Source: Coemansia sp. RSA 487 (taxonomy: Eukaryota; Kickxellomycota; Kickxellomycetes; Kickxellales; Kickxellaceae). From it: a DNA stretch of 64,000 nucleotides. The position numbers and the translations under genes are program-made. The DNA lies in the NCBI GenBank assembly GCA_027577595.1, contig JANBRJ010000025.1, forward strand, positions 124,001 to 188,000. The letters are read 5' to 3'. Below the pieces are notes generated by a model, which saw nothing but the letters and a program-made list of their open reading frames with translations, had not been told where the DNA came from and ran no database searches. Positions 1-64,000 of the stretch are shown here, one piece after another (position 1 is the first letter of the stretch; every line of letters starts with the position of its first letter).

Positions 1-1213
1 ATCGATGCACGGTGGCTTGACCGTCTATCAGTGATTGAACATAAGGCAGAGCTGGATCGCAACTTTGCCAAGGAAAAGCATGACGAGTCGTGCCAAACCG
101 CCTTCAACTCGTTTATCGTCCTGCGGCGTGAGCTGCGTCAGGGCCTGATTCACCGCCGCAAGAAGCAGCTCTGGGCGCTAACCGACAGCCTGCGCAACCT
201 CGAGAAGATCCGCGAGGCCATCAACAACATTGCATTCCCAATCTCCAACCAAGGCGTTGTCTCGCCTGTTGAGGCAAAGGCTGCTCCTAGGGACTCGAAC
301 CACATGATGGTTATACCTGACACCGAGCTTGCGACTGTCGACAAGGATGCGGATGTCTCTGCAATCTGCGGCATTCCTGCGCTCCTCAACCACGGGCCTG
401 ATACTGAGCGCTTTGCTGTCGAGGACGATGCTGCCGCGTCGGGCTTGCCACCAGGTGGTGTAATTGCGGTAGATGACGATGAATTGGCCGACACACATGT
501 GCCAGAGTCCCTTGGTGGAAGCGTACGCCAAACACAGCAGATGCATGTCGCTGAGTATGGCTATCATGACCATGCTTCTGCTGGCACCAGCGTGCATGGG
601 CTTGGAATCGGTGGCAGCCAGCACGACCACTACTACCAACAGCAGCAGGTCTATCTTGATAGAAACGGCCAGGAAGCGCTTGACCCTCGTGCAAAATACC
701 CTTCAGCATCAAATCTCCCGACAATCGCCGAAGCACCATCTTCTGTTGATGATGGCTACGCCTACTACTCGAACCCTACGTACACGCAGCAGCGGCAGCA
801 GTACTATGGTGCAGCAGATCAAGTGGCTGCCGACGATTACTATAGCTACCGGCGCCAGCCAAGTGGATACGATGCTGATGGTCGCAGCCACAAATACGCA
901 GCTTCGCCCACAGCCAATGCCTCAACCGTTGCGGTCGATTATCAACAACCCCCTGCATCCCAGTCAAAGCTTAACCAGCTGCTGCATCCGACAACTGCAG
1001 ACGCCGAGAGCAGCAACGTACCGGCCACTTCTGTTACTGGAAACGTGACTGGCGCATATGATCAGAGAAATAGCGCAATGAACGCGTACTATGACCATCG
1101 CCCAACTAAACGTGACCTTGCATCTACTGATTATGGAGAGGCCCTGAATAAGCGGCAGCGCGTGATGCCGCCCACTACAGAGTGGCAGAAGACGCCTTCT
1201 TCGTCCCACGCAT

Positions 1214-1259
<46 letters not shown>

Positions 1260-1861
1260 TGCACATCAGGCTTCTAGCTACTACAGCCAACGGGCAGGGC
1301 ATGACTACAATAGGGCTCCGTCGGGATATGAGCCCAAATATGCTTCAGGCGAGTACAGTCAAGATGGCGGTGTCGCTGCATACCACTATGGAGGCACGCA
1401 TGGCAGCCAGAGCGCGCTACCTGCTTCTGGCTACTACGGATCAGCAAAATATGAATATGCACCGGATGACGTCGCAGGCGGCGCTGGCACCACCGGCACG
1501 GTTGCTGCCAATGGCGAGTACTACCAGCAGATGCAAGCGGGCGAAGTGGTACACGCAAATGCACACACTCCTCAGCAGGCGGCATACTATCATAGCCGCG
1601 GGACTAGCAGTTCGTATTACCAGCCACCAGCAGGGTACTATCAGCGGCATTATAGCCAAGCACCGGCCACAGGTACATACACGACAGCTGAATACGCCGA
1701 TACCTCGGGCTATGCGGGACTGGAAACGGGTATTGCGATGCCGCCTCCTGCTGGGTCGCCTCGACAGTACGGCTCAACAAGCAGCCATATGCAGAATGGG
1801 ACGCCTGTTTCAACAGCACATGGAGGAGTAGCTTGGAGTGAATATTACCAGCAGCAGCAGC

Positions 1862-1892
<31 letters not shown>

Positions 1893-2163
1893 GCCTCTAT
1901 CTTCTTCAGCACAGTACTACAGTGGTGCATCGCGGTATCCACAGAAGACAGTTGCAGGAACACCAATAGCCGCACATCAGCAGTATGCAGGAGGAGGTGA
2001 ATATTATGACCAAGGTGGCTACTACAGTAACCCGTCAGCAAGGGATGCGGTAGCCGACAGAAGCGGTGTGATTGTTGGAGGGCCAGCAGCAGCAACAGCG
2101 CCATACCATCATCGTCAACCAGGAGCCAACGGCACAAGAAACGATGTCTACCGCTACCAGTGA
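1..2163 (+). CDS. Partial low-complexity Gln/Tyr-rich protein with N-terminal helical (Sds3-like?) segment
   Basis: The reading frame is open to the left edge of the window, so the 5' end lies outside it; the first codons read IDARWLDRLSVIEHK. The visible part is about 720 residues. Roughly residues 5-75 are charged and helical (AELDRNFAKEKHDE, then LRRELRQGLIHRRKKQL). They resemble the coiled-coil region of Sds3/BRMS1-type subunits of Sin3 histone deacetylase complexes. That similarity is weak and based on pattern only. The rest is disordered and rich in Gln, Tyr, Ser, Ala and Gly, with YY-containing repeats and two polyglutamine runs of 14-15 residues. Such composition is common in fungal chromatin and RNA-binding regulators. 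The stop is followed by AT-rich DNA with an AAATAAAT stretch near 2310. The gene is certain; the function is not. Confidence 0.7.
1216..1257 (+). repeat. CAG microsatellite (polyQ)
   Basis: Thirteen CAG codons and one CAA in frame, encoding 14 glutamines. The near-pure CAG run is likely to vary in length between strains. Confidence 0.95.
1849..1893 (+). repeat. CAG/CAA polyQ tract
   Basis: Fifteen glutamine codons, mostly CAA flanked by CAG, in the same gene as the CAG run at 1216. Confidence 0.95.
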
Positions 2164-2538
2164 AGATGCAGGGAAGCTTAGTTTGTATTATATCGGCAAA
2201 TTTCGGTTATTTTTAGAGCTTGACTGGTTTGTTTGTGGGTGTGGTTTTGTCGTTTTTGATTCAATGACAAACAATTTGAGGCAATGATAAACAAACAGGT
2301 GTGTATGGGGAAATAAATTTGAAGATTTGATCCAGAAAGGCTGGGCAATAGAAAAGTATTAGTAGATTTAGAGATAAGAATGGCGGAGTAGGGGAGGGGG
2401 AATTGCGTAAACGCTTGCACTTTAGACAATTATAAAGTTTCAAAGCGTATTCTCCTTTCTTTCTTCTTCGCGTTTGCATATTACATTGTTTTGTTTTGTA
2501 GTAGACATTAAATTAAAAAACAAAGGGACCAAGCAAGA
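2164..2538. other. Intergenic, tandem genes
   Basis: AT-rich spacer between two plus-strand genes. It presumably holds the terminator of the upstream gene and the promoter of the binding-protein-like gene. I see no tRNA or repeat. Confidence 0.6.
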
Positions 2539-3687
2539 ATGGCTATCAAGATTGGATGCGGTACAGTAGCTACAACAGCAGAGTGTAAAATACTAGAAAA
2601 AAAGGGCATAACTACGACTAACCACTAAGGAAATATAAAAAAAAGCCATGTAGTACCTGAGCACTTTTCAGCGCCATTGATGTATGGAATGGAAACGGGC
2701 GAGTTCAAGGAGAACGACGTAGAGTTTGTGATCTGCAAGCGTAAGTTGAAGTTTAAAAGGCACAAAGTGAAAATGCACAAAGGTGGCTGGAGGAGACAAT
2801 ACTTGCAGAAACAAAAGCCTGTAAACTAACCTGAATGACGGTAATCCAAGAAAATATTGCTGTAGTTGGGACAGGAGATGTAAGTACATCCAAGCTACAC
2901 GAAAAGTAGGCAGGTTTTAACGGTGGCGATTTGAACTAATTGCTGTTGTTTTTAATAGATGATCAAACGGCTGGCATCTGGAGAGCTGGATATTGCGATA
3001 TGCGTGACGGAGGGACTTGTGGCAGGGATCGCAGGAAACAAGGATCTCAGGCTGTTTGGGACATACGTGGACTCTGCGCTGCCATGGGCGATATCTGTAG
3101 CGACTGACGCAAAGTACAGCAGTATTGACGACCTTGCGTTTGGTGCACGGTTCGGCATCAGCCGTGCAGGAAGTGGCAGCGAAGTGATGGCCAAGTACAT
3201 GGCCAGTGCGTACGAGTGGAAGGTCCAGCCGTCGATGGTTGTTCTGGGCGACGTGCATGGACTGGTCAAGGGCGTGCAAGAAGGGAACGCCGATGCGTTC
3301 ATGTGGGAGCGCACAACGATGCAAAGACACTATGCAGCAAACGAGGTGCGGTACCTAGGAACGGTGCGCCCACCATGGCCGGCCTTCTCGCTGGGTGCCA
3401 CTGCGCAGTTTGTGAGTGGCAACGGGGACCGCATAAAGAATCTGCTAGCAGCGATGGGGCGCGTGGAACACGCGTTCATGGATAACGCATGGGCTGACCA
3501 GCGCACCCAGTATGTGTGCTCAAAGCTCGGCTACTCGCCCGACGATGCACAGCAGTGGGCGGCGTATGTCAGGTACAACGAGAGCGGCGCCGTCGACGAG
3601 TCCAAGGTCAAGGCCGTTGTAGATGCGCTGACGCGTGCTGGTGTTATGGACCAGTGTCAGGTATCAGATGTAGTCCAGCTTCCTTGA
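2539..3687 (+). CDS. Periplasmic-binding-protein-like (PBP2, Ca3427/NMT1-like) protein, four exons
   Basis: Only the last exon is a long open frame. Adding three short upstream exons gives a full-length 283-residue protein. Exons are 2539-2560, 2654-2740, 2866-2879 (14 nt) and 2959-3687; introns start GTACAG, GTAAGT and GTAAGT, and all end TAG. The joined N-terminus reads MAIKIGCVPEHFSAPLMYG, the classic opening of the fungal PBP2 family typified by Candida albicans Ca3427. The joins give C-K-L-G-T-G-D-M, which matches the family's Cys/Pro-x-x-Gly-(T/S)-Gly loop without insertion. Later motifs are ELDIAICVTEGLVAGIAG, RFGISRAGSGSEVMAKYM and NADAFMWERTT. The family has the type II solute-binding fold related to thiamine-precursor (THI5/NMT1) proteins. 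It is intracellular in fungi, and its ligand is generally unknown. No signal peptide is seen. An alternative acceptor at 2850 would make the small exon 29 nt, in the same frame and five residues longer. Confidence 0.85.
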
Positions 3688-4384
3688 TCTTTTTCTTTAT
3701 GAGAAAGTGGGGCCAGGAATAGTGTTTGAAACAGTATTCTTCACTTTTTCTTTTGGACGAACCCAGATCCCAAAACACGTGGACGCGCCATGGACCACAC
3801 TACACCGAACGTCCCCGAAAAAGTTCCTTGACTGTGCGCAGCTCATTAGTTTCAATAGCAAAACGGAGTATGCACCAACACAAGAATATCCAAAACAAAC
3901 AACACGCGAAAAAGTTGATGCTGGTCGCAAAACCTGGGAAAAAGGAGGAAAATACGCAAAAGTGTCGCGAAACTGGGCGAAGAGAAAACTTTTTGTTTAT
4001 GAAAACATTGTTGGCCAATAAAATGCATTGACACGAATCTTTGGGTTCCGTCAAAGTCACTGGCACGTCTTGCGCAATAAAAGGCGAGGAAAGAAACAAG
4101 AAAAAAAAAACAAACAGGCTGTCGGCAATCCAGAATGAATGCACACGCTCATACACAAACAAAAGCAAAGTAGGGGGGAGGCGGAAAGGGGGTGGTGTCG
4201 ACCATTTCTTTTTCATGCGAATCGTTTTTCCTTTTTTCCTTTCTTTTTTTTCCTTTGATTTTGTTTTCTATTTTATAACTACTCTTATTTTTGTTCCATT
4301 ATAATTTTTTTTATACATTTCAAACTTCGCATTATTCACCGTCCTGGCCCTTTCTTTCCTTTGTTTTCTGTCTGAGTGCTTGCC
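3688..4384. other. Intergenic; WEE1 promoter and leader
   Basis: Seven hundred bases between tandem genes. The last 120 bases before WEE1 are strongly T-rich on the plus strand (runs of T between 4205 and 4320), like a fungal promoter or 5' leader. Open frames here lack protein-like composition. Confidence 0.6.
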
Positions 4385-7300
4385 ATGTCTAACACGCCAC
4401 ATCGCTCGGCTGCACGCCGCGCCCTGCGTAAGCATGGCTCAAAGGGCGACGCTCCAGCCGTCCCTATCAACCCACCACCCAGCACACGCAGCCGCCGCAA
4501 GAACATAGCTACGCTGCGGTCATATGCCTCGTTTCCTGCACTGGTTTCAGACACGCCGCCGCCAGCGCCGCCCGCATTCAACATTGACGACATGAGACCT
4601 CCGCAGCGGGGCCAAGCTTCTGGCTTCAACACAAAGCGCACCAGCATTGGCGGGCGCCGGGGACTACACAACTCGATGTCCTCTGGGGACCCCGACGACT
4701 TTGACCTCGACACACCGCCGTTCTCGCGGCAAACATCAGCAGCACTGGCTGCCGACTCGCAGATCCAGCGGACGCCCTCGGAGAGACGGCGGCACGAGTA
4801 TTCACAGCAGAGCCTGCTGGGCTGCCTGACACCAACACCGGCACGTACGATGGACTCGCCGGCAGGGATGCACAGCGTGCACTCACTCTCGCCATCGCCG
4901 TCACCGACGCCCTATCATGCGCAGCGCACGACTCGTCGGCGACTGACGTTTTCGCCGGCAGAGGTAGCTGCTGCAGCTGCAGCCGCAGCGTCGTCTGGCT
5001 CGGTTGCTGGGCCAAATAGGGTTAATGCGAATGGATCCCCTGCTCCGCAGCCGTCGACCATGTTTACGCCGCCTGCCACCAAGCTTGTGCGTCCAGACCC
5101 CTCGGTGTTTACGTCGACTGGGTTGCTCTCCAAGAAACAACAAGCGCGTGCGCGCAGCTCCAGCAACGGCGACGGCAACGACTCCTTTGTCACTCCTGAG
5201 ACACCGTGCAAGCGCTCTGGTGCACTGGTTGATTCTGCTGGCAATGCAATCGAGGGCAGCAGCATCAAGATCAGCGATGTTCGGACTGCGGGGAGTGGCC
5301 GGGCACGGGCACACAGCGGAATGGCCACACCGAACGCCAGCCACAGCCTCCACCATGGGTCAGCGCTAAAGCCGCATCTTGACATGGATCCGTTCCGGCT
5401 GGGCAAGCACCGCAACACATCAACCGACAGTTTGCGGCGGACGCGTAAGAAACCACATATCGGCCCACCTGCAGATGATCTGGACGATATGAACTCCCTG
5501 CTTGATACGCCGTGCCGCCCACGCCAGAACACGCTTGTTGACGATGACTTTATGCAGCGTCCGCCGCCTGGATTCCGGATACCTGCTGCCGATGTTTCTG
5601 GCTACCCATCAAACAACAGCTCCATGTTAATGTCGTCGTCGTCGTCTTTGGCCGCCAACACCACACGGCCCTTGCCACCATCGTTTGCGCCCCAGCACCA
5701 GATCCTTATTCAGAGTCTGGCTGCGGAAAACTTGGTCGATCCCGATATGGCACCTTGGGATACTGGCAATTCTGCGGGCTCCCGCATGTCGTGGGCTGCT
5801 GCCAGCGACGCCGGCTCTGTGTCCTCTGCTGTCACACTTGCGCCAGCGTCGCGCTCGCCGGTTCTCACGCAGGGCGGGAACTCCGCGGATGACGATTCTG
5901 GAACCAGTGGCAATATGTTTGGAAAACTTAACCAGTCGAATCAGCAGCCGCTCCAGGAGCCCAAACGCCAGCGGCTGCCTCTCTTCCGCAAAAACAGCAA
6001 CTGTGGAGGTATATTCGATGTAGGCGACTCTTCTGCTGACATTAATGGTAACAATAAGGCGCGGAACAGCCGGTTCTTTGACGCGGTGGAGCTGGATTTC
6101 GAGCTTGGCAGAAACGACGACGGCAATGATAACGACGGCGACGGCGACGGCGATGGCGACGACGACGACGTGTTTAGCCCTGTTGCACGGCGATACACCA
6201 GTGCCATTGGAAGCGGCCATCGGCGCGGCAGGAGTGCTGGCGCCCTGTCGACACTGTCAACGATGGCCGGGTTTGACAGCGGCGAGGGAGGCGCCGATCT
6301 CTCGCAGTCGGAGCGCATTGTGCCTGTCGAGCGGCCACAGATGCCGCAGATTGTGCAGGGATGTGCCACAAACTACCCGCACTTCCTTGGGCGCGAGTAC
6401 TTCTGGCAGTCAGACCACTCGCTGCCGTTTCTGGCGCCCAGTAATGAGTTCCTGGTGGACGGTCTTGGATACCTTGACTACTTTGAGCACAACTTTGAGA
6501 TCATTTCGCGCGCAGGCGAGGGCAACTTTTCATCGGTGCACAGCGTGCGCAGCCTGAATGACGGACAGATGTACGCCGTCAAGAAGACGCGGCAGCCATT
6601 CACCGGGCGGCAGGAGCGCGCGCGGCGACTGCGCGAGGTCGAGGTGCTGTGGACGGCGCCGCAGTGCGCTGGCATCGTGCGGCTAATCAACGCCTGGGAG
6701 CAATTCGGGCATCTGTACATGCAGTTCGAGCTGTGCGAGCGCGGCAGCCTGGCAGCCTATCTTGACGAGCGCGCACATATGGACGAGCGCGTATCCGAGG
6801 CACATGCGTGGGCGATTCTTGCGCATGCTTCGCACGCACTCAACAAGCTTCACGACTGCGATGTCGCGCACCTGGACATCAAGCCTGCCAACTTTTTGCT
6901 TGGCGCACGCTTTGGCCGTCCCGGCGCCGAGCAGGACGAGGGCTGGCTCAAGCTGGCCGATTTTGGCCACGCCGTGCGCCTGCCGCACGAGCCGCTGGCG
7001 TGGGTCGAGGAGGGCGACCGCGAATATATGGCACCCGAGGTCCTGCGTGGCGTGTACACGAAAGCTGCCGATGTCTTTAGCCTGGGAATGATGCTGCTTG
7101 AGATCACTGCCGACATAGTCCTTCCCGACAACGGCGTCGACTGGCACAAGCTGCGCGAGGGCTGCTTCGATGACCAGAGCTTCGTCGATCTGCCGTACTC
7201 GCACGACCTTGTCGAGACCATAAAGCTGATGCTCCACCCAGACCCTGCTGGCCGGCCCTCGCTTGCCCAGATACTGTCGCTCAGCCAATGCAGCATATAC

Positions 7301-7699
7301 ACGTCGCCCCCGCCGCCCTCTGCCACGCGCAGCGTCGAAGACGACTTTGCGCAGGTCTCGGTCCACGAGCGGTATCACGGCTATCTCCACCACACGTTGA
7401 ACCCCCAGCGCCCGCAAGGAATGATTCGTGCGTCTACTGCAGGTGCCGACGGGTCGCCCCTGCATACGTCCGTCCACCCCATGATCACCCGGTCAGTCAC
7501 TGCTGCTGCTTCGGCGTCAACCCCGCCGCGCGCTGCACCCACTGCGGCAGCCCCTAGAATAGCTGGATCGAGAGGCGGCAGAAGGCGAGGCGGCAATGGA
7601 GCAGCTCTATCGCGCAGAACAGCCAGCGCGCCAGGCCCCTCGCCACCATCCTCAACAGCATCCAGGAGCTCGGCCCAAGCCACTGCGACAGCGCACTGA
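4385..7699 (+). CDS. WEE1: Wee1-type mitotic inhibitor kinase
   Basis: The 1104-residue protein starts at the first ATG (MSNTPHRSAARRALRKHG). The frame is open nine bases further upstream but has no earlier ATG. Residues 1-690 are disordered and rich in Ser/Pro sites, as in Wee1/Swe1. The kinase domain covers about 698-965: glycine loop GEGNFSSVHSV, Lys in YAVKK, catalytic loop HLDIKPANFLL near 828, DFGHA near 858 and GDREYMAPEVL near 876. The Leu in HLD in place of HRD, and the later LPDNGVDWHKLREG segment, are typical of Wee1. They separate it from ordinary Ser/Thr kinases. Wee1 phosphorylates the inhibitory Tyr of Cdc2/Cdk1 in the nucleus and delays mitosis until size and DNA checkpoints are met. 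A Ser/Ala/Arg-rich tail of about 140 residues follows the kinase. It converges on tubulin cofactor E. Confidence 0.93.
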   Translation: MSNTPHRSAARRALRKHGSKGDAPAVPINPPPSTRSRRKNIATLRSYASFPALVSDTPPPAPPAFNIDDMRPPQRGQASGFNTKRTSIGGRRGLHNSMSSGDPDDFDLDTPPFSRQTSAALAADSQIQRTPSERRRHEYSQQSLLGCLTPTPARTMDSPAGMHSVHSLSPSPSPTPYHAQRTTRRRLTFSPAEVAAAAAAAASSGSVAGPNRVNANGSPAPQPSTMFTPPATKLVRPDPSVFTSTGLLSKKQQARARSSSNGDGNDSFVTPETPCKRSGALVDSAGNAIEGSSIKISDVRTAGSGRARAHSGMATPNASHSLHHGSALKPHLDMDPFRLGKHRNTSTDSLRRTRKKPHIGPPADDLDDMNSLLDTPCRPRQNTLVDDDFMQRPPPGFRIPAADVSGYPSNNSSMLMSSSSSLAANTTRPLPPSFAPQHQILIQSLAAENLVDPDMAPWDTGNSAGSRMSWAAASDAGSVSSAVTLAPASRSPVLTQGGNSADDDSGTSGNMFGKLNQSNQQPLQEPKRQRLPLFRKNSNCGGIFDVGDSSADINGNNKARNSRFFDAVELDFELGRNDDGNDNDGDGDGDGDDDDVFSPVARRYTSAIGSGHRRGRSAGALSTLSTMAGFDSGEGGADLSQSERIVPVERPQMPQIVQGCATNYPHFLGREYFWQSDHSLPFLAPSNEFLVDGLGYLDYFEHNFEIISRAGEGNFSSVHSVRSLNDGQMYAVKKTRQPFTGRQERARRLREVEVLWTAPQCAGIVRLINAWEQFGHLYMQFELCERGSLAAYLDERAHMDERVSEAHAWAILAHASHALNKLHDCDVAHLDIKPANFLLGARFGRPGAEQDEGWLKLADFGHAVRLPHEPLAWVEEGDREYMAPEVLRGVYTKAADVFSLGMMLLEITADIVLPDNGVDWHKLREGCFDDQSFVDLPYSHDLVETIKLMLHPDPAGRPSLAQILSLSQCSIYTSPPPPSATRSVEDDFAQVSVHERYHGYLHHTLNPQRPQGMIRASTAGADGSPLHTSVHPMITRSVTAAASASTPPRAAPTAAAPRIAGSRGGRRRGGNGAALSRRTASAPGPSPPSSTASRSSAQATATAH
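6117..6171 (+). repeat. GACGGC-type repeat coding Asp/Gly stretch
   Basis: An imperfect GAC/GGC repeat inside WEE1 encodes an acidic run of Asp, Gly and Asn just upstream of the kinase domain. Confidence 0.85.
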
Positions 7700-8252
7700 G
7701 AACCTGGCCATTGTGCCAAAGCTGGGATTGGCACAAACACGAGTCCCTCCTTTCAGCTCTAGTGTGTCCCTCTTTTCTCTCTTTCCTTCATTGTTCCCTT
7801 GTCTGCGCTCTTGCACAATGGGAAACATGCGACAGCTGGAGCCATACCTGCGCACCAAAAATCGAACTGACCTGTCTGTTCCAGATCCCCCAAATCCCAT
7901 TGGCCAGACCATTTGTCCACATATTTTGTGCATTTGAAGAAAACGTCAAAGTGGAATTTTCCTCATTTCTATATTTCTATACTTCTATGTGTCCCTTGGG
8001 GCATGATTCCCCCTCACTCTCATGTGGTCCTTGTTCTTGCTGTGTGGAAGACAACATTCAATCTCTCATTTGACACTTACTACGTACACTTACAATTTCC
8101 TTTTTTTTTTTTACCCATTTCATCCCATCTCATATCTTTCATTTCAACAACATTAATTTGTAACAACAATGGTAATTAACAGGCGAAAAAAACATATGAT
8201 CAAATGGTGAATACAGTTGCAGTTATTTTCATTTTTTAGAAATATGTACGAT
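7700..8252. other. Intergenic between convergent 3' ends
   Basis: Space between the stops of WEE1 (plus) and cofactor E (minus). Pyrimidine-rich on the plus strand, with a T run near 8100. No gene seen. Confidence 0.6.
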
Positions 8253-9884
8253 TCATGTAAGAATCCGGATGATTGACGCACCGTCTTCTAAGCCATAGAA
8301 CGACAGTTCTCTGGTGTCGGTATCCAAGCAAACCCATTCATCTCTTGATCCATCCGCACAAAGATAAAGCTTGAACTTGCGTGTGCGTGCTAGCCGCATA
8401 GCGATTGGGCGCAGTTGGCGCACCAGCATCGACCGAATAAGCGGCTTTGATTCTGTGCGCTGCACCAGCGACGATTCCACGTCCTGGCCTTGTGCGATCT
8501 CTATGGTTGTCGTGACCAGACGCGATTTTAGCTTCGACTCCTGTGCTTTAGGAAGTCGTGGGGCTCCGTGCTTTGAAGCCAGTTCGTGGGTGCGTGGAAA
8601 CAGCTGTGCCATTTTCTCTAAAGCCTCGTCATTATCCCTTGTTTCGCCTGCTACTTGATGTGCACATAGAGACAAGTAGAAGCGCTCTAGCTCGACCCTT
8701 TCTTCGAGAGCCACTTCAGTGCCGTCGAGCTTTGTGATATTTGCCAGCCGGCCAAGCACCTGTGCGCGTGGAACATCCACGTTGGCTGCAGCTTCATTCT
8801 CGTCATTACGTGTGGCGGCGCTATCGAACAATGGAGTTTGCGCGATATAAAGCGTCTTTAGTTTAGGAAAATGCGCCAAGTGGTTGACTGGCTGCCAGCT
8901 GCTGATACCGGTGTGTGCCAGGTTGAGCGATTCGAGTGCTCCGAACCAACCACTCTGGGGCTCCGGAATATCCACAAGTGTCTTGTTTCCCTTTAGATCG
9001 AGCATTCGTAGGTTCGGCAGCTGCGAAAGCGCAGAGATATCTGTGATGCCATTGCATTCGAGCCGCAGTTCCTCTAGCGATTCAAGAAGTCGAATTGGTG
9101 TACTGCGGCTAGTAAGAGCGAGATTCGATATATTGCTCCATCCAAACGACAACGATCTCACGCTTAGCTGAGCTACTGCTGCGCACACATCTTGCCATGC
9201 CAGACCAGGGGATGAGTCCAGCCGCAACGAATCCAGCTTTGGCGTCTTGTTTCTGTCACTGTCTGAAACCAATGGAGTTTCGAAATGATTGGCGCTGACA
9301 TCCAGCGTCTCGATGTTTCCCAGCGTGCTCAAAATATCCGTAACTTCAGCCCACCGTGTCAAATAGTTGTTTGCCAGCAATAGAGTCCGCGAATTGGCCC
9401 CAAGCAACGCGCATGTTTCTTCTTGTTCAAAACCACTACCGAGCCCGTAAACTCTTTGCGAATCCAGCCCAAGAACAGCCAGTGTTTCGAGGTCTCCTTG
9501 TTGCTTTGCAATCTTATCGAACCCGACCGCTTCGATTTTACCGCGCCTCCGTCCATCGATCGTCTGTGGCAGCACATCGAGATCTTCGATAGCTACAATG
9601 TACCGGGCGCGTGCGGCTTCCAGCACTGTTTGCCCCCAGTCGATCCGATCTACGTTGCGGATAAACGAGCCCTTGGTTTTGGCCGATAGAGTGCACACGA
9701 AGTATTGCTTGCCATCCTTTGTCCCGCGATGCTTGCCTTTTTGGGGGTCGGCCCATTCGATGCCTAGCCACTCGCCCCGTGTGCCGTCCACGGGCCCAAT
9801 GTATCGTACAATACCGTGGTTGCCGTCGACGCAGAGCCAGCGCCCTACGCAATCTGCTGGACCTGGCGATTTGTCGCTTGCCAT
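8253..9884 (-). CDS. TBCE: Tubulin-folding cofactor E
   Basis: The uninterrupted 543-residue frame has the full cofactor E layout. A CAP-Gly domain occupies about residues 12-80 (GNHGIVRYIGPVDGTRGEWLGIEW, then KHRGTKDGKQYF). Leucine-rich repeats run about 150-390 (for example LEELRLECNGITDIS, LRMLDLKGNKTL). A ubiquitin-like domain ends the protein (about 460-543, with LVRQLRPIAMRLARTRKFKLYL). The cytosolic protein binds alpha-tubulin and, with cofactors C and D, assembles and recycles the alpha/beta dimer; yeast Pac2 and fission-yeast Alp21 are the counterparts. The start MASDKSPGPADCVGRWLCV is the only ATG compatible with an intact CAP-Gly domain. Length is normal for the family and no intron is needed. 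Confidence 0.93.
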   Translation of the reverse strand: MASDKSPGPADCVGRWLCVDGNHGIVRYIGPVDGTRGEWLGIEWADPQKGKHRGTKDGKQYFVCTLSAKTKGSFIRNVDRIDWGQTVLEAARARYIVAIEDLDVLPQTIDGRRRGKIEAVGFDKIAKQQGDLETLAVLGLDSQRVYGLGSGFEQEETCALLGANSRTLLLANNYLTRWAEVTDILSTLGNIETLDVSANHFETPLVSDSDRNKTPKLDSLRLDSSPGLAWQDVCAAVAQLSVRSLSFGWSNISNLALTSRSTPIRLLESLEELRLECNGITDISALSQLPNLRMLDLKGNKTLVDIPEPQSGWFGALESLNLAHTGISSWQPVNHLAHFPKLKTLYIAQTPLFDSAATRNDENEAAANVDVPRAQVLGRLANITKLDGTEVALEERVELERFYLSLCAHQVAGETRDNDEALEKMAQLFPRTHELASKHGAPRLPKAQESKLKSRLVTTTIEIAQGQDVESSLVQRTESKPLIRSMLVRQLRPIAMRLARTRKFKLYLCADGSRDEWVCLDTDTRELSFYGLEDGASIIRILT

Positions 9885-10099
9885 TAGTATTTATGAGAAC
9901 AGTTTTAAAAATTAGAAAATGTATAGCTATTAAAAGGTGGTTTCTTAGTTTTTTTTTAAAAAGAAAAAAGCACATTATCAGCATGTTATTTCCTCATATT
10001 TGATTAAAGTACCAACAACAGAAAAGTTGTGGGCAAAAATATTATGCATGTTAGCAAATTATATTTAAACAACTTAAATGAAAGGATATCCAGCCGATT

Positions 10100-11086
10100 T
10101 TAGTTCACAGAATTCTCTTTAACATTTAGCTTCAGAACCGCAAGCACTTCCTTGGACAGTCTAATCTGAGCAGCACCGTAGTTCTCGCCCAAGTAATTTA
10201 TCCTCTTTGTTCCAGGGATCGGAATAACGTTATCATGTGTTAGCAGCCACGCCAGAGCCACTTGGCTAGGAGTGCACTCGTGTCGCTTTGTAATCTCGCC
10301 AAAGGCTTCTACCAGATTTGATGCGCTCTTAAGCGTCTGATCCTTGAACTGCGAGTGGTAGCGACGTATGTCATAATCAGGCAAACTGCCGATTGACGCA
10401 AGCGTTCCGGTCAGAGCGACAGAGCCAAGCGGGCAGTAAGCAACCACAGTAATATCGAGCTCGCGGCAAGCATCTAGCAGTCCATTAGTCACGATGCTAG
10501 TGTTCCATGCGCTGTATTCGACCTGGACTGCTGCAATTGGGTGGATCTTGTATGCACGACGCAGCGCATCTGCTGAGCAGTTTGACAGGCCCAAGTAGCG
10601 CACCTTGCCTTCCTTGACCAGCTCGGCCATAGCAGCAACAGTTTCCTCAATCGGAGTTGTTGAGTCCATGTGGTGCATGTGGTACAAGTCAATGCTGTCA
10701 ACGCCAAGGCGCGCAAGACTTTCCTCTACGCAGTTGCGGGCGTACTCTGGTTTGCCGCTCGCCCCATTTATGTGCTGAGTAAACGAGCCCTTGAAGTTGG
10801 GTTCTGATTTATTGACAATCACGCCAAATTTGGTGCACAGGAAGATCTCGCTGCGGCGGTCCTTCAATATACGCGAAAGCAGTCTCTCGTTGTGCCCAAA
10901 GCCATAAATGTTGGCTGTGTCCCAAAACGTGCACCCGTTGTCAATGGCGCGGTTGAGCACCTTGACAGTCTCGTCGTTTGGTATATCTCCGTAGCTAATA
11001 GACATACCCATAGTGCCAAGTCCAATACGAGAAACTCGCGTCTTGTTTCCAGGAACACCAAATTCAGTTGTTGAAAAGGGTGTCAT
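10100..11086 (-). CDS. Aldo-keto reductase, YakC/AKR13-like (AKR1 of array A)
   Basis: The protein has 328 residues from the ATG at 11086 (MTPFSTTEFGVPGNKTRV). An in-frame ATG at 11122 would add 12 residues, but the other three copies begin at the 11086 position and the catalytic residues then share their numbering. The tetrad is complete: D56 and Y61 in FWDTANIYG, K86 in FLCTKFG and H138 in YHMHHMD. The C-terminal NADPH-binding region is present (IPIPGTKRINYLGENYGA). The family reduces aldehydes or ketones with NADPH in the cytosol; the substrate is unknown. This is the most diverged copy: the region after residue 205 (PLGSVALTGTLASIG) differs strongly and the usual IQG-(T/A)RY tail is missing. 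It lies downstream of MFS1 on the same strand and ends array A. A TATA-like ATATATAAT lies about 105 nt upstream. Confidence 0.88.
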   Translation of the reverse strand: MTPFSTTEFGVPGNKTRVSRIGLGTMGMSISYGDIPNDETVKVLNRAIDNGCTFWDTANIYGFGHNERLLSRILKDRRSEIFLCTKFGVIVNKSEPNFKGSFTQHINGASGKPEYARNCVEESLARLGVDSIDLYHMHHMDSTTPIEETVAAMAELVKEGKVRYLGLSNCSADALRRAYKIHPIAAVQVEYSAWNTSIVTNGLLDACRELDITVVAYCPLGSVALTGTLASIGSLPDYDIRRYHSQFKDQTLKSASNLVEAFGEITKRHECTPSQVALAWLLTHDNVIPIPGTKRINYLGENYGAAQIRLSKEVLAVLKLNVKENSVN

Positions 11087-11791
11087 GGCTTTTAAAGGGT
11101 AGTATGCAGATGTCTGTTTCAATGCTGTGGGTTAGCTTAGTGTGAATAGTATATGTTTTGCAACATTTGCTACTCTACTACCTTTTCATTATATATCTGC
11201 CAAACCCGATTTTGCTTGATATAAGAATGTTGCCAAGACAAACCAACAAGCAGCGCGTTCAGCTTGTTGTTTGTGGCTTTTTTTTAATAATCTATTCACA
11301 TTAATAATATTCCCGATTTTGTCTCCATTTTTTTATAAAGCATGGAAATCCAATAAGATGAGTTTGCTCTGCTGAAAAATAGCCATTGTGCCATTAATAT
11401 GCTGTCATATAGAATTGAAATCCCACAGCATTGCAGATAGTATTTACCAATCTTTCGTTTTTCTATTCAGTGATTGTCATTGCTATCCAAATATGTTTAA
11501 CTAGTGGAGATGTCGGATGATGCATTGCGTTTTTCTGAACGATTCCCAGGCAAACAAGCCTTGGAAATGGCGTTTGCGTGTTTTACCCACTGTTTAAATG
11601 GGCTGGATTTACATGTTTGCTTCTTTTTGTACTATTGATAACTTTCCAATATCATCGATGTTGTACATTGAGCTTTTAACATATTGTATTGCATTTTTCA
11701 CAAGTTGCACCATAGTACCCTTGTTCTCAGTACAGTCATTTTGTTGAAAATAAGTAAATAAATCATAATAACAAAGGACCATTATCTAGAG
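11087..11791. other. Intergenic: AKR1 promoter and MFS1 3' flank
   Basis: AT-rich 705-bp spacer. Reading on the minus strand, ATATATAATG (around 11188-11197) is a possible TATA box for AKR1. I see nothing else. Confidence 0.6.
11188..11197 (-). promoter_or_regulatory. TATA-like box of AKR1
   Basis: On the minus strand the segment reads ATATATAAT, about 105 nt upstream of the AKR1 ATG. The other three reductase genes have a TATA-like box at a similar distance, though theirs read ATAAATAGA. Confidence 0.4.
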
Positions 11792-13360
11792 CTATTCAGA
11801 GCCAACGTTAGTAGATTCGTCGTCTGGATCAACACGAATTTCCTTGTCGGCTTCTGATGCGAATACGTTGACCGAATCGGGAATACTTAGCGCAACATAC
11901 CAGGCAATTAAAAATGTAATACTGCCTGATACCCAGGCAAAATGTGAATTGAATGGATAAGGGAATGAGTGCTTGATGGACCAACTCCAGAGATACCCCC
12001 AAATGAGAGGACCGAGCATACTAGCAGCCCCACTGAGTTGAGTCTGTAATCCATTGATAAAACCAAGGCAATTCTTCCTTGGCGCAACATTTGCAACTAG
12101 AATATAGATACTTGTGAAAGCCAACGTATCGCCATACATGCGAATATAGAGCTCTATGAACAGTAAGCCCCAAAACAAACAGTTTTCCAGAGAAAGTTGT
12201 CCGATAATGTTGCTAGCAAAGAGCGTATCTGGAAAGTAGCTTGTATGCTTTGCCAAAGTTGAAAATAGCGGAAGTGTGATGCCTGCTGCTGCCAACCACA
12301 GGAGCCCACGCCGGTAGCATGCAATTGTGCCATATTTACGCTCTTCCTTATAGTATACAACTAGCTGCAGATATACTATGAATATGCTGCACAGCATAAG
12401 CGTGAAACCGATGGTGCGTGGGTCCATTCCCAGTCCTCCGTCAGCGATATCTGTGGCTGCAAATATCGGGTAAAGCTGATTGTGCATTGCAATGGCAAGG
12501 CACAATCCGGTATTTGTTACAAGAACGCGGATAACCGTAGGTGTCAGAATATCACGTTTGGAGAGGGTCTCCGGTGGTTTGTGTATTTCGCATCTTCCTT
12601 CCTCGCGCTGCGTCTCGGGTACAAGTGGAGTTGTTTCTGAGGCTGTATCGTTAATCTGAGTTGTGGATGGTTTTATAACTAGAGTTTCTTCCAGACAGAA
12701 GAACCCAACGACCAAGCCAAACAAACTTATCGAAGAGCCGACAAGGCATGGAAGCAAGTAAGGATACTCGCGGAACAGTACAGAATCACCAAAAAGCCAA
12801 GGATAGTTTTTTACAGGATCGGCTAGTAAACCACCAATTGCTCCTCCCAGAACTTGGCCGACATGACATATCAACGGGAACATTGACATCATGCGCGCGC
12901 GGTTTGTATCGTCTGATATCTCTGCGATCATGGGTCGGATGACTACAGTACCTCCTGTGAAGAAGCCATTAAGGCAACGGACAACCAGCGCCCACGTAAA
13001 GGATTTTGAGACACCAAACAGTACAAACGTCATCAGGTCACCCAGCAACCCGATGAGTATAACTGGACGCCTGCCAATACGGTCGGAAAGAATACCCCAA
13101 TGCACTGTAGTCAATGTTCTTAAAAAGTGGAAGGATGTAGAAAGAAGGCCAGCATAGAAAGCGATATCTTTGGGATCTTGAACTACGTCGAATCCACCGA
13201 CCATCTGATACAAGAAAGGGAGAATTATAGTATACCCCACGGGCTCGGTCATTTTGACAGCAAAAAGTACTGCAAGTTTCCTCCAGGGCAAGGGCGTTTC
13301 TCTAACAGGAGCGACACCATTTGGGGTTTGCTCTTGCCTGTTTATCTCCGTGCTTGGCAT
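11792..13360 (-). CDS. MFS transporter, DHA1/ZIFL-like (MFS1 of array A)
   Basis: The 522-residue membrane protein has about 12 hydrophobic segments, six on each side of a loop at about 230-280. The DHA1 motif A is clear between segments 2 and 3 (WGILSDRIGRRPVILIG). AEISDDTNRARMMSM, conserved across the array, lies between segments 4 and 5. The family comprises proton-coupled exporters of drugs, metal chelates or metabolites, such as plant ZIFL and bacterial TetA. The substrate here cannot be told. The central loop holds ETTPLVPETQREE, an acidic dileucine-like signal. Its nearest relative is MFS6: both have WRKLAVLFAV near the start and FIELYIRMYGDTLAF or its equivalent near segment 10. Their upstream DNA is also alike. 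Start MPSTEINRQEQTPNG is the only ATG before segment 1. Confidence 0.9.
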   Translation of the reverse strand: MPSTEINRQEQTPNGVAPVRETPLPWRKLAVLFAVKMTEPVGYTIILPFLYQMVGGFDVVQDPKDIAFYAGLLSTSFHFLRTLTTVHWGILSDRIGRRPVILIGLLGDLMTFVLFGVSKSFTWALVVRCLNGFFTGGTVVIRPMIAEISDDTNRARMMSMFPLICHVGQVLGGAIGGLLADPVKNYPWLFGDSVLFREYPYLLPCLVGSSISLFGLVVGFFCLEETLVIKPSTTQINDTASETTPLVPETQREEGRCEIHKPPETLSKRDILTPTVIRVLVTNTGLCLAIAMHNQLYPIFAATDIADGGLGMDPRTIGFTLMLCSIFIVYLQLVVYYKEERKYGTIACYRRGLLWLAAAGITLPLFSTLAKHTSYFPDTLFASNIIGQLSLENCLFWGLLFIELYIRMYGDTLAFTSIYILVANVAPRKNCLGFINGLQTQLSGAASMLGPLIWGYLWSWSIKHSFPYPFNSHFAWVSGSITFLIAWYVALSIPDSVNVFASEADKEIRVDPDDESTNVGSE

Positions 13361-13834
13361 AGTAGTTAGTGTTCAGAACTATGAATAAACCGATAAATAT
13401 ACTTTAATGAAGTGTTTGAAATAGATAGAAAAAAGAGATAGCCGAAAGTCAGAGCAAAGATATTGATGGCCAACTTGGATGCTGCATTTCTTTGTGATCC
13501 CCACAGCAGATCGTTCCTCGAAGCTTCTATTTTTGGAGTATAAAGCATTGCACCAGTTTAACAGATTTCCGAGATACATATGTACATGCATACATATTAG
13601 GAAAGATGTGCAAAAGTGCTTAAAAAAGCTCCAAGATAGAATGGGGCTTCCTCTAGGAAAAGCACTTTTATTTCATGTAGTTTTCAGTTTTTGCTGACAA
13701 AACACTACGTGTCATTTTGCGAATGGTCGCAGCGGAAGGAGATCATTAGTGATATTACTTACATTAACGTACAAGTAAAAAATAAGATAGTGGAAAGATA
13801 GTCAAGTAGTGATAACAGCATGCTTATTGGCGCC
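13361..13834 (-). promoter_or_regulatory. MFS1 upstream region with conserved block
   Basis: The half nearest MFS1 (13361 to about 13580) is recognisably the same DNA as the region upstream of MFS6 (59322 to about 59535). It includes a segment that on the minus strand reads GGCCATCAATATCTTTG, preceded by ACAAAGAAATGCA. A minus-strand ATGCTTTATACTCC begins at 13548, 188 nt upstream of the MFS1 ATG. It opens a 60-codon frame that stops just before that ATG, out of frame with it. Similar ATGCT starts lie 193 nt before MFS6 and 180 nt before MFS5. The remainder is the AT-rich 3' flank of MFS2. Confidence 0.55.
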
Positions 13835-15400
13835 TTAAGAATTTGCATCCGCGGATTCATCTTCTGCTGGGGCACGACTTTGCTCATTGGATCCTGCTGC
13901 AAACACATTGACTGAATCGGGGATGTTTAGCGTTATATACCATGCAGCCACGAGTAAAACACCGGTCAATACCCAGGCAAAATGCGAGTTAAATGGGTAG
14001 GGAAACGAATTCTTGATAGACCAACTCCATAGGTACCCAGAAATGAGAGGTCCGAGCATAAAAGTAACTGAAAGGGCCTGAGTTTGTAACCCGACTACAA
14101 AACCAAGGCAATTCTTCCTTGGCGCAACATTTGCAACTAAAATGTTGATACTAGCGAAAGCCAAAATATCACCATACATGCGAATGAAGAGCTCGATAAA
14201 CATAAACCCCCAAAATAAGCAGCTTTGCGCAGAAAGCAATTTCATAATATTGAATCCAGCCAGAATTCCTGCAGGTCTACCCATATAGCTTGCCATGTTT
14301 GAAAGCAACGGTAGTGTAATGCTAAATACTGCCAACCACAGGAGCCCCTGCTTGAAGCACGCAAGTGCACCATATTTGCGTTCAGTTTTGGGATATACAA
14401 CTAGCTGTAGGCATATCACAAGAAGGCTACATAACATAAGCGTGTAGCCGATAGTTTGCGCATTCATTCCCAGCCCTCCATCTGCGATGTCTGTAGCAGC
14501 GAATATTGGGTATAGCTGGTTGTGCATTGATACAGCAATACACAAAATGACGTTGGTTACAAGAACGCGTATAACCGAAGGTGTCAGAATATCCCATTTG
14601 GATAGAAACTCTGGCGCTGTAACAATTTCATATCTGCCTTCCTCGCTTTGTGCTTCTGATACAAGCGGTGTGGACTCTGAAGCAGCGCTGCTAACTGGAG
14701 TTGTCGTCGGCTTTATAACTAGAGTTTCTTTCAGACAAAAGAATCCAACGACTAGACCGAATAAACTTATCGAAGAACCGGCAAGACATGGAAGCAAGTA
14801 AGGATACTCGCGGAACAGCACAGAGTTGCCAAAAAGCCAAGGGTAGTTTTTCACGGGATTAACCGTCAAACCGCCAATCGCGCCGCCAAGCATCGAGCCA
14901 ACATGCCACATCAGTACACACATTGACATCATGCGGGCCCGATTTGTATCGTCAGAGATTTCTGCAATCATGGGCCGGATAACCACAGTACCTCCTGTAA
15001 AGAAGCCGTTAAGACACCGAACAACCAGCGCCCATCCAAAGGATTTGGAAAGACCAAACAGTACAAATGTCAACAGGTCGCCCAACAAACTCGCAAGTAT
15101 AACTGGACGCCGACCAATACGGTCAGAAAGGATACCCCAATGCATAGACGTTAGCGTCCTTAGAAAGTGGAAGGAGGTAAAAAGAAAACCGGCATAGAAA
15201 GCAATATCTTTTGGATCGCGAACAATGTCGAAACCACCAACCATTTCGTACATAAAAGGAAGGATCAATGTGCATCCTACCGGCTCAGTCAGCTGCACAG
15301 CCAAAAGCACTGCGAGTTTGCCCAAGGGCAGCGGCGTTTCTCTCACAACAGCGTTACCATCTCGTGTCTGTCCTTGTCTACTCGTTCTCGCAGTTGGCAT
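13835..15400 (-). CDS. MFS transporter, DHA1/ZIFL-like (MFS2 of array A)
   Basis: The 521-residue transporter begins at the ATG of MPTARTSRQGQTRDGN. The open frame runs eight codons further up without another ATG. About 12 membrane segments, with motif A as WGILSDRIGRRPVIL and the shared AEISDDTNRARMMSMC. The loop motif is ESTPLVSEAQSEEG. The tail is hydrophilic and short (NVFAAGSNEQSRAPAEDE). It is closest to MFS5 in array B: both open with RTSRQ-x-QTRDGNAVV-x-ETPLP and have matching upstream DNA. Substrate unknown; export by proton antiport is the family norm. Same strand and spacing (about 0.5-0.7 kb) as the rest of the array, so each gene probably has its own promoter. Confidence 0.9.
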   Translation of the reverse strand: MPTARTSRQGQTRDGNAVVRETPLPLGKLAVLLAVQLTEPVGCTLILPFMYEMVGGFDIVRDPKDIAFYAGFLFTSFHFLRTLTSMHWGILSDRIGRRPVILASLLGDLLTFVLFGLSKSFGWALVVRCLNGFFTGGTVVIRPMIAEISDDTNRARMMSMCVLMWHVGSMLGGAIGGLTVNPVKNYPWLFGNSVLFREYPYLLPCLAGSSISLFGLVVGFFCLKETLVIKPTTTPVSSAASESTPLVSEAQSEEGRYEIVTAPEFLSKWDILTPSVIRVLVTNVILCIAVSMHNQLYPIFAATDIADGGLGMNAQTIGYTLMLCSLLVICLQLVVYPKTERKYGALACFKQGLLWLAVFSITLPLLSNMASYMGRPAGILAGFNIMKLLSAQSCLFWGFMFIELFIRMYGDILAFASINILVANVAPRKNCLGFVVGLQTQALSVTFMLGPLISGYLWSWSIKNSFPYPFNSHFAWVLTGVLLVAAWYITLNIPDSVNVFAAGSNEQSRAPAEDESADANS

Positions 15401-16045
15401 TGTTTTCTGTGTGTATAGCACCAAATAAGCAACTAAAAATGTGCGATAATGCTGTATATAGAAGAAAAAAGCAAGAGAAATACACGATGTTTGGTGAAAA
15501 GGAAAATATTATAGGCCTAGATACTGCATTCCTTTGTAATCCTCACAACGGATCCTTCTTCCTTTAAAAATCCAAGGCTTGAAGTGTGAAATATTGTGGA
15601 GTTCAATTTCCCAGGCACATGCATACATACTAAAAAGAGCCATTTTTCTTGCAAACCAATAGTAAGAGTCATTATTTGCGCTTGCATTAAAAAATCAAGC
15701 ACTCCAAGACCTGCCTTTTTGGCTTGACATTGAGCCAAGTCACACAATACCTACCAAGTGTAGTGTGTTTCAATTAAATTTTTCCAGGAGAGACGTCTTG
15801 CCTATGCAAAAGCCGCAAGCTCCGAGGCAGAGTGGGAGGATTATCCTTGAGGAATAACTGTGCATTTCGTATTATTTTCATCGGATGATTGCATTAAATA
15901 GCATATCATCTTGCATATAACAACCAGTGGCGAAGCTTGCTTTTTTGGCGATAACATTTACTTTACAATGTAAACTAAAATACTGAAAAGAAAAAGCAAA
16001 TGTATACTGCGTTAATTGTCAATAGCAACGAAACTAGTTGAAATT
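15401..16045 (-). promoter_or_regulatory. MFS2 upstream region with conserved block
   Basis: The part nearest MFS2 (to about 15600) matches the region upstream of MFS5. CCAAATAAGCAACTAA lies just above the start codon in both. Both also have GATGTTTGGTG and a GGAT-x-ACAAAG-x-AATG segment on the minus strand. The far half is AT-rich 3' flank of MFS3 with nothing notable. Confidence 0.55.
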
Positions 16046-17608
16046 TTAAGTTACATTGGTGGATTCATCGTCTGATGTGGCACGGCTTTGCTCATTGGAT
16101 CCCGCTGCAAATATGTTGACCGAGTCGGGAATGGGTAGAGTCATATACCACGCAACTATAAGCGAAACACCGCTCAATACCCAGGCAAAATGTGAGTTGA
16201 ATGGATAAGGGAACGAATGTTTGATAGACCAACTCCATAGGTACCCAGAAATGAGAGGACCGAGCATAAAAGTAATCGAATTTCCCTGTTGCTGCAATCC
16301 GGTAATAAAACCAAGATAATTCTTTCTCGGGGCTATATTACCAGCTATGATGTTGACACTGGTATAAGCCAGTATATCGCCATACATGCGAATAAAGAGC
16401 TCTATGAACATAAATCCCCAGAACAAACAAGCTTTCAGGGATATTAATTTCATAACATTGAACTCAGTCAGAATTCCGGCAGAATTACCTATATACTTTG
16501 CCATGTTTGAAAGCAATGGCAAGGTGATGCCAAATACTGCCAACCACAAAAGTCCGTGTCTGTAGCATACAAGCGCACCATATTTGCGTTCATTTTTGGG
16601 ATATACGGCTAATTGTAGAGTAACTACGAGGAAGCTACACAGCACAAGCGTGTAACCGATGGTACGTGCATCCATTCCCAACCCTCCATCAGAGATATCT
16701 GTAGCAGCAAATATCGGGTATAGCTGATTGTGCATTCCAACAGCAAGACACAAAATAGTGTTTGTTACAAGAACGCGTATGACTGTAGGCGTTAGAATGT
16801 CCCATTTAGATAGGGGCTCTGGCGCTGTATTAGCTGCACATCCCCCTTCCTCGCTTTGTGCTTCGGATACAAGTAGAGTAGTTTCTGAAGCAGCACCGCT
16901 AATTGGAGCTGTGGTTGGTTGCACGACAAGGGTCTCTTCCAGCTGGAAATACCCAACAACTAGACCGAATAAACTTATCGCTGACCCGACGAGACAAGGA
17001 AGTAGGTATGGATACTCCCGGAACAATACAGAATTGCCAAAGAGCCAAGGATAGTTTTTTACCGGGTCAACAAACACACCGCCAATAGCACCACCAAGCA
17101 TCGACCCAAGATGCCACATTAGCTGCAGCATAGCCATCATGCGAGTACGGTTCGTATCGTCAGAGATTTCCGCTGCGACTGGCTTAATGACAACAGCACT
17201 TCCTGTAAACAAACCGTTAAGGCAACGAACAACCAGCGCCCATGTAAATGATTTAGATACGCCAAATAGGACAAATGTCAGCAGGTCGCCCAGCAAACCA
17301 AATAGAAGCACGGGGCGACGGCCAATGCGGTCAGAAAGAATGCCCCAGTACATGATGGTCAGCGTCCTGATAAAGTGATAAGAGGTTAGAAGAAGACCGG
17401 CGTAGAAAGCAATGTCTTTGGGGTTATGGACTATTTCGAAGCCTCCGACCATGTCGTACATGAACGGAAGAATCAGTGTGAAGCCTACGGGCTCGGTCAA
17501 TCGCACTGCCAGAAGAGCCATCAGTTTGCCCCAGGGCAGTGGCGTTTCCTTTACAGGGGCATTGCCATCTCGAGCCGGCTCTTGTCTGCTTGCTTCGGTG
17601 TTTGACAT
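16046..17608 (-). CDS. MFS transporter, DHA1/ZIFL-like (MFS3 of array A)
   Basis: The 520-residue transporter begins at MSNTEASRQEPARDGN. Eleven upstream in-frame codons lack an ATG. Motif A is WGILSDRIGRRPVLLFG and the segment 4/5 signature is AEISDDTNRTRMMAM. About 12 hydrophobic segments. The loop reads ETTLLVSEAQSEEG, with Leu replacing the Pro of its neighbours. It is similar to MFS2 and MFS5 through most of its length, including the tail FAAGSNEQSRA shared with MFS2. Its upstream DNA does not show the block conserved before the other four. Substrate unknown. Confidence 0.9.
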   Translation of the reverse strand: MSNTEASRQEPARDGNAPVKETPLPWGKLMALLAVRLTEPVGFTLILPFMYDMVGGFEIVHNPKDIAFYAGLLLTSYHFIRTLTIMYWGILSDRIGRRPVLLFGLLGDLLTFVLFGVSKSFTWALVVRCLNGLFTGSAVVIKPVAAEISDDTNRTRMMAMLQLMWHLGSMLGGAIGGVFVDPVKNYPWLFGNSVLFREYPYLLPCLVGSAISLFGLVVGYFQLEETLVVQPTTAPISGAASETTLLVSEAQSEEGGCAANTAPEPLSKWDILTPTVIRVLVTNTILCLAVGMHNQLYPIFAATDISDGGLGMDARTIGYTLVLCSFLVVTLQLAVYPKNERKYGALVCYRHGLLWLAVFGITLPLLSNMAKYIGNSAGILTEFNVMKLISLKACLFWGFMFIELFIRMYGDILAYTSVNIIAGNIAPRKNYLGFITGLQQQGNSITFMLGPLISGYLWSWSIKHSFPYPFNSHFAWVLSGVSLIVAWYMTLPIPDSVNIFAAGSNEQSRATSDDESTNVT

Positions 17609-18110
17609 AATAGCTAATGTCTTGTGCTCCGAATAAACCAATATATAAAAAACGAAGGCGTATTCGAAGAAAGCAAAAGTAAAATAATAGAATATAGCCT
17701 GAAGGAAGAAACTGATGACTGATTTAAATGTTGCCTTTATTCGCAGTCAAGCCAAAATTAAAATAGGTTTTGAGCACCGACCTTTTTATAAGCTACATCT
17801 CACACAAAAATACTTCCTTGTAAATCTGCTTCTCTTTCTGGAACATTTTTAAACAACGCCAAATCTTGTAAAAAAAAAGGAATGCAGCATTGGTGAGGCT
17901 ACGTTTAGCAAAACATTTTATAATTTACGAACGAACCTATTCCGAACACCATTTCAATGCTGTGGCAATTATTCCATAAAAAGAAATATCATCACCAAAC
18001 ATTTGGTACATCCGTTGCTATCGGTTTTAAATGCATGCTGGTAAATGAGATATGCTTGTGGGGATTTATTGAAAACGAATAAAAGACAGAATAAAAGGCA
18101 TGTTAGAGGC
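17609..18110. other. Intergenic: MFS3 promoter and AKR2 3' flank
   Basis: AT-rich 502-bp spacer. I could not recognise the conserved block found upstream of MFS1, MFS2, MFS5 and MFS6. No other feature seen. Confidence 0.6.
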
Positions 18111-19112
18111 TTAGTAGCGAGTGCCTTGAATGTTGGCAGAGTCAACAAGCTTCCTTAACTCGTTGACATCTCCATCAGACAGCTTAACCTGGCCAGCAGC
18201 AAAATTCTCCTCAAAATACTTTGACTTTTTGGTTCCAGGAATGGCAATCAAGTTGTCGTCCTGAGAAAGCAGCCATGCAAGTCCAAGCTGTCCGGGCTTG
18301 CAGTCGTGCTTCTTGGCCATGGTTTCGAATGCATAGACAAGTTTGAGGTTGAAATCAAAGCGCTCTGGCTTGAAACGTGGGTTTTTGCGGCGCCAGTCGT
18401 CTTCAGGAAGGTCGTCGAAACTGCGGATCTGACCAGTCATGAAGCCACGGCCAAGAGGCGAGTACGCAACAACTGTGATGCCAAGCTCGCTGCAGGCGTC
18501 AAGCACACCGTTTGTTTCAACGTGAGTAGACCATGCGCTGTACTCAATCTGAACTGCAGTGATCGGATGAACCTTGTGTGTACGGCGCAGCTCTTCGGGT
18601 GTGCACTCGGAAAGGCCAATGTAGCGCACCTTGCCTTCCTTGAAAAGCTCAGTCAAAGCAGAAACCGTTTCCTCGATTGGAGTGCTTGGATCCATGCGGT
18701 GCATGTAGTACAGATCAATGTAGTCGACACCGAGACGCTCAAGGCTTTCTTCCGCACACCTGCGCACATAGTCAGGCTTTCCGCTGGTTCCACTGAGGTA
18801 GCGCGTAAAATTGCCTCTCTTTTCAGGACTATAGTTACTGATAATTGAACCAAATTTGGTACAGAGGAACACCTCGTTGCGCCGCTCCTTCAGTACACGA
18901 GACAGCAGCCTTTCGTTGTGTCCAACACCATAGACATTCGCGGTGTCCCAGAAAGTGCATCCAATGTCGATAGCGTGGTTGAGGACCTTGATGGATTCGT
19001 CGTCATCGACAGCTCCATAAATGGCTGACATGCCCATGGTGCCCAGACCAATACGGGGCACGCGAGTCTTGTTGCCAGGAGTGCCGATCTCGACAGTAGG
19101 AATGGTAGTCAT
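18111..19112 (-). CDS. Aldo-keto reductase, YakC/AKR13-like (AKR2 of array A)
   Basis: The 333-residue TIM-barrel oxidoreductase has a complete tetrad: D56 and Y61 (FWDTANVYG), K86 (FLCTKFG) and H138 (YYMHRMD). The cofactor segment is LIAIPGTKKSKYFEENFA and the tail is SANIQGTRY. It resembles fission-yeast YakC and plant/bacterial AKR13 enzymes, which reduce small aldehydes and ketones with NADPH in the cytosol. The real substrate is not predictable. It starts at MTTIPTVEIGTPGNKTRV, the same position as its paralogues. It is less AT-rich than neighbouring MFS genes. In the direction of transcription it sits between MFS4 and MFS3, each with separate intergenic DNA, so co-transcription is unlikely. 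This looks like the best preserved reductase of the set. Confidence 0.92.
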   Translation of the reverse strand: MTTIPTVEIGTPGNKTRVPRIGLGTMGMSAIYGAVDDDESIKVLNHAIDIGCTFWDTANVYGVGHNERLLSRVLKERRNEVFLCTKFGSIISNYSPEKRGNFTRYLSGTSGKPDYVRRCAEESLERLGVDYIDLYYMHRMDPSTPIEETVSALTELFKEGKVRYIGLSECTPEELRRTHKVHPITAVQIEYSAWSTHVETNGVLDACSELGITVVAYSPLGRGFMTGQIRSFDDLPEDDWRRKNPRFKPERFDFNLKLVYAFETMAKKHDCKPGQLGLAWLLSQDDNLIAIPGTKKSKYFEENFAAGQVKLSDGDVNELRKLVDSANIQGTRY

Positions 19113-19832
19113 CGTGTAAAATCCAAAAGAAAGGTGTTACTGTCACTATTTTTACTAAACGCCAAAAACGCAATGATACTGGCTTGTGCCAAGATAAATA
19201 ATATGCGTTGTTGGACGGAGCTCGCTCAATCTTTGCTTCTATTTATATGTCTACTCGAGTCAACAACGCCAATTCCGTAGTTTAACAACAAGGATGGCTG
19301 GATTTTAGACATAGTCCCACCATACTGGCGCAAATGATATAATCCACACTGGTGTTGCACGGAAAATGGATTTGTTTTCTAATATACCTGTCTCAGCCTG
19401 AATTGTGCATCAAGAAACCCGTTTAAACTTACAGAAAGCAAGGTCGCTATATGCTTACCTCACTCTCTCTGCTGATTGATTTTCTAGTATGGGTGTAGGG
19501 CAAATCCCCATTGCCATTGTTGTAGCAAAGTCATTAATGGATTTTCCATCCATTGCATTTTGTGCGCCTGCACATGACAAAGTGGTTGGTGATTAAGATT
19601 GATGGGCAATAATACACGCTGTACATGCACAGCTGCATACTGCACACACGGCTGCTGGTACTGTGGTTGCCATAGTTTACATGTTGTACGTACCGTATCC
19701 CAACGAAAAGGAACGGAGTTCTGTGGATCATATGAAACAGTTCATGTTTTATACATACATACAAAAGGGAGAACTTGTTTATGAAAAGCGTGAAGCATAG
19801 GGATGCTTAAAAAACAGTTGTGTTTATTTTTC
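19113..19832. other. Intergenic: AKR2 promoter and MFS4 3' flank
   Basis: A 720-bp spacer. A TATA-like element lies about 130 nt above the AKR2 ATG and is listed separately. The rest shows no gene or repeat. Confidence 0.6.
19236..19250 (-). promoter_or_regulatory. TATA-like box of AKR2
   Basis: On the minus strand it reads ATATAAATAGAAG. The core ATAAATAGA recurs upstream of AKR3 and AKR4 at 100-130 nt from the ATG. Confidence 0.5.
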
Positions 19833-21604
19833 TCAATCTGTTGGCTCATCGTTTCTATCATCCTTGTCTGCTGCAAACTTATTTACAGACTGCGGGATCT
19901 TGTGTGAGGTGCAATACGATGTCAATGTCAATGCGGCCGCAACAGTCCAAACACAATGCGAGTTGAACGAAAATGGCAACGGATGTTTCATTGACCAGGT
20001 CCAAATAGCCCCTGTAAGCAGAGGTCCGATAACCCTGGTGACCGTCATAGCCATCTGTTGCATGCCATTCATAGTTCCGAGATCAGCCTTGCTTGGCGCT
20101 ATGTTGACTGTTAGTATGTTGATGCTCGTGCTGGTCAATATTTTAGCAACGGTCAATAAAAGCAAAAGTGAAACAAGCAGCACCCAGAAAGTCACATACT
20201 CAACCGCTGTAGCTCCATTCCATTTGTCAGGAAGCCGCATGATATTTGCAAATTTAGGGTCGGTAACGGCCTTCTCTAAGTCTGCAGAAAGTACGGAGAG
20301 GAATGGGATTAGGATATATGGGATAATCATGAGCATCTGGCCACGCTTATAGCAGAAAAGCGCACCGTACTTGCGCTCAAGTCGTGGGTATACAAAAAGC
20401 TGCACGTAGAACACAGCCAGCGAGGAAAAGGCAAGGGAAAAGCCAATGCTACGGGCTTCGAATCCCAGGCCGCCCTCGTCAGTTGAAGTAGCTGCAAATA
20501 TTGGGTATACCTGATCTCCTACAGACATGGCAATACATATGAGGATATTTGTTATCATTACACATGTGACAGTGGGAGTCATAAGTTCCCTTATTGAGCG
20601 CTGCTTTGGCTGTTGGGAAACTTGGGCTTCGTGATCTTCTTCTGCTGCAAGTAGCGGTGTGTTCTCGCTGACCAAAATTGCCGACGGTGGACATTCAGAC
20701 GAACTGGCTGGTATTTGGGTGCGTAAAGGTTTACCTTGGTTCTTCCGTACAAGGGTCTCTTTGAGCTTAAACACAACCATTGTCAGGCTGAAAAGCGTCA
20801 CCGAGCTGCCGATTGCACATGGAAGAAAATAAGGGAACCTTTGGAATAGCTTGACATTACCAAAGAGCCCAGGATATTGATGCGCAGGATCAGCAAATAT
20901 TCCGCCAACAGCTGCTCCTCCTATCGCCCCAATATTCCACATCAGTGGAAAAAACGCCATCATTCGTGCACGGTTTGTATCATCGGAGATTTCGGCAAAA
21001 ACACTTTTGATCACTGCGGCATTTCCAGATAAAAGCCCGTTGAATGACCGAGCGGCCAGTGCTACCCAGAACGACTTGGAGAGCCCCAAAACAAGCATCG
21101 AAACCAGGTTTCCGGTTAGGCCTATAAACAATATTGGACGTCGGCCAATGCGGTCAGATAACCGGCCCCAGTACATGATAGTCAACACCTGGCAAAAGGC
21201 AAAGGATGTGAACAACAAACTTGCATAGAATGCGATGTCCTTGGGGCTTTTCGCTATTTCATAGCCTTCCACCATCTACAATGGCAGTAAGTGTATCAGC
21301 TTTAGCCCAGTTAGCATCGGCAAATACAGTTTATCATTCATTTCTGCGCTGCAGTTGTAACGAGCCAGTATGATTCACAGCGACATTAAAGCCTTTTTCT
21401 GCTCACCTTGTAAACGAATGGCAGAATCATCGTATGGTTAACTGGTTCCGACAGCCTTATCGACATAAGCACCAGTAGCATGTCCCACGGTAGAGGTGTT
21501 TCCTTCGCGTTTCTTGCTGTCCCATTGCGAGCTGAGTGAGAGGCTACATCGTTTCTTTCTCGATCTTGACGTGTGGGTACTTCAACACTTTCAGCATTAG
21601 TCAT
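19833..21604 (-). CDS. MFS transporter, DHA1/ZIFL-like, two exons (MFS4 of array A)
   Basis: Exon 1 is 21407-21604 (66 codons from MTNAESVEVPTRQDRE) and exon 2 is 19833-21275. The 131-nt intron 21276-21406 starts GTGAGC and ends TAG, phase 0. The join gives ILPFVYK|MVEGYEIAKSPKDIAFYA, in register with the single-exon paralogues (LPFMYEMVGGFDIV-x-DPKDIAFYA). The protein has 546 residues and about 12 membrane segments; motif A is WGRLSDRIGRRPILFIG. It is the most diverged transporter here. The central loop is longer and its motif is ENTPLLAAEEDHE, a good match to an acidic dileucine signal. ARSFNGLLSGNAAVIKSV links it to MFS7 rather than to MFS1-3. It is the only copy with an intron. Confidence 0.9.
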
Positions 21605-22696
21605 GTTAATAAAAGTGGCACGTGTTGTTATATGGTGGCTATCTAGGTGTAAGTTTCTACAAACCACTGTATCTTTAGCGCTTTGATGTTTTTCCCCCTC
21701 TTTGCTATGTAAAAATAAAAGTGAACGATTTAATACTTATAAAACCAAAGCACAGAATAATAAAGGGGTAGAGAGAGGTGAGACCTTTTCCTCGAGCTCA
21801 CTCACAATAGAAAAGCGAAAAAAAATTGAATGCGTGAAGTGCAGCAAGTTGAGCAGTCCTATTTTTGCCATCAATCTTAATTTTAATAATTTAAAAATAT
21901 CAGCATTTCTTATTAGCATTATGTACAATGCTTACTCTTTGTAGCTGGTTTTTATCAATGTGCCTTGAAATCTTTACTAACAGTCGTTTGAGATCATGTG
22001 CCTTGCAAAAGCTGTGCGGTATGAAACAAAAATAAACAAGACAGAGAGAAAAATAGATTTGGAAAAGAAAAGTCCATTTATTTATACAAGCTGCTACGGC
22101 AATCTTTGCCAGATGCGTTGATCCAGCCATCAAGGATATTAGTCTGACTTGACTGCGCCTCTCAAGCAAAGTAATCCAAATTACAAGCAACTCTTTTAGT
22201 TATACATTCCTTTGATTTTCGTTATTTTTCAGAGTATTAGAAAAATGTGCATTTCGTAGCAGAAATGCTTATTATAAATGTGCCAGGGGCAAGGTAAGCA
22301 TAAGAATGATAGAAAAATCTAAATAACCTGACGCACTTAACATGCCATACATATACAGGTTATTTGAGGGTGACGGGTTATCCGCTGTCATGTATGCAAC
22401 GATATATAGTATATATATCTAATGTAACCGACAAGCGGGGAAAGTTTTTTACATAGAAGTTAATCAATTGATCTAATCAAATCAAACTGCATTGCAATTA
22501 TGCCCAGTGTTCAAGATTTTTCCCCAGCGCTTTCAGAAATTTAACGATGAATCACAACATGAATCCTAAAAAACACTCTTCCTTTTTATTTTCAGAGGTG
22601 ACTTTATAATTTACATATCATCATCTGTCTTTCAGATTATATACTTGCTTTAATTTCCAAATCGAGGGGCAAACAGCAGCAAAATCAGTAAAAAAG
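21605..22696. promoter_or_regulatory. Divergent intergenic region between MFS4 and TMA46
   Basis: This 1.09-kb AT-rich stretch must hold promoters for both MFS4 (minus) and TMA46 (plus). TATATATAGTATATATATC occurs near 22400-22420. I see no gene or mobile-element end; this is the edge of array A. Confidence 0.5.
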
Positions 22697-23806
22697 ATGC
22701 CACCAAAGCAGCAGCAGGGCAAAAAGACCGTGGAGAAGAAAAAGAAGCAGACCGTCGAGGACAAGACGTTCGGACTGAAGAACAAGCATAGATCGACCAA
22801 GGTAGCAAATTATGTGAAGCAAGTGGAGCAGCAAGTAAAGTCCTCAGGCGACCCCAGGAAGCGCAAGGCCGAGGAAGAGAAGAGGATGATGCAGCTGTCG
22901 AAGAAGGAGGAGGAACAGAAGAAGAAGGACGAACTTGCTATGTTTTTCAAGCCTGTGGTACAGCAAAAGGTGCCATTTGGCGTGAATCCCAAGACGGTTG
23001 TGTGCGAGATGTTCAAGCTGGGTGCATGTGAGAAGACGGCGCAGAGGTGCAAGTTTTCGCATGATCTCTCGGTTGGGCGCAAGGGTACCAAGTTGGACGT
23101 TTACACAGACAGACGCGACGAGGGCGACAAGAATACCGATACGATAGACACGTGGGATCAGAGCAAGCTGGAGGAGGTGGTGCTGTCGAAGCACGGCAAC
23201 CCGCAGACCTCAACAACCATCGTGTGCAAGTACTTTTTGCAAGCGATTGAGAACGGCAAGTATGGGTGGTTCTGGGATTGTCCGAATGGCGGCGACAAGT
23301 GCAAATATAAGCATGCGCTGCCTCCTGGCTTTGTACTGAAGAAGGACAAAAAGCCCTTGGATAGCAAGAGCGAGATCTCGTTGGAGGAGTTTTTGGAGAC
23401 TGAGAGACACAAGCTGGGCAGCAACTTGACGCCTGTGACGCTCGAGTCGTTTACATCGTGGAAGAAAGAGCGGCAGCTGCGCAAAGAGGAAGAGGAAACA
23501 ACCGCGCGACAGGCGAAGGAGAAGGCTTTCAAGGCAGGCAAGCTTGCCAAAATGTCTGGGCGTGACTTCTTTGAGTTCAATCCCGATCTGCAGACCGGTG
23601 GGGATGACGATGTGGATGAATACGACTTTTCAGAGTTCAGGAATTCCGACGGCGGGTATCAGCGCGATGGTGATGACGATGCTGTGGATCAAAAGAAAGA
23701 TAATCAGGGCAAGGCAGCTGGCAGCGGGACTGCCCCACATAATGAGGCATTGTTTGCTGCAGAGAACCTTGAAGATCTAGATATCAACGATAGCGACGAT
23801 GAGTAG
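22697..23806 (+). CDS. TMA46: CCCH zinc-finger protein, Tma46/ZC3H15 (DFRP1) family
   Basis: The 369-residue protein opens with the family hallmark MPPKQQQGKKTVEKKKKQ and KTFGLKNKHRSTKV. Two CCCH fingers follow: CEMFKLGACEKTAQRCKFSH at about 102-121, and a longer one at about 178-207 (CKYF...DCPNGGDKCKYKHALP). The DFRP region is SLEEFLETERHKLGSNLTPV and TSWKKERQLRKEEEE. The C-terminus is acidic. Known members bind the ribosome-associated GTPase Rbg1/DRG1, stabilise it and support translation elongation in the cytosol. The length matches yeast Tma46. Coding GC is higher than in array A, and this is the first gene of the single-copy block. Confidence 0.93.
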   Translation: MPPKQQQGKKTVEKKKKQTVEDKTFGLKNKHRSTKVANYVKQVEQQVKSSGDPRKRKAEEEKRMMQLSKKEEEQKKKDELAMFFKPVVQQKVPFGVNPKTVVCEMFKLGACEKTAQRCKFSHDLSVGRKGTKLDVYTDRRDEGDKNTDTIDTWDQSKLEEVVLSKHGNPQTSTTIVCKYFLQAIENGKYGWFWDCPNGGDKCKYKHALPPGFVLKKDKKPLDSKSEISLEEFLETERHKLGSNLTPVTLESFTSWKKERQLRKEEEETTARQAKEKAFKAGKLAKMSGRDFFEFNPDLQTGGDDDVDEYDFSEFRNSDGGYQRDGDDDAVDQKKDNQGKAAGSGTAPHNEALFAAENLEDLDINDSDDE

Positions 23807-25476
23807 ATTAAAAGCTTGCTTTGCTGTCCCTACTTTTTTGCTTGGCCACGAAACCGGTTTTGAGAGAGATATACGATTGCACATCTCTCTGTGTATTGAG
23901 GAGGAGAAGGTGGTATTATATGTTCCACCGAGAAGCACATGTGCGATTTGCAGGAGCGAGCAATTCGAGGCTGTATAGGGAGCTGCCTTTATATTGCCGA
24001 TTTCCCGAGCAACATGAGACCATCCAGCCTTGCAGCCTGCATTCTATTAATATTTGCAAGGGGAAGGCACCAATCGCCCATGTAACAACCTCCTTTGCCT
24101 GGGTAGTTTTGATTGGAAGGCAAAAAAGCTGGGAAACAAAAGCAAATTTTGTGTTTATCGTTTGAGAGAAAAAATAAATATTTCAGGCAAATCTTTGGCC
24201 ATCACAAGAGCGGGAAAACGCAAAACGATGCAGTGTAATTAGGGCAAGAAGCGCCGATGGCTCTCCTTGTGTACAGAGCCTCTCTTTCCAGCGGATCGTG
24301 TTCTTTCTGGGGGCGGTTGGCGCGGGGAGGGGGAGGACGATCTTTCGGCTGTATCTTGGCACGGCAAATGCTGCAGATGCAGACCGCCGCCAGCGGCCGC
24401 GTGCTAGTAGTGGTGCATATTTGGCTTTAGCAGAAATGTTTTTGAAGCGCGATTAAAAAAACGAGTTTTTAGTTTTATCCAGAATGGCGGCAGCTCCGAA
24501 GAAACAAACAAGGAACTTTGCCGGAGCCATGCCCGCCGCCACTTGTCTCCGGCAAGCCATTGTTGCAATTTTCAAATGCAAAGACAAAAGAGGAAGTTTT
24601 ACTCCTTGAGATTGGCAATGCTGTAATTTATGAGGGATGTGCGATGGAAGCCAACTTCCGGCCAGGCACATCACTTTTGCCTTTTTGGATAGCGTATTGC
24701 GAGTGGCAAACAGCATCCACATCGGAACAACAGACGGCTTGCGAAGAGGAAAAACAAGCACTTAGCTCTTACCTTTCACTCTCTTTCTTCCAGGATTAAT
24801 CCTAGCACTTGTTCTTTTATATATTGTCTCTTTCATTCAGTATCCTCTGTGTCTGTCAAAAACAGCCATTGTTGAGCAAGAAGGACATATGCACTGCTAG
24901 AGCGTCATCCAAAAAGGAAAATAGAAAGAAACCCTAAACAAGGCTCCCTATAAGCATTTAACCGCCCAAGGGGAATAAAGCCGACAAAGCAGTAGCATCG
25001 AGTCTAGCAAACTCCTCCTCCCTGCTGCTTATCTGACGGAAAGATCCAGTAGCACAACACAACAGCATCTTTTTGTGGTATCCGGTAGCTGGCCCTTTGA
25101 TTTTATCGACGCATTCTGCTCTTTTTCTAACCCCCTTTGTTGTCCTTCCCCCCGTGTTGTGTTCCGGATTGCAGGTTCCATTGCCCCCCTTCTCCCTCCC
25201 ACACATTCCCTAAAAAACGATAGGACGGGCTTTTTCTTTTCTTTTTCTTCTATTGCAGTCCTTGTTTGTTTATACCCTCTATTTTTGCGCTCCCGTATTT
25301 TGTTCTCCCTTTCTCTCCCGTTCTTGCCTATACACCAGACTATAGCCGGCTTATACCAACGAATAGCCTCTATACTAGAGGGGGTTTTTTTTAGCTTTGG
25401 TTAGCGAGGGAATTCCGTATTTATTTTCACTTTTGAAATCCACACTTCCCAGTACTTTTCTCCTTGATAAAAAGTA
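23807..25476. other. Long intergenic region before the kelch/BTB gene
   Basis: About 1.67 kb between tandem genes. The last 250 bases are pyrimidine-rich (25220-25330) and look like the promoter or leader of the kelch gene. Short open frames (for example 24518-24799) have no protein-like features. No tRNA B-box or repeat seen. Confidence 0.55.
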
Positions 25477-27146
25477 ATGCCTGCTGCAGAAAACGATCTG
25501 ACTGAGCTGTACATTCGCAGCTTCAAATGTACAGGCGATGTACCGCCGGCACTGGTTGGTAGCTCCTTGACCTATCTCGAGGGCAACGCCTACGTGTTTG
25601 GTGGGCGAGCCCTACACACTGGAAAGCTATCCAACGATATCTATATCTGCGACCTGAAGAGCCACCAATGGCGCCGTATAAACACCAGCCAGAAGCAGCA
25701 GCTAAACAGCGGTGCCATGGCAGACTCGCAAACAAACACCTCGGCACAGCAACAGCAACAGCAACAGAAGCAGCAGCAGCAGCAGCAAGAAGAGGCTACC
25801 AGCAACAGCCAGCCAGTCTCGCCACTGGCTATGCCGACTTCCGTACCGCCGGCACCCCGATTCTTCCACTCCGCAACGGCGTTCAAGCACTATATGATTG
25901 TCTATGGTGGGATGGGGCTTGATGTGGACAACGACGCTGCCACACCGAGCGGGCCGCCCGGCGTGTCAAGCGCCCTGCAAGATGACCGCAACCAGCAGTC
26001 GTTCCAAATCCGGGCCAACAAGACGCTGCTGGGCGACCTGGCCGTGTTTGACACGCGGATGGAGTGCTGGGTCGCCCAGCGCATCCTGGACACAAGCGCA
26101 CACTCGGCGGCAGACTCTGGCGAGGATGCAGGGCTGAAGCCTCTGCCGCGATACGCACACCTGGCGACGCTGTTTGGCAGTCGTCTGCTCATTGTCGGCG
26201 GGCAGGACCTTGAGGAGCAGTACGTCGAGGAGCTCAACGTGTTTGACCTGCAGGTGGGTCGGTGGGTGATGCGCTCGCCGTTCCCGCGCGCAGTCGGCCT
26301 GTACCGCTCGTTCATCGCCAACGTGCCTGCCACCAACGCCACGCTCCTGTACAGCAACTACAGCTTTGCGTCGGTCAAGCGGGCGCTATACTCGCTGAGC
26401 GCCCCGCCAGACTGCACGCTGAAGGAGGTGTCAGAGTCGCTATCAGGCGAGCCGCCCGGACTACGGTTCCCGCGCGGCCACCTAGTGGACCCGCAGACCG
26501 TGGTGATGACTGGCACGCTTATCTCCACCGAGGGACACAGTGAGCTGAGCGTCTGGTCTCTGGACACCAAAGCCATGCGCTGGCAGCCGGTCAGCTGCGG
26601 TGCAAAGTTCCGTGCCGGCAGCTGGAACCAGTCGCTTGTGGACCCGCGCACAAACACGCTGATGCTTTTCGGCGACAGCCGCCGTGACCTGATGTACGAC
26701 TACCAGCGTCGCCGCCTCAATTACAGCGAGATCCGTGCCATCGATTTGCGCGCTCTCGGGTACCTGCGCACCAAGCCCGTCGAGGTGCCGGACCCAAAGA
26801 CCGCCAGCTCGCACGGATTTATGGCGGCCTATCGTGCGGCAGTGACCCGTGCAGCCAGCCAGTCGCCGCTGGCCATCCAGCCTATTGGTCCCAACAAGAC
26901 CGCTGCAGAGCTGAGCTACGAGATGGGTTCGCAGTTTCTGTTCTACACGCAATTTAGCGACGCCGAGGTCATTGGTGTCGATGGGCGTCGTGTAGCAGGC
27001 GCGAACAGCGGGATACTGCGTGCGCGGTGGCCGGTCCAGGCGCAGATGTGGCTGGCCGGCGATAACTTGGCGTCAGAGAACTTTGCTAAAGCGATGCTGG
27101 CAGTCAAACAAGACGCTGTCGCCAACAGCCAACCATACAGCCCAGT

Positions 27147-27182
<36 letters not shown>

Positions 27183-28755
27183 TAATAGGAGAAAGACGTC
27201 TGGCAGCGACCAGAAGAACGCGCGCAGACCCGAGTCGTCGCTTTTGAGCGGCGACTATGAGACGGCCAGCAGCGACGACGCGCTGTCTGTCCGGGAAACC
27301 ACGGGCCCACGGAGATACTTTATCGAGGCGTCGCGCGAGGCCATCTACGTGCTTCTCTTCTACCTGTACACGGACCGCATCGACCCGGCCGCGCGTCTTG
27401 GCCCGCAGCAATCGAGCGCCGATGCCGGCGTTTTGGCTGACGAGTCCAGCACCGTGCGCGTCCTTGGCGAGGTCCTGGGCGCTGCTCTCAAGTACAACCT
27501 GCACAGGCTTGCTCTGCGCACAGTCAATCTACTTCGGTTCAAGGTCAGCGAAACCATGGCGCCCATTATCTACGAGGCTGCACTGCGCGCCGGCCATTTG
27601 GGGCTCCAGTCGCGTTGCGTCATCGCCGTCAAAGATGTGATTGGTTCGCTGCGCATGGACCGGAAGTCGTCGCTCTATATGATCAGCAATGCGTCGCGAG
27701 CAAGTCTCATTCGGTTCTTTCCAAAGCTCAATGTCGAAGAAGGCGCTGCGACTGGTGGCTCCTCTGGCAGTGGCGCCTCCTACGGATACGGACACAGCAC
27801 GACCGCTGCAGGCGGTGGCGATATTCACAACAATAGCAATAATGGAGGCAGGATGCCACAGAACGCGGGCCATCCAGTGGGTGGAAACTCTTTGTACCAC
27901 CAACAACAATATGGAGGCAGCGCTGCGGATGGTGTCGGAAAGCATTATACGGATGCCTCCCGCCAACGGTCCGCAAGCGATTTGTTTGCGACAAACAATG
28001 GTGCAAGTCCACAGCCACAACAACAGCAACCAGGCGGTTCATACATGTTGCCTTCGCCGTCGGCATCTCCGGCATCGACTGTGCTAAGTGGCCAAGCACG
28101 GTCGCCGTACTCCCAGCAAGACCAGCAACAGCAGCAGCTTAGCACGCCGCGACGGCCCTGGGAGACCACGGCGGCAATGATGAGCTCTCCAGTTATCAAT
28201 TCGCCTGCATCCAGCCGCTTCTCCAGCCAAAGCCCCGATGTGCGATCAATTGGCGGCGGCAACAGCGGCATCGATGGCGCTAATATCAATGGAGGCAACG
28301 GCGTCAACAGCAAGCGCTTGTCCACCAATATTTCGTCGTCCTTTGCGCACCAGCCGTTGTCCGAGGATGCCGAGGTTGGGTATTCGCACCAGCAGCACCA
28401 ATATGAGGTATCAACACCTGACCAGCAGCAGCACCATCATCAGCAGCAGCATCAGCAGCAGCAGCAGCAACACTCGTCAAACCGCGTCAGTCGCTACTTT
28501 GGCAGTGGGGGGTCAGTAGAGTCAGTGGTTGCCGAGCGCAGACCATCCGACTCATCGTCGTCCACAGCTGATATCCACCAACAGCTGCAGCAGCTACAAC
28601 AGCAACAGCAGCAGCCGTCTTCGTCTCGCTCGCGCATCTTCCGCCCATGGGCCAAGATGAAAAAGATTGCGTCCAACAGCCAAGTCAGCACGACCGATGT
28701 GCCTCCTCCAGTTCCTTCGCATGCATCGTCCTACAGTACAAATAGCGCAAACTAA
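25477..28755 (+). CDS. Kelch-repeat and BTB/BACK-like protein (Ral2/LZTR1/Mds3-type)
   Basis: The 1092-residue protein has N-terminal kelch repeats (about 30-420). Examples are GNAYVFGGRALHTGKLSND, APRFFHSATAFKHYMIVYGG and PRYAHLATLFGSRLLIVGG. A BTB-like fold starts near 485 (FLFYTQFSDAEVIGVDGRRV). It is interrupted by an Asn/Ser-rich insert (about 545-605) and resumes at RYFIEASREAIYVLLFYLY. A BACK-like helical segment follows (ALKYNLHRLALRTVNLLRF). The last 350 residues are disordered with polyQ and QH runs. This layout suits fungal Ral2 and Mds3/Pmd1 and animal LZTR1, which act in Ras or pH/sporulation signalling. The exact orthologue cannot be assigned from sequence alone. A second polyQ interrupts the kelch region at 25747-25791. 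The gene converges on CUL1. Confidence 0.8.
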
Positions 28756-29018
28756 CCTGGCTTCAGCTCCTTCCCTCTCTTTCCTTTATCTCTCCCACTT
28801 CAGCTCTGCTTCCATCTGTTCTTTTTTGTTGCTCTTCTCTTAGTGTCGGTAAAATATACAAAAGCTCCCACTTCTTTCGAGATTTCTCTCCCTTTTTTTG
28901 TTTGGTGTTTACATTTTCCGTTGTTTTGGTGTGAGATGATCGCTTTAGAAATGTATTGATGATGTCATCCAATGTATTAACATCGTTTACCACCAGAAAA
29001 AAAGGAACGGGTGTTACA

Positions 29019-31603
29019 TTAGGCAAGATAGTTGTAGATGGCCCTGTCCTCCTCACTGCGCTCAATGTATTCTCTCTCGATAAGCTGGTCAATAGCCTTT
29101 TTGATATCGTCCACCTGCGCCTGAAACAGTTTGATTTGCGAGATGGTATCCTCTACAAGCTGCCTATGGCCAAGCTTCTTGCGCGCCTTCATGATTCGCA
29201 CAATCGTAGCCTGAATGTTTGCCATGCGATCGACATCAACGGACTTCATGGTTTCGGCCACTTCGCGCTTTTTCTCTGGCTTCTTGATGCCTGCAAGATT
29301 GAGGCGCAGACGCTTGGACTTGTAATCTGGATTGAGGTTGAAGCTTGATGAATTGTCGATCTTCTTGTTGCTGCTGATTAGCAGATGCGCTTTGACGAAT
29401 ATTTCTAGTTCGCTCTTGACCGCGTCAGTCTCGATTCCGGTGGCTGCGACGATCTGGGCAACCGTCAGCGATGGGCCTATAGGCGATCCATACCCGGTGC
29501 CTGGCCCGCTGCTGGCGTTGAACAAAAGTAGGATCGTCAGCTGATACGTTGATACCTGGAACTGGTAGCCGAGCTTTGCCGTGGCTCCCTTGGCCTTGGG
29601 GAAAAACATCTTGATGTCAGCCTTGCAATGCGGCCACAGCCAGTTGAGTTTGCAGCTATCACGCTTTTTCTGGTAGAACTGGTTGTACAAATCGACGACG
29701 CTGCCAAGCTGTGTCGGGAGCTGAAGCTCAGTATCGGGCGCCGTCAGCGGCCAGGACACAGTATGCAAAACCTTCATTTCAAAGTCAAACGGCAGCTTGT
29801 AGTCTGCGTCAAGCCCGTCCTTGAACTGCTCGGTCATCTCGCGTCCCACAGCCACATCGGTAAACATGTGCGTAAGTTTTGCTGTAAAGTCGATGCTGCA
29901 AACCTCTTTAAGCTTGGATATCATCGTCTCTTCGCCATGATCAGAGACGCTCTGTCCGTTGACTAGGCGGCGTGCCATAAACTTCTGGTAGAACTTCTGA
30001 AACACATCCTGATCCTTCAAGTAGCGCATAAGGCAGACCGCCTGCGAGAGATGCTTCTCCAGGCTCTCCTCGTCGCTGGCTTCCTCAGATCCGGCCGCGC
30101 GTGTGGTGGTGTTTCCCTTCTTCAGAACCATGTCACAGTACGTCGCTAGTAATATCGATGCCTTGCCAGCTCCAGACGCACATATCTCATTTGTGTTGAC
30201 AAACTCTCTGCACGCGTAGTCCAGCGACTTGCTAAACCCTGGATCGCCAGCAAAGGCTTCGTGCAGAATCCCCAGGTACAGCTCGTAGATGCCCAGCAGT
30301 GCGGAGACAAACACGCGCGCCTCGTTTGCCTGGCCACCTGCGGCTTCCTCGCTGCCGCTTACCTGCTTGACGGCTTCTAAACCGGCCGCCTTCACATGCG
30401 TGCTAAATATTTCACGAAGGGGAGCCAAGCCGATGCTCTCGCTCAGACGCCGCAAAAGACTGTACAGAAGTTTGAGGTCGTTGCGCTCCAATGCTGTAAG
30501 CATGGGCTGGAACTCTGCAATGAGGTTTTCTCTTTGTTTACTGATAAGCACCTTGTCAAGTGCCTCGCGGAACTCCCGAAGCGAGGATTCGTGCAGATAG
30601 ACCTCGGCACGCTCGTCCTCCTCCTTGATGCGCTCGGAAACACGGACCATGTACTCGCGGATCGTCGACTCCTGCAGCAGCCGCTCGCTCTCCGCACTGT
30701 AGTACTGTACAGTGGCCTCAATGAAGGGGCGGAGAAAATATTTGTCGTAGACCTCCATCTTCTTGCTCCCCGTCCCAATATCGTCGTTTCCAAGCGCAAC
30801 AAACGAGTCGGCGACGCTCTTGACCATGTTGATGTCGGCGATTTGGCCATCGCGCACGCGCTGCATCAGCTTGAACACGGAGTCAAGCAAAGTGCCGCGA
30901 ATCGACATGAAGAACTTGTCACGCCACAGTTGCAGCATTAAGTTGTTGACATCGCTGACGTTGTTGCCTTCATCGTGTTCGCGCTGGATCCAGTGGCGGT
31001 TGAGATACGAAAAGATGTTGTGAACCAGCTTTGCAGAGTCGCCGTACTTGACCCACTCCTCGTTGTAGAACGCCAGCAGATCGTCACCCTTGTGCAGGCT
31101 AGATCTTTCCGCGATTGTTTTCATGTAGTCGGTGATGTGCTTGTTCAGGCGGTTGTAGAGATCTCTGCCATAGACAGTGCCATGTATGAGCGACGAGGGA
31201 TCGACAGAGTTGTAGAATGCGCCGTCGTCCATCGACGATTTGAGCGATGTGCAAAAGTTGTACACAGCGCTACAAACAAAAAAGGGGGAGGGGGAGTTTA
31301 AACCAAAATAAAAACAGCTACTTTTAGAATGGCATGGATTTTGTTTAAAGCAGCTGATGCAGGAACTGCGCAAAGTATGTGGCAAACCAGGGTCTCCTGG
31401 GCTATGTCTACATTATCGAATCTGTCTATAGGTAAAAACATGGGAGGAAGTACTTACGTGTAGAGATTCATGTACATTGTGTTCTCGAGACCTTCGTTGG
31501 ACTTTGCGAGAATAACATCTAGTCCAACAACAAGGTAATTCCAAATTTTGTCAGCATCGCCAGATGGCGGCATGCCCGAGCTGAGTCCGCGTTTTGAGGA
31601 CAT
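29019..31603 (-). CDS. CUL1: Cullin-1, SCF ubiquitin-ligase scaffold, two exons
   Basis: Exon 1 is 31458-31603 (MSSKRGLSSGMPPSGDADKIW...MNLYT) and exon 2 is 29019-31269. The 188-nt intron 31270-31457 starts GTAAGT and ends TAG. The join rebuilds MNLYTAVYNFCTS, the cullin-1 signature (MELYTHVYNYCTS in animals). The protein has 798 residues. The N-terminal repeats bind Skp1/F-box proteins (SYLNRHWIQREHDEG). The cullin homology region has FQKFYQKFMARRLVNGQSVSD. The C-terminal winged helix carries the neddylation site IQATIVRIMKARKKLGHRQL and ends IERSEEDRAIYNYLA. It forms the cytosolic and nuclear SCF complexes (yeast Cdc53). Similarity is to cullin-1, not cullin-3 or -4. MPHTLRSS at the top of the exon-2 frame is intron read-through, not the start. 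Confidence 0.94.
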
Positions 31604-32029
31604 TTGTAAGGAGAGAAAAACAGAGGGGGCTAATTTGAGGGTGAACGCAGCAGACCTTTGCAAATAGAACTAGAAAGAATAAATAAATTGACGTTCTATC
31701 AACAATAACAAAAGAAGAAAGCTAAAAGAGGGAAGATGGCATGCGCGCAGTCAAGCCATTCCCATCTGAGCCTGAGATACCATCCCCCGCTTTTCTCACA
31801 TTCGTGGGAGGGCAGACAGAGTTGCAAAAGCGAGAGGGCAAAAGAAAAAAACAGATATACTATCATATCGTTGTTTCCCAGCTCTTTGGATGCAAAAGCT
31901 TCCATTTAAAAAAGAGAAGCGCTTGCCCTTTTCAGAATGAAAATGGTGGACTTTTGCTCCATTATTTCTGCCTTTGCTGACTATTCCTTTGTCGGTTCAG
32001 GACTTTCTTTACACAGACAATAATGCCGC
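31604..32029. other. Intergenic: CUL1 promoter
   Basis: A 426-bp spacer between two minus-strand genes. Contains the CUL1 upstream region. No feature recognised. Confidence 0.6.
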
Positions 32030-32617
32030 TTATCGTCTTGGATTTGTAAACGTACAAAGTTCGTCGATAACAGTAGACACTAGTATGTCTGTGTGTTTTG
32101 CACCACTAGCCCGTCTTATACGGCTTTTTACCCGTGCATATCGCATCGAGCTATAAGGAAGAAGAGCTAGCTCATCGCCCATGACACATATTTCCTTGCT
32201 TTGCGCATTAGCGGCAGACCCAGCCTCGTAACTGCTCCTAGAATATTCGTCAGGAGTTTCTTCAGGCTGTGGCAAGCGCAGAATGAAGGGAATAGTGTCG
32301 TGTGCTTCAGCATTGATGTGTATCTGCAGATTGTGCGGCTTCTTGACACCTTTAACGGTATTGCAAATACTATCTGGTAATGCTGGATCATTGTTTACGT
32401 CAGAAACGGCAACATCTGGCTCTATTGGTTTTATCGACGGTAAAACGGTTGTCAATGGTACGCGAGCCTGCTGCTTCTGCTGGCGGCCGTATGTCTTGAC
32501 TACTTTAGGAGGAAGCGGTGGCAAGTGTGCAAAATCCCTATGTGGGTTCCTTAGCGGTCCAGCAACACGTCTTCTAATTATCTGTTTTCTTTTAAACAAA
32601 GTCCCAGGCGTTGGCAT
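32030..32617 (-). CDS. Uncharacterised basic/proline-rich protein
   Basis: A 195-residue open frame starting MPTPGTLFKRKQIIRRRV. I do not recognise the family. The first 60 residues are basic and proline-containing (HLPPLPPKVVKTYGRQQKQQ). The middle is acidic and the end is basic (RYARVKSRIRRASG). There is no membrane segment or signal peptide, and it looks mostly disordered. The frame fills the gap between CUL1 and the membrane-protein gene without overlapping either, and no competing frame is as long. It could be a fast-evolving nuclear protein. It may also have spliced extensions that I cannot see. Confidence 0.5.
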   Translation of the reverse strand: MPTPGTLFKRKQIIRRRVAGPLRNPHRDFAHLPPLPPKVVKTYGRQQKQQARVPLTTVLPSIKPIEPDVAVSDVNNDPALPDSICNTVKGVKKPHNLQIHINAEAHDTIPFILRLPQPEETPDEYSRSSYEAGSAANAQSKEICVMGDELALLPYSSMRYARVKSRIRRASGAKHTDILVSTVIDELCTFTNPRR

Positions 32618-32772
32618 TTCTGGTTATATCTTAAGAAGGAACGAAGCAGCTCTCACGCATTCATGCCAGAAATATTAGTTTATATAAAACAAAACATTTG
32701 GTAATTTGCATTGTGTTAATATTGACTAGGCTTTTGAAATATTTACTATGCCGGCGTTTACTATTGCAGAGC

Positions 32773-33609
32773 TTAGTCAAAGAAAGTGACCTTCTTTTCG
32801 TTGCAATTGTTTCTTTCGCTGACAATTTCAATGCGTGTCTCGGGGATTTGTTGAGCGATGTGCACGACGGATTCAGGAGCCCTTGGCATGAATGAAGCCA
32901 CTGCTGTATCCATAGTAGATTTCCACTGCCTGACAAACCACCATCCAAACCAAACAAGGATGATAACAAATGCAGCAAACGATCCGATATCTGCAATTAC
33001 GCTTGCAATAGACGGGCCATAGAACTGATAGGTACTGTCTACGCCTGCAGCCGCGTCGGCTCGCCCGTTGGATATTCCATTTCCCCTTGCTGATCTTATA
33101 ATTCTGTCCGAAAGCTCTTCGATGTGGATGCCACATGAAGAGCTTATTTGGTTCCTAAACGCAATTCAAATCACACAAAGCACAGTTAGTGATTAGCTAT
33201 AGCATGCAATAAACATTCGAAACCATCGTTCTATATACTTTCCTCCCCCCCCCATAAAATGCCTGGATAGTCTGCATTCCATCTTTATCTTTCAGCCTAT
33301 ATGCACCACTTACAACATCTCTGAAAAATGCTGCGGCGAGTTTTTACTGGAATCCGTGACTTGATGGTCTTTGGAATCGTGGAAACAAGGCTCATACACC
33401 ATCGAGCAAGAAAAGGCACGGATAGATCCCAAGCATTTTGACGATGTGCGCGTTGGTTGTATTTTATCGGTGAGAATCTCACTAACCGCAGCTACCAAGA
33501 CATCCGGATGGCGGTAAGCAGAGTCTGCGCGTGTGTTGTGGTTCATATCGTGGCACACGGCAGATACCTGTGCTATAGGCTTACAGGTAGGTGGAAAGGT
33601 CGAATGCAT
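32773..33609 (-). CDS. One-pass membrane protein with Cys-rich ectodomain, spliced, 5' end uncertain
   Basis: Two exons join cleanly. Exon A is 33314-33609, or begins further upstream; exon B is 32773-33154. The 159-nt intron 33155-33313 starts GTAAGT and ends TTTAG. The join gives HFSEML|NQISSSCGIHIEELSD. Exon B lacks a start codon but is clearly coding. It contains a membrane segment (SVIADIGSFAAFVIILVWFG then WWFV) followed by a tail of about 60 residues ending NEKKVTFFD. Exon A is Cys-rich with spaced cysteines (PTCKPIAQVSAVCHDMN, then SKCLGSIRAFSCSMVYEPC). This recalls Frizzled-type or Mid1/NALF-type Cys-rich domains, but only loosely. A signal peptide would be expected and is absent from MHSTFPPTCKP. 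An upstream exon between about 33660 and 34050 is therefore likely, and I could not place it. Function unknown; possibly a surface receptor or channel subunit. Confidence 0.55.
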
Positions 33610-34054
33610 TATTTCCAAAACGCGAAATGATCAACTATATATAAGAAATGCTAAGAGCTGTCTATGCAATCGCGTAAAAATCTAAAAGGGCAGTTTGCCA
33701 AACTTTTAAAATCGTCTTGTCCATAAAATTTGATGGGAACATTGAGTGCACACTTTTACTGCTATTGCAACTTCCATATGTGGAGAAAGCAAGTCTATTT
33801 TTTGAACCACCCGATATATTTACTAGCATCTGGCAGAAAGTAGTCCCTAGCAACAGACAGTAACAACATGGAGATGCATCCAACTAGCTGATGTTCCTGA
33901 TCGGATTCATCTACTGGGTTCGATAGATCATCTAGTTTGATTAAACTCATTAAAAAATATAACGCAAAAGGGATAAACTGATACAAAAACACATAGTAAT
34001 CGAATATATAGGGACAAATGTGGAAAATGTCACGCGAATAGACATCAGTCAGTC
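33610..34054. other. Region upstream of the membrane-protein gene, possible missing exon
   Basis: AT-rich. On the minus strand it holds a hydrophobic stretch (IFDYYVFLYQFIPFALYFL) and a segment SGGSKNRLAFSTYGSCNSSK in different frames. Either could be part of the missing N-terminal exon. No convincing donor site ties them to the downstream exon. Confidence 0.35.
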
Positions 34055-34995
34055 TCATCCGTGCTTCTTGTCGCTACTGCCTGATCTGCCAAACAATCCG
34101 TTAAACGGCAGACGCGAGGCCCTGGGAAGAAGCCGGAACCGAGATTTGGCAGCGTGTCCATTGTCAGGCACCTGTGCAGCTGCGGAGACGGGGGGAACGT
34201 CGACATTCGCGTGAGAAGACTGGAGAGAGACATGTGGCTTAAGAACATCGGCACTAGAGGATGCGCGAAGAATCCATCGCCCAGGTGCACGACCCTTGCG
34301 ATCGCCACCAGCGCGGGCAAGAGGATGGGAAGGACCGACACTCACACAGCCGTCAAGGTCCACAAAGGACTCGGTGGTGCTGGCGCTGCAAGGAGACTTT
34401 GGGTCGCCGAAACGAGCAGTGGTCGGACTTGAAACGGCACTAACGGTTCCCGTGATATGTGCCATGTTGTAGGCACGCGCAGGACCAAGATCCATCGCGA
34501 GATTAGAATGTGTTGATCGCGTGCTATCTCGGCGTGTTGGCAGAGCTTCTGTGCCAGTCAGCATAGGCTTGCGGGGCATTGAAACCGTTGCAGAGCGACT
34601 CACGCGGGAGCTGGTGCCTCCTGCAGAACTTGTCCTGCTGCTACTTGTGGTGCTGCCGCTGATTGGCGCAAGCTGGGAGCCGTGCATAGGGGGCGTGGCA
34701 GGTGGCTCTCTTGCTGACAGGATGGGAGTGAGAGGAGGCGCGCCAGAGAACTTTTTCAAGTCACGAAAGCCGTTAGGAGGCAGCCGCTTTGCAGAGCGAT
34801 TAGCAGCAGCTGGAGCTGGAGCGGCATGGCGCTGGAGTACGCGTGGGTTGTCAGAGCCGGAGATCTCCAGCATACTAGGACGCTCAGTCGACACGCTCAT
34901 GCGCGAACCCACTGCAGCCATCGCGGCTGACGGGTTAAACGACTGGGTAAACCGGCGGGCGGCTGCAAACACAGATGTGCCGCCAGTGTGCTTTG

Positions 34996-35028
<33 letters not shown>

Positions 35029-38000
35029 TTTCAGTGCTGCCACGATGGTTGGGCTGCTCGGGAGAGCGCGGAGCATTCTCTTGACGCGCACGCTCCTCGG
35101 CACGCAGTGTCGCTGGCTCAACAATAGCCTTTACGGCGCCCTGGTGCGCTTCGAGAAGATCCAGTGGACGTCTGCCGCAAGAGGCAATCAGCAACGGATC
35201 TGCACCCTTATCAACAAGATACTTGGCCACAGCGGTCTTGTCCAACACACATGCCACATGCAGCGCTGAAAACCCGCGTGCTGCGTCCTGCCAGGCGATC
35301 GACGCACCATTGAGCACCAGGAGCTCGGCGATCTCAAGATGCGCGCGGTGCGGTGGATTGTCGGCAGCATCTCCGCCATTTCCTGACAAGCACTGTCCAA
35401 GTTGCGTTCTGCCAAACAGCGCGACGAGAAGCGGCGTAGTACGGTGGTTGGCGCCGCTGTGGATTGGTAGCTGACCGTTGACGCTGGCGCCCAGCGCAAT
35501 GGCGCGCATGCAAGCACTTACGTCGCCGGTTTCAGCGGCAGCAAACAGAAGACGCGTGGCAGCCGCCACATCCCAGAGCTGTGGAACCGCAGGCATCGTG
35601 CCAGTAATAGCAGCTACAGATTCCAGGGTGGCACACAGCTCAAGGCTATCTGGCCGCCACGCGCGGTCAACGAATGTGCGAGAAACATACTTTGCCTCGA
35701 TGTAGCGCTGGCGCACAGCACGTAAGCTGGCAAGCGTGGGACGGTCAAGGGCGACGGAAGACGTGCGTGGATCAAAGACGCTGTGGTTGATGGTGTTTCC
35801 AGCGGCGCGTAGCATGGCAATGGTGGGAGGCGTAAACGAAGTCACATCAAGTGTCAGGCTGCGCACCTTGCTGACGTGCGTACCCAGGCCGCGATGGATG
35901 CCCGAGCACTCGATGCAAACCAAACATGCCAGGCTAAGCGAGCACCACTCAGGATGCGGCGCACCACAGTCCGCGCACTGTGTGTTGGCATCGTCCTGCT
36001 GCAGCAATGCGACCAGCTGCCGCCCACTTCCGTCTTCCGACGCGCGCAGAGGCATGTTAACCAGCGACGCTGCCGAAGCACTCTTCACCGACGCCAGCGT
36101 TGTGGCTGACTCATCCACAGATACCTGCGATGCCCTGCTGAGACGCCCTGAGCCAAACCCCAGTGCATCTGCGCTTGCCGCGGCGGACGGTGGGCGCGGA
36201 TTCATGTAGTCCAGCAGGCTAAGCTCAATGGCGCGGCGCAGAACACCAATCCACAGGTGCAGGTCGTGGTCGCTAGTAGCCTGGAAGATGCCATAAAACG
36301 ACGGCGTGATCAGCTCAAAGCAGAACCGCCTGCGTCCCGCTTGCTTGGATTCGGGACCAAGAACACGCACGGTTGCTGTGCTGAGGTTCAGCACGTCACC
36401 ACGGCCCTCGTCTGTCGTCCCGTTCGCTTTCCAGTTGCCGCTCCGGAAGAACCGTCCGTCGCGCACAACACACCAGCACCGCCTCCACAGAGTGTTGCCC
36501 GTCGCAATCATGTTGCGTCCAGTCGTTACGTGCTTTCCACTGGTCCGCGCGTACAAGAAGCCCTCTCGCACGCCGTCGCGCACAGCCTCGCCACCATCTG
36601 TTGCTGGCAGAAGCGTCGGTGCCTGATGGCTAGGCAAATGCGACGCTGCATGGCGGGCAATATCCAGAGACTTTCTTGCAGCCATCTGGTGTGAGGTGTT
36701 CTTATGTGCCTGCTGAAACCTGTGAAGCGCAATCGACGAGCTGCTGCGGCTTGTAGGCATAGAAGGCGGGACACCAAGTGTGATACCGCCGCGTTGGTCG
36801 ATTGGCTGGACAGCCGATAGACGCAGTGCGTTGGCTTTGCGACGGTCCCTGAGCAGGGCTTCCGACGACCGGCGCATAGCTGCAGGCAAAATGGCTAGCG
36901 ACGGGGCCTGAACCAGCTTCACTGGCGCCTGGGACGATGGAGCGTCGCCGATGGGCACGCTCTCGAGCGACAAACGCACGTATTCCTCGGTGTCGGCGTT
37001 GTCGTCCTCTGTGGGTGTCAGGCAATGCTCGCGCACAACCTCGCCAACTGGGTTCTCCATACATGCCTTGAACTCGTTGACCTCGCCCTTCTGCCACCGG
37101 ATCTCCTCGTATACGGCGGGGATATTGTCCAGGAACCAACGCACCAGGCCGCCGTCGCTGTTGGCACCCGTGCCGGCGACAAGCGTTGGTGCGGTGGTGC
37201 ATTCGTACGCGCGCATTACCGACTTTGACCACTTGAGCAAGGCGATGAACATCTCAACCTCGGCCCATCCATGCGTAGCGTTCCACAGATCCAAGAAGTA
37301 CGTCCACCGCGCCGAGTCGTATGCCCACCGGCTGCGCGCAAACGCATCGTCTCTCTTTTCGTCCTCTTTGGATGTCTTTGCCTTGAGATACTTGCCCAGC
37401 TCGGCGTAATAATGGTCCGACGTTGTGGCAAACTCCGACTTGCGGTCCTCCAGCTGCCGAAACGTGCCCTCGTACAGGCTTCTGGCGTGCGCAACAACAA
37501 CGACGTCCCAGTTGCTGCAGATGGCGTTGAGTAGCTGGTTAATGTCCTGCTTCAACGGCACAATGAAGGCACTGACCATCGGCTTGAACACTGGCAGGTT
37601 TCCTACCATGTCCAGGGCTTCCTCGAGGTGCCGCATAAACACCTGGTATGCATCGCGCAGCGCAGCCGACTGCTTCGCTAACTCCTTGTACCGCGCACGG
37701 CTTGCCAACGCTTGGTCCTCCATCGCCGAAATGCGAGCACGAAATCCTGGGCTGTCCTCGGCCACCCACCGTCCGAACAGCGGGTGGCGCGCAATGTCCT
37801 CGGAGCTGATGCTGTCTTCGCTCGCTCTGCTACCGTTCTCTTTGTCCGTCTTGGCGGCTTTGCCATTGACTTTTGGTCCACTGGCCTCTTCTGCCTGAAT
37901 TGTCCGCAGCTCGCGATGCATGATCATTTCGTAGTACACATGGCCCGAAGAAGCCAGATTCTGCAACGAGGCGACCGGTGGCGGCGGTGGCAGCAACGGC

Positions 38001-38734
38001 GAGGAATGCGCGGCCTTTGCTGCTGCCGATGTTAGTGGCGGGGAGGGCAGGAATGTTTCTGATTGCGGCGATGACACGGACGCAGGCGACGCAAGAGATA
38101 TGTGACGCTTTGACGGATCGCGCATGCCGGGGTCCTGCGGCGTGAAGAAGAACAGATCCAGCTCAAAGGACGTGTCGTGGGGTCTGTTTTCAAGCGCGCT
38201 CAGCGCACTCGAAATGCTTCCGCTGCTGATAACCAACGATACGTGGTGGCCGCCGTCGCGCGACCCGACAAGCGCCTCGAGCGGGCAGGACCACTGTGTA
38301 AAGTATTTGGTTGCGGCGGTGGCTGTGGCCACCGGCTGCATCGGCAGCGGCGCACTCTCGACCTCGAGACCCTGTATGCGGCGGACAATCTTTGTTTTTG
38401 GCACGTCGCCCAGTGACTGCCTGCGTTTGGCGCTAGAGCTTGCGGCTGTTTCGCCATCAACGATGAACTTCTGGTAGACGACGCGGATGTTGATTGGCGC
38501 GGTGGTGGGTACATATGCTGGAACAATCCCCAGGTCTTGCGGGACCACTTTACCCGCGACTTCTAGCTGCGGTGACCTCGACAGCCCAGCCATTGGGTGC
38601 AGCAACGGTGGCTGCTGGCATGTGGCGTCTGAGCTTGTAAAGCTTGGAGATATCCTCCATGCGTTCGTGCCAACAAGCGTGTATTCGTCTGCGCGCCCAC
38701 CTGTATCCACAATGATGCTAACGATATCGTCCAT
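34055..38734 (-). CDS. BAR-PH-ArfGAP-ankyrin protein (ACAP/centaurin-type Arf GTPase activator)
   Basis: The single 1559-residue frame has an N-terminal unknown region. A BAR-like helical domain follows at about 322-512 (LRDAYQVFMRHLEEALDMVG; FRQLEDRKSEFATTSDHYY). The PH domain is at about 725-840 (EGFLYARTSGKHVTTG; RRCWCVVRDGRFFRSG). The ArfGAP zinc finger is at about 908-1040. It has CADCGAPHPEWCSLSLACL then VCIEC, which is CX2CX16CX2C, and the catalytic Arg lies in CSGIHRGLGTHVSKVRSL. Two or three ankyrin repeats follow at about 1095-1200 (RGFSALHVACVLDKTAVAKY). The tail is disordered with an (Asn-Gly) repeat. Such proteins sense curved membrane, bind phosphoinositides and switch off Arf GTPases in endocytic recycling. 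The same domain order occurs in animal ACAPs and fission-yeast Csx2-like proteins, though this tail is much longer. Confidence 0.9.
34993..35029 (-). repeat. Hexanucleotide repeat coding Asn-Gly
   Basis: About six copies of TGCCGT on the plus strand encode NGNGNGNGNG in the tail of the ArfGAP protein. Confidence 0.9.
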
Positions 38735-40023
38735 CCTTGGTGTGTGTGCGTTAGGGTCTGAAGTGAATAGATATAGAGATTAAATGTGTATTAGAGAATA
38801 GAATAGGATTAAAGACACAGATTTCAGATTAAGCTACACCATGCAGAGAAAGAGAAAGAGAAGGTAACAGATATACACAGATTCGCATCATTTTTGAATA
38901 GAGTTAGTATGTGTGGGAAATGTGTGTATTTTTCCTGTGCCTGGGTGATTTAGGGTATAATAAGACCCTTATTTTTGGGTTATCTAATATTAATGCTCGC
39001 ATGTCATCACACAAAAAGAACCGATGGAGCGAATATAGAAGGAGGCTTTTGGAGAACAAGGTTCCAAATAGTTTGCATAGACAATAGTTTGCACAAGACA
39101 ATGATTTGGATAAATACATACGATTATAACACAAAAATACGCAACGAAATAATATAAAGGTTAATACAACAGGAAAATGGTAAAAGTATTACGAAAAAAA
39201 AAGAAGAAAAGGAAAAGCAGCTTCTTGCAATGTTAACTTCATGGGTCAAAAAGTCTGGAAATGGAAATGAAGGTGTCCATCCCATTGCGGGATAATTAGG
39301 CCTCATCTTATTTGTTGACATTCTTTATAAAGGGAAAAAGACCAAAACATTCCCTTTCCCCTCCCTTTCCTTCTCGGACTCACATCCTTCCCACCAGTAC
39401 TTTTTTCTTTCATCTGAAGTACAAGGTCAATGCAAGTGCTGCTTTTGAAAGAAAGCAATTGATGGGGATTTACACACCTTCTTGTGCATGCGCTTTGTGT
39501 TTAGATTTCAGACGACTGACATTTACGACGTCAGTGTCGAAGAAAGTTAAAAGCAGCCTTTTTCGGTCCATGGTCTTGTAAAGCTTGCATTTCTTGTCAT
39601 GCAACATCTTTGTCATGTTTCGCGTTCTTGCATGTGTTTAAAAATAGACTGGTTCCTGTTTCGTGGTACTTCTTGATCGTATTGTTTGCCTTCTGATTTG
39701 AAGTTGCTGCTCTCAAAGCTGGAAAAAAAAAGAAACCAGGGAATGGGAATGGTCATTTTTTCTTTGTCAAGAAATGTTTGAAATACGGAACGTGAGCCTA
39801 CGGAATGTATGCATTCTTCTTTCACTCGCTCGTGGAAGGGTTCTGAAACCATAGAATGGACAGTTTGACATGTTTTAATTAGGAGGGGTATCAATGCATA
39901 TTTTTGATCCTTATAAATTTAATTTGAAAAAAGAAACGATGACGAGGAGTCGAGGAATATGAAAAAAATAATAGCAAACAAGATAAAAACATAGCGTTGT
40001 TGACCAAACCAAGGTGGAGGCTT
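38735..40023. other. Intergenic: ArfGAP promoter and 3' flank of polyQ gene
   Basis: Almost 1.3 kb, AT-rich, with an AGAGAAAG purine run near 38843-38863. Small open frames here have unlikely compositions. No RNA gene or repeat recognised. Confidence 0.55.
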
Positions 40024-41062
40024 TTATCCATCCATAATATGTGCTATGGACGAAGCACGGTGCGGATTATCGTGTTTCTTCCTTTTAGCCATTGCAGCTG
40101 CTGCCGTGCTGCCAGGCTTTTTGCTGCCACGTCTGCTTTCCTCGGTGGCTGCTGTGCTTGCAAGTGACCGTAACGCAGATACTTCTGCTTCTTCCTCTTC
40201 CTCTTCCTCATATGCTTCTTCCCCAGCTAGCGGGAAATCCTCCGAAGTGGTTGACGATGACGACGACGACGACGATGAAGACATTGGCACATCATCCTGG
40301 ACACAGTCGGGACTATCGATGTGCGTGCTCTTGGCAAGCGATGATCTTCGGATAGTGGCCTGTTCGTCAGCAAAACGTCTGGATGCGCCCGACGGCGTCT
40401 TTGTCGCTGGTGGTATTGGTCGCAACGGCGGCATATGCTTGTGCTGCTGCTGCTGCTGCAACTGCTGCTGTGGTTGTGGTTGTGCCTGAGACCCGCTCTT
40501 ACCCATAACTTTGCGCCGCAGCGCCATGATTACCTCGTCGTGCGAGATCCTGCGCTTCTGATTCGGCCCATCAACTGGTGCCGAGCGCGGTGCATCTGCT
40601 GCCATGTTGCTATGAACACCACCGATCCTCAACGACAGCCCACTAACTGCAGGCGGAACTGTTCTCTTTTCGCGGCCAGATACTTGTTGGTCACGGTGCG
40701 GCGATATCTGGTGCTTAGATGATCCATTGGTGCCGGGTCTAGAGGAAGATGAGGGTCCCAATGTTTCCTGCGAAGATAAGCTACCAGACTGAGGCTCCGT
40801 TGTGTACCGTGGGGCGTGCTTTTCGTTGGGATGTGCCAAGTATGCGGACGGATGCTGGATCTGCGCACCGAGCGGCATTTTGAAGAACGCAAATGGGTTC
40901 TGTCCGCTGTGGGCGTCAGGGCCACCAGGTGTATCTGGGTGGTGGTATGCACGCATGTTGTGCGAGCCGTGTGGCGGTGCTGCGACAACTGGAATTCCGT
41001 ACGTTCCGTTTTGCGGGGGAACCATATGCATACTTGCTGTCGGTTGCTGCTGTTGCTGCTGC

Positions 41063-41100
<38 letters not shown>

Positions 41101-42186
41101 CTGCAGAGGCGGCGCACCAGGACCTAGTTGCTGCTTGTGGTGCGAGGGAAGATAGTGCACTGCTTGTGGCGGACCTACTTGGGAGATACAGAAAAGGGTG
41201 AAGTACAATAGAGCATTAATGCGTGTGTACCCAGAAAATGACATTGTCCACGGTCGTTGTCTAAATGAGGAATGCCAAAAGGGGGGGAAGTTTTTGTTTG
41301 GTTGGCTGTTGACACCCCTCCTCTCTCCTCGTCTCCTCTTCCGTGTGACACACACTTGTTCTAAGAATAAATAGAACATGGGTGGTGGTGGTGTCTGTCC
41401 GTGTCTGAGGAGAATGGCTGCTACTAAACAAAAATAGATTCCAACAAGGTTGCAAAAAGTCTTACCTATTGGCGAATGAAGAACCATGTCGTTCCGATGA
41501 ATATGGCCAGCAGCATGCGGTGGAATTGGTGGATGGTGTTGATGTGGCGGACCAACCAATTGCTGTTGCTGCTGCTGCTGTTGCTCTTGTTGCTTAAAGT
41601 AGTTGTCATGTAGCATCATCTCAAACTCCAAGCGTCGTGTCTCGAACCGCATCTCTTCTTGCAACCGGCGCTCGTATTCTGCCTTTGCTCTGTCCTGCTC
41701 GGTCTTTGCGGCCAAAACAAGGCGGAGCAGATCTGTGCGTTCGCCGTATTCAGATATGATTTGAGTCAGGGTCAGGTCTCCAGTAGTCTGCAGTGGTTGC
41801 TGCTGTATGGGGGCTGTTTGTTGCTGCGTAGCAGAATTGTGTCTACTTGAAAGGGCTGCAGCTGTGGTGGAAGTCTTTGGCTCAGTCCCAGTGTTGGGGT
41901 TGGCGGATTTAGGAACCACAGTGGCTGCAGACGATGGAGCAGTGCCAGCACTGCTTGTGTTGCGCCTGCCTTGGGACTGAGTCTGGGATGGCCGTTTGGT
42001 TGTCTTGGTAGTGTCTACAGAAAGATGTGTATCGCCCGGATGCTCTTCCGGAGACTGCGTCTGGGACTCTGCAACAGTCTCATTGTGGTCGTTATCTTTA
42101 ACAGCGTCAGTTGAGGTTTCCGCTTGTTTTGGCTGGCGCGCAGACGAGCGTGTTTTGGCCCTGGGTCTTGTTTTTGCTAGCGTCAT
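40024..42186 (-). CDS. PolyQ protein with conserved helical motif; stop-free 291-nt intron
   Basis: Exon 1 is 41466-42186 and exon 2 is 40024-41174. The 291-nt intron 41175-41465 starts GTAAGA and ends AAGTAG. It has no stop in frame and is a multiple of three, so an unspliced read gives 720 residues and the spliced protein 623. The join rebuilds MVLHSPI|GPPQAVHYLPS in one Pro/His-rich run, while the intron encodes an out-of-character Cys/Arg/Phe-rich stretch. The conserved part is about residues 135-205: LTQIISEYGERTDLLRLVLA, then EYERRLQEEMRFETRRLEFEMML. I recall similar Arg/Glu helices in uncharacterised fungal nuclear proteins. The rest is disordered: a Thr/Ser-rich N-terminus, polyQ of about 20 residues, and acidic plus basic C-terminal segments (AKRKKHDNPHRASSIAH). 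Function unknown; a transcription-related role is a guess. Confidence 0.75.
41044..41103 (-). repeat. CAG/CAA polyQ tract
   Basis: Sixty bases of CAG and CAA codons on the minus strand encode about 20 glutamines right after the intron of the polyQ gene. Confidence 0.95.
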
Positions 42187-43350
42187 AGGGACAGGCGGTT
42201 GTCTTTGTGTTTAAAGAGGCTGGGATAAAAAAATAGAGCAAATAGGCTCCAGAAAGGAAAAAAGAAACGCGCTTCCTTTATGAAGAGCTTTGTAGTAATT
42301 GGAGATTAGGAAAGTAAAGGTCTTTTTATAAAGATGCAAAGGTGTGGAAAAAAAGAGCATGAAGGGAAAGAGAAGAAAAAAGACGGCAAATACCTGTCTC
42401 CCTTTCCCGTCTGCAAACTGGCAAAAAAAAGGCGTAAGGGCTGACCACGACGAATCGGTTGATGTAAAAGCGTTTTGTTCTTTTTCTCCCCATGTTCTGG
42501 CAAGACTAAGCTCACGTTTGAGAAAGAACAAAAGCTCCAAATTGGGCACATCGACACAAGCAGCAGACAGAGAGACAAAAGCGCTTGGATCAAGCGACAA
42601 CAACAGCATCCACGAGCTGTGAAGTGGGGGGAATGATATAGTGCGAGGAGCTAAAACAGAGGGACCCTTGCAACAAAGGTACGAGGGAGTGCCATTGTTC
42701 GCTCACCCAGAAAACACGCAGCTGGCGTGTTGGTTAAACCGGGAGAGAGAATGCTTCTTTATCGGCACAGTCCAAGACTACATTCCTACTGCTAAAGCTG
42801 TCTTTGTGCTCACCTCCCTCCCCCTTAAAGTTCCACTATATGCCGCTAAAACTTGGGGGAGGGGGAAGCGCATTTAGTCGTGTTTACGTTTCTCTTTTGC
42901 TCTTGCATCTGTCCGTCTTTACCTTTCTCGTTTTTACGTTTTTCGTTTCCTTATTGCACTTCATTTTCAACATATTTTATTTGTTCAGCCTTTTTCAAAC
43001 CCAGCACAACACACTATACAGACCAGAGAAGGCCGGAGAAAAGTTGTCTTTACCTTTTTTTTGCATACGTTTGTGACAAACTCAGTACATACCTTTCCAT
43101 ACACAAAATCAACACAGTTTACGCTTTTCCAGAGGAAACAGGGAGCTGAACAGGCTCCGCCAGGTTTCTAATTCTTTTTCCTTTTGTACAGTACTTTTGC
43201 ATTCCTCTGGTTCATTCATATACACTGCGACTATCTTTTTTTAGCTTTGCGTGTACTCTATACCTACTTGTTACTTTTCGTTCTTAGTTTTGCGTTTCAT
43301 TCTTTCCTATTTTGTATTATTCTATTGCCACGTATTACTGAGCTTTTGGT
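42187..43350. promoter_or_regulatory. Divergent promoter region
   Basis: This 1.16-kb region separates divergently transcribed genes and must carry both promoters. On the plus strand the right half (42880-43340) is strongly pyrimidine-rich, like a long leader of the downstream gene. I cannot define single sites. Confidence 0.5.
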
Positions 43351-46300
43351 ATGTACACGAGCCAGCAGGCAAGCTACAAGGCGCTCCCCAGCTCCACACG
43401 GAGTCGCAGAGTATCTGGAAACCACTCTTCGTCACGCCCATCGCTCCAACACGCTGTGTATCGAGCATCTCCGCCCACACATGCAAACAGCGCGCCGATA
43501 GCGCCTCCGACACCATTGGCGTCTTCCAACAAAGCAGGTCCAGCGACAACAACCACAGCATCAGCAGGAGCGGGGGCAGGTGGCGGCAATGGGTCTAGCA
43601 TAGGAATAACGCTCCAGTCATGGGCACGGTCGCAGTACCAGTTGGCACAGCAACAGCAACCGACGCAGCAGTCGCAACGGCCAAACTCTACGGTATTCCA
43701 AGCACCCAATTACAATTACTTGCCGCAAACAAACGGTAGCAGCGGGGTTGCAGTGACTCCTATGGCTACACCGCGTCCGCAATCGTCCTCCAACAACGCA
43801 GGGCTGATGGACGGTAAGGGCGTGCAATTCGCGATTGCCGATTACTTCGACCCATACCGGTCAGACAATCGTGGACAGACCGTTGACGTGGATGCTGCTG
43901 AGGCAAACGCAGCAGCACGTGCGAATGGAAGTCCATCGCGGCATCAAAAGAAGGACCACCGGGCTGCCCCACCGTCCCCCATAATGCATGCTACACGGCA
44001 CTCGCGCCCATCGACGCCCACATCGCCCACATCGCCCACATCGCCCACATCGCCAACTGGAGCCACACTGCGTACCCAGCAGCAGATGGGAAACCAACTA
44101 CCACCTTCTGCGCAATCAAGCATCGACTCATTGCGCTCAACAACAAACACTACACCAGTGGCTAACCGCACCACACAACAAAAGCACCAGCAACCGGCTC
44201 AGTTCTTCTCTCCGCAAACCACTCGCCACTTACGCACATCAGCTTCGTCTACCACAGCTACATTCAATGTCCCGTCGTCTCAGACGTCATTAACAGATCC
44301 AAACGCTATTGCAGCTGCAGCAAGGATCAAACCACGGTCGCATACAAGTACCGATGGACTGTCAATTGAGGGTAATGGTAACTTTGGCTTGCATTTGTCT
44401 GTGGATGTGCGGCCAATTCGTCCACCGCCGCTTCCGTTTCCCTCGAGGCCACGGGTAAACAGCATGTATGACACTGGCTCGGCGGAACCAGTTATTAGCG
44501 AGTCGCGTGCGCGCAAGGCAGAATCACCGACAAAGCTGGATTTGGGCTCATCTGTAATGACAAGTAGTTCTGGTGATCTCGCTGCTATGCATAGGCCGAT
44601 TGCACGGCCAAAGAACTTTAAGCAGCAGCAGCAGCAGCAACCGATTCAGCAACAGGCGCAACCAAAACAGCAGAGGGACAGGATTGTTGGCCCTGCCGAA
44701 AGCAGCAGCTATGGTAGTTCGGAGGTGAAGAAATCCAACCTCATCGAGTTCATCGAGCAGCAGAGACAGCAGCACCAGGCTAAACTGTCCTCTGCGCAAA
44801 AAGCCCCAGTGGCACGTGTTGCTGCTGTAGTACCCGCTAGCACGAGCAGACCGGAACCACCAGCTAAGCTGACAAATCGTTCGGATTCGACCGGGTCCAT
44901 GAGATCAGACTCGTCAGAACGCAGTTTCAAGCGGTCGACTGCACGACTGGTAGAGGTCGATCCGGCAGCAGCAGTAGCAACGGTATACAAACCTCCTGTA
45001 GCAGCAGCAGCAGCCGAATACCCTGAAAATAGCAAAGAAATAGGCCCCAAAATATCTAGGGCTGCCAAGTATTCGTCATGGTATGGGAATATCCATTCAC
45101 GCGCAGCCACCGAGACCATTGATCCGCTTCTAGGCATCGACATGACTGCCCACGACCCAGCGATTGGCCTGCCGATATCTACACGCTTACAGCCGCGCGT
45201 GCGTGCATACTCACATACGTCGCCAGAGCCCGGTGATGTTCCGGGGATCGGAGGCATCCGCGCACGCAATTCAAACGATTCGCTTGGCTCTTGCTCGTAC
45301 TCACGCGCGCCCAGGGCAGCCCCTGAACCGGCTCAATCCAAGCTGAGCGCGCACGGTGGTGCCTCTGCTGAAATGAGAGGGTCAGCCGCACCCAACCCGT
45401 TCTCTCGCAACCCAAAACACTTGTCGGTAGCCGTGCAAACGGAGGATCTTTCCACGCAGGGCCGGCTACAGCCGTTACAAAAGGACAATTCAACTAATAC
45501 TATGTCGCGGGGCGTGCAAACCAGCTCGCCTGTTGCTCCAATCCATGGCGACGACGCAGTGCTTGATCTGATGCGGCAAATGGACGCATTGCGCAGTACG
45601 CATGCGGTCCAGATCACTGAATACCAGGAGCAGGTGATCGATCTTGAGCTGTTCAACCAGGATTTGGCCACGGAGATCGAGCAGCTGACTGGGCAACTAA
45701 CGGGGCGTGAAAAGGAGCACACGCATGCGATCCACGACCTACGCACACGTCTTGATGCGGCGTCCAGTAGAGCTGACCGCGAAATCAACGAAGTCAAGGT
45801 CATGCACGCGACAAAGTGTAACGAGCTGACTGCACAAGTGTCGTTGCTCCTGAACAGATGCCAGCAGTACCGGCAAAAGCTCGTAGATGTTGGAGTTTCG
45901 GAAGGCGAGCTGCTTCAACTGGCCACCCAGAAGACTGATAGCGATGATACTGGTAAGAAGAATGAAGCGTCGTCTGCCACTGTGGATCAGCTCCAGATTG
46001 CCGACCTAGCATTCATTGAGAAGCAGTACATCGAGACACGCGAGAGTAGCCAGGAGGCCGACTACTTTAAGCAGCTGATGGACATTGAGCGCAGCATGGA
46101 GAACACCACCATGGCCCTGGGGTTCGAGCTCAAGCGCACACAGGCAAAGTATTTGCAGCAAGCCGCTGACTTTATCCGCGAGCAGATGGCGCGCTTGCAA
46201 GTAGAAAACACCAGATCCGAGTCGCGGATGTCGGCACGGTCTCCGGCCGCTCCTGGTTCCACGGGCGCCACGTTTGCTCGTACACTGAGTTTCAGATCGC

Positions 46301-48231
46301 CAGGAAAGAGCGTTGCAGAGATAGCCGCGGATTTACTACAGGAGCGACCCCCACTTCCGCCACTATCGACTGCAGCTACCATTAGAGACAGTGCACAGAA
46401 AAACAGTATGCTGCGCACTGATGTCTCTCCTGATCAGGAAGCGCACCCAAAGGCAGCCGCGACGCTTCACCCACATCGCCGCATAGCAGGACCGGACCCA
46501 ATCAGCCGCACAGTGGACGATACAGATGCGGAAATCGAGAGTATCGTAGGTGTCAGCAGGGAGGACCTGGAAGCTGCATCCGCTGTTGCTGCCGACCAGG
46601 TAGCTGGATCCTTGCGTCGCAGACAGCAAGTGTCTCCCATAGCCACTTTACCCGCACAAGGAACCGAGGATAGTGGCAGTTCTTCTCTTTCTTCTTCTTC
46701 TTACGCTGGCAATTCCCTTACTACTGACCATCTGCCGGCTATGTCGAGACAGCGGTCATCATCAATGGCCGCGTACCCTCCGGAGCACCAACCGCAACCG
46801 CGGTGGGCAACAGTGTCTAGTGCGCTGGGGATCCGGCGGGACCACCACACAGGGAGTCTGGCTATCGACAGAGACACTTCAGCTACAAACACGGGTGGCA
46901 GCGTGGCAGCACGCGGGTTCCATTCTGAAAGCAGAACCTCGGGTCTGTCGCGCATGATCAACGCAGCAGCCTCACGCAGCAATGGTGCATTGGGTTCGTC
47001 TCGACTGGCAAAAGCAACGGAGCAGCATACGTATTCTTCTGCTATGTCTATAGGCAGTGATGTTGAAGGCAGTGGAAGCGAGCTTGGCGCATTCCTATCG
47101 TCCAACAGCAACAGCTCGAAGAGCTCGAACGGCAGCAGCAGCAATAGTCCACGGCGGCATCCACCGCACCGGTCCCCGTTGTCCAACATTGCAAGCGGAT
47201 TCTTCACGGCTAGCATCGACTCAATGGCTACATCTACAACGGTGGGTGGCGGTGGGTCTGATGCGCTGGCTTCGCTGTCGGCCAGCACCACCGCCAGCGC
47301 ATTGGGGCTTTTGGACGAATCCCACGATTCAAACCAGCTGAATACATCGAGCGGCACGCTGGTAGTGACGCCCACCACAGTGTCAAAACCAAAGATGTCA
47401 AGCATGTCTGTCGATTTTTCAGGCGCTCGGCCGATATCGATGGTCATTGGAAGCAAGAACGGTGGCGGTGGCGGAAGCCTCGGGTATTTCTCAGGACACC
47501 GCAAGATCTATGAAACCAGTCCATCGCTTTCCCACAGCAGCAACAGCAGTAATGGTCGGCTAAAGAGCCATGGTAGCAGTGGGGACGATATTCTTGGGGC
47601 ATCGTCGTCGTTTGGGTCGTTCAAATCGTCGTCGCTGCACTGGCCACGTACAGCCGAGCGGAAATCATCGCGATCCAACTCGGTTATTGACTCACATGAT
47701 ATGACGGCCGAGGAGCTGCTCGAGTCCTTGAAGCTTCCGCCACCTGGGTCCTTGGGAGGGTCGATCGGTGGTGCTTCGGGTAGTCGTCCTGGTAGCAGCT
47801 ACAGCACCTCGCCGTCTCCTGGAGGTGGTGGGTCCCTGGGCCGCCATTCGCCGCTACCAAGAACTAATTCATTCGCCGATATCGGCTCACGTACCCTTCC
47901 ATCCAGTAGCAGCAGGTTCTCGTCGGCGGTCTTTTCGGAAAGCCCGTCAAGCGACTCCACCCTGCTGCAGACTACTTTTACGACTGGGTTATTTGATCCA
48001 CATGCTGAGATCAATATCAACCTGGGGTTGGACAGCACGCCGCCTGCTGGCGAGCGCAAGGTGACAGCGAGTTCGTCGGCATCATTGCTGGGCGGGGGGC
48101 GGTCAGGAAATGGCACGGCGCTGTCACGCAGAGCCAACAATCTGCGCTCCACAAACACTAGCGGAACAGGCAGCAGGCGCCTGGGGAACCGGCGTCGCAG
48201 TCGCTCTGTCTGTGTATGGGAACGGCGATGA
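43351..48231 (+). CDS. Large disordered protein with central coiled coil, function unknown
   Basis: One uninterrupted frame of 1626 residues from MYTSQQASYKALPSSTRS. Most is disordered and rich in Ser, Pro, Gln, Asn and Gly, with many SRS/SSS stretches. Two or three heptad-rich coiled-coil regions lie at about 735-850 (YQEQVIDLELFNQDLATEIE; LTGREKEHTHAIHDL) and about 890-960 (QYIETRESSQEADYFKQLM; ELKRTQAKYLQQAADFIREQ). Just before the first coil are VAVQTEDLSTQG and SRGVQTSSP, short repeats of a kind seen in fungal coiled-coil scaffold proteins. There is no catalytic domain, signal peptide or membrane segment. A scaffold at the cell cortex, microtubules or septum would fit, but nothing proves it. 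It converges on PBS2 with 147 bases between stops. Confidence 0.75.
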   Translation: MYTSQQASYKALPSSTRSRRVSGNHSSSRPSLQHAVYRASPPTHANSAPIAPPTPLASSNKAGPATTTTASAGAGAGGGNGSSIGITLQSWARSQYQLAQQQQPTQQSQRPNSTVFQAPNYNYLPQTNGSSGVAVTPMATPRPQSSSNNAGLMDGKGVQFAIADYFDPYRSDNRGQTVDVDAAEANAAARANGSPSRHQKKDHRAAPPSPIMHATRHSRPSTPTSPTSPTSPTSPTGATLRTQQQMGNQLPPSAQSSIDSLRSTTNTTPVANRTTQQKHQQPAQFFSPQTTRHLRTSASSTTATFNVPSSQTSLTDPNAIAAAARIKPRSHTSTDGLSIEGNGNFGLHLSVDVRPIRPPPLPFPSRPRVNSMYDTGSAEPVISESRARKAESPTKLDLGSSVMTSSSGDLAAMHRPIARPKNFKQQQQQQPIQQQAQPKQQRDRIVGPAESSSYGSSEVKKSNLIEFIEQQRQQHQAKLSSAQKAPVARVAAVVPASTSRPEPPAKLTNRSDSTGSMRSDSSERSFKRSTARLVEVDPAAAVATVYKPPVAAAAAEYPENSKEIGPKISRAAKYSSWYGNIHSRAATETIDPLLGIDMTAHDPAIGLPISTRLQPRVRAYSHTSPEPGDVPGIGGIRARNSNDSLGSCSYSRAPRAAPEPAQSKLSAHGGASAEMRGSAAPNPFSRNPKHLSVAVQTEDLSTQGRLQPLQKDNSTNTMSRGVQTSSPVAPIHGDDAVLDLMRQMDALRSTHAVQITEYQEQVIDLELFNQDLATEIEQLTGQLTGREKEHTHAIHDLRTRLDAASSRADREINEVKVMHATKCNELTAQVSLLLNRCQQYRQKLVDVGVSEGELLQLATQKTDSDDTGKKNEASSATVDQLQIADLAFIEKQYIETRESSQEADYFKQLMDIERSMENTTMALGFELKRTQAKYLQQAADFIREQMARLQVENTRSESRMSARSPAAPGSTGATFARTLSFRSPGKSVAEIAADLLQERPPLPPLSTAATIRDSAQKNSMLRTDVSPDQEAHPKAAATLHPHRRIAGPDPISRTVDDTDAEIESIVGVSREDLEAASAVAADQVAGSLRRRQQVSPIATLPAQGTEDSGSSSLSSSSYAGNSLTTDHLPAMSRQRSSSMAAYPPEHQPQPRWATVSSALGIRRDHHTGSLAIDRDTSATNTGGSVAARGFHSESRTSGLSRMINAAASRSNGALGSSRLAKATEQHTYSSAMSIGSDVEGSGSELGAFLSSNSNSSKSSNGSSSNSPRRHPPHRSPLSNIASGFFTASIDSMATSTTVGGGGSDALASLSASTTASALGLLDESHDSNQLNTSSGTLVVTPTTVSKPKMSSMSVDFSGARPISMVIGSKNGGGGGSLGYFSGHRKIYETSPSLSHSSNSSNGRLKSHGSSGDDILGASSSFGSFKSSSLHWPRTAERKSSRSNSVIDSHDMTAEELLESLKLPPPGSLGGSIGGASGSRPGSSYSTSPSPGGGGSLGRHSPLPRTNSFADIGSRTLPSSSSRFSSAVFSESPSSDSTLLQTTFTTGLFDPHAEININLGLDSTPPAGERKVTASSSASLLGGGRSGNGTALSRRANNLRSTNTSGTGSRRLGNRRRSRSVCVWERR
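44017..44058 (+). repeat. Nine-base tandem repeat coding Thr-Ser-Pro
   Basis: Four to five copies of CCCACATCG encode a TSPTSPTSPTSP run in the large coiled-coil protein. Confidence 0.9.
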
Positions 48232-48378
48232 GCATTTAAAAATAACTAGACTTTCCAATGTGCCTTCCATGTTATCAAAAGGAAATATCAATGCTCTATT
48301 GTGTTCCATTTACATATATTAAAAAAAGATTAAATAATTTTATAAGTATAAGAGAGGAGAGACAAAATAAAAGAGATG

Positions 48379-49704
48379 CTATTTATTTGCAGAGCGAGCC
48401 AGGTACAAGGCGTGGGCGCGTTGGGCCCAGTCCTCCATGTCGACGGTGGCAGTGTCAGCCTGGTGCAGCCACGGGTGGTCGAGGAGCAGCTTGTACGAGG
48501 GGCGCTTTGCGGACTCCTTGTCAAGGCAGCTGGCGACAAAGTCGCATGCGTCGGGCGAGTACCTGTCGACAGGCAGCTTAGGCGGGTCGCCGTTGACAAT
48601 GGCGTTGATCTGGTCAAAGACGTTGGCGAAGCCGGTGTTGTCGTAGGGAAAGCGGCCGATGGCGGTCTCAATGATGGTGAGCCCCAACGACCAGACATCC
48701 GACTGGATGGTGTATCCGTCGGGGCCAGCGCCAGGGCCGACGATGCGCTCGGGCGCCATGTAGCTCTGGCACCCGACGTGGGTCTTTGCCAGCGACTGGT
48801 TGAGCTCGCCCGACACGCCAAAGTCGCACAGCTTGACTTCACCCTTCCGGTTGACCAGGATGTTTGTCGGCTTGACGTCCCTGTGGATGATGTTGAGCTC
48901 GTTCTTGAGGAACTTGAGTCCCCGCACCACCGACAGCGTGATTTGCGCAAGCACCGCCTCGGGGATGCCGGCCGGATACAGGCGGTCGAGGGACCCAAAG
49001 TCCATGTACTCCATGCAGTAGTACACGCACGACTCGATGAAGAAGGCGCCATAGAAGTCAACAATATAGGGCGACCGCGCCTTGTGCAGTACGTCCAGCT
49101 CCATGATGATCTGCTGCAGTGCGCGCTGGTTGAGCTCTAGACGGATCTCCTTGAGCGCCATCGTGACCTTGGTGGGTCTGTGGAATACCTTGTGCACCAC
49201 GCCGTACTGGCCGCGCCCAAGCACGCCCAACACCTGCATTTGTGCCATCGAGATCTTGTAGCTCTTGCCGCTGCTAAAGTCCACGCCATTGGCGCTGATC
49301 ACCGCCTTGCCCTCGAAGCTCAGGTTGCCTGTAGGGTCCACGTAGTCAGAGAACGACATGAACGGCGATTGCGTCGGATCCCTTGCCATGCCAATGGATC
49401 CAACCAACCCGACGCCCGCATTGAGCATGCCGAGCTTGCCGTCCAGCCGCGAGTGCTTTTGTCCCGGAACCCGGGCACTGCTGTCGCTGTGGAGCTGCCC
49501 CCGCTCCCCTTGCTGCCGCGTTGGCTGTGCCGATGTGCTAGACAGCCGCATTGCCTGTGTTCCGCTGATTATCGACGGCGATTCATTGCTACTGCCTGCA
49601 GGTGTTGTTGAGTGCACATCGGTTGTCTGCTTAATGTTGCCACTGGGGCCGTCTATCTCAATGCCGAGCTGGCTGAGCGAAAACCCAGGCTTGTTGCGTG
49701 GCAT
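48379..49704 (-). CDS. PBS2: MAP kinase kinase, Pbs2/Wis1-like (HOG/stress pathway)
   Basis: The 441-residue protein starts at MPRNKPGFSLSQLGIEIDG; seven further in-frame codons upstream contain no ATG. The kinase domain runs about 148-415: LGVLGRGQYGVVHKV (Gly loop), ALKEIRLE (Lys), HRDVKPTNILVN, DFGVSGELNQSLAKT and VGCQSYMAPERI. The activation loop keeps Ser and Thr in SLAKT, the two sites that MAPKKKs phosphorylate. YTIQSDVWSLGLTIIETAIG and CLDKESAKRPSYKLLLDHPW match the Pbs2/Wis1 group. The enzyme activates the Hog1/Sty1 (p38-type) MAP kinase in the cytosol on osmotic or oxidative stress. The N-terminus is only about 145 residues, far shorter than in yeast Pbs2, so scaffold and SH3-binding functions may be lost or placed elsewhere. 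Confidence 0.9.
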   Translation of the reverse strand: MPRNKPGFSLSQLGIEIDGPSGNIKQTTDVHSTTPAGSSNESPSIISGTQAMRLSSTSAQPTRQQGERGQLHSDSSARVPGQKHSRLDGKLGMLNAGVGLVGSIGMARDPTQSPFMSFSDYVDPTGNLSFEGKAVISANGVDFSSGKSYKISMAQMQVLGVLGRGQYGVVHKVFHRPTKVTMALKEIRLELNQRALQQIIMELDVLHKARSPYIVDFYGAFFIESCVYYCMEYMDFGSLDRLYPAGIPEAVLAQITLSVVRGLKFLKNELNIIHRDVKPTNILVNRKGEVKLCDFGVSGELNQSLAKTHVGCQSYMAPERIVGPGAGPDGYTIQSDVWSLGLTIIETAIGRFPYDNTGFANVFDQINAIVNGDPPKLPVDRYSPDACDFVASCLDKESAKRPSYKLLLDHPWLHQADTATVDMEDWAQRAHALYLARSANK

Positions 49705-50447
49705 ACTTTGAATATTAGCTTGCAAATGTTTCTTTCGTCTATAAATGAATTACAGATTACAAAAAGGTATATGATATAATACGAGGAAAATAAGGAAGAA
49801 CGAAAGAAAAACACAAGATGTGGAGAATACAGAAACGAACCAATTAGCTTTTATTTTAGAAATTTAACTTTGCTAAAATGTGTTTCGCCAGATTTAGAAA
49901 TCTGCTGAAATGGAAGCGGAAAAAATACGGGAAAATAAGGAAAAACAAGTAGAAGAATACATTTGGCCGTTTTGGAGTAAATAGCGGCCAGTTTTGAATT
50001 CCCCTTTGACTTGCAGCATTCATACACGAAGAAATGCTTTGGAGCAAAACGTCTGTTGGGAAAGAGTGTCTTAAATTTCTACTTTTTTGTTGCTGACTTT
50101 TTTTAAGCCGAGTGGTAGGTGGTGCTGCTTGTGGAAAAAAAATAAAGACATCTTCAAAAGGGCTGTGGATGACTTGCGCCTTGTTCAAAAAAGCGCCTGC
50201 TGCTGCTGTGTTGCATATGCCCAGACAATGTATTTTTTTGACTCGGATCGAGCTGGAGCAGCCTGCTTCCATTTGCAGATACACCAATCATGAATGCTGC
50301 TTACTGCGTGCCTTGACTTCTCCGGCTTGTGGTATGTAATAAAGCCAATTCTGCTGATTCGGCTGATAATATCATAGATCTTTAGATGGTGGAATATTGA
50401 AAAGAAACACAAATAAATACCCTTCGATGCATCTTGATTGCTTGCAA
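49705..50447. other. Intergenic: PBS2 promoter and RAD23 3' flank
   Basis: AT-rich 743-bp spacer between two minus-strand genes. Nothing specific recognised. Confidence 0.6.
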
Positions 50448-51823
50448 TCAGTCCATGTCGTCGTTCCCGTGCTCAAACAAGTAGTTTGCCGCCAGCTCCT
50501 CGTTCTTATCGCACGCAAAGTACGCCTGCACAACAACGCCATGCGGGAACCCCAGCGCCTCGAGCCGCTCAATCGCCTCCTTCTCCTCCTGCGTCACCCG
50601 GATATACTGCACGCCGTCCTCGCCCTGGTCGTCGTGGTCACCCTCTCCCCTGGCATGCATCATATCTGCCATCTCCTCGTCGCTGAAAACGCCCTCCATC
50701 AGCATCCGCAGAAACTCTTCCTGGTTGTTTCTGATCAGCACCGCCAGCTGCGGCTGCTGCGCTGCTAGCTCAGACAGAACCTGGGGCAGCATCTGCGGGT
50801 TCTCGCGCACCAGCATTTGCAGCTGTCTGAACTGTGGCGACTGGCGGAGCACTTCCAGGTCGATTCCTCCGCCTGCTCCTCCTTGCCGCTGCTGCTGCTG
50901 CTGTCCGCCAGACGCTTGCTGCTCTGCTTGCTGGAACAAGTTTCGCGATGCACGCGCCGGCCTCTGCGTCTGGCTGCTTTGGCGCTCGGCAGTGGTGGCC
51001 TCGGTACTTGTATTCTGCTCATGCTCTTGCTCGCCACCCCCTTCCGCACTCGACGGCTCTTGCTGCTGTTGGGTGCGGGCCTCTGCCTCGTCAGCCATCC
51101 TCAGCGCTCCCTCGGGAATCCCGCTAATAAGGTACTCAACAGCACGGTCTGGGTTGTTGAAGCTGGCACGCATCGCCTTGACACACTGTTCGCGCGAGTA
51201 TCCCATTTCCATCATGTTTGTAACTGCCGTCTCGTACTGCTCTCCCGCAAGGAACGACGACTGCCCCAATCCTGTGCTACTTTCGTCTCTTTGTGGTTGG
51301 GGTTCGCTTGGTGCCTGCTGTTGAGTGGTCGTGCGTGATGCTGGCGAGGGTGTCGCTGGCTCTGCAGCACTGCTAGCTGCTGTTGCCGTTGTGGTTCTCT
51401 GCGCTGCTGGCGCTGCAGGGGCCACCTTGGCACTACCCGATGACACTGGTGTTGCTGCTTCAGACTTGGGCTTGGTTGCCTTCGACTTGACTATCATCAC
51501 CACAATAAAGTCCTTCTCGCTTATTTTCTCCTCCTCCACAGTCTTCTTATCATCGAGAATCCTGCCTATATACGTGGACAACATACTCATTCTTAGCATT
51601 CTTAGTAACTCTGTTTGTCTTGCATGTTTTGCTCATTTTCTTTTGTCAACCACAAAAGAAATACCAAATCTCTTGTAACATTACCTAGATAAATAAGCTT
51701 TTGTGAGTCTGCAGAAAACCCTTGCGAGCCCTCGACCTTCTCCTTGACCTGACGTATCGTGTCAGCTGCATCGACTTCTACTTCGAACGACTTTTGCTGA
51801 AGAGTCTTTAGCGTCAACTTCAT
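50448..51823 (-). CDS. RAD23: Rad23/Rhp23 UBL-UBA ubiquitin-receptor and DNA-repair protein, two exons
   Basis: Exon 1 is 51685-51823 and exon 2 is 50448-51565. The 119-nt intron 51566-51684 starts GTAATG and ends TATAG. The join gives [26 protein letters not shown], the unbroken ubiquitin-like domain at residues 1-78. The spliced protein has 418 residues. UBA1 ([20 protein letters not shown]) lies at about 165-205. The XPC/Rad4-binding domain is [20 protein letters not shown] then [16 protein letters not shown], at about 290-345. UBA2 ([20 protein letters not shown]) ends the protein. Linkers are rich in Gln, Ala and Thr. It delivers ubiquitinated proteins to the proteasome and stabilises Rad4 in nucleotide excision repair. 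It is divergent from the TOM5-like gene, sharing 327 bases of promoter. Confidence 0.95.
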
Positions 51824-52150
51824 TGTGGCTGCAATGTGTTTTTTTTAAAAGGAAACAAAGAGCAAATGCTTATTTAATAGTTAAGGTGAAGATTACGAAA
51901 TATAGAAAAGGATTTCCCAGTAAAAGAGGAAGAGTGGAAAAGGCCGTCGAGAATACGTATGCTTTGATGAAAAGACAGCAAAAAATACAACTTGCATACA
52001 GTTCGCCCCACATTGTCGGCTCGGCTCAGCATAAGCAATTTAGAAATATTTTTAAAAGGTGGATGCATTTGCCCACAAATACTCTTTCTTTTTCGATCCT
52101 TCAACTTTTTTTTTCTGTCTATAAAGTATTTTCTAACTCAATTCATAAAA
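51824..52150. promoter_or_regulatory. Shared divergent promoter of RAD23 and TOM5-like gene
   Basis: The 327 bases between the two start codons must carry both promoters. AT-rich, with a T run at 52108-52117 just above the TOM5-like ATG. Confidence 0.6.
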
Positions 52151-52415
52151 ATGTTTATGCCAGGTGCCCCTGAAATCACACCAGAGCAGCAGGCTCTTAT
52201 GCGTCGTGAGGTCGCAAAGGGTTTTATGTCTTTTGTCACTATTGTCACCGCCTTTCGCATAGGTAAGCGAGCTTCCTCATTCACTGATAATGAAAATTGA
52301 TAGAAAGCTCTCTATTATTGTACATATCCCTAAAATCATCATTTCCCCTCTATTTGCATTCTTACACTCAATAGTTCCTTGGGCGATAGAGCATCTTGAA
52401 AAGGCCATGGCTTAA
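52151..52415 (+). CDS. TOM5: Tom5-like small mitochondrial outer-membrane translocase subunit, two exons
   Basis: Exons 52151-52262 and 52375-52415, with a 112-nt intron starting GTAAGC and ending ATAG, encode 50 residues. The protein opens MFMPGAPEITPEQQALMR. A charged segment is followed by one membrane-size hydrophobic stretch (FMSFVTIVTAFRIVPWAIEH). This is the size and layout of fungal Tom5: MF-x start, acidic N-terminus on the cytosolic side, single C-terminal anchor containing Pro. Tom5 helps precursors move from the receptors to the Tom40 channel. Each exon is too short to be noticed alone. The identification rests on pattern and length because the family is poorly conserved. A small unrelated tail-anchored protein remains possible. 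Confidence 0.7.
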
Positions 52416-52661
52416 AGTGCTTTTTTTTCAACTGGGCTTTGCTTTTTCAGAGCAATTTTGCGTCACACGGATCAATTGAATAAAATACCATAAATGTCTG
52501 TAACCTTTACTCTATCCAAAATATAAATAAATGATGCTGGAGGGAGGCATGCGGCTTTTTTATATCTCTTTATCGACTCTTGCGTATCTTTTTTTCTCTC
52601 CATGTAAGGCTATTTGTATATTTTTTAAATTAAAGTTACACTTGCTTATGTACTTTTGACA

Positions 52662-53771
52662 ATGAACGATAACAAGATCAAACTGGAAATAAATCTGGCT
52701 CCCCCACTACCCGAACGCAAGTTTCTGCTTATTTGTGTCCAAAAGACCATCAAAGATTTGAAAAATGAAATAAGGCGGCGACTGGTCACACTCATACAGG
52801 AGCCCATTGCCCTTGTTTACGATGGCTTTGAACTTATGGACGATGACCTTGTAGCGGATCTGCTTTCCAACCGCGATTCCCTCATTGTCGTTCTTCAAGA
52901 GCACCTTCAACTCTATTATGCAAAAGACAGCTCCAGTCCGCCGTTGTATCCTTGCGAGTGCCAGAACAAGGTGAGTCGTCCTCCCGTATTCATCAGCAAA
53001 AAAGAACATGGCACGGATTCGCTGCAGGCCAAGCAGCCGCTCAAATTGAACAAGAGGATCTATCCGGCTGAGCTACTTTACGCTGACATCAAAACTACGC
53101 AAAATAAATCCATTACGAATATTACTGATAAATCTATTGGCAAAAGTATATCCAAGAGTAGCAAGAACAGCAGCAGTAGAACCTCTAATGCCTCAAGAAG
53201 CAGTGAGGAAACTACAAGTAGTGGCAGTAGTAGTGGCAGCAGCAGCAGCAGCAACAGTTCGGATGAGACTGCAGCTTGCAAAATATGCGATGGCAAGCTG
53301 TATCCTGATACAGAACATATTTGTTTCGATCAGACTTCTGGCTCCAGCAACGAGTCGCCAGAGGCAATGCCGTTAGATCGACTGTCAGTGTCAGACTCAT
53401 TTAAGGAGCGTATACAAAAACTAACCATACCAGAAATACTTTGGCTTGACGATGCCAGTCCCAAAGACGCTCGCCCTGGGCATATTATTGCATACAAGGC
53501 TCTTGAAATTGCCTCAAATGTCACTCCAGTGGTTAGCAACTACAGGATAGCAGAGATCGTTGAAACACACGAGAACGGATCACTGTCAGTTCAAATATTG
53601 CGCGAATTCAGACATGGTAAAGAGACAAGTAGCGATGTTGACTCATCCGTAAAGCAGAGACGTGCAAACCTTTTGAACAGTAGCAATTCAAGTGCAGAAC
53701 CTGGTCTCACTGACAGTGCTCTTGTTGTCCTCGATCCTGCTTTAATATATAACCTCAAGTTTCTTAGATAA
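52662..53771 (+). CDS. Coilin-like protein (Cajal-body component)
   Basis: The 369-residue protein starts at the ATG of MNDNKIKLEINLAPPLPE. Residues 5-90 form a ubiquitin-like segment (LLICVQKTIKDLKNEIRRRL; LIQEPIALVYDGFELMDDDL; SNRDSLIVVL) that matches the coilin N-terminus, which mediates self-association. The middle is disordered, Ser/Asn/Lys-rich, with a CxxC-x-H-x-C-like patch (ACKICDGKLYPDTEHIC). The C-terminal 120 residues resemble the coilin atypical Tudor domain. GHIIAYKALEIASNVTPVVS and NYRIAEIVETHENGSLSVQI line up with GEKIAFKLLEL and DYKEGRILSHN in human coilin. The last strand (VVLDPALIYNLKF) fits DPRLII of the vertebrate protein. Coilin organises Cajal bodies and snRNP maturation; a fission-yeast homologue (Mug174) has been proposed. 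An AATAAA is at about 53817. Confidence 0.75.
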   Translation: MNDNKIKLEINLAPPLPERKFLLICVQKTIKDLKNEIRRRLVTLIQEPIALVYDGFELMDDDLVADLLSNRDSLIVVLQEHLQLYYAKDSSSPPLYPCECQNKVSRPPVFISKKEHGTDSLQAKQPLKLNKRIYPAELLYADIKTTQNKSITNITDKSIGKSISKSSKNSSSRTSNASRSSEETTSSGSSSGSSSSSNSSDETAACKICDGKLYPDTEHICFDQTSGSSNESPEAMPLDRLSVSDSFKERIQKLTIPEILWLDDASPKDARPGHIIAYKALEIASNVTPVVSNYRIAEIVETHENGSLSVQILREFRHGKETSSDVDSSVKQRRANLLNSSNSSAEPGLTDSALVVLDPALIYNLKFLR

Positions 53772-53853
53772 ACACTCTCGAATGTATAGTATATTTTTTG
53801 GATTGATTGAAAGCAAATAAAGAAAGTTAAAGCTTGAAACGCAAATATGAGAA

Positions 53854-54855
53854 CTAATAGCGCGCACCTTGGATGCTGGCAATGTCAACAAGCTTTCTTA
53901 GTTCCTGAAGTTCATCGTCAGACAGCTTGATCTGGCCAACTACGACATCCTCCTCAAGATATTTGGATCTCTTGGTTCTAGGAATGGCAATCATGTTGTC
54001 ATATTGAGCAAGCAGCCATGCAAGGGCCAGCTGCTCTGGCTTGCGATTGTATTTCTTGACCATGGATTCGAACGAGTCAATGAGCTTTAGGTTGTTCTCG
54101 AAATTCACCGGCCTGAAGGGCGAACTGGTGCGACGCCAGTCATCCTTGTCCAGATCATCAATGTTACGAATATTTCCGGCTAACACTCCATGGCCAAGCG
54201 GCGAATAGACAACAACCGTAATTCCCAGCTCGCGGCAGGTATCAAGCACACCGTCAGCCTTGACATGGGTAGACCATGCACTGTATTCGATCTAGACTGC
54301 GGCAATAGGATGGACCTTGTGCACACGGCGAATCTGATCAGGCGTAACCTTGGAAAGGCCAACGAAGCGCACCTTTCCTTCCTTGACAAGCTCAGCCATT
54401 GCGGCAACAGTCTCCTCGATTGGTGTGGTTGGATCCACCCGATGAATGCAGTACAGATCAATATAGTCGATACCAAGATGCTCGAGACTATCTTCAGCAG
54501 CTTGGCGTACATAGTCAGGCTTTCCGTTGATACCATTGATATAATCTATAAAATTACCGCCATCGCCAGACTTGCGCTCCCGTGCAGTTAATCCAAACTT
54601 GGTGCACAGAAAAACCTCCTTGCGACGTTTCTTCAATACACGGAAGAGCAGCCTCTCATCGTGTCCGAGATCGTATGTATCGGCAGTGTCCCAGAAAGTG
54701 CAGCCGATGTCGATAGCATGGTTGAGAGTCTTGACGGATTCGTCGTCATCGACAGCTCCGTAGACGACTGACATGGGCACGGTGCCCAAACCGATACGAG
54801 ACAGGCGGATTATGTCGCCAGGGATGCCGAGTTTGATGGTAGAAATGGTAGTCAT
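53854..54855 (-). pseudogene. Aldo-keto reductase, YakC/AKR13-like, interrupted by one stop codon (AKR3 of array B)
   Basis: Full-length copy (333 codons, start MTTISTIKLGIPGDIIRL) whose frame is intact except for codon 188. That codon is TAG at 54292-54294, where all paralogues have Gln (AAVQ-x-EYSAW); a single C-to-T change explains it. Upstream of the stop the catalytic tetrad D56, Y61, K86 and H138 is preserved. Downstream the cofactor region (MIAIPRTKRSKYLEED) and tail ASIQGARY are still readable in the same frame. The TATA-like box also remains. The lesion is therefore recent, a strain polymorphism, a sequencing error, or a site of stop read-through. A 187-residue product would lack the C-terminal part of the barrel and most NADPH contacts. 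It is most like AKR2 (VDDDES, WSTHV, IQG-x-RY). Confidence 0.85.
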
Positions 54856-55543
54856 TGCTTGCGACTTGAGAGGGTATAGCTATGTTGTTGTCACTGAGAA
54901 TTCAATATGTGGCGGGGAAGGGTTGCTGGTTTGTATTGTTTGAACAGTTTTGCTTAGCCAGCTCCTCCACGCCTCTATTTATGTATTTTGATGTTAGCAG
55001 AGCATCAAGTCTATGGTTTATCACAACAGAGGAGATAGAGTGCCTACGCAACTATGTAATGGCATGGGTACAGCGTGGTATTACACGTTGGGTGGATTTC
55101 TTTTTCGCAAGTAGAATTACCAGTGCCAACTTGGAGTGCATATTATTCGAGTTACTCGTTTACACACTACTGGTTTGGTAATTTGTCAGCACAAGTTTGA
55201 GGAAACTATATTGGCTATACCAATACAACAGTATCATTAATTTTCAATCGACAAACACAAAAAAAGCGGGAACACTGACGATATCGGACAAGATGAACAG
55301 CTTTTAATCCGCGGGAAAAAGCATGCAGCAAAAACCCATCCAAAACGTTTCCATGTCCATTATGATGATGTCATTTTCACTGTTAACATCCCTGTTTGTT
55401 ACTCAAGCAAGATACAGAACTGAATAGGTATTTCGTTCGAAGAAGCGTAACTAGACTAGGTGTATTTGTCAGTAACACACTCTACGCTAAGAAAACAGGC
55501 AGGATATTATTTGAAAAGGAATATATTCTGATAAATAAAAGCA
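54856..55543. other. Intergenic: AKR3 promoter and MFS5 3' flank
   Basis: A 688-bp spacer. The TATA-like box of AKR3 is listed separately. Otherwise no feature. Confidence 0.6.
54973..54985 (-). promoter_or_regulatory. TATA-like box of AKR3
   Basis: On the minus strand it reads TACATAAATAGAG, about 120 nt upstream of the ATG. The ATAAATAGA core is shared with AKR2 and AKR4. Confidence 0.5.
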
Positions 55544-57121
55544 TTAGCTAGGCTCTTCCGATCTAGCGTTGGTAGAATCCCCGTTCACAGATGTGCGATT
55601 TTGCTCATCGGATCCGGAGGCAAATGTATTAACTGAGTTGGGGATTTTTAGAGTCATATACCACGTAACTACAAGCAAAATACCACTGAATATCCAGGCA
55701 AAATGCGAATTAAACGGATAAGGGAACGAGTGCCTGATAGACCAACTCCATAGGTATCCGGAAGTGAGCGGACCAACCATAAAAGCAATCGAATTAAGCT
55801 GATTCTGTAATCCGGTAATAAAACCAAGACAATTCTTTCTTGGCGCAACATTTGAAACTAGAATATTTACACTAGTGAAGGATAGTATGTCACCAACCAT
55901 TCTAGTATAGGACTCTATCAGTATGAATCCCCAGAACAGACAGCCTCCCCAAGAGAGATATCCAAGGATATTGAAACTAGCCAGAATTCTGGTAGAATTG
56001 CCCATGTACTTTGCCAAATTTGAAAGAAATGGAAGTGTGGTACTAAACACCGTCAGCCACAAGATTCCCCGTCTGTAACATGCCAATGCGCCGTACTTGC
56101 TTTCGTCTCTCGGATATATAACCAGTTGAACGTATATTACGAACATGCTGCATAATGCAAGTGTGAATCCGATGGTTCGTGCATCCATTCCTAGTCCTCC
56201 GTCAGCGATATCTGTGGCAGTAAATATGGGGTAAAGCTGGTTGTGCATTGAAATGGCAAGGCACAACATGGTGTTTGTTACAAGAATGCGGATAGCTGTA
56301 GGTGTCAAGATATCCCACTTAGATAGAGGCTTTAGTATCGTATTGTTTTCGCATCTGCCTTCCTCACTTTGTGTTTCGGATACAAGTGGCGTGGTTTCTA
56401 AAGCTGCACTATTGATCGGAGCTGGAGCTGACTTTATGACTAGAGTTTCTTCCAGACAAAAGAATCCAACGACCAAGCCAAAAAAACTTATCGCTGAGCC
56501 AAAAAGACAGGGAAGCAAGTATGGATACTCGCGGAACAGTACAGAATTCCCAAAGAGCCAAGGATAATTCTTTACTGGATCAACTAACAAACCGCCAACC
56601 ACGCCTCCAAGCATCGACCCAAAATGCCACGTGAATGGAAGCATAGCCATGACACGAGCACGGTTTGTGTCGTCAGAGATCTCTACAGCAATGGGTTTAA
56701 TAACAAAAGAGCTTCCTGTGAAGAAACCGTTAAGGCAGCGAACAACCAGTGCCCATGTAAAGGATTTTGAGACACCAAACAGTGCAAACGTCAACAGATC
56801 GCCCACTAGCCCGATGAGTACCACTGGACGCCGGCCAATACGATCAGAAAGAATGCCCCAATACATAATGGTCAAGATCCTTAAAAATTGAAAAGAAGTA
56901 AAAAGAAGACCAGCATAGAAAGCAATATCTTTTGGATCATGGACTACATCGAATTCTCCGACCATCTGGTATATGAAAGGAAGAATCAAGTTGAAGCCCA
57001 CTGGTTCTGTCAGTCGTACTGCTAGAAGCACTGCAAGTTTACTCCAGGGCAGCGGCGTTTCGCTAACAACAGCGTTGCCATCTCGAGTCTGTATTTGTCT
57101 ACTCGTCCTCATATTTGCCAT
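55544..57121 (-). CDS. MFS transporter, DHA1/ZIFL-like (MFS5 of array B)
   Basis: The protein has 525 residues from MANMRTSRQIQTRDGN. The frame happens to stay open 60 codons further, but that stretch (from MLNTPEIGGTDPLRGPQ) corresponds to non-coding upstream DNA of MFS1 and MFS6. I therefore reject it as a long N-terminus. About 12 membrane segments; motif A WGILSDRIGRRPVVLIG; AEISDDTNRARVMAM is present as VEISDDTNRARVMAM. The loop motif is ETTPLVSETQSEEG. Near segment 10 it has ESYTRMVGDILSF, where the others have IRMYGD, so this conserved spot has changed. Closest to MFS2. Substrate unknown. Confidence 0.9.
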   Translation of the reverse strand: MANMRTSRQIQTRDGNAVVSETPLPWSKLAVLLAVRLTEPVGFNLILPFIYQMVGEFDVVHDPKDIAFYAGLLFTSFQFLRILTIMYWGILSDRIGRRPVVLIGLVGDLLTFALFGVSKSFTWALVVRCLNGFFTGSSFVIKPIAVEISDDTNRARVMAMLPFTWHFGSMLGGVVGGLLVDPVKNYPWLFGNSVLFREYPYLLPCLFGSAISFFGLVVGFFCLEETLVIKSAPAPINSAALETTPLVSETQSEEGRCENNTILKPLSKWDILTPTAIRILVTNTMLCLAISMHNQLYPIFTATDIADGGLGMDARTIGFTLALCSMFVIYVQLVIYPRDESKYGALACYRRGILWLTVFSTTLPFLSNLAKYMGNSTRILASFNILGYLSWGGCLFWGFILIESYTRMVGDILSFTSVNILVSNVAPRKNCLGFITGLQNQLNSIAFMVGPLTSGYLWSWSIRHSFPYPFNSHFAWIFSGILLVVTWYMTLKIPNSVNTFASGSDEQNRTSVNGDSTNARSEEPS

Positions 57122-57743
57122 TATTTCATGTGTGTATAACTCCAAATAAGCAACTAATAAATTGATACTGCATTTAAATAAAGAAGAGCAAGAGGGATAG
57201 ATGATGTTTGGTGGAAAGGAAAAGATTGCAGTTTCGGATACTACATTTCTTTGTGGTCCTCGTAGCGGATCTGTTCCTCCTATTTCTGGAGTATTAAGCA
57301 TTGTACTGAGTTATGAGATTTCCCATGTGCATTGATGAGCACACATGCTGAGCACAAGCTTGCAAAAATCGCTCGCAAATCAATGTCAAGAGGCATAAAT
57401 ATCCTGCTCCAAAAAAATCAAGCACTGAAAGATCTGTTTTTTTAGCATGATAGTGCGCTTTGGTATAGTTTAAAGGCTGGCCAATGGCCATCGAGTATAT
57501 AGTACCGTGCGATTAAATGGTTTGAAATAATATCCTGTCCATACAATAACATTAATTTCCTTCAAGGTAGGGCAAAAGTTTCTCTGGATGGGATGATTTC
57601 ATACTTTATATTGCTTTTATTGCATGCCATTTTGCGAACGACCGCAAGAGATAGAACTTGGCTATTTAAGAATGGTATTTACCTTATAACGCAAGAAGGA
57701 GTAATACTGAAAGAAAAGATATTTGCCAAAAACAGCAATAAGC
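57122..57743 (-). promoter_or_regulatory. MFS5 upstream region with conserved block
   Basis: The first 180 bases above MFS5 match the region above MFS2 (CCAAATAAGCAACTAA; GATGTTTGGTG). They share the GGA-x-CACAAAGAAATG segment with MFS1 and MFS6. A minus-strand ATGCTTAATACTCC starts at 57301. The remainder is AT-rich 3' flank of MFS6. Confidence 0.55.
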
Positions 57744-59321
57744 TTAGTTGAGGTCCGCGGGACCAGTGTTGTTGGGTTCATCGTTTGAATTAGCACGACT
57801 TTGCTCGCTGGATTCTGATGCAAACGCGTTGACCGAATCGGGAATGCCCTGAGATATATACCACGCAGTTAATAGCCAAACACAGCTGAATACCCAGGCA
57901 AAATGGGAATTGAATGGATAAGGGAATGAGTTCTTGATGGACCAGCTCCAGAGGGATCCCGAAATGATAGGACCAATAATAAACATAACCGAATTGGTTT
58001 GCTGTTGCAGCCCGTTGAGAAATCCAAGGCAATTCTTTCTTGGGGCAACGTTTATAATCAGAATATAGATACCAGTGAAGGCCAACGTATCACCATACAT
58101 GCGAATATAAAGCTCCACAAACAATAAACCCCAGAACAAACAGTTCCCCCCAGAGAGCTGTCCAAAAACATTAAAACTAGCTAGAATTCTGGTAGAATTG
58201 CCCATATACTTTGCCAAGGCCGAAAATAGTGGAAGTGTGGTACCAAAAACTGTCAGCCACAAGAACCCACGCCTGTAGCATACAAGTGTACCATGTTTGC
58301 GTTCGTCTTTGTGGTATACAACCAACTGCAGATATACTACGAGCATACTGCACAGCATAAGCGTGAAACCAATGGTTCGTGCATCCATTCCAAGTCCTCC
58401 GTCGGCAATATCTGTAGCAGCAAATATCGGGTAAAGTTGATTATGCATTGAAATGGCAAGGCACAAACCTACGTTTGTTGCAAGGAGGCGTATAACCGTA
58501 GGCGTTAGAATATCCCTTATAGAAAGCGGCTCCAGCATCGCATTATTATCGCATCCACCTTCTTCGCGTTGCACCTCAGATACAAGGGGAGTCGTCTCTG
58601 AAGCGGCATCTTTAGTCAGAGCTGTGGTTGGCTTTATGGCTAGAGTTTCTTCCAGATAAAAGAAGCCAACACCCAAGCCAAACAAACTTATCGCCGAGTT
58701 TACTAGACATGGAAATAAATACGGATACTCGCGGAACAAGATGGAATCACCGAAAAGCCAAGGATAGTTTTTTACAGGGTCAACCGTCAAACCGCCAACT
58801 GCACCGCCAAGCATGGTACCGACATGCCATAACAACGGAAACATAGACAACATGCGTACGCGATTTGTGTCGTCAGATATCTCTGCAATCATGGGCCGGA
58901 TGACAACATTACCTGCTGTAAAGAAGCCGTTGAGACAGCGGATAGTCACCGCCCAAGCAAATGACTTTGATACGCCAAACAAAGCATATGTTAACAGGTA
59001 TCCCAATAACCCAAAGAGCATCACTGGGCGCCGGCCAATACGGTCAGAGATACTGCCCCAGTACGTTACTGTTGGTATTCTTAAAAAGTGGAAGGATGTA
59101 AAAAGAATGCCAGCATAGAAAGCGATATCTTTTGGATCTCGAACTATGTCAAATCCACCGACCATCTCATACATGAAAGGCAGGATTATAGTATTGCCCA
59201 TGGGCTCGGTGAGTTGGACAGCAAAGAGTACTGCGAGTTTTCTCCAGGGCAGCGGCGTTTGCCTTGCAGGAGTGCTACCATCTCGAGTCTGTTCTTGTAT
59301 GCTTGTTTCCGTGCTTGACAT
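57744..59321 (-). CDS. MFS transporter, DHA1/ZIFL-like (MFS6 of array B)
   Basis: The 525-residue transporter from MSSTETSIQEQTRDGSTP has about 12 membrane segments. Motif A is slightly altered: WGSISDRIGRRPVML, with Ser for the second hydrophobic residue. AEISDDTNRVRMLSM and loop motif ETTPLVSEVQREEG are present. It pairs with MFS1: WRKLAVLFAVQLTEP, ELYIRMYGDTLAF, APRKNCLGF and the REEG loop are shared, and the upstream DNA is alike. The tail is Asn-rich (SNDEPNNTGPADLN). No frame damage is seen. Substrate unknown; export role inferred from family. Confidence 0.9.
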   Translation of the reverse strand: MSSTETSIQEQTRDGSTPARQTPLPWRKLAVLFAVQLTEPMGNTIILPFMYEMVGGFDIVRDPKDIAFYAGILFTSFHFLRIPTVTYWGSISDRIGRRPVMLFGLLGYLLTYALFGVSKSFAWAVTIRCLNGFFTAGNVVIRPMIAEISDDTNRVRMLSMFPLLWHVGTMLGGAVGGLTVDPVKNYPWLFGDSILFREYPYLFPCLVNSAISLFGLGVGFFYLEETLAIKPTTALTKDAASETTPLVSEVQREEGGCDNNAMLEPLSIRDILTPTVIRLLATNVGLCLAISMHNQLYPIFAATDIADGGLGMDARTIGFTLMLCSMLVVYLQLVVYHKDERKHGTLVCYRRGFLWLTVFGTTLPLFSALAKYMGNSTRILASFNVFGQLSGGNCLFWGLLFVELYIRMYGDTLAFTGIYILIINVAPRKNCLGFLNGLQQQTNSVMFIIGPIISGSLWSWSIKNSFPYPFNSHFAWVFSCVWLLTAWYISQGIPDSVNAFASESSEQSRANSNDEPNNTGPADLN

Positions 59322-59940
59322 AATAGCTAGTGTTTTGAACTATGAATAAACTGATAAATATATTTTTAATCAAGGTGCTTGAACGAGAGCAAAGAAAGAG
59401 AGATAGCCAAGAGGCAAAACAAAGATATTGATGGCCAACTCGGATGTTGCATTTCTTTGCAATCCTTATAAGATAATTGTTCCTTGAAACTCCTATTTTT
59501 GAAGCATAAAGCATTGCACTGAGCTAAAAAGATATTCCAGATTCACATACATGAAATTTGTGTTACAACAGATGTGCAAGATAAGTTTAAAAATCAATTT
59601 CTATTGGCACAGGCCACATGCTTCAAACAATCAATACCTGCAAAATCTATTGATCCGATTTCATTGTGCATGTCCGCATAATTTAGGCATTGGATAGTGG
59701 TAATCAAGTGTAGTGTGTATTGACATGCATTTAGCTGGATGCTATCCAGGAAACCACCTCGTGAATACGAAGACAGCAGATGGCTTTTATTTTGAGTAAA
59801 CTTCCTTCAACGAGTGATTTAATTTTAAACAGCACAGTTTAACAGCTAGAAAAGCAAATGTGCGCTGATATATTTAATAGCACAAGCTATAAAATAGAAG
59901 CGAATATAAAAAACCGCATATAAAAAGGAAATATTTAATG
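59322..59940 (-). promoter_or_regulatory. MFS6 upstream region with conserved block
   Basis: The 200 bases above MFS6 match those above MFS1, including GGCCATCAATATCTTTG-like sequence on the minus strand. An ATGCTTTATGCTTC begins at 59514. Beyond 59540 the DNA is AT-rich 3' flank of AKR4. Confidence 0.55.
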
Positions 59941-60945
59941 TTAAGTGCGGTTGCCTTGGATGTTTGCGCTATCAATGAGTAGCCTTAGTTTATTCAGGTC
60001 TTCGTCAGATAGCTTGATTTGGCTAGCAGCAAAGTTCTCCTCTAGGTATTTTATCTGTTTGGTTCCAGGAATGGCAATCAAGTTGTCGTACTGGGCGAGC
60101 AACCATGCAATTGCCAGTTGACCAGGCTTGCGGTTATATTTATTGGCCATATTCTCGATTGCGCTGATAAACTTGTCGTTATTGTCAGGGTTCTCCTGCT
60201 TAAAGCGCGGATGAGTGCGACGCCAGTCATCTTCCGAAAGACTGTCATGACTGCGGACTTTGCCGATTAACAGTCCATGACCAAGCGGTGAGTAAGCAAC
60301 AACCGCAATTCCTAGTTCGCGACAGGCGTCAAGCACACCGTTAGTCTCGATATCAGTACACCATGCACTGTATTCGACCTGGACTGCAGCGATCGGATGG
60401 GCCTTGTGCGCACGGCGCAGCTCATCCGCTGAGCAGTTTGACAGACCCAAGTAGTGCACTTTGCCTTCCTTGACCAGCTCAGCCATTGCAGCAATAGTCT
60501 CTTCAATTGGAGTGTCTGGATCACTAAAGTGTAAGTAATACAGATCGATGTAGTCGACTCCAAGCCGCTCGAGGCTTTCTTTAATGCACTTGCGCATATA
60601 GCTAGGCTTGCCATTGAAGCCAGTGATAAAATCGGTATGGTGGGAAACAGCCTCTCCAGGCTCGGGTTTACGTGTAACTACACCAAATTTGGTGCACAGA
60701 AAGACCTCGTTGCGGCGTTCCTTCAATACATGGGACAAAAGCTTTTCGGTGTGTCCAAGAGCATACATATTTGCGGTGTCCCAAAAAGTGCATCCGATGT
60801 CGATAGCGTGGTTGAGAACCTTGATAGATTCTTTGTCATCGACAGCTCCATAAACACGGGGCATGCTCATGGTCCCAAAGCCGATTCGAGGTACACGAAC
60901 CTTGTTTTTGGGAATGCCAAGTTCAATGGTAGGAATGGTCGTCAT
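59941..60945 (-). CDS. Aldo-keto reductase, YakC/AKR13-like (AKR4 of array B)
   Basis: An intact 334-residue enzyme from MTTIPTIELGIPKNKVRV. Tetrad D56 and Y61 (FWDTANMYA), K86 (FLCTKFG) and H139 (YYLHFSD). The cofactor segment is LIAIPGTKQIKYLEENFA and the tail SANIQGNRT. One residue is inserted between the Lys and His regions compared with AKR2. GLSNCSADELRRAHK and QVEYSAW are shared with AKR1 rather than with AKR2 or AKR3, while the two ends follow AKR2. That suggests mosaic evolution. NADPH-dependent carbonyl reduction in the cytosol is the family role; the substrate is unknown. Confidence 0.92.
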   Translation of the reverse strand: MTTIPTIELGIPKNKVRVPRIGFGTMSMPRVYGAVDDKESIKVLNHAIDIGCTFWDTANMYALGHTEKLLSHVLKERRNEVFLCTKFGVVTRKPEPGEAVSHHTDFITGFNGKPSYMRKCIKESLERLGVDYIDLYYLHFSDPDTPIEETIAAMAELVKEGKVHYLGLSNCSADELRRAHKAHPIAAVQVEYSAWCTDIETNGVLDACRELGIAVVAYSPLGHGLLIGKVRSHDSLSEDDWRRTHPRFKQENPDNNDKFISAIENMANKYNRKPGQLAIAWLLAQYDNLIAIPGTKQIKYLEENFAASQIKLSDEDLNKLRLLIDSANIQGNRT

Positions 60946-61498
60946 GGCCTATATGAGTTGAAGACAGGCGTTGCTTCTGCTTAGATCTGAAGATGTGATG
61001 TATATTGTTGGAATATTTTCGCTCAAAGCTATCAACCAGATCTCTATTTATTTCCACTGAAAAGGTGTCAAGATCACAATTTATATTATAAAAAGATAAA
61101 CTTGGTAGATTTTGCGTGCTCATAAGAACAATGAATTAATACACAAAAAGCAAAAGGTGGAATCCATTCGGATTTTGATTTTCAATAATGGTAAATTCTG
61201 CTGCCATGGCCGCAGCAAAAGACATGGCCAGCCTTTCTAAATTCTAAATCAAAAAGATATACGAATGAAGCTTGCGAAATTCGTGGGAGAACATTGTAGA
61301 ATTCAATCCGAAATGTTTCCGTACCTTTATGTGTTGTGCTTGATGCTGATTTAATACGCACCATCCAAGATTATGCGCGAAAATGTAATCTAGTAATAGG
61401 AAATCTGGTAAAACATGCTTTCTTGGCAACGAGGCTGACTGAGTGAAGTTTTAAAATAATACTATTGAAAATATGTACTTGTTCATGGTAAAAAAAAG
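60946..61498. other. Intergenic: AKR4 promoter and MFS7 3' flank
   Basis: A 553-bp AT-rich spacer with the TATA-like box of AKR4. No other feature. Confidence 0.6.
61042..61055 (-). promoter_or_regulatory. TATA-like box of AKR4
   Basis: On the minus strand it reads GGAAATAAATAGAG, about 100 nt upstream of the ATG. Same ATAAATAGA core as AKR2 and AKR3. Confidence 0.5.
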
Positions 61499-63085
61499 TC
61501 AGCGGGAGACTTCAGAACTAGTGTTGTCAGATTCATCGCCCGATGTTGTGCAGCTTTGCTCGCTGGATCCCGACGCAAACACATTGACAGAATCTGGGAT
61601 GCTTCGCGTCATATACCACGCAACAGCAAGCGACAAACCACCCAGTACCCACACAAGATGTGAGTTAAACGGATAAGGGAACGAGTGCTTGATAGACCAA
61701 CTCCATAGATATCCCGAGACAAGAGGACCCAGTATATAAGTGATAGATGCTGCTTGTTGCTGCAGCCCATTCATAAAGCCAAGGCTCGTTTTTCGAGGAG
61801 CAATATTAGCCACCAAAAGATTCACACTAGTGAAGGCCAGAATATCTCCGAAAGTGCGAATGTAGAGCTGCACGACAAGCAGAACCCAGAACAAACAAAG
61901 CTCGGGAGAAATCAGCTTGGTGATACCGAAGCCAAGCAAATGTTCGACGGAATCGCCCATATGCTTTGCAAAGACTGAAAGCAGTGGGAACGTAATGCTA
62001 AAGATTGCCAGGAGCCAAAGTCCGCGCCTGTAGCATGCAAGCGCACCATACCTGCGTTCAAGCTTGGGGTAAAATGCCAGCTGCAAGTATACCACGAGGA
62101 GACCACATATTGTGAATGTATAGCCAATGCCTTGTGCATCCATTCCCAATCCACCATCAGCAACGCTTGTGGCCATGAATATCGGATAAAGCTGGCTGTG
62201 CATTGTGGTGGCAAAGCACATGATGGTGCTTGTTATAAGGACGCGGATAACGGTAGGCGTCAGAATATCCCATTTGGAGCGTGGCTCTGCCTTTTGTGCA
62301 GTTTGACTTGTGCCTTCTTCGCTTTGTGCTTCGGATATAAGAGGGGTTGTCTCTAAAGCTGGCCCATTGGCGGTAGATGTGTTTATTGCGCGTGGTTTTG
62401 GCTCAAGGGTTTCTTCTAGCTGGAAGAAGCCAACGACTAGGCCAAAGATACTTGAAATAGAGCCGACTAGACATGGAAGCAAGTAAGGGTACTCGCGGAA
62501 CAGAATAGAGTTACCGAAAAGCCAAGGATACTTTTCGACGGGATTGACAAACACACCACCGACAGCACCACCAAGCATTGACCCGACGTTCCACATAAGC
62601 GGAAGCATAGCCATCATACGAGAGCGGTTTGTATCGTCTGAGATTTCTGCAACAACCGACTTTATGACTACAGAGTTTCCAGTAAACAGGCCATTAAGCG
62701 AACGAGCAACCAGCGCCCATGCGAAGGATTTCGAGACGCCAAATAGGACAAAGGTCAAGAGGTTTCCCAAAAGTCCAATGAGTATCACTGGGCGACGACC
62801 AATACGGTCGGAAAGAGTGCCCCAGTACATAACAGTAGCTGCTTTGCAGATGGAAAAAGATGTAAGAAGGAGACTAGCGTAGAGGGAAATATCTTTTGGG
62901 TCACGAACTATGTCAAATCCACCGACCATTTGGTACATGAAGGGGAGAATCAATGTCATGCCAATGGGCTCGGCTAGCCTTACTGCCATAAGAACTGCTA
63001 GCTTAGCCCAAGGGAGCGGCGTCTCCCTGACAACGTCGTGGTGGCCCAAGGCTTGATCTTGTCTACTCGTCCTTGGATCTGACAT
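61499..63085 (-). CDS. MFS transporter, DHA1/ZIFL-like (MFS7 of array B)
   Basis: The 528-residue transporter from MSDPRTSRQDQALGHHD has about 12 membrane segments. Motif A is WGTLSDRIGRRPVILIG and the signature AEISDDTNRSRMMAM. The loop motif is ETTPLISEAQSEEG. ARSLNGLFTGNSVVIKSV and PLMWNVGSMLGG bring it close to MFS4 of array A in this part. The rest resembles MFS2 and MFS3. Like MFS4 it is the outermost (highest-coordinate) transporter of its array and lies directly upstream, in transcription order, of a reductase. It lacks the MFS4 intron. Substrate unknown. Confidence 0.9.
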   Translation of the reverse strand: MSDPRTSRQDQALGHHDVVRETPLPWAKLAVLMAVRLAEPIGMTLILPFMYQMVGGFDIVRDPKDISLYASLLLTSFSICKAATVMYWGTLSDRIGRRPVILIGLLGNLLTFVLFGVSKSFAWALVARSLNGLFTGNSVVIKSVVAEISDDTNRSRMMAMLPLMWNVGSMLGGAVGGVFVNPVEKYPWLFGNSILFREYPYLLPCLVGSISSIFGLVVGFFQLEETLEPKPRAINTSTANGPALETTPLISEAQSEEGTSQTAQKAEPRSKWDILTPTVIRVLITSTIMCFATTMHSQLYPIFMATSVADGGLGMDAQGIGYTFTICGLLVVYLQLAFYPKLERRYGALACYRRGLWLLAIFSITFPLLSVFAKHMGDSVEHLLGFGITKLISPELCLFWVLLVVQLYIRTFGDILAFTSVNLLVANIAPRKTSLGFMNGLQQQAASITYILGPLVSGYLWSWSIKHSFPYPFNSHLVWVLGGLSLAVAWYMTRSIPDSVNVFASGSSEQSCTTSGDESDNTSSEVSR

Positions 63086-64000
63086 TATAACGAAGGTAAA
63101 GGGTGCAAATAAAACAGTATTGCTAGTATTTCAACATTTTTTATGTAAGAAATGTACGGGAAGGAGGATGAGGAAAAAGACAGCAGATTTATCTGTTTAT
63201 GTAGACAATAGTGCACCACAGTTCATCATTGGCTAGAAGACACCTGTGTTTCATTTTGGGAATTTTTTGTTGAAATCAAGTAGAAAGAGAGATTAGACTC
63301 ATTGTAGAAAGGGCTGTCTGATTTATTACTTTCCTCATATAAACTCAAGTCACAAATAATACACGTCAAAGATGGCTGCGTATGTGACGACGACTGAACA
63401 GACACACACACACAAAACTAATGGATGCAATCTGCCATTCTGTATTTTGCAAAACTAGTTACGTCGAATAAGAAAAGGATATATACGCGTCGAATGGTGC
63501 AAGGTTTGTGGTGGCAATAATGCATTTTGCGTTCCAAGAAAAGTCGTTTACGCAGGCGTGGCATATGCGTCAGCGCAAAACAGGAAAACACAATTGATTA
63601 GTACTGTTGTCTAGAAGCAGCCACAGATGCTTATATCCTCAGCACTCATTCGAGAACCTACCTGCAAAAGGAACACCATCTGCTTCCACGAGCCCATATA
63701 TAGTTCGTTGGTGCACTTAAGGAGACCGTGGCAGAGCGCTTCTTTTGTGACACGAGATTTAATTACCAGATGTATGTTTGCCATTATTTGACAGTATGCC
63801 ATGTCAACACATGTGGACAGGTCTTTTCTTTTCTTTCTCTTCATTTCTTTCGTTTTTTACTCAAGATATGTTATTCGTATATCTCCTGTATAAGTTTAAT
63901 ACCTTTATATTGCAAAGTACCTTGGCGTTTACGAGCTTGACTCGGTGTCTATCTATAATAAAATAGATAGCATCCCTGGTAAGTCTTCCCCATCTGGAGC
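63086..64000. other. Right-hand intergenic region, possible unplaced exon
   Basis: Contains the MFS7 promoter. A minus-strand 41-codon frame (63662-63784, MANIHLVIKSRVTKEAL...) ends exactly at a GCAG|GTAGGT splice-donor-like site and could be a first exon. I found no convincing second exon. A short AC repeat is at 63401-63414. Otherwise no gene seen to the window edge. Confidence 0.4.

Follow-up and report, generated by a model that had tools for sequence, protein, structure and literature searches.

Fungal biosynthetic clusters commonly include transporters and reductases. The catalytic tetrad of the AKR reductases is Asp-Tyr-Lys-His, and motif C of the DHA1 antiporters, a type of MFS transporter, contains a G-P pair. 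According to one report (PMC9241502), the Candida regulator Mrr1 has among its targets MDR1, an MFS gene, and MGD1, encoding a methylglyoxal reductase, and the two are expressed together. Comparable arrays of MFS and AKR genes are not described in the titles or abstract openings among the matching papers listed.

In this work we have analyzed a stretch of 64,000 nucleotides, hereafter the window, corresponding to C25:124001-188000 in a fungal genome of 17.8 Mb assembled in 184 contigs, together with the rest of contig C25, positions 1-66297 of which were covered by the family searches. We read the locus, with a probability of about 0.6, as a tandem expansion of two families, MFS and AKR, split over four arrays on one segment of a fungal chromosome. 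It would represent a clear instance of joint expansion, at several separate places, of two gene families unrelated to each other, with signs of gene conversion between arrays.

Gene content and order of the arrays

In the window, the Pfam search assigned seven genes to MFS_1 (PF07690) and four to Aldo_ket_red (PF00248), each above the cut-off (for dA1 the N-terminal part was scanned), all on the minus strand and in two arrays, at about the coordinates first proposed for them (Table 1). The two arrays of the initial annotation are both present, but they are not the whole set: C25 carries four, comprising 12 MFS and 6 AKR genes between 67.8 and 187.1 kb, i.e. over about 119 kb. All four of the AKRs listed in the window were found, but only three of them are intact. 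The end originally assigned to gM4 implied an intron, and one of 131 bp with GT-AG borders was identified. Orientation is uniform inside each array.

Table 1 Coordinates of the MFS/AKR arrays and their genes (window positions unless C25 is given)
Feature	Position	Strand	Description
array alpha	C25 67.8-75.2 kb, left of window	+	2 MFS, 1 broken AKR
array beta	C25 101.4-108.6 kb, left of window	-	3 MFS, 1 AKR
array gamma	10100-21604	-	gM4, gA2, gM3, gM2, gM1, gA1 (4 MFS, 2 AKR)
AKR gA1, 328 aa	10100..11086	-	PF00248; last gene of gamma in transcribed order
MFS gM1, 522 aa	11792..13360	-	PF07690
MFS gM2, 521 aa	13835..15400	-	PF07690
MFS gM3, 520 aa	16046..17608	-	PF07690
AKR gA2, 333 aa	18111..19112	-	PF00248
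MFS gM4, 546 aa	19833..21604	-	PF07690; intron 21276-21406
inter-array block, 32 kb	21605..53853		unrelated genes (Pfam)
array delta	53854-63085	-	dM3, dA2, dM2, dM1, dA1 (3 MFS, 2 AKR)
AKR dA1, interrupted	53854..54855	-	PF00248; in-frame TAG 54292-54294, codon 188
MFS dM1, 525 aa	55544..57121	-	PF07690
MFS dM2, 525 aa	57744..59321	-	PF07690
AKR dA2, 334 aa	59941..60945	-	PF00248
MFS dM3, 528 aa	61499..63085	-	PF07690; first gene of delta

The genes separating the two window arrays had been regarded as unrelated, in agreement with their Pfam matches (DFRP/Tma46, Kelch, cullin, ArfGAP, protein kinase, Rad23-type and coilin-Tudor). No Pfam domain was matched by two long ORFs of this block, by four other ORFs of the window or by the ORF remnant that lies in the array alpha gap. 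ARAGORN detected no tRNA within the window, and the Rfam search of window positions 61000-64000 gave zero matches at E 0.5. A junction between C25, at its right end, and contig C121, at the end where a gM4-like MFS gene lies, was considered and rejected: the shared word of 28 bp lies in a dispersed repeat and the orientation does not support it.

The description of the arrays as alternating proved too strong, the mixing of MFS and AKR genes being not more regular than random: MFS-AKR neighbours make up 8 of the 14 adjacent pairs over the four arrays, where random order expects 6.6 (P 0.30). The gene order common to gamma and delta had P of 0.03-0.04 in shuffling.

Relatedness and condition of the copies

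The concentration of both families in the C25 arrays is more than chance. Of the close relatives detected genome-wide, 12 of 13 in the MFS family (pairwise identity 41-95%) and six of ten in the AKR family are located there. In the trees, eleven array MFS form one clade (100/100), gM4 is of another lineage, placed with the C121 gene and outside the other array MFS, and the six array AKRs are split from the three copies on contig C8 and the single one on C82 (98.5/100). In both families the array copies are more closely related among themselves than to paralogues elsewhere in the genome, and the trees support the tandem expansion of two linked families put forward in the initial annotation. The deepest branch among the array AKRs is gA1, in a weakly supported position. 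Identity between gA2 and bA, the AKR of array beta, is 89%, and dM3 is nearest by identity to bM3, also of beta (73%).

The more specific proposal that gamma and delta arose by duplication of an MFS-AKR-MFS-MFS unit is not supported, since none of the five positional gamma/delta pairs are sisters and three pairings are excluded with good support. These are gM4-dM3 (gM4 does not belong to the eleven-member clade, 100/100), gA2-dA2 (gA2 clusters with aA and bA, 98.9/99) and gM3-dM2 (dM2 clusters with bM1, bM2 and gM1, 99.9/100); gM2-dM1 and gA1-dA1 are also non-sisters, separated by weak branches. Gene conversion can blur the sister-pair signals in trees.

The middle part of gM1 is identical to bM1 of array beta, the two arrays lying 34 kb apart. 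The identity runs across 437 consecutive polymorphic sites out of 965 (0 of 2000 shuffles), similarity drops to just 80-84% in two 120-column blocks closer to the gene start, and homology extends about 210-265 bp into each flank. With third positions only, 3 of 55 MFS pairs keep P <= 0.0005 in the site-shuffling test, which takes no account of uneven rates along the gene. Trees of the N- and C-terminal halves of the MFS genes conflict, gM3 grouping with aM1 in the former and with gM2 in the latter. The identical tract suggests gene conversion between arrays; a recent gene copy with one end partly replaced could also have left it. The dS values are 0.14 for bM1/gM1, 0.20 for bA/gA2 and 0.48-1.00 for the remaining nine array-clade MFS pairs computed, and judged by these divergences both families hold copies ranging from recent to old. 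The dN/dS ratio is 0.15-0.22 in the ten MFS pairs computed out of 55 possible and 0.17-0.31 over all 15 array AKR pairs.

All 12 array MFS genes are open, and two of the six AKRs are broken: dA1 in the window and the alpha copy aA outside it, which contains a stop plus a deletion. Against the five other array AKRs dA1 shows dN/dS of 0.17-0.26, with no clear relaxation, so its lone stop codon may have arisen very recently or be an error of sequencing. Because the MFS genes are uniformly open and constrained while a third of the linked AKRs are broken, the transporter may be the main unit under selection.

Features of the MFS and AKR proteins

The alignment revealed that the D/Y/K/H positions are retained in all six array AKRs and in the C82 copy; in the three C8 proteins Ala or Gly replaces the His, and in one of them Asn replaces the Asp. 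The best PDB match of gA2 is perakine reductase (E 1.5e-77, nearly full length), and the top three PDB sequences for the AKR are all perakine reductase in a database that samples the AKR families thinly. The match to PDB 8hnq, labelled AKR13B2, is far weaker (E 4.3e-35). We take perakine reductase (PDB 3uyi, 3v0s) to be AKR13D1.

The assignment of the transporters to the DHA1 type was borne out in part: the MFS_1 match and motif A are present, but the G-P of motif C is not, with G-G or G-A in its place. By pattern, the motif A string occurs in 12 of the 13 MFS members, and dM2 reads WGSISDRIGRRP, with one variant residue. The Pro position of motif C is occupied by Gly or Ala in all 13, a replacement that makes a classical DHA1 protein less likely and leaves the exporter-like character unaffected. 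A simple hydropathy analysis gave 7-12 membrane segments over the 13 members, and the predicted structure of dM3 (with six window MFS) had a mean pLDDT of 32.1. The PDB matches, spanning just part of the N-terminal half, include MFSD10, NorA, SV2A, VMAT and multidrug resistance protein D.

Origin and possible function of the arrays

In the preferred reading the ancestral neighbourhood would already have contained one MFS and one AKR gene. The array copies of each family would have a common ancestry distinct from that of the remaining genomic copies, as the trees indicate, with gM4 representing an older sister lineage; duplication, loss and probably partial homogenisation between arrays by gene conversion would have followed, while the unrelated genes remained between the arrays. 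Selection may have acted mainly on the transporter, for dosage or substrate range. From their families, the MFS proteins would export small organic compounds by proton coupling and the intact AKRs would act as NADPH-dependent carbonyl reductases, both presumably serving stress or xenobiotic handling. The weakest step of this explanation is biochemical coupling, in which a compound would be reduced and then exported, and we consider it doubtful. Were it true, the locus would exemplify a carbonyl reductase physically linked to an exporter in a setting other than a biosynthetic cluster; otherwise this is ordinary tandem-family evolution. A more elaborate version, in which conversion keeps the arrays alike over tens of kb as a dispersed reductase-exporter locus, one variable detoxification system whose AKR products are exported by their neighbours, seems improbable.

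The same duplication history is compatible with another function, to which we give somewhat less than even odds: an AKR gene lay beside an MFS gene by chance, was carried in the duplicating segment, performs an unrelated job and is now partly being lost. That the broken copies are all AKRs fits this idea, as do the irregular mixing and the C8 AKRs, which expanded with no close MFS found beside them in C8:261317-268707. The 500-bp regions upstream of the 12 MFS and 6 AKR genes likewise shared no 7- or 8-mer above shuffles, a search insensitive to short or degenerate sites, whose output was chiefly A/T-rich words on par with the shuffles. Little can be concluded about joint function from clustering by itself, since other families cluster in this genome too: five P450s lie inside 9 kb of C139, C67 has four, three of them within 7 kb, and three AKRs cluster on C8. 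Two facts argue against mere passengers: four of the six AKRs are intact, with dN/dS of 0.18-0.31 among them, and every array has an AKR, though the sole copy of one array is broken. Carbonyl detoxification and export by a co-regulated pair, as in Candida but physically linked, appears unlikely. The family types match, and co-regulation of an MFS gene with a methylglyoxal-reductase gene has its precedent in Candida (PMC9241502); the lack of a shared upstream motif and of a Zn2Cys6 match on C25 speaks against it, though a regulator may be unlinked.

The 188,946-bp contig C25 gave zero matches to ketoacyl-synthase, condensation, P450 and Zn2Cys6 families, of which the genome contains 12, 1, 23 and 28, respectively. 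The initial annotation, which saw no backbone synthase, P450 or regulator and hence no usual secondary-metabolite cluster, is upheld for the families searched. Transporters and reductases are common cluster members, but the view that the arrays belong to a biosynthetic cluster with a backbone enzyme nearby is largely refuted by these counts and must be considered very improbable. Hardly any weight can be given to an assembly artefact producing the arrays from collapsed or misjoined repeats: C25 does end 946 bp beyond the window next to a dispersed repeat, but the array MFS proteins differ from each other by 5-39%, and distinct unrelated genes separate the arrays.

Compared with the described systems, the C25 arrays resemble Candida MDR1/MGD1 in pairing, in a fungus, an MFS drug-exporter type with a carbonyl-reductase type. 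The link in Candida is co-regulation under Mrr1, whereas on C25, devoid of a Zn2Cys6 match, it is physical linkage and co-duplication. The AKRs are like the AKR13 perakine reductase in their sequence match and the conserved D/Y/K/H, and differ in being fungal, in standing in arrays and in having two of six copies broken. The transporters share MFS_1 and motif A with DHA1-type and related exporters such as MFSD10, NorA and VMAT, which gave the top PDB matches, and differ in motif C. With tandem multigene families undergoing gene conversion, the locus has in common the uniform orientation, the range of copy ages and the broken and mosaic copies; it is set apart from them by the mixing of two unrelated families in each of four separated arrays.

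Gene content of the four arrays

The genome (17,787,467 bases, 184 contigs) was searched with one MFS protein and one AKR protein at a threshold of E 1e-5, which gave 19 matches for MFS (two exons of one gene being counted) and 11 for AKR. The window spans positions 124001-188000 of contig C25 (188,946 bases), which holds 12 MFS and 6 AKR genes in four arrays, alpha and beta to the left of the window and gamma and delta within it; genes are named by array initial, M or A for the family, and number. The two-family tandem expansion across the four arrays is real and bears signs of inter-array conversion. In the window, Pfam recovered the seven MFS_1 and four Aldo_ket_red genes counted in the initial annotation, all on the minus strand, and the block between gamma and delta encodes unrelated proteins, as had also been described. 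The inter-array gaps (~26, 25.5 and 32 kb) contain unrelated genes in the stretches examined. Close relatives outside C25 comprise one MFS at the end of contig C121, three adjacent AKRs on C8 and one AKR on C82; the other matches are weak (five MFS at 22-31% identity, one AKR at 29%). Clustering is not confined to the array families, being seen also for P450s on C139 and C67 and for the three AKRs on C8.

Arrays and other features (positions without contig name are those of the window)
Feature	Position	Strand	Description
alpha	C25 67.8-75.2 kb	plus	MFS, MFS, broken AKR
beta	C25 101.4-108.6 kb	minus	AKR, MFS, MFS, MFS in transcription order
gamma	10100-21604	minus	gA1, gM1, gM2, gM3, gA2, gM4 in coordinate order
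delta	53854-63085	minus	dA1, dM1, dM2, dA2, dM3 in coordinate order
gM4	19833-21604	minus	131-bp intron
dA1	53854-54855	minus	single in-frame TAG, codon 188
Open frame	40024-42210	minus	728 aa, no Pfam match
Open frame	43342-48231	plus	1629 aa, no Pfam match
Dispersed repeat	63437-63687 (C25:187437-187687)		~250 bp, no Rfam match
Further repeated piece	~63671-63745		next to dispersed repeat
TMD0 ABC transporter	C25:80470-85128	minus	between alpha and beta
TMD0 ABC transporter	C25:88933-93456	plus	inverted relative to preceding
Two adjacent Ulp1-type (Peptidase_C48) frames	C25:114084-117045		3984-5363 and 6133-6945 when numbered within a C25 stretch left of the window
Three neighbouring AKRs	C8:262817-267207		catalytic His to Ala or Gly; one also Asp to Asn
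Five P450s	C139:6908-16134		
Four P450s	C67:43551-64768		three within 7 kb

The dispersed repeat has at least 38 other matches (79-88% identical; 40 of 221 candidates scored), some near contig ends. The two ABC transporters are ABCC-like by domain layout and share 746 bp at 97% identity.

Relatedness, possible conversion and gene order

Eleven C25 MFS proteins are 61-95% identical; gM4 is 41-46% identical to them and 65% to the C121 MFS. In nucleotide trees these eleven are split from gM4 and C121 (support 100/100), and the six C25 AKRs from those of C8 and C82 (98.5/100). The array copies, gM4 apart, are nearer to each other than to scattered paralogues, so the relatedness check set in the initial annotation does not refute its reading.

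The nearest copies lie in different arrays: bM1 pairs with gM1 (100/100), aM1 with gM3 (93.5/86), bA with gA2 (86.5/76) and, weakly, bM3 with dM3 (64.2/68), the second and last pairings being absent from the C-half tree; half-gene trees are in conflict. bM1 and gM1 are identical over 437 consecutive polymorphic sites of 965 (matched by 0/2000 shuffles), identity drops to 80-84% in two 120-column blocks closer to the gene start, and homology extends into both flanks. The identical tract and flank homology suggest either that ectopic gene conversion took place or that the gene was copied recently and then replaced in part. By the shuffle test, which ignores uneven rates along the gene, 6 of 55 MFS pairs reach P <= 0.001, uncorrected for 55 tests; under the same limits three remain at third positions only (bM1/gM1, bM2/gM1, bM1/bM2). 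One of 15 AKR pairs (bA/gA2) has P 0.0005, uneven rates being likewise ignored.

Duplication of an MFS-AKR-MFS-MFS unit, as proposed initially, is not supported. The shared order of gamma and delta would arise by chance with a probability of 0.03-0.04 under shuffling; none of their five positional pairs are sisters, with good support against sisterhood for gM4-dM3, gA2-dA2 and gM3-dM2 and weak branches separating gM2-dM1 and gA1-dA1. The similar order is therefore hard to read as one inherited unit, unless conversion overwrote the signal. Alternation does not exceed chance, 8 of 14 neighbouring pairs over all arrays being MFS-AKR versus 6.6 expected (P 0.30).

All 12 array MFS are open, aM1 stopping about ten residues short; in the alpha AKR, codon 8 is a stop, and a block of 21 codons plus a single codon elsewhere are missing. 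dN/dS is 0.14-0.22 in 11 of 12 hand-picked MFS pairs (gM4-C121 is saturated) and 0.17-0.31 over 15 array AKR pairs. Third-position GC is lower in the array MFS (0.39-0.49) than in nine other measured MFS of the genome (0.53-0.80); array AKRs (0.52-0.57) are no different from those of C8 and C82 (0.51-0.59).

Predicted functions

The initial annotation noted no backbone synthase, P450 or cluster regulator; across C25, the ketoacyl-synthase, condensation, P450 and Zn2Cys6 families are likewise without a match. With 28 Zn2Cys6 matches the genome looks fungal, this family matching in 0 of 14 prokaryote controls. Elsewhere, seven open frames of 3368-3824 aa (C3, C15, C26, C45, C78, C89, C91) carry a ketoacyl-synthase domain and are perhaps several fatty-acid-synthase-like genes.

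Part of the N-terminal half of the array MFS matches PDB entries for MFSD10, NorA, SV2A and VMAT. The array MFS carry a GxLSDRIGRRP-type motif; where motif C usually has Pro, they have Gly or Ala. The best PDB match of the AKRs (query gA2 only) is perakine reductase, and the four catalytic positions are kept in array AKRs. These features support putative exporter-like and reductase-like activities. The three C8 AKRs, judged by their substitutions, are possibly not reductases.

The 500-bp upstream regions of the 12 MFS and 6 AKRs share no common 7- or 8-mer beyond shuffles. The carbonyl-detoxification and export link proposed initially is a candidate reading for the C25 arrays. Mrr1 of Candida co-regulates the MFS exporter gene MDR1 with the methylglyoxal reductase gene MGD1 (PMC9241502), which shows that such a pairing of MFS and reductase can exist.
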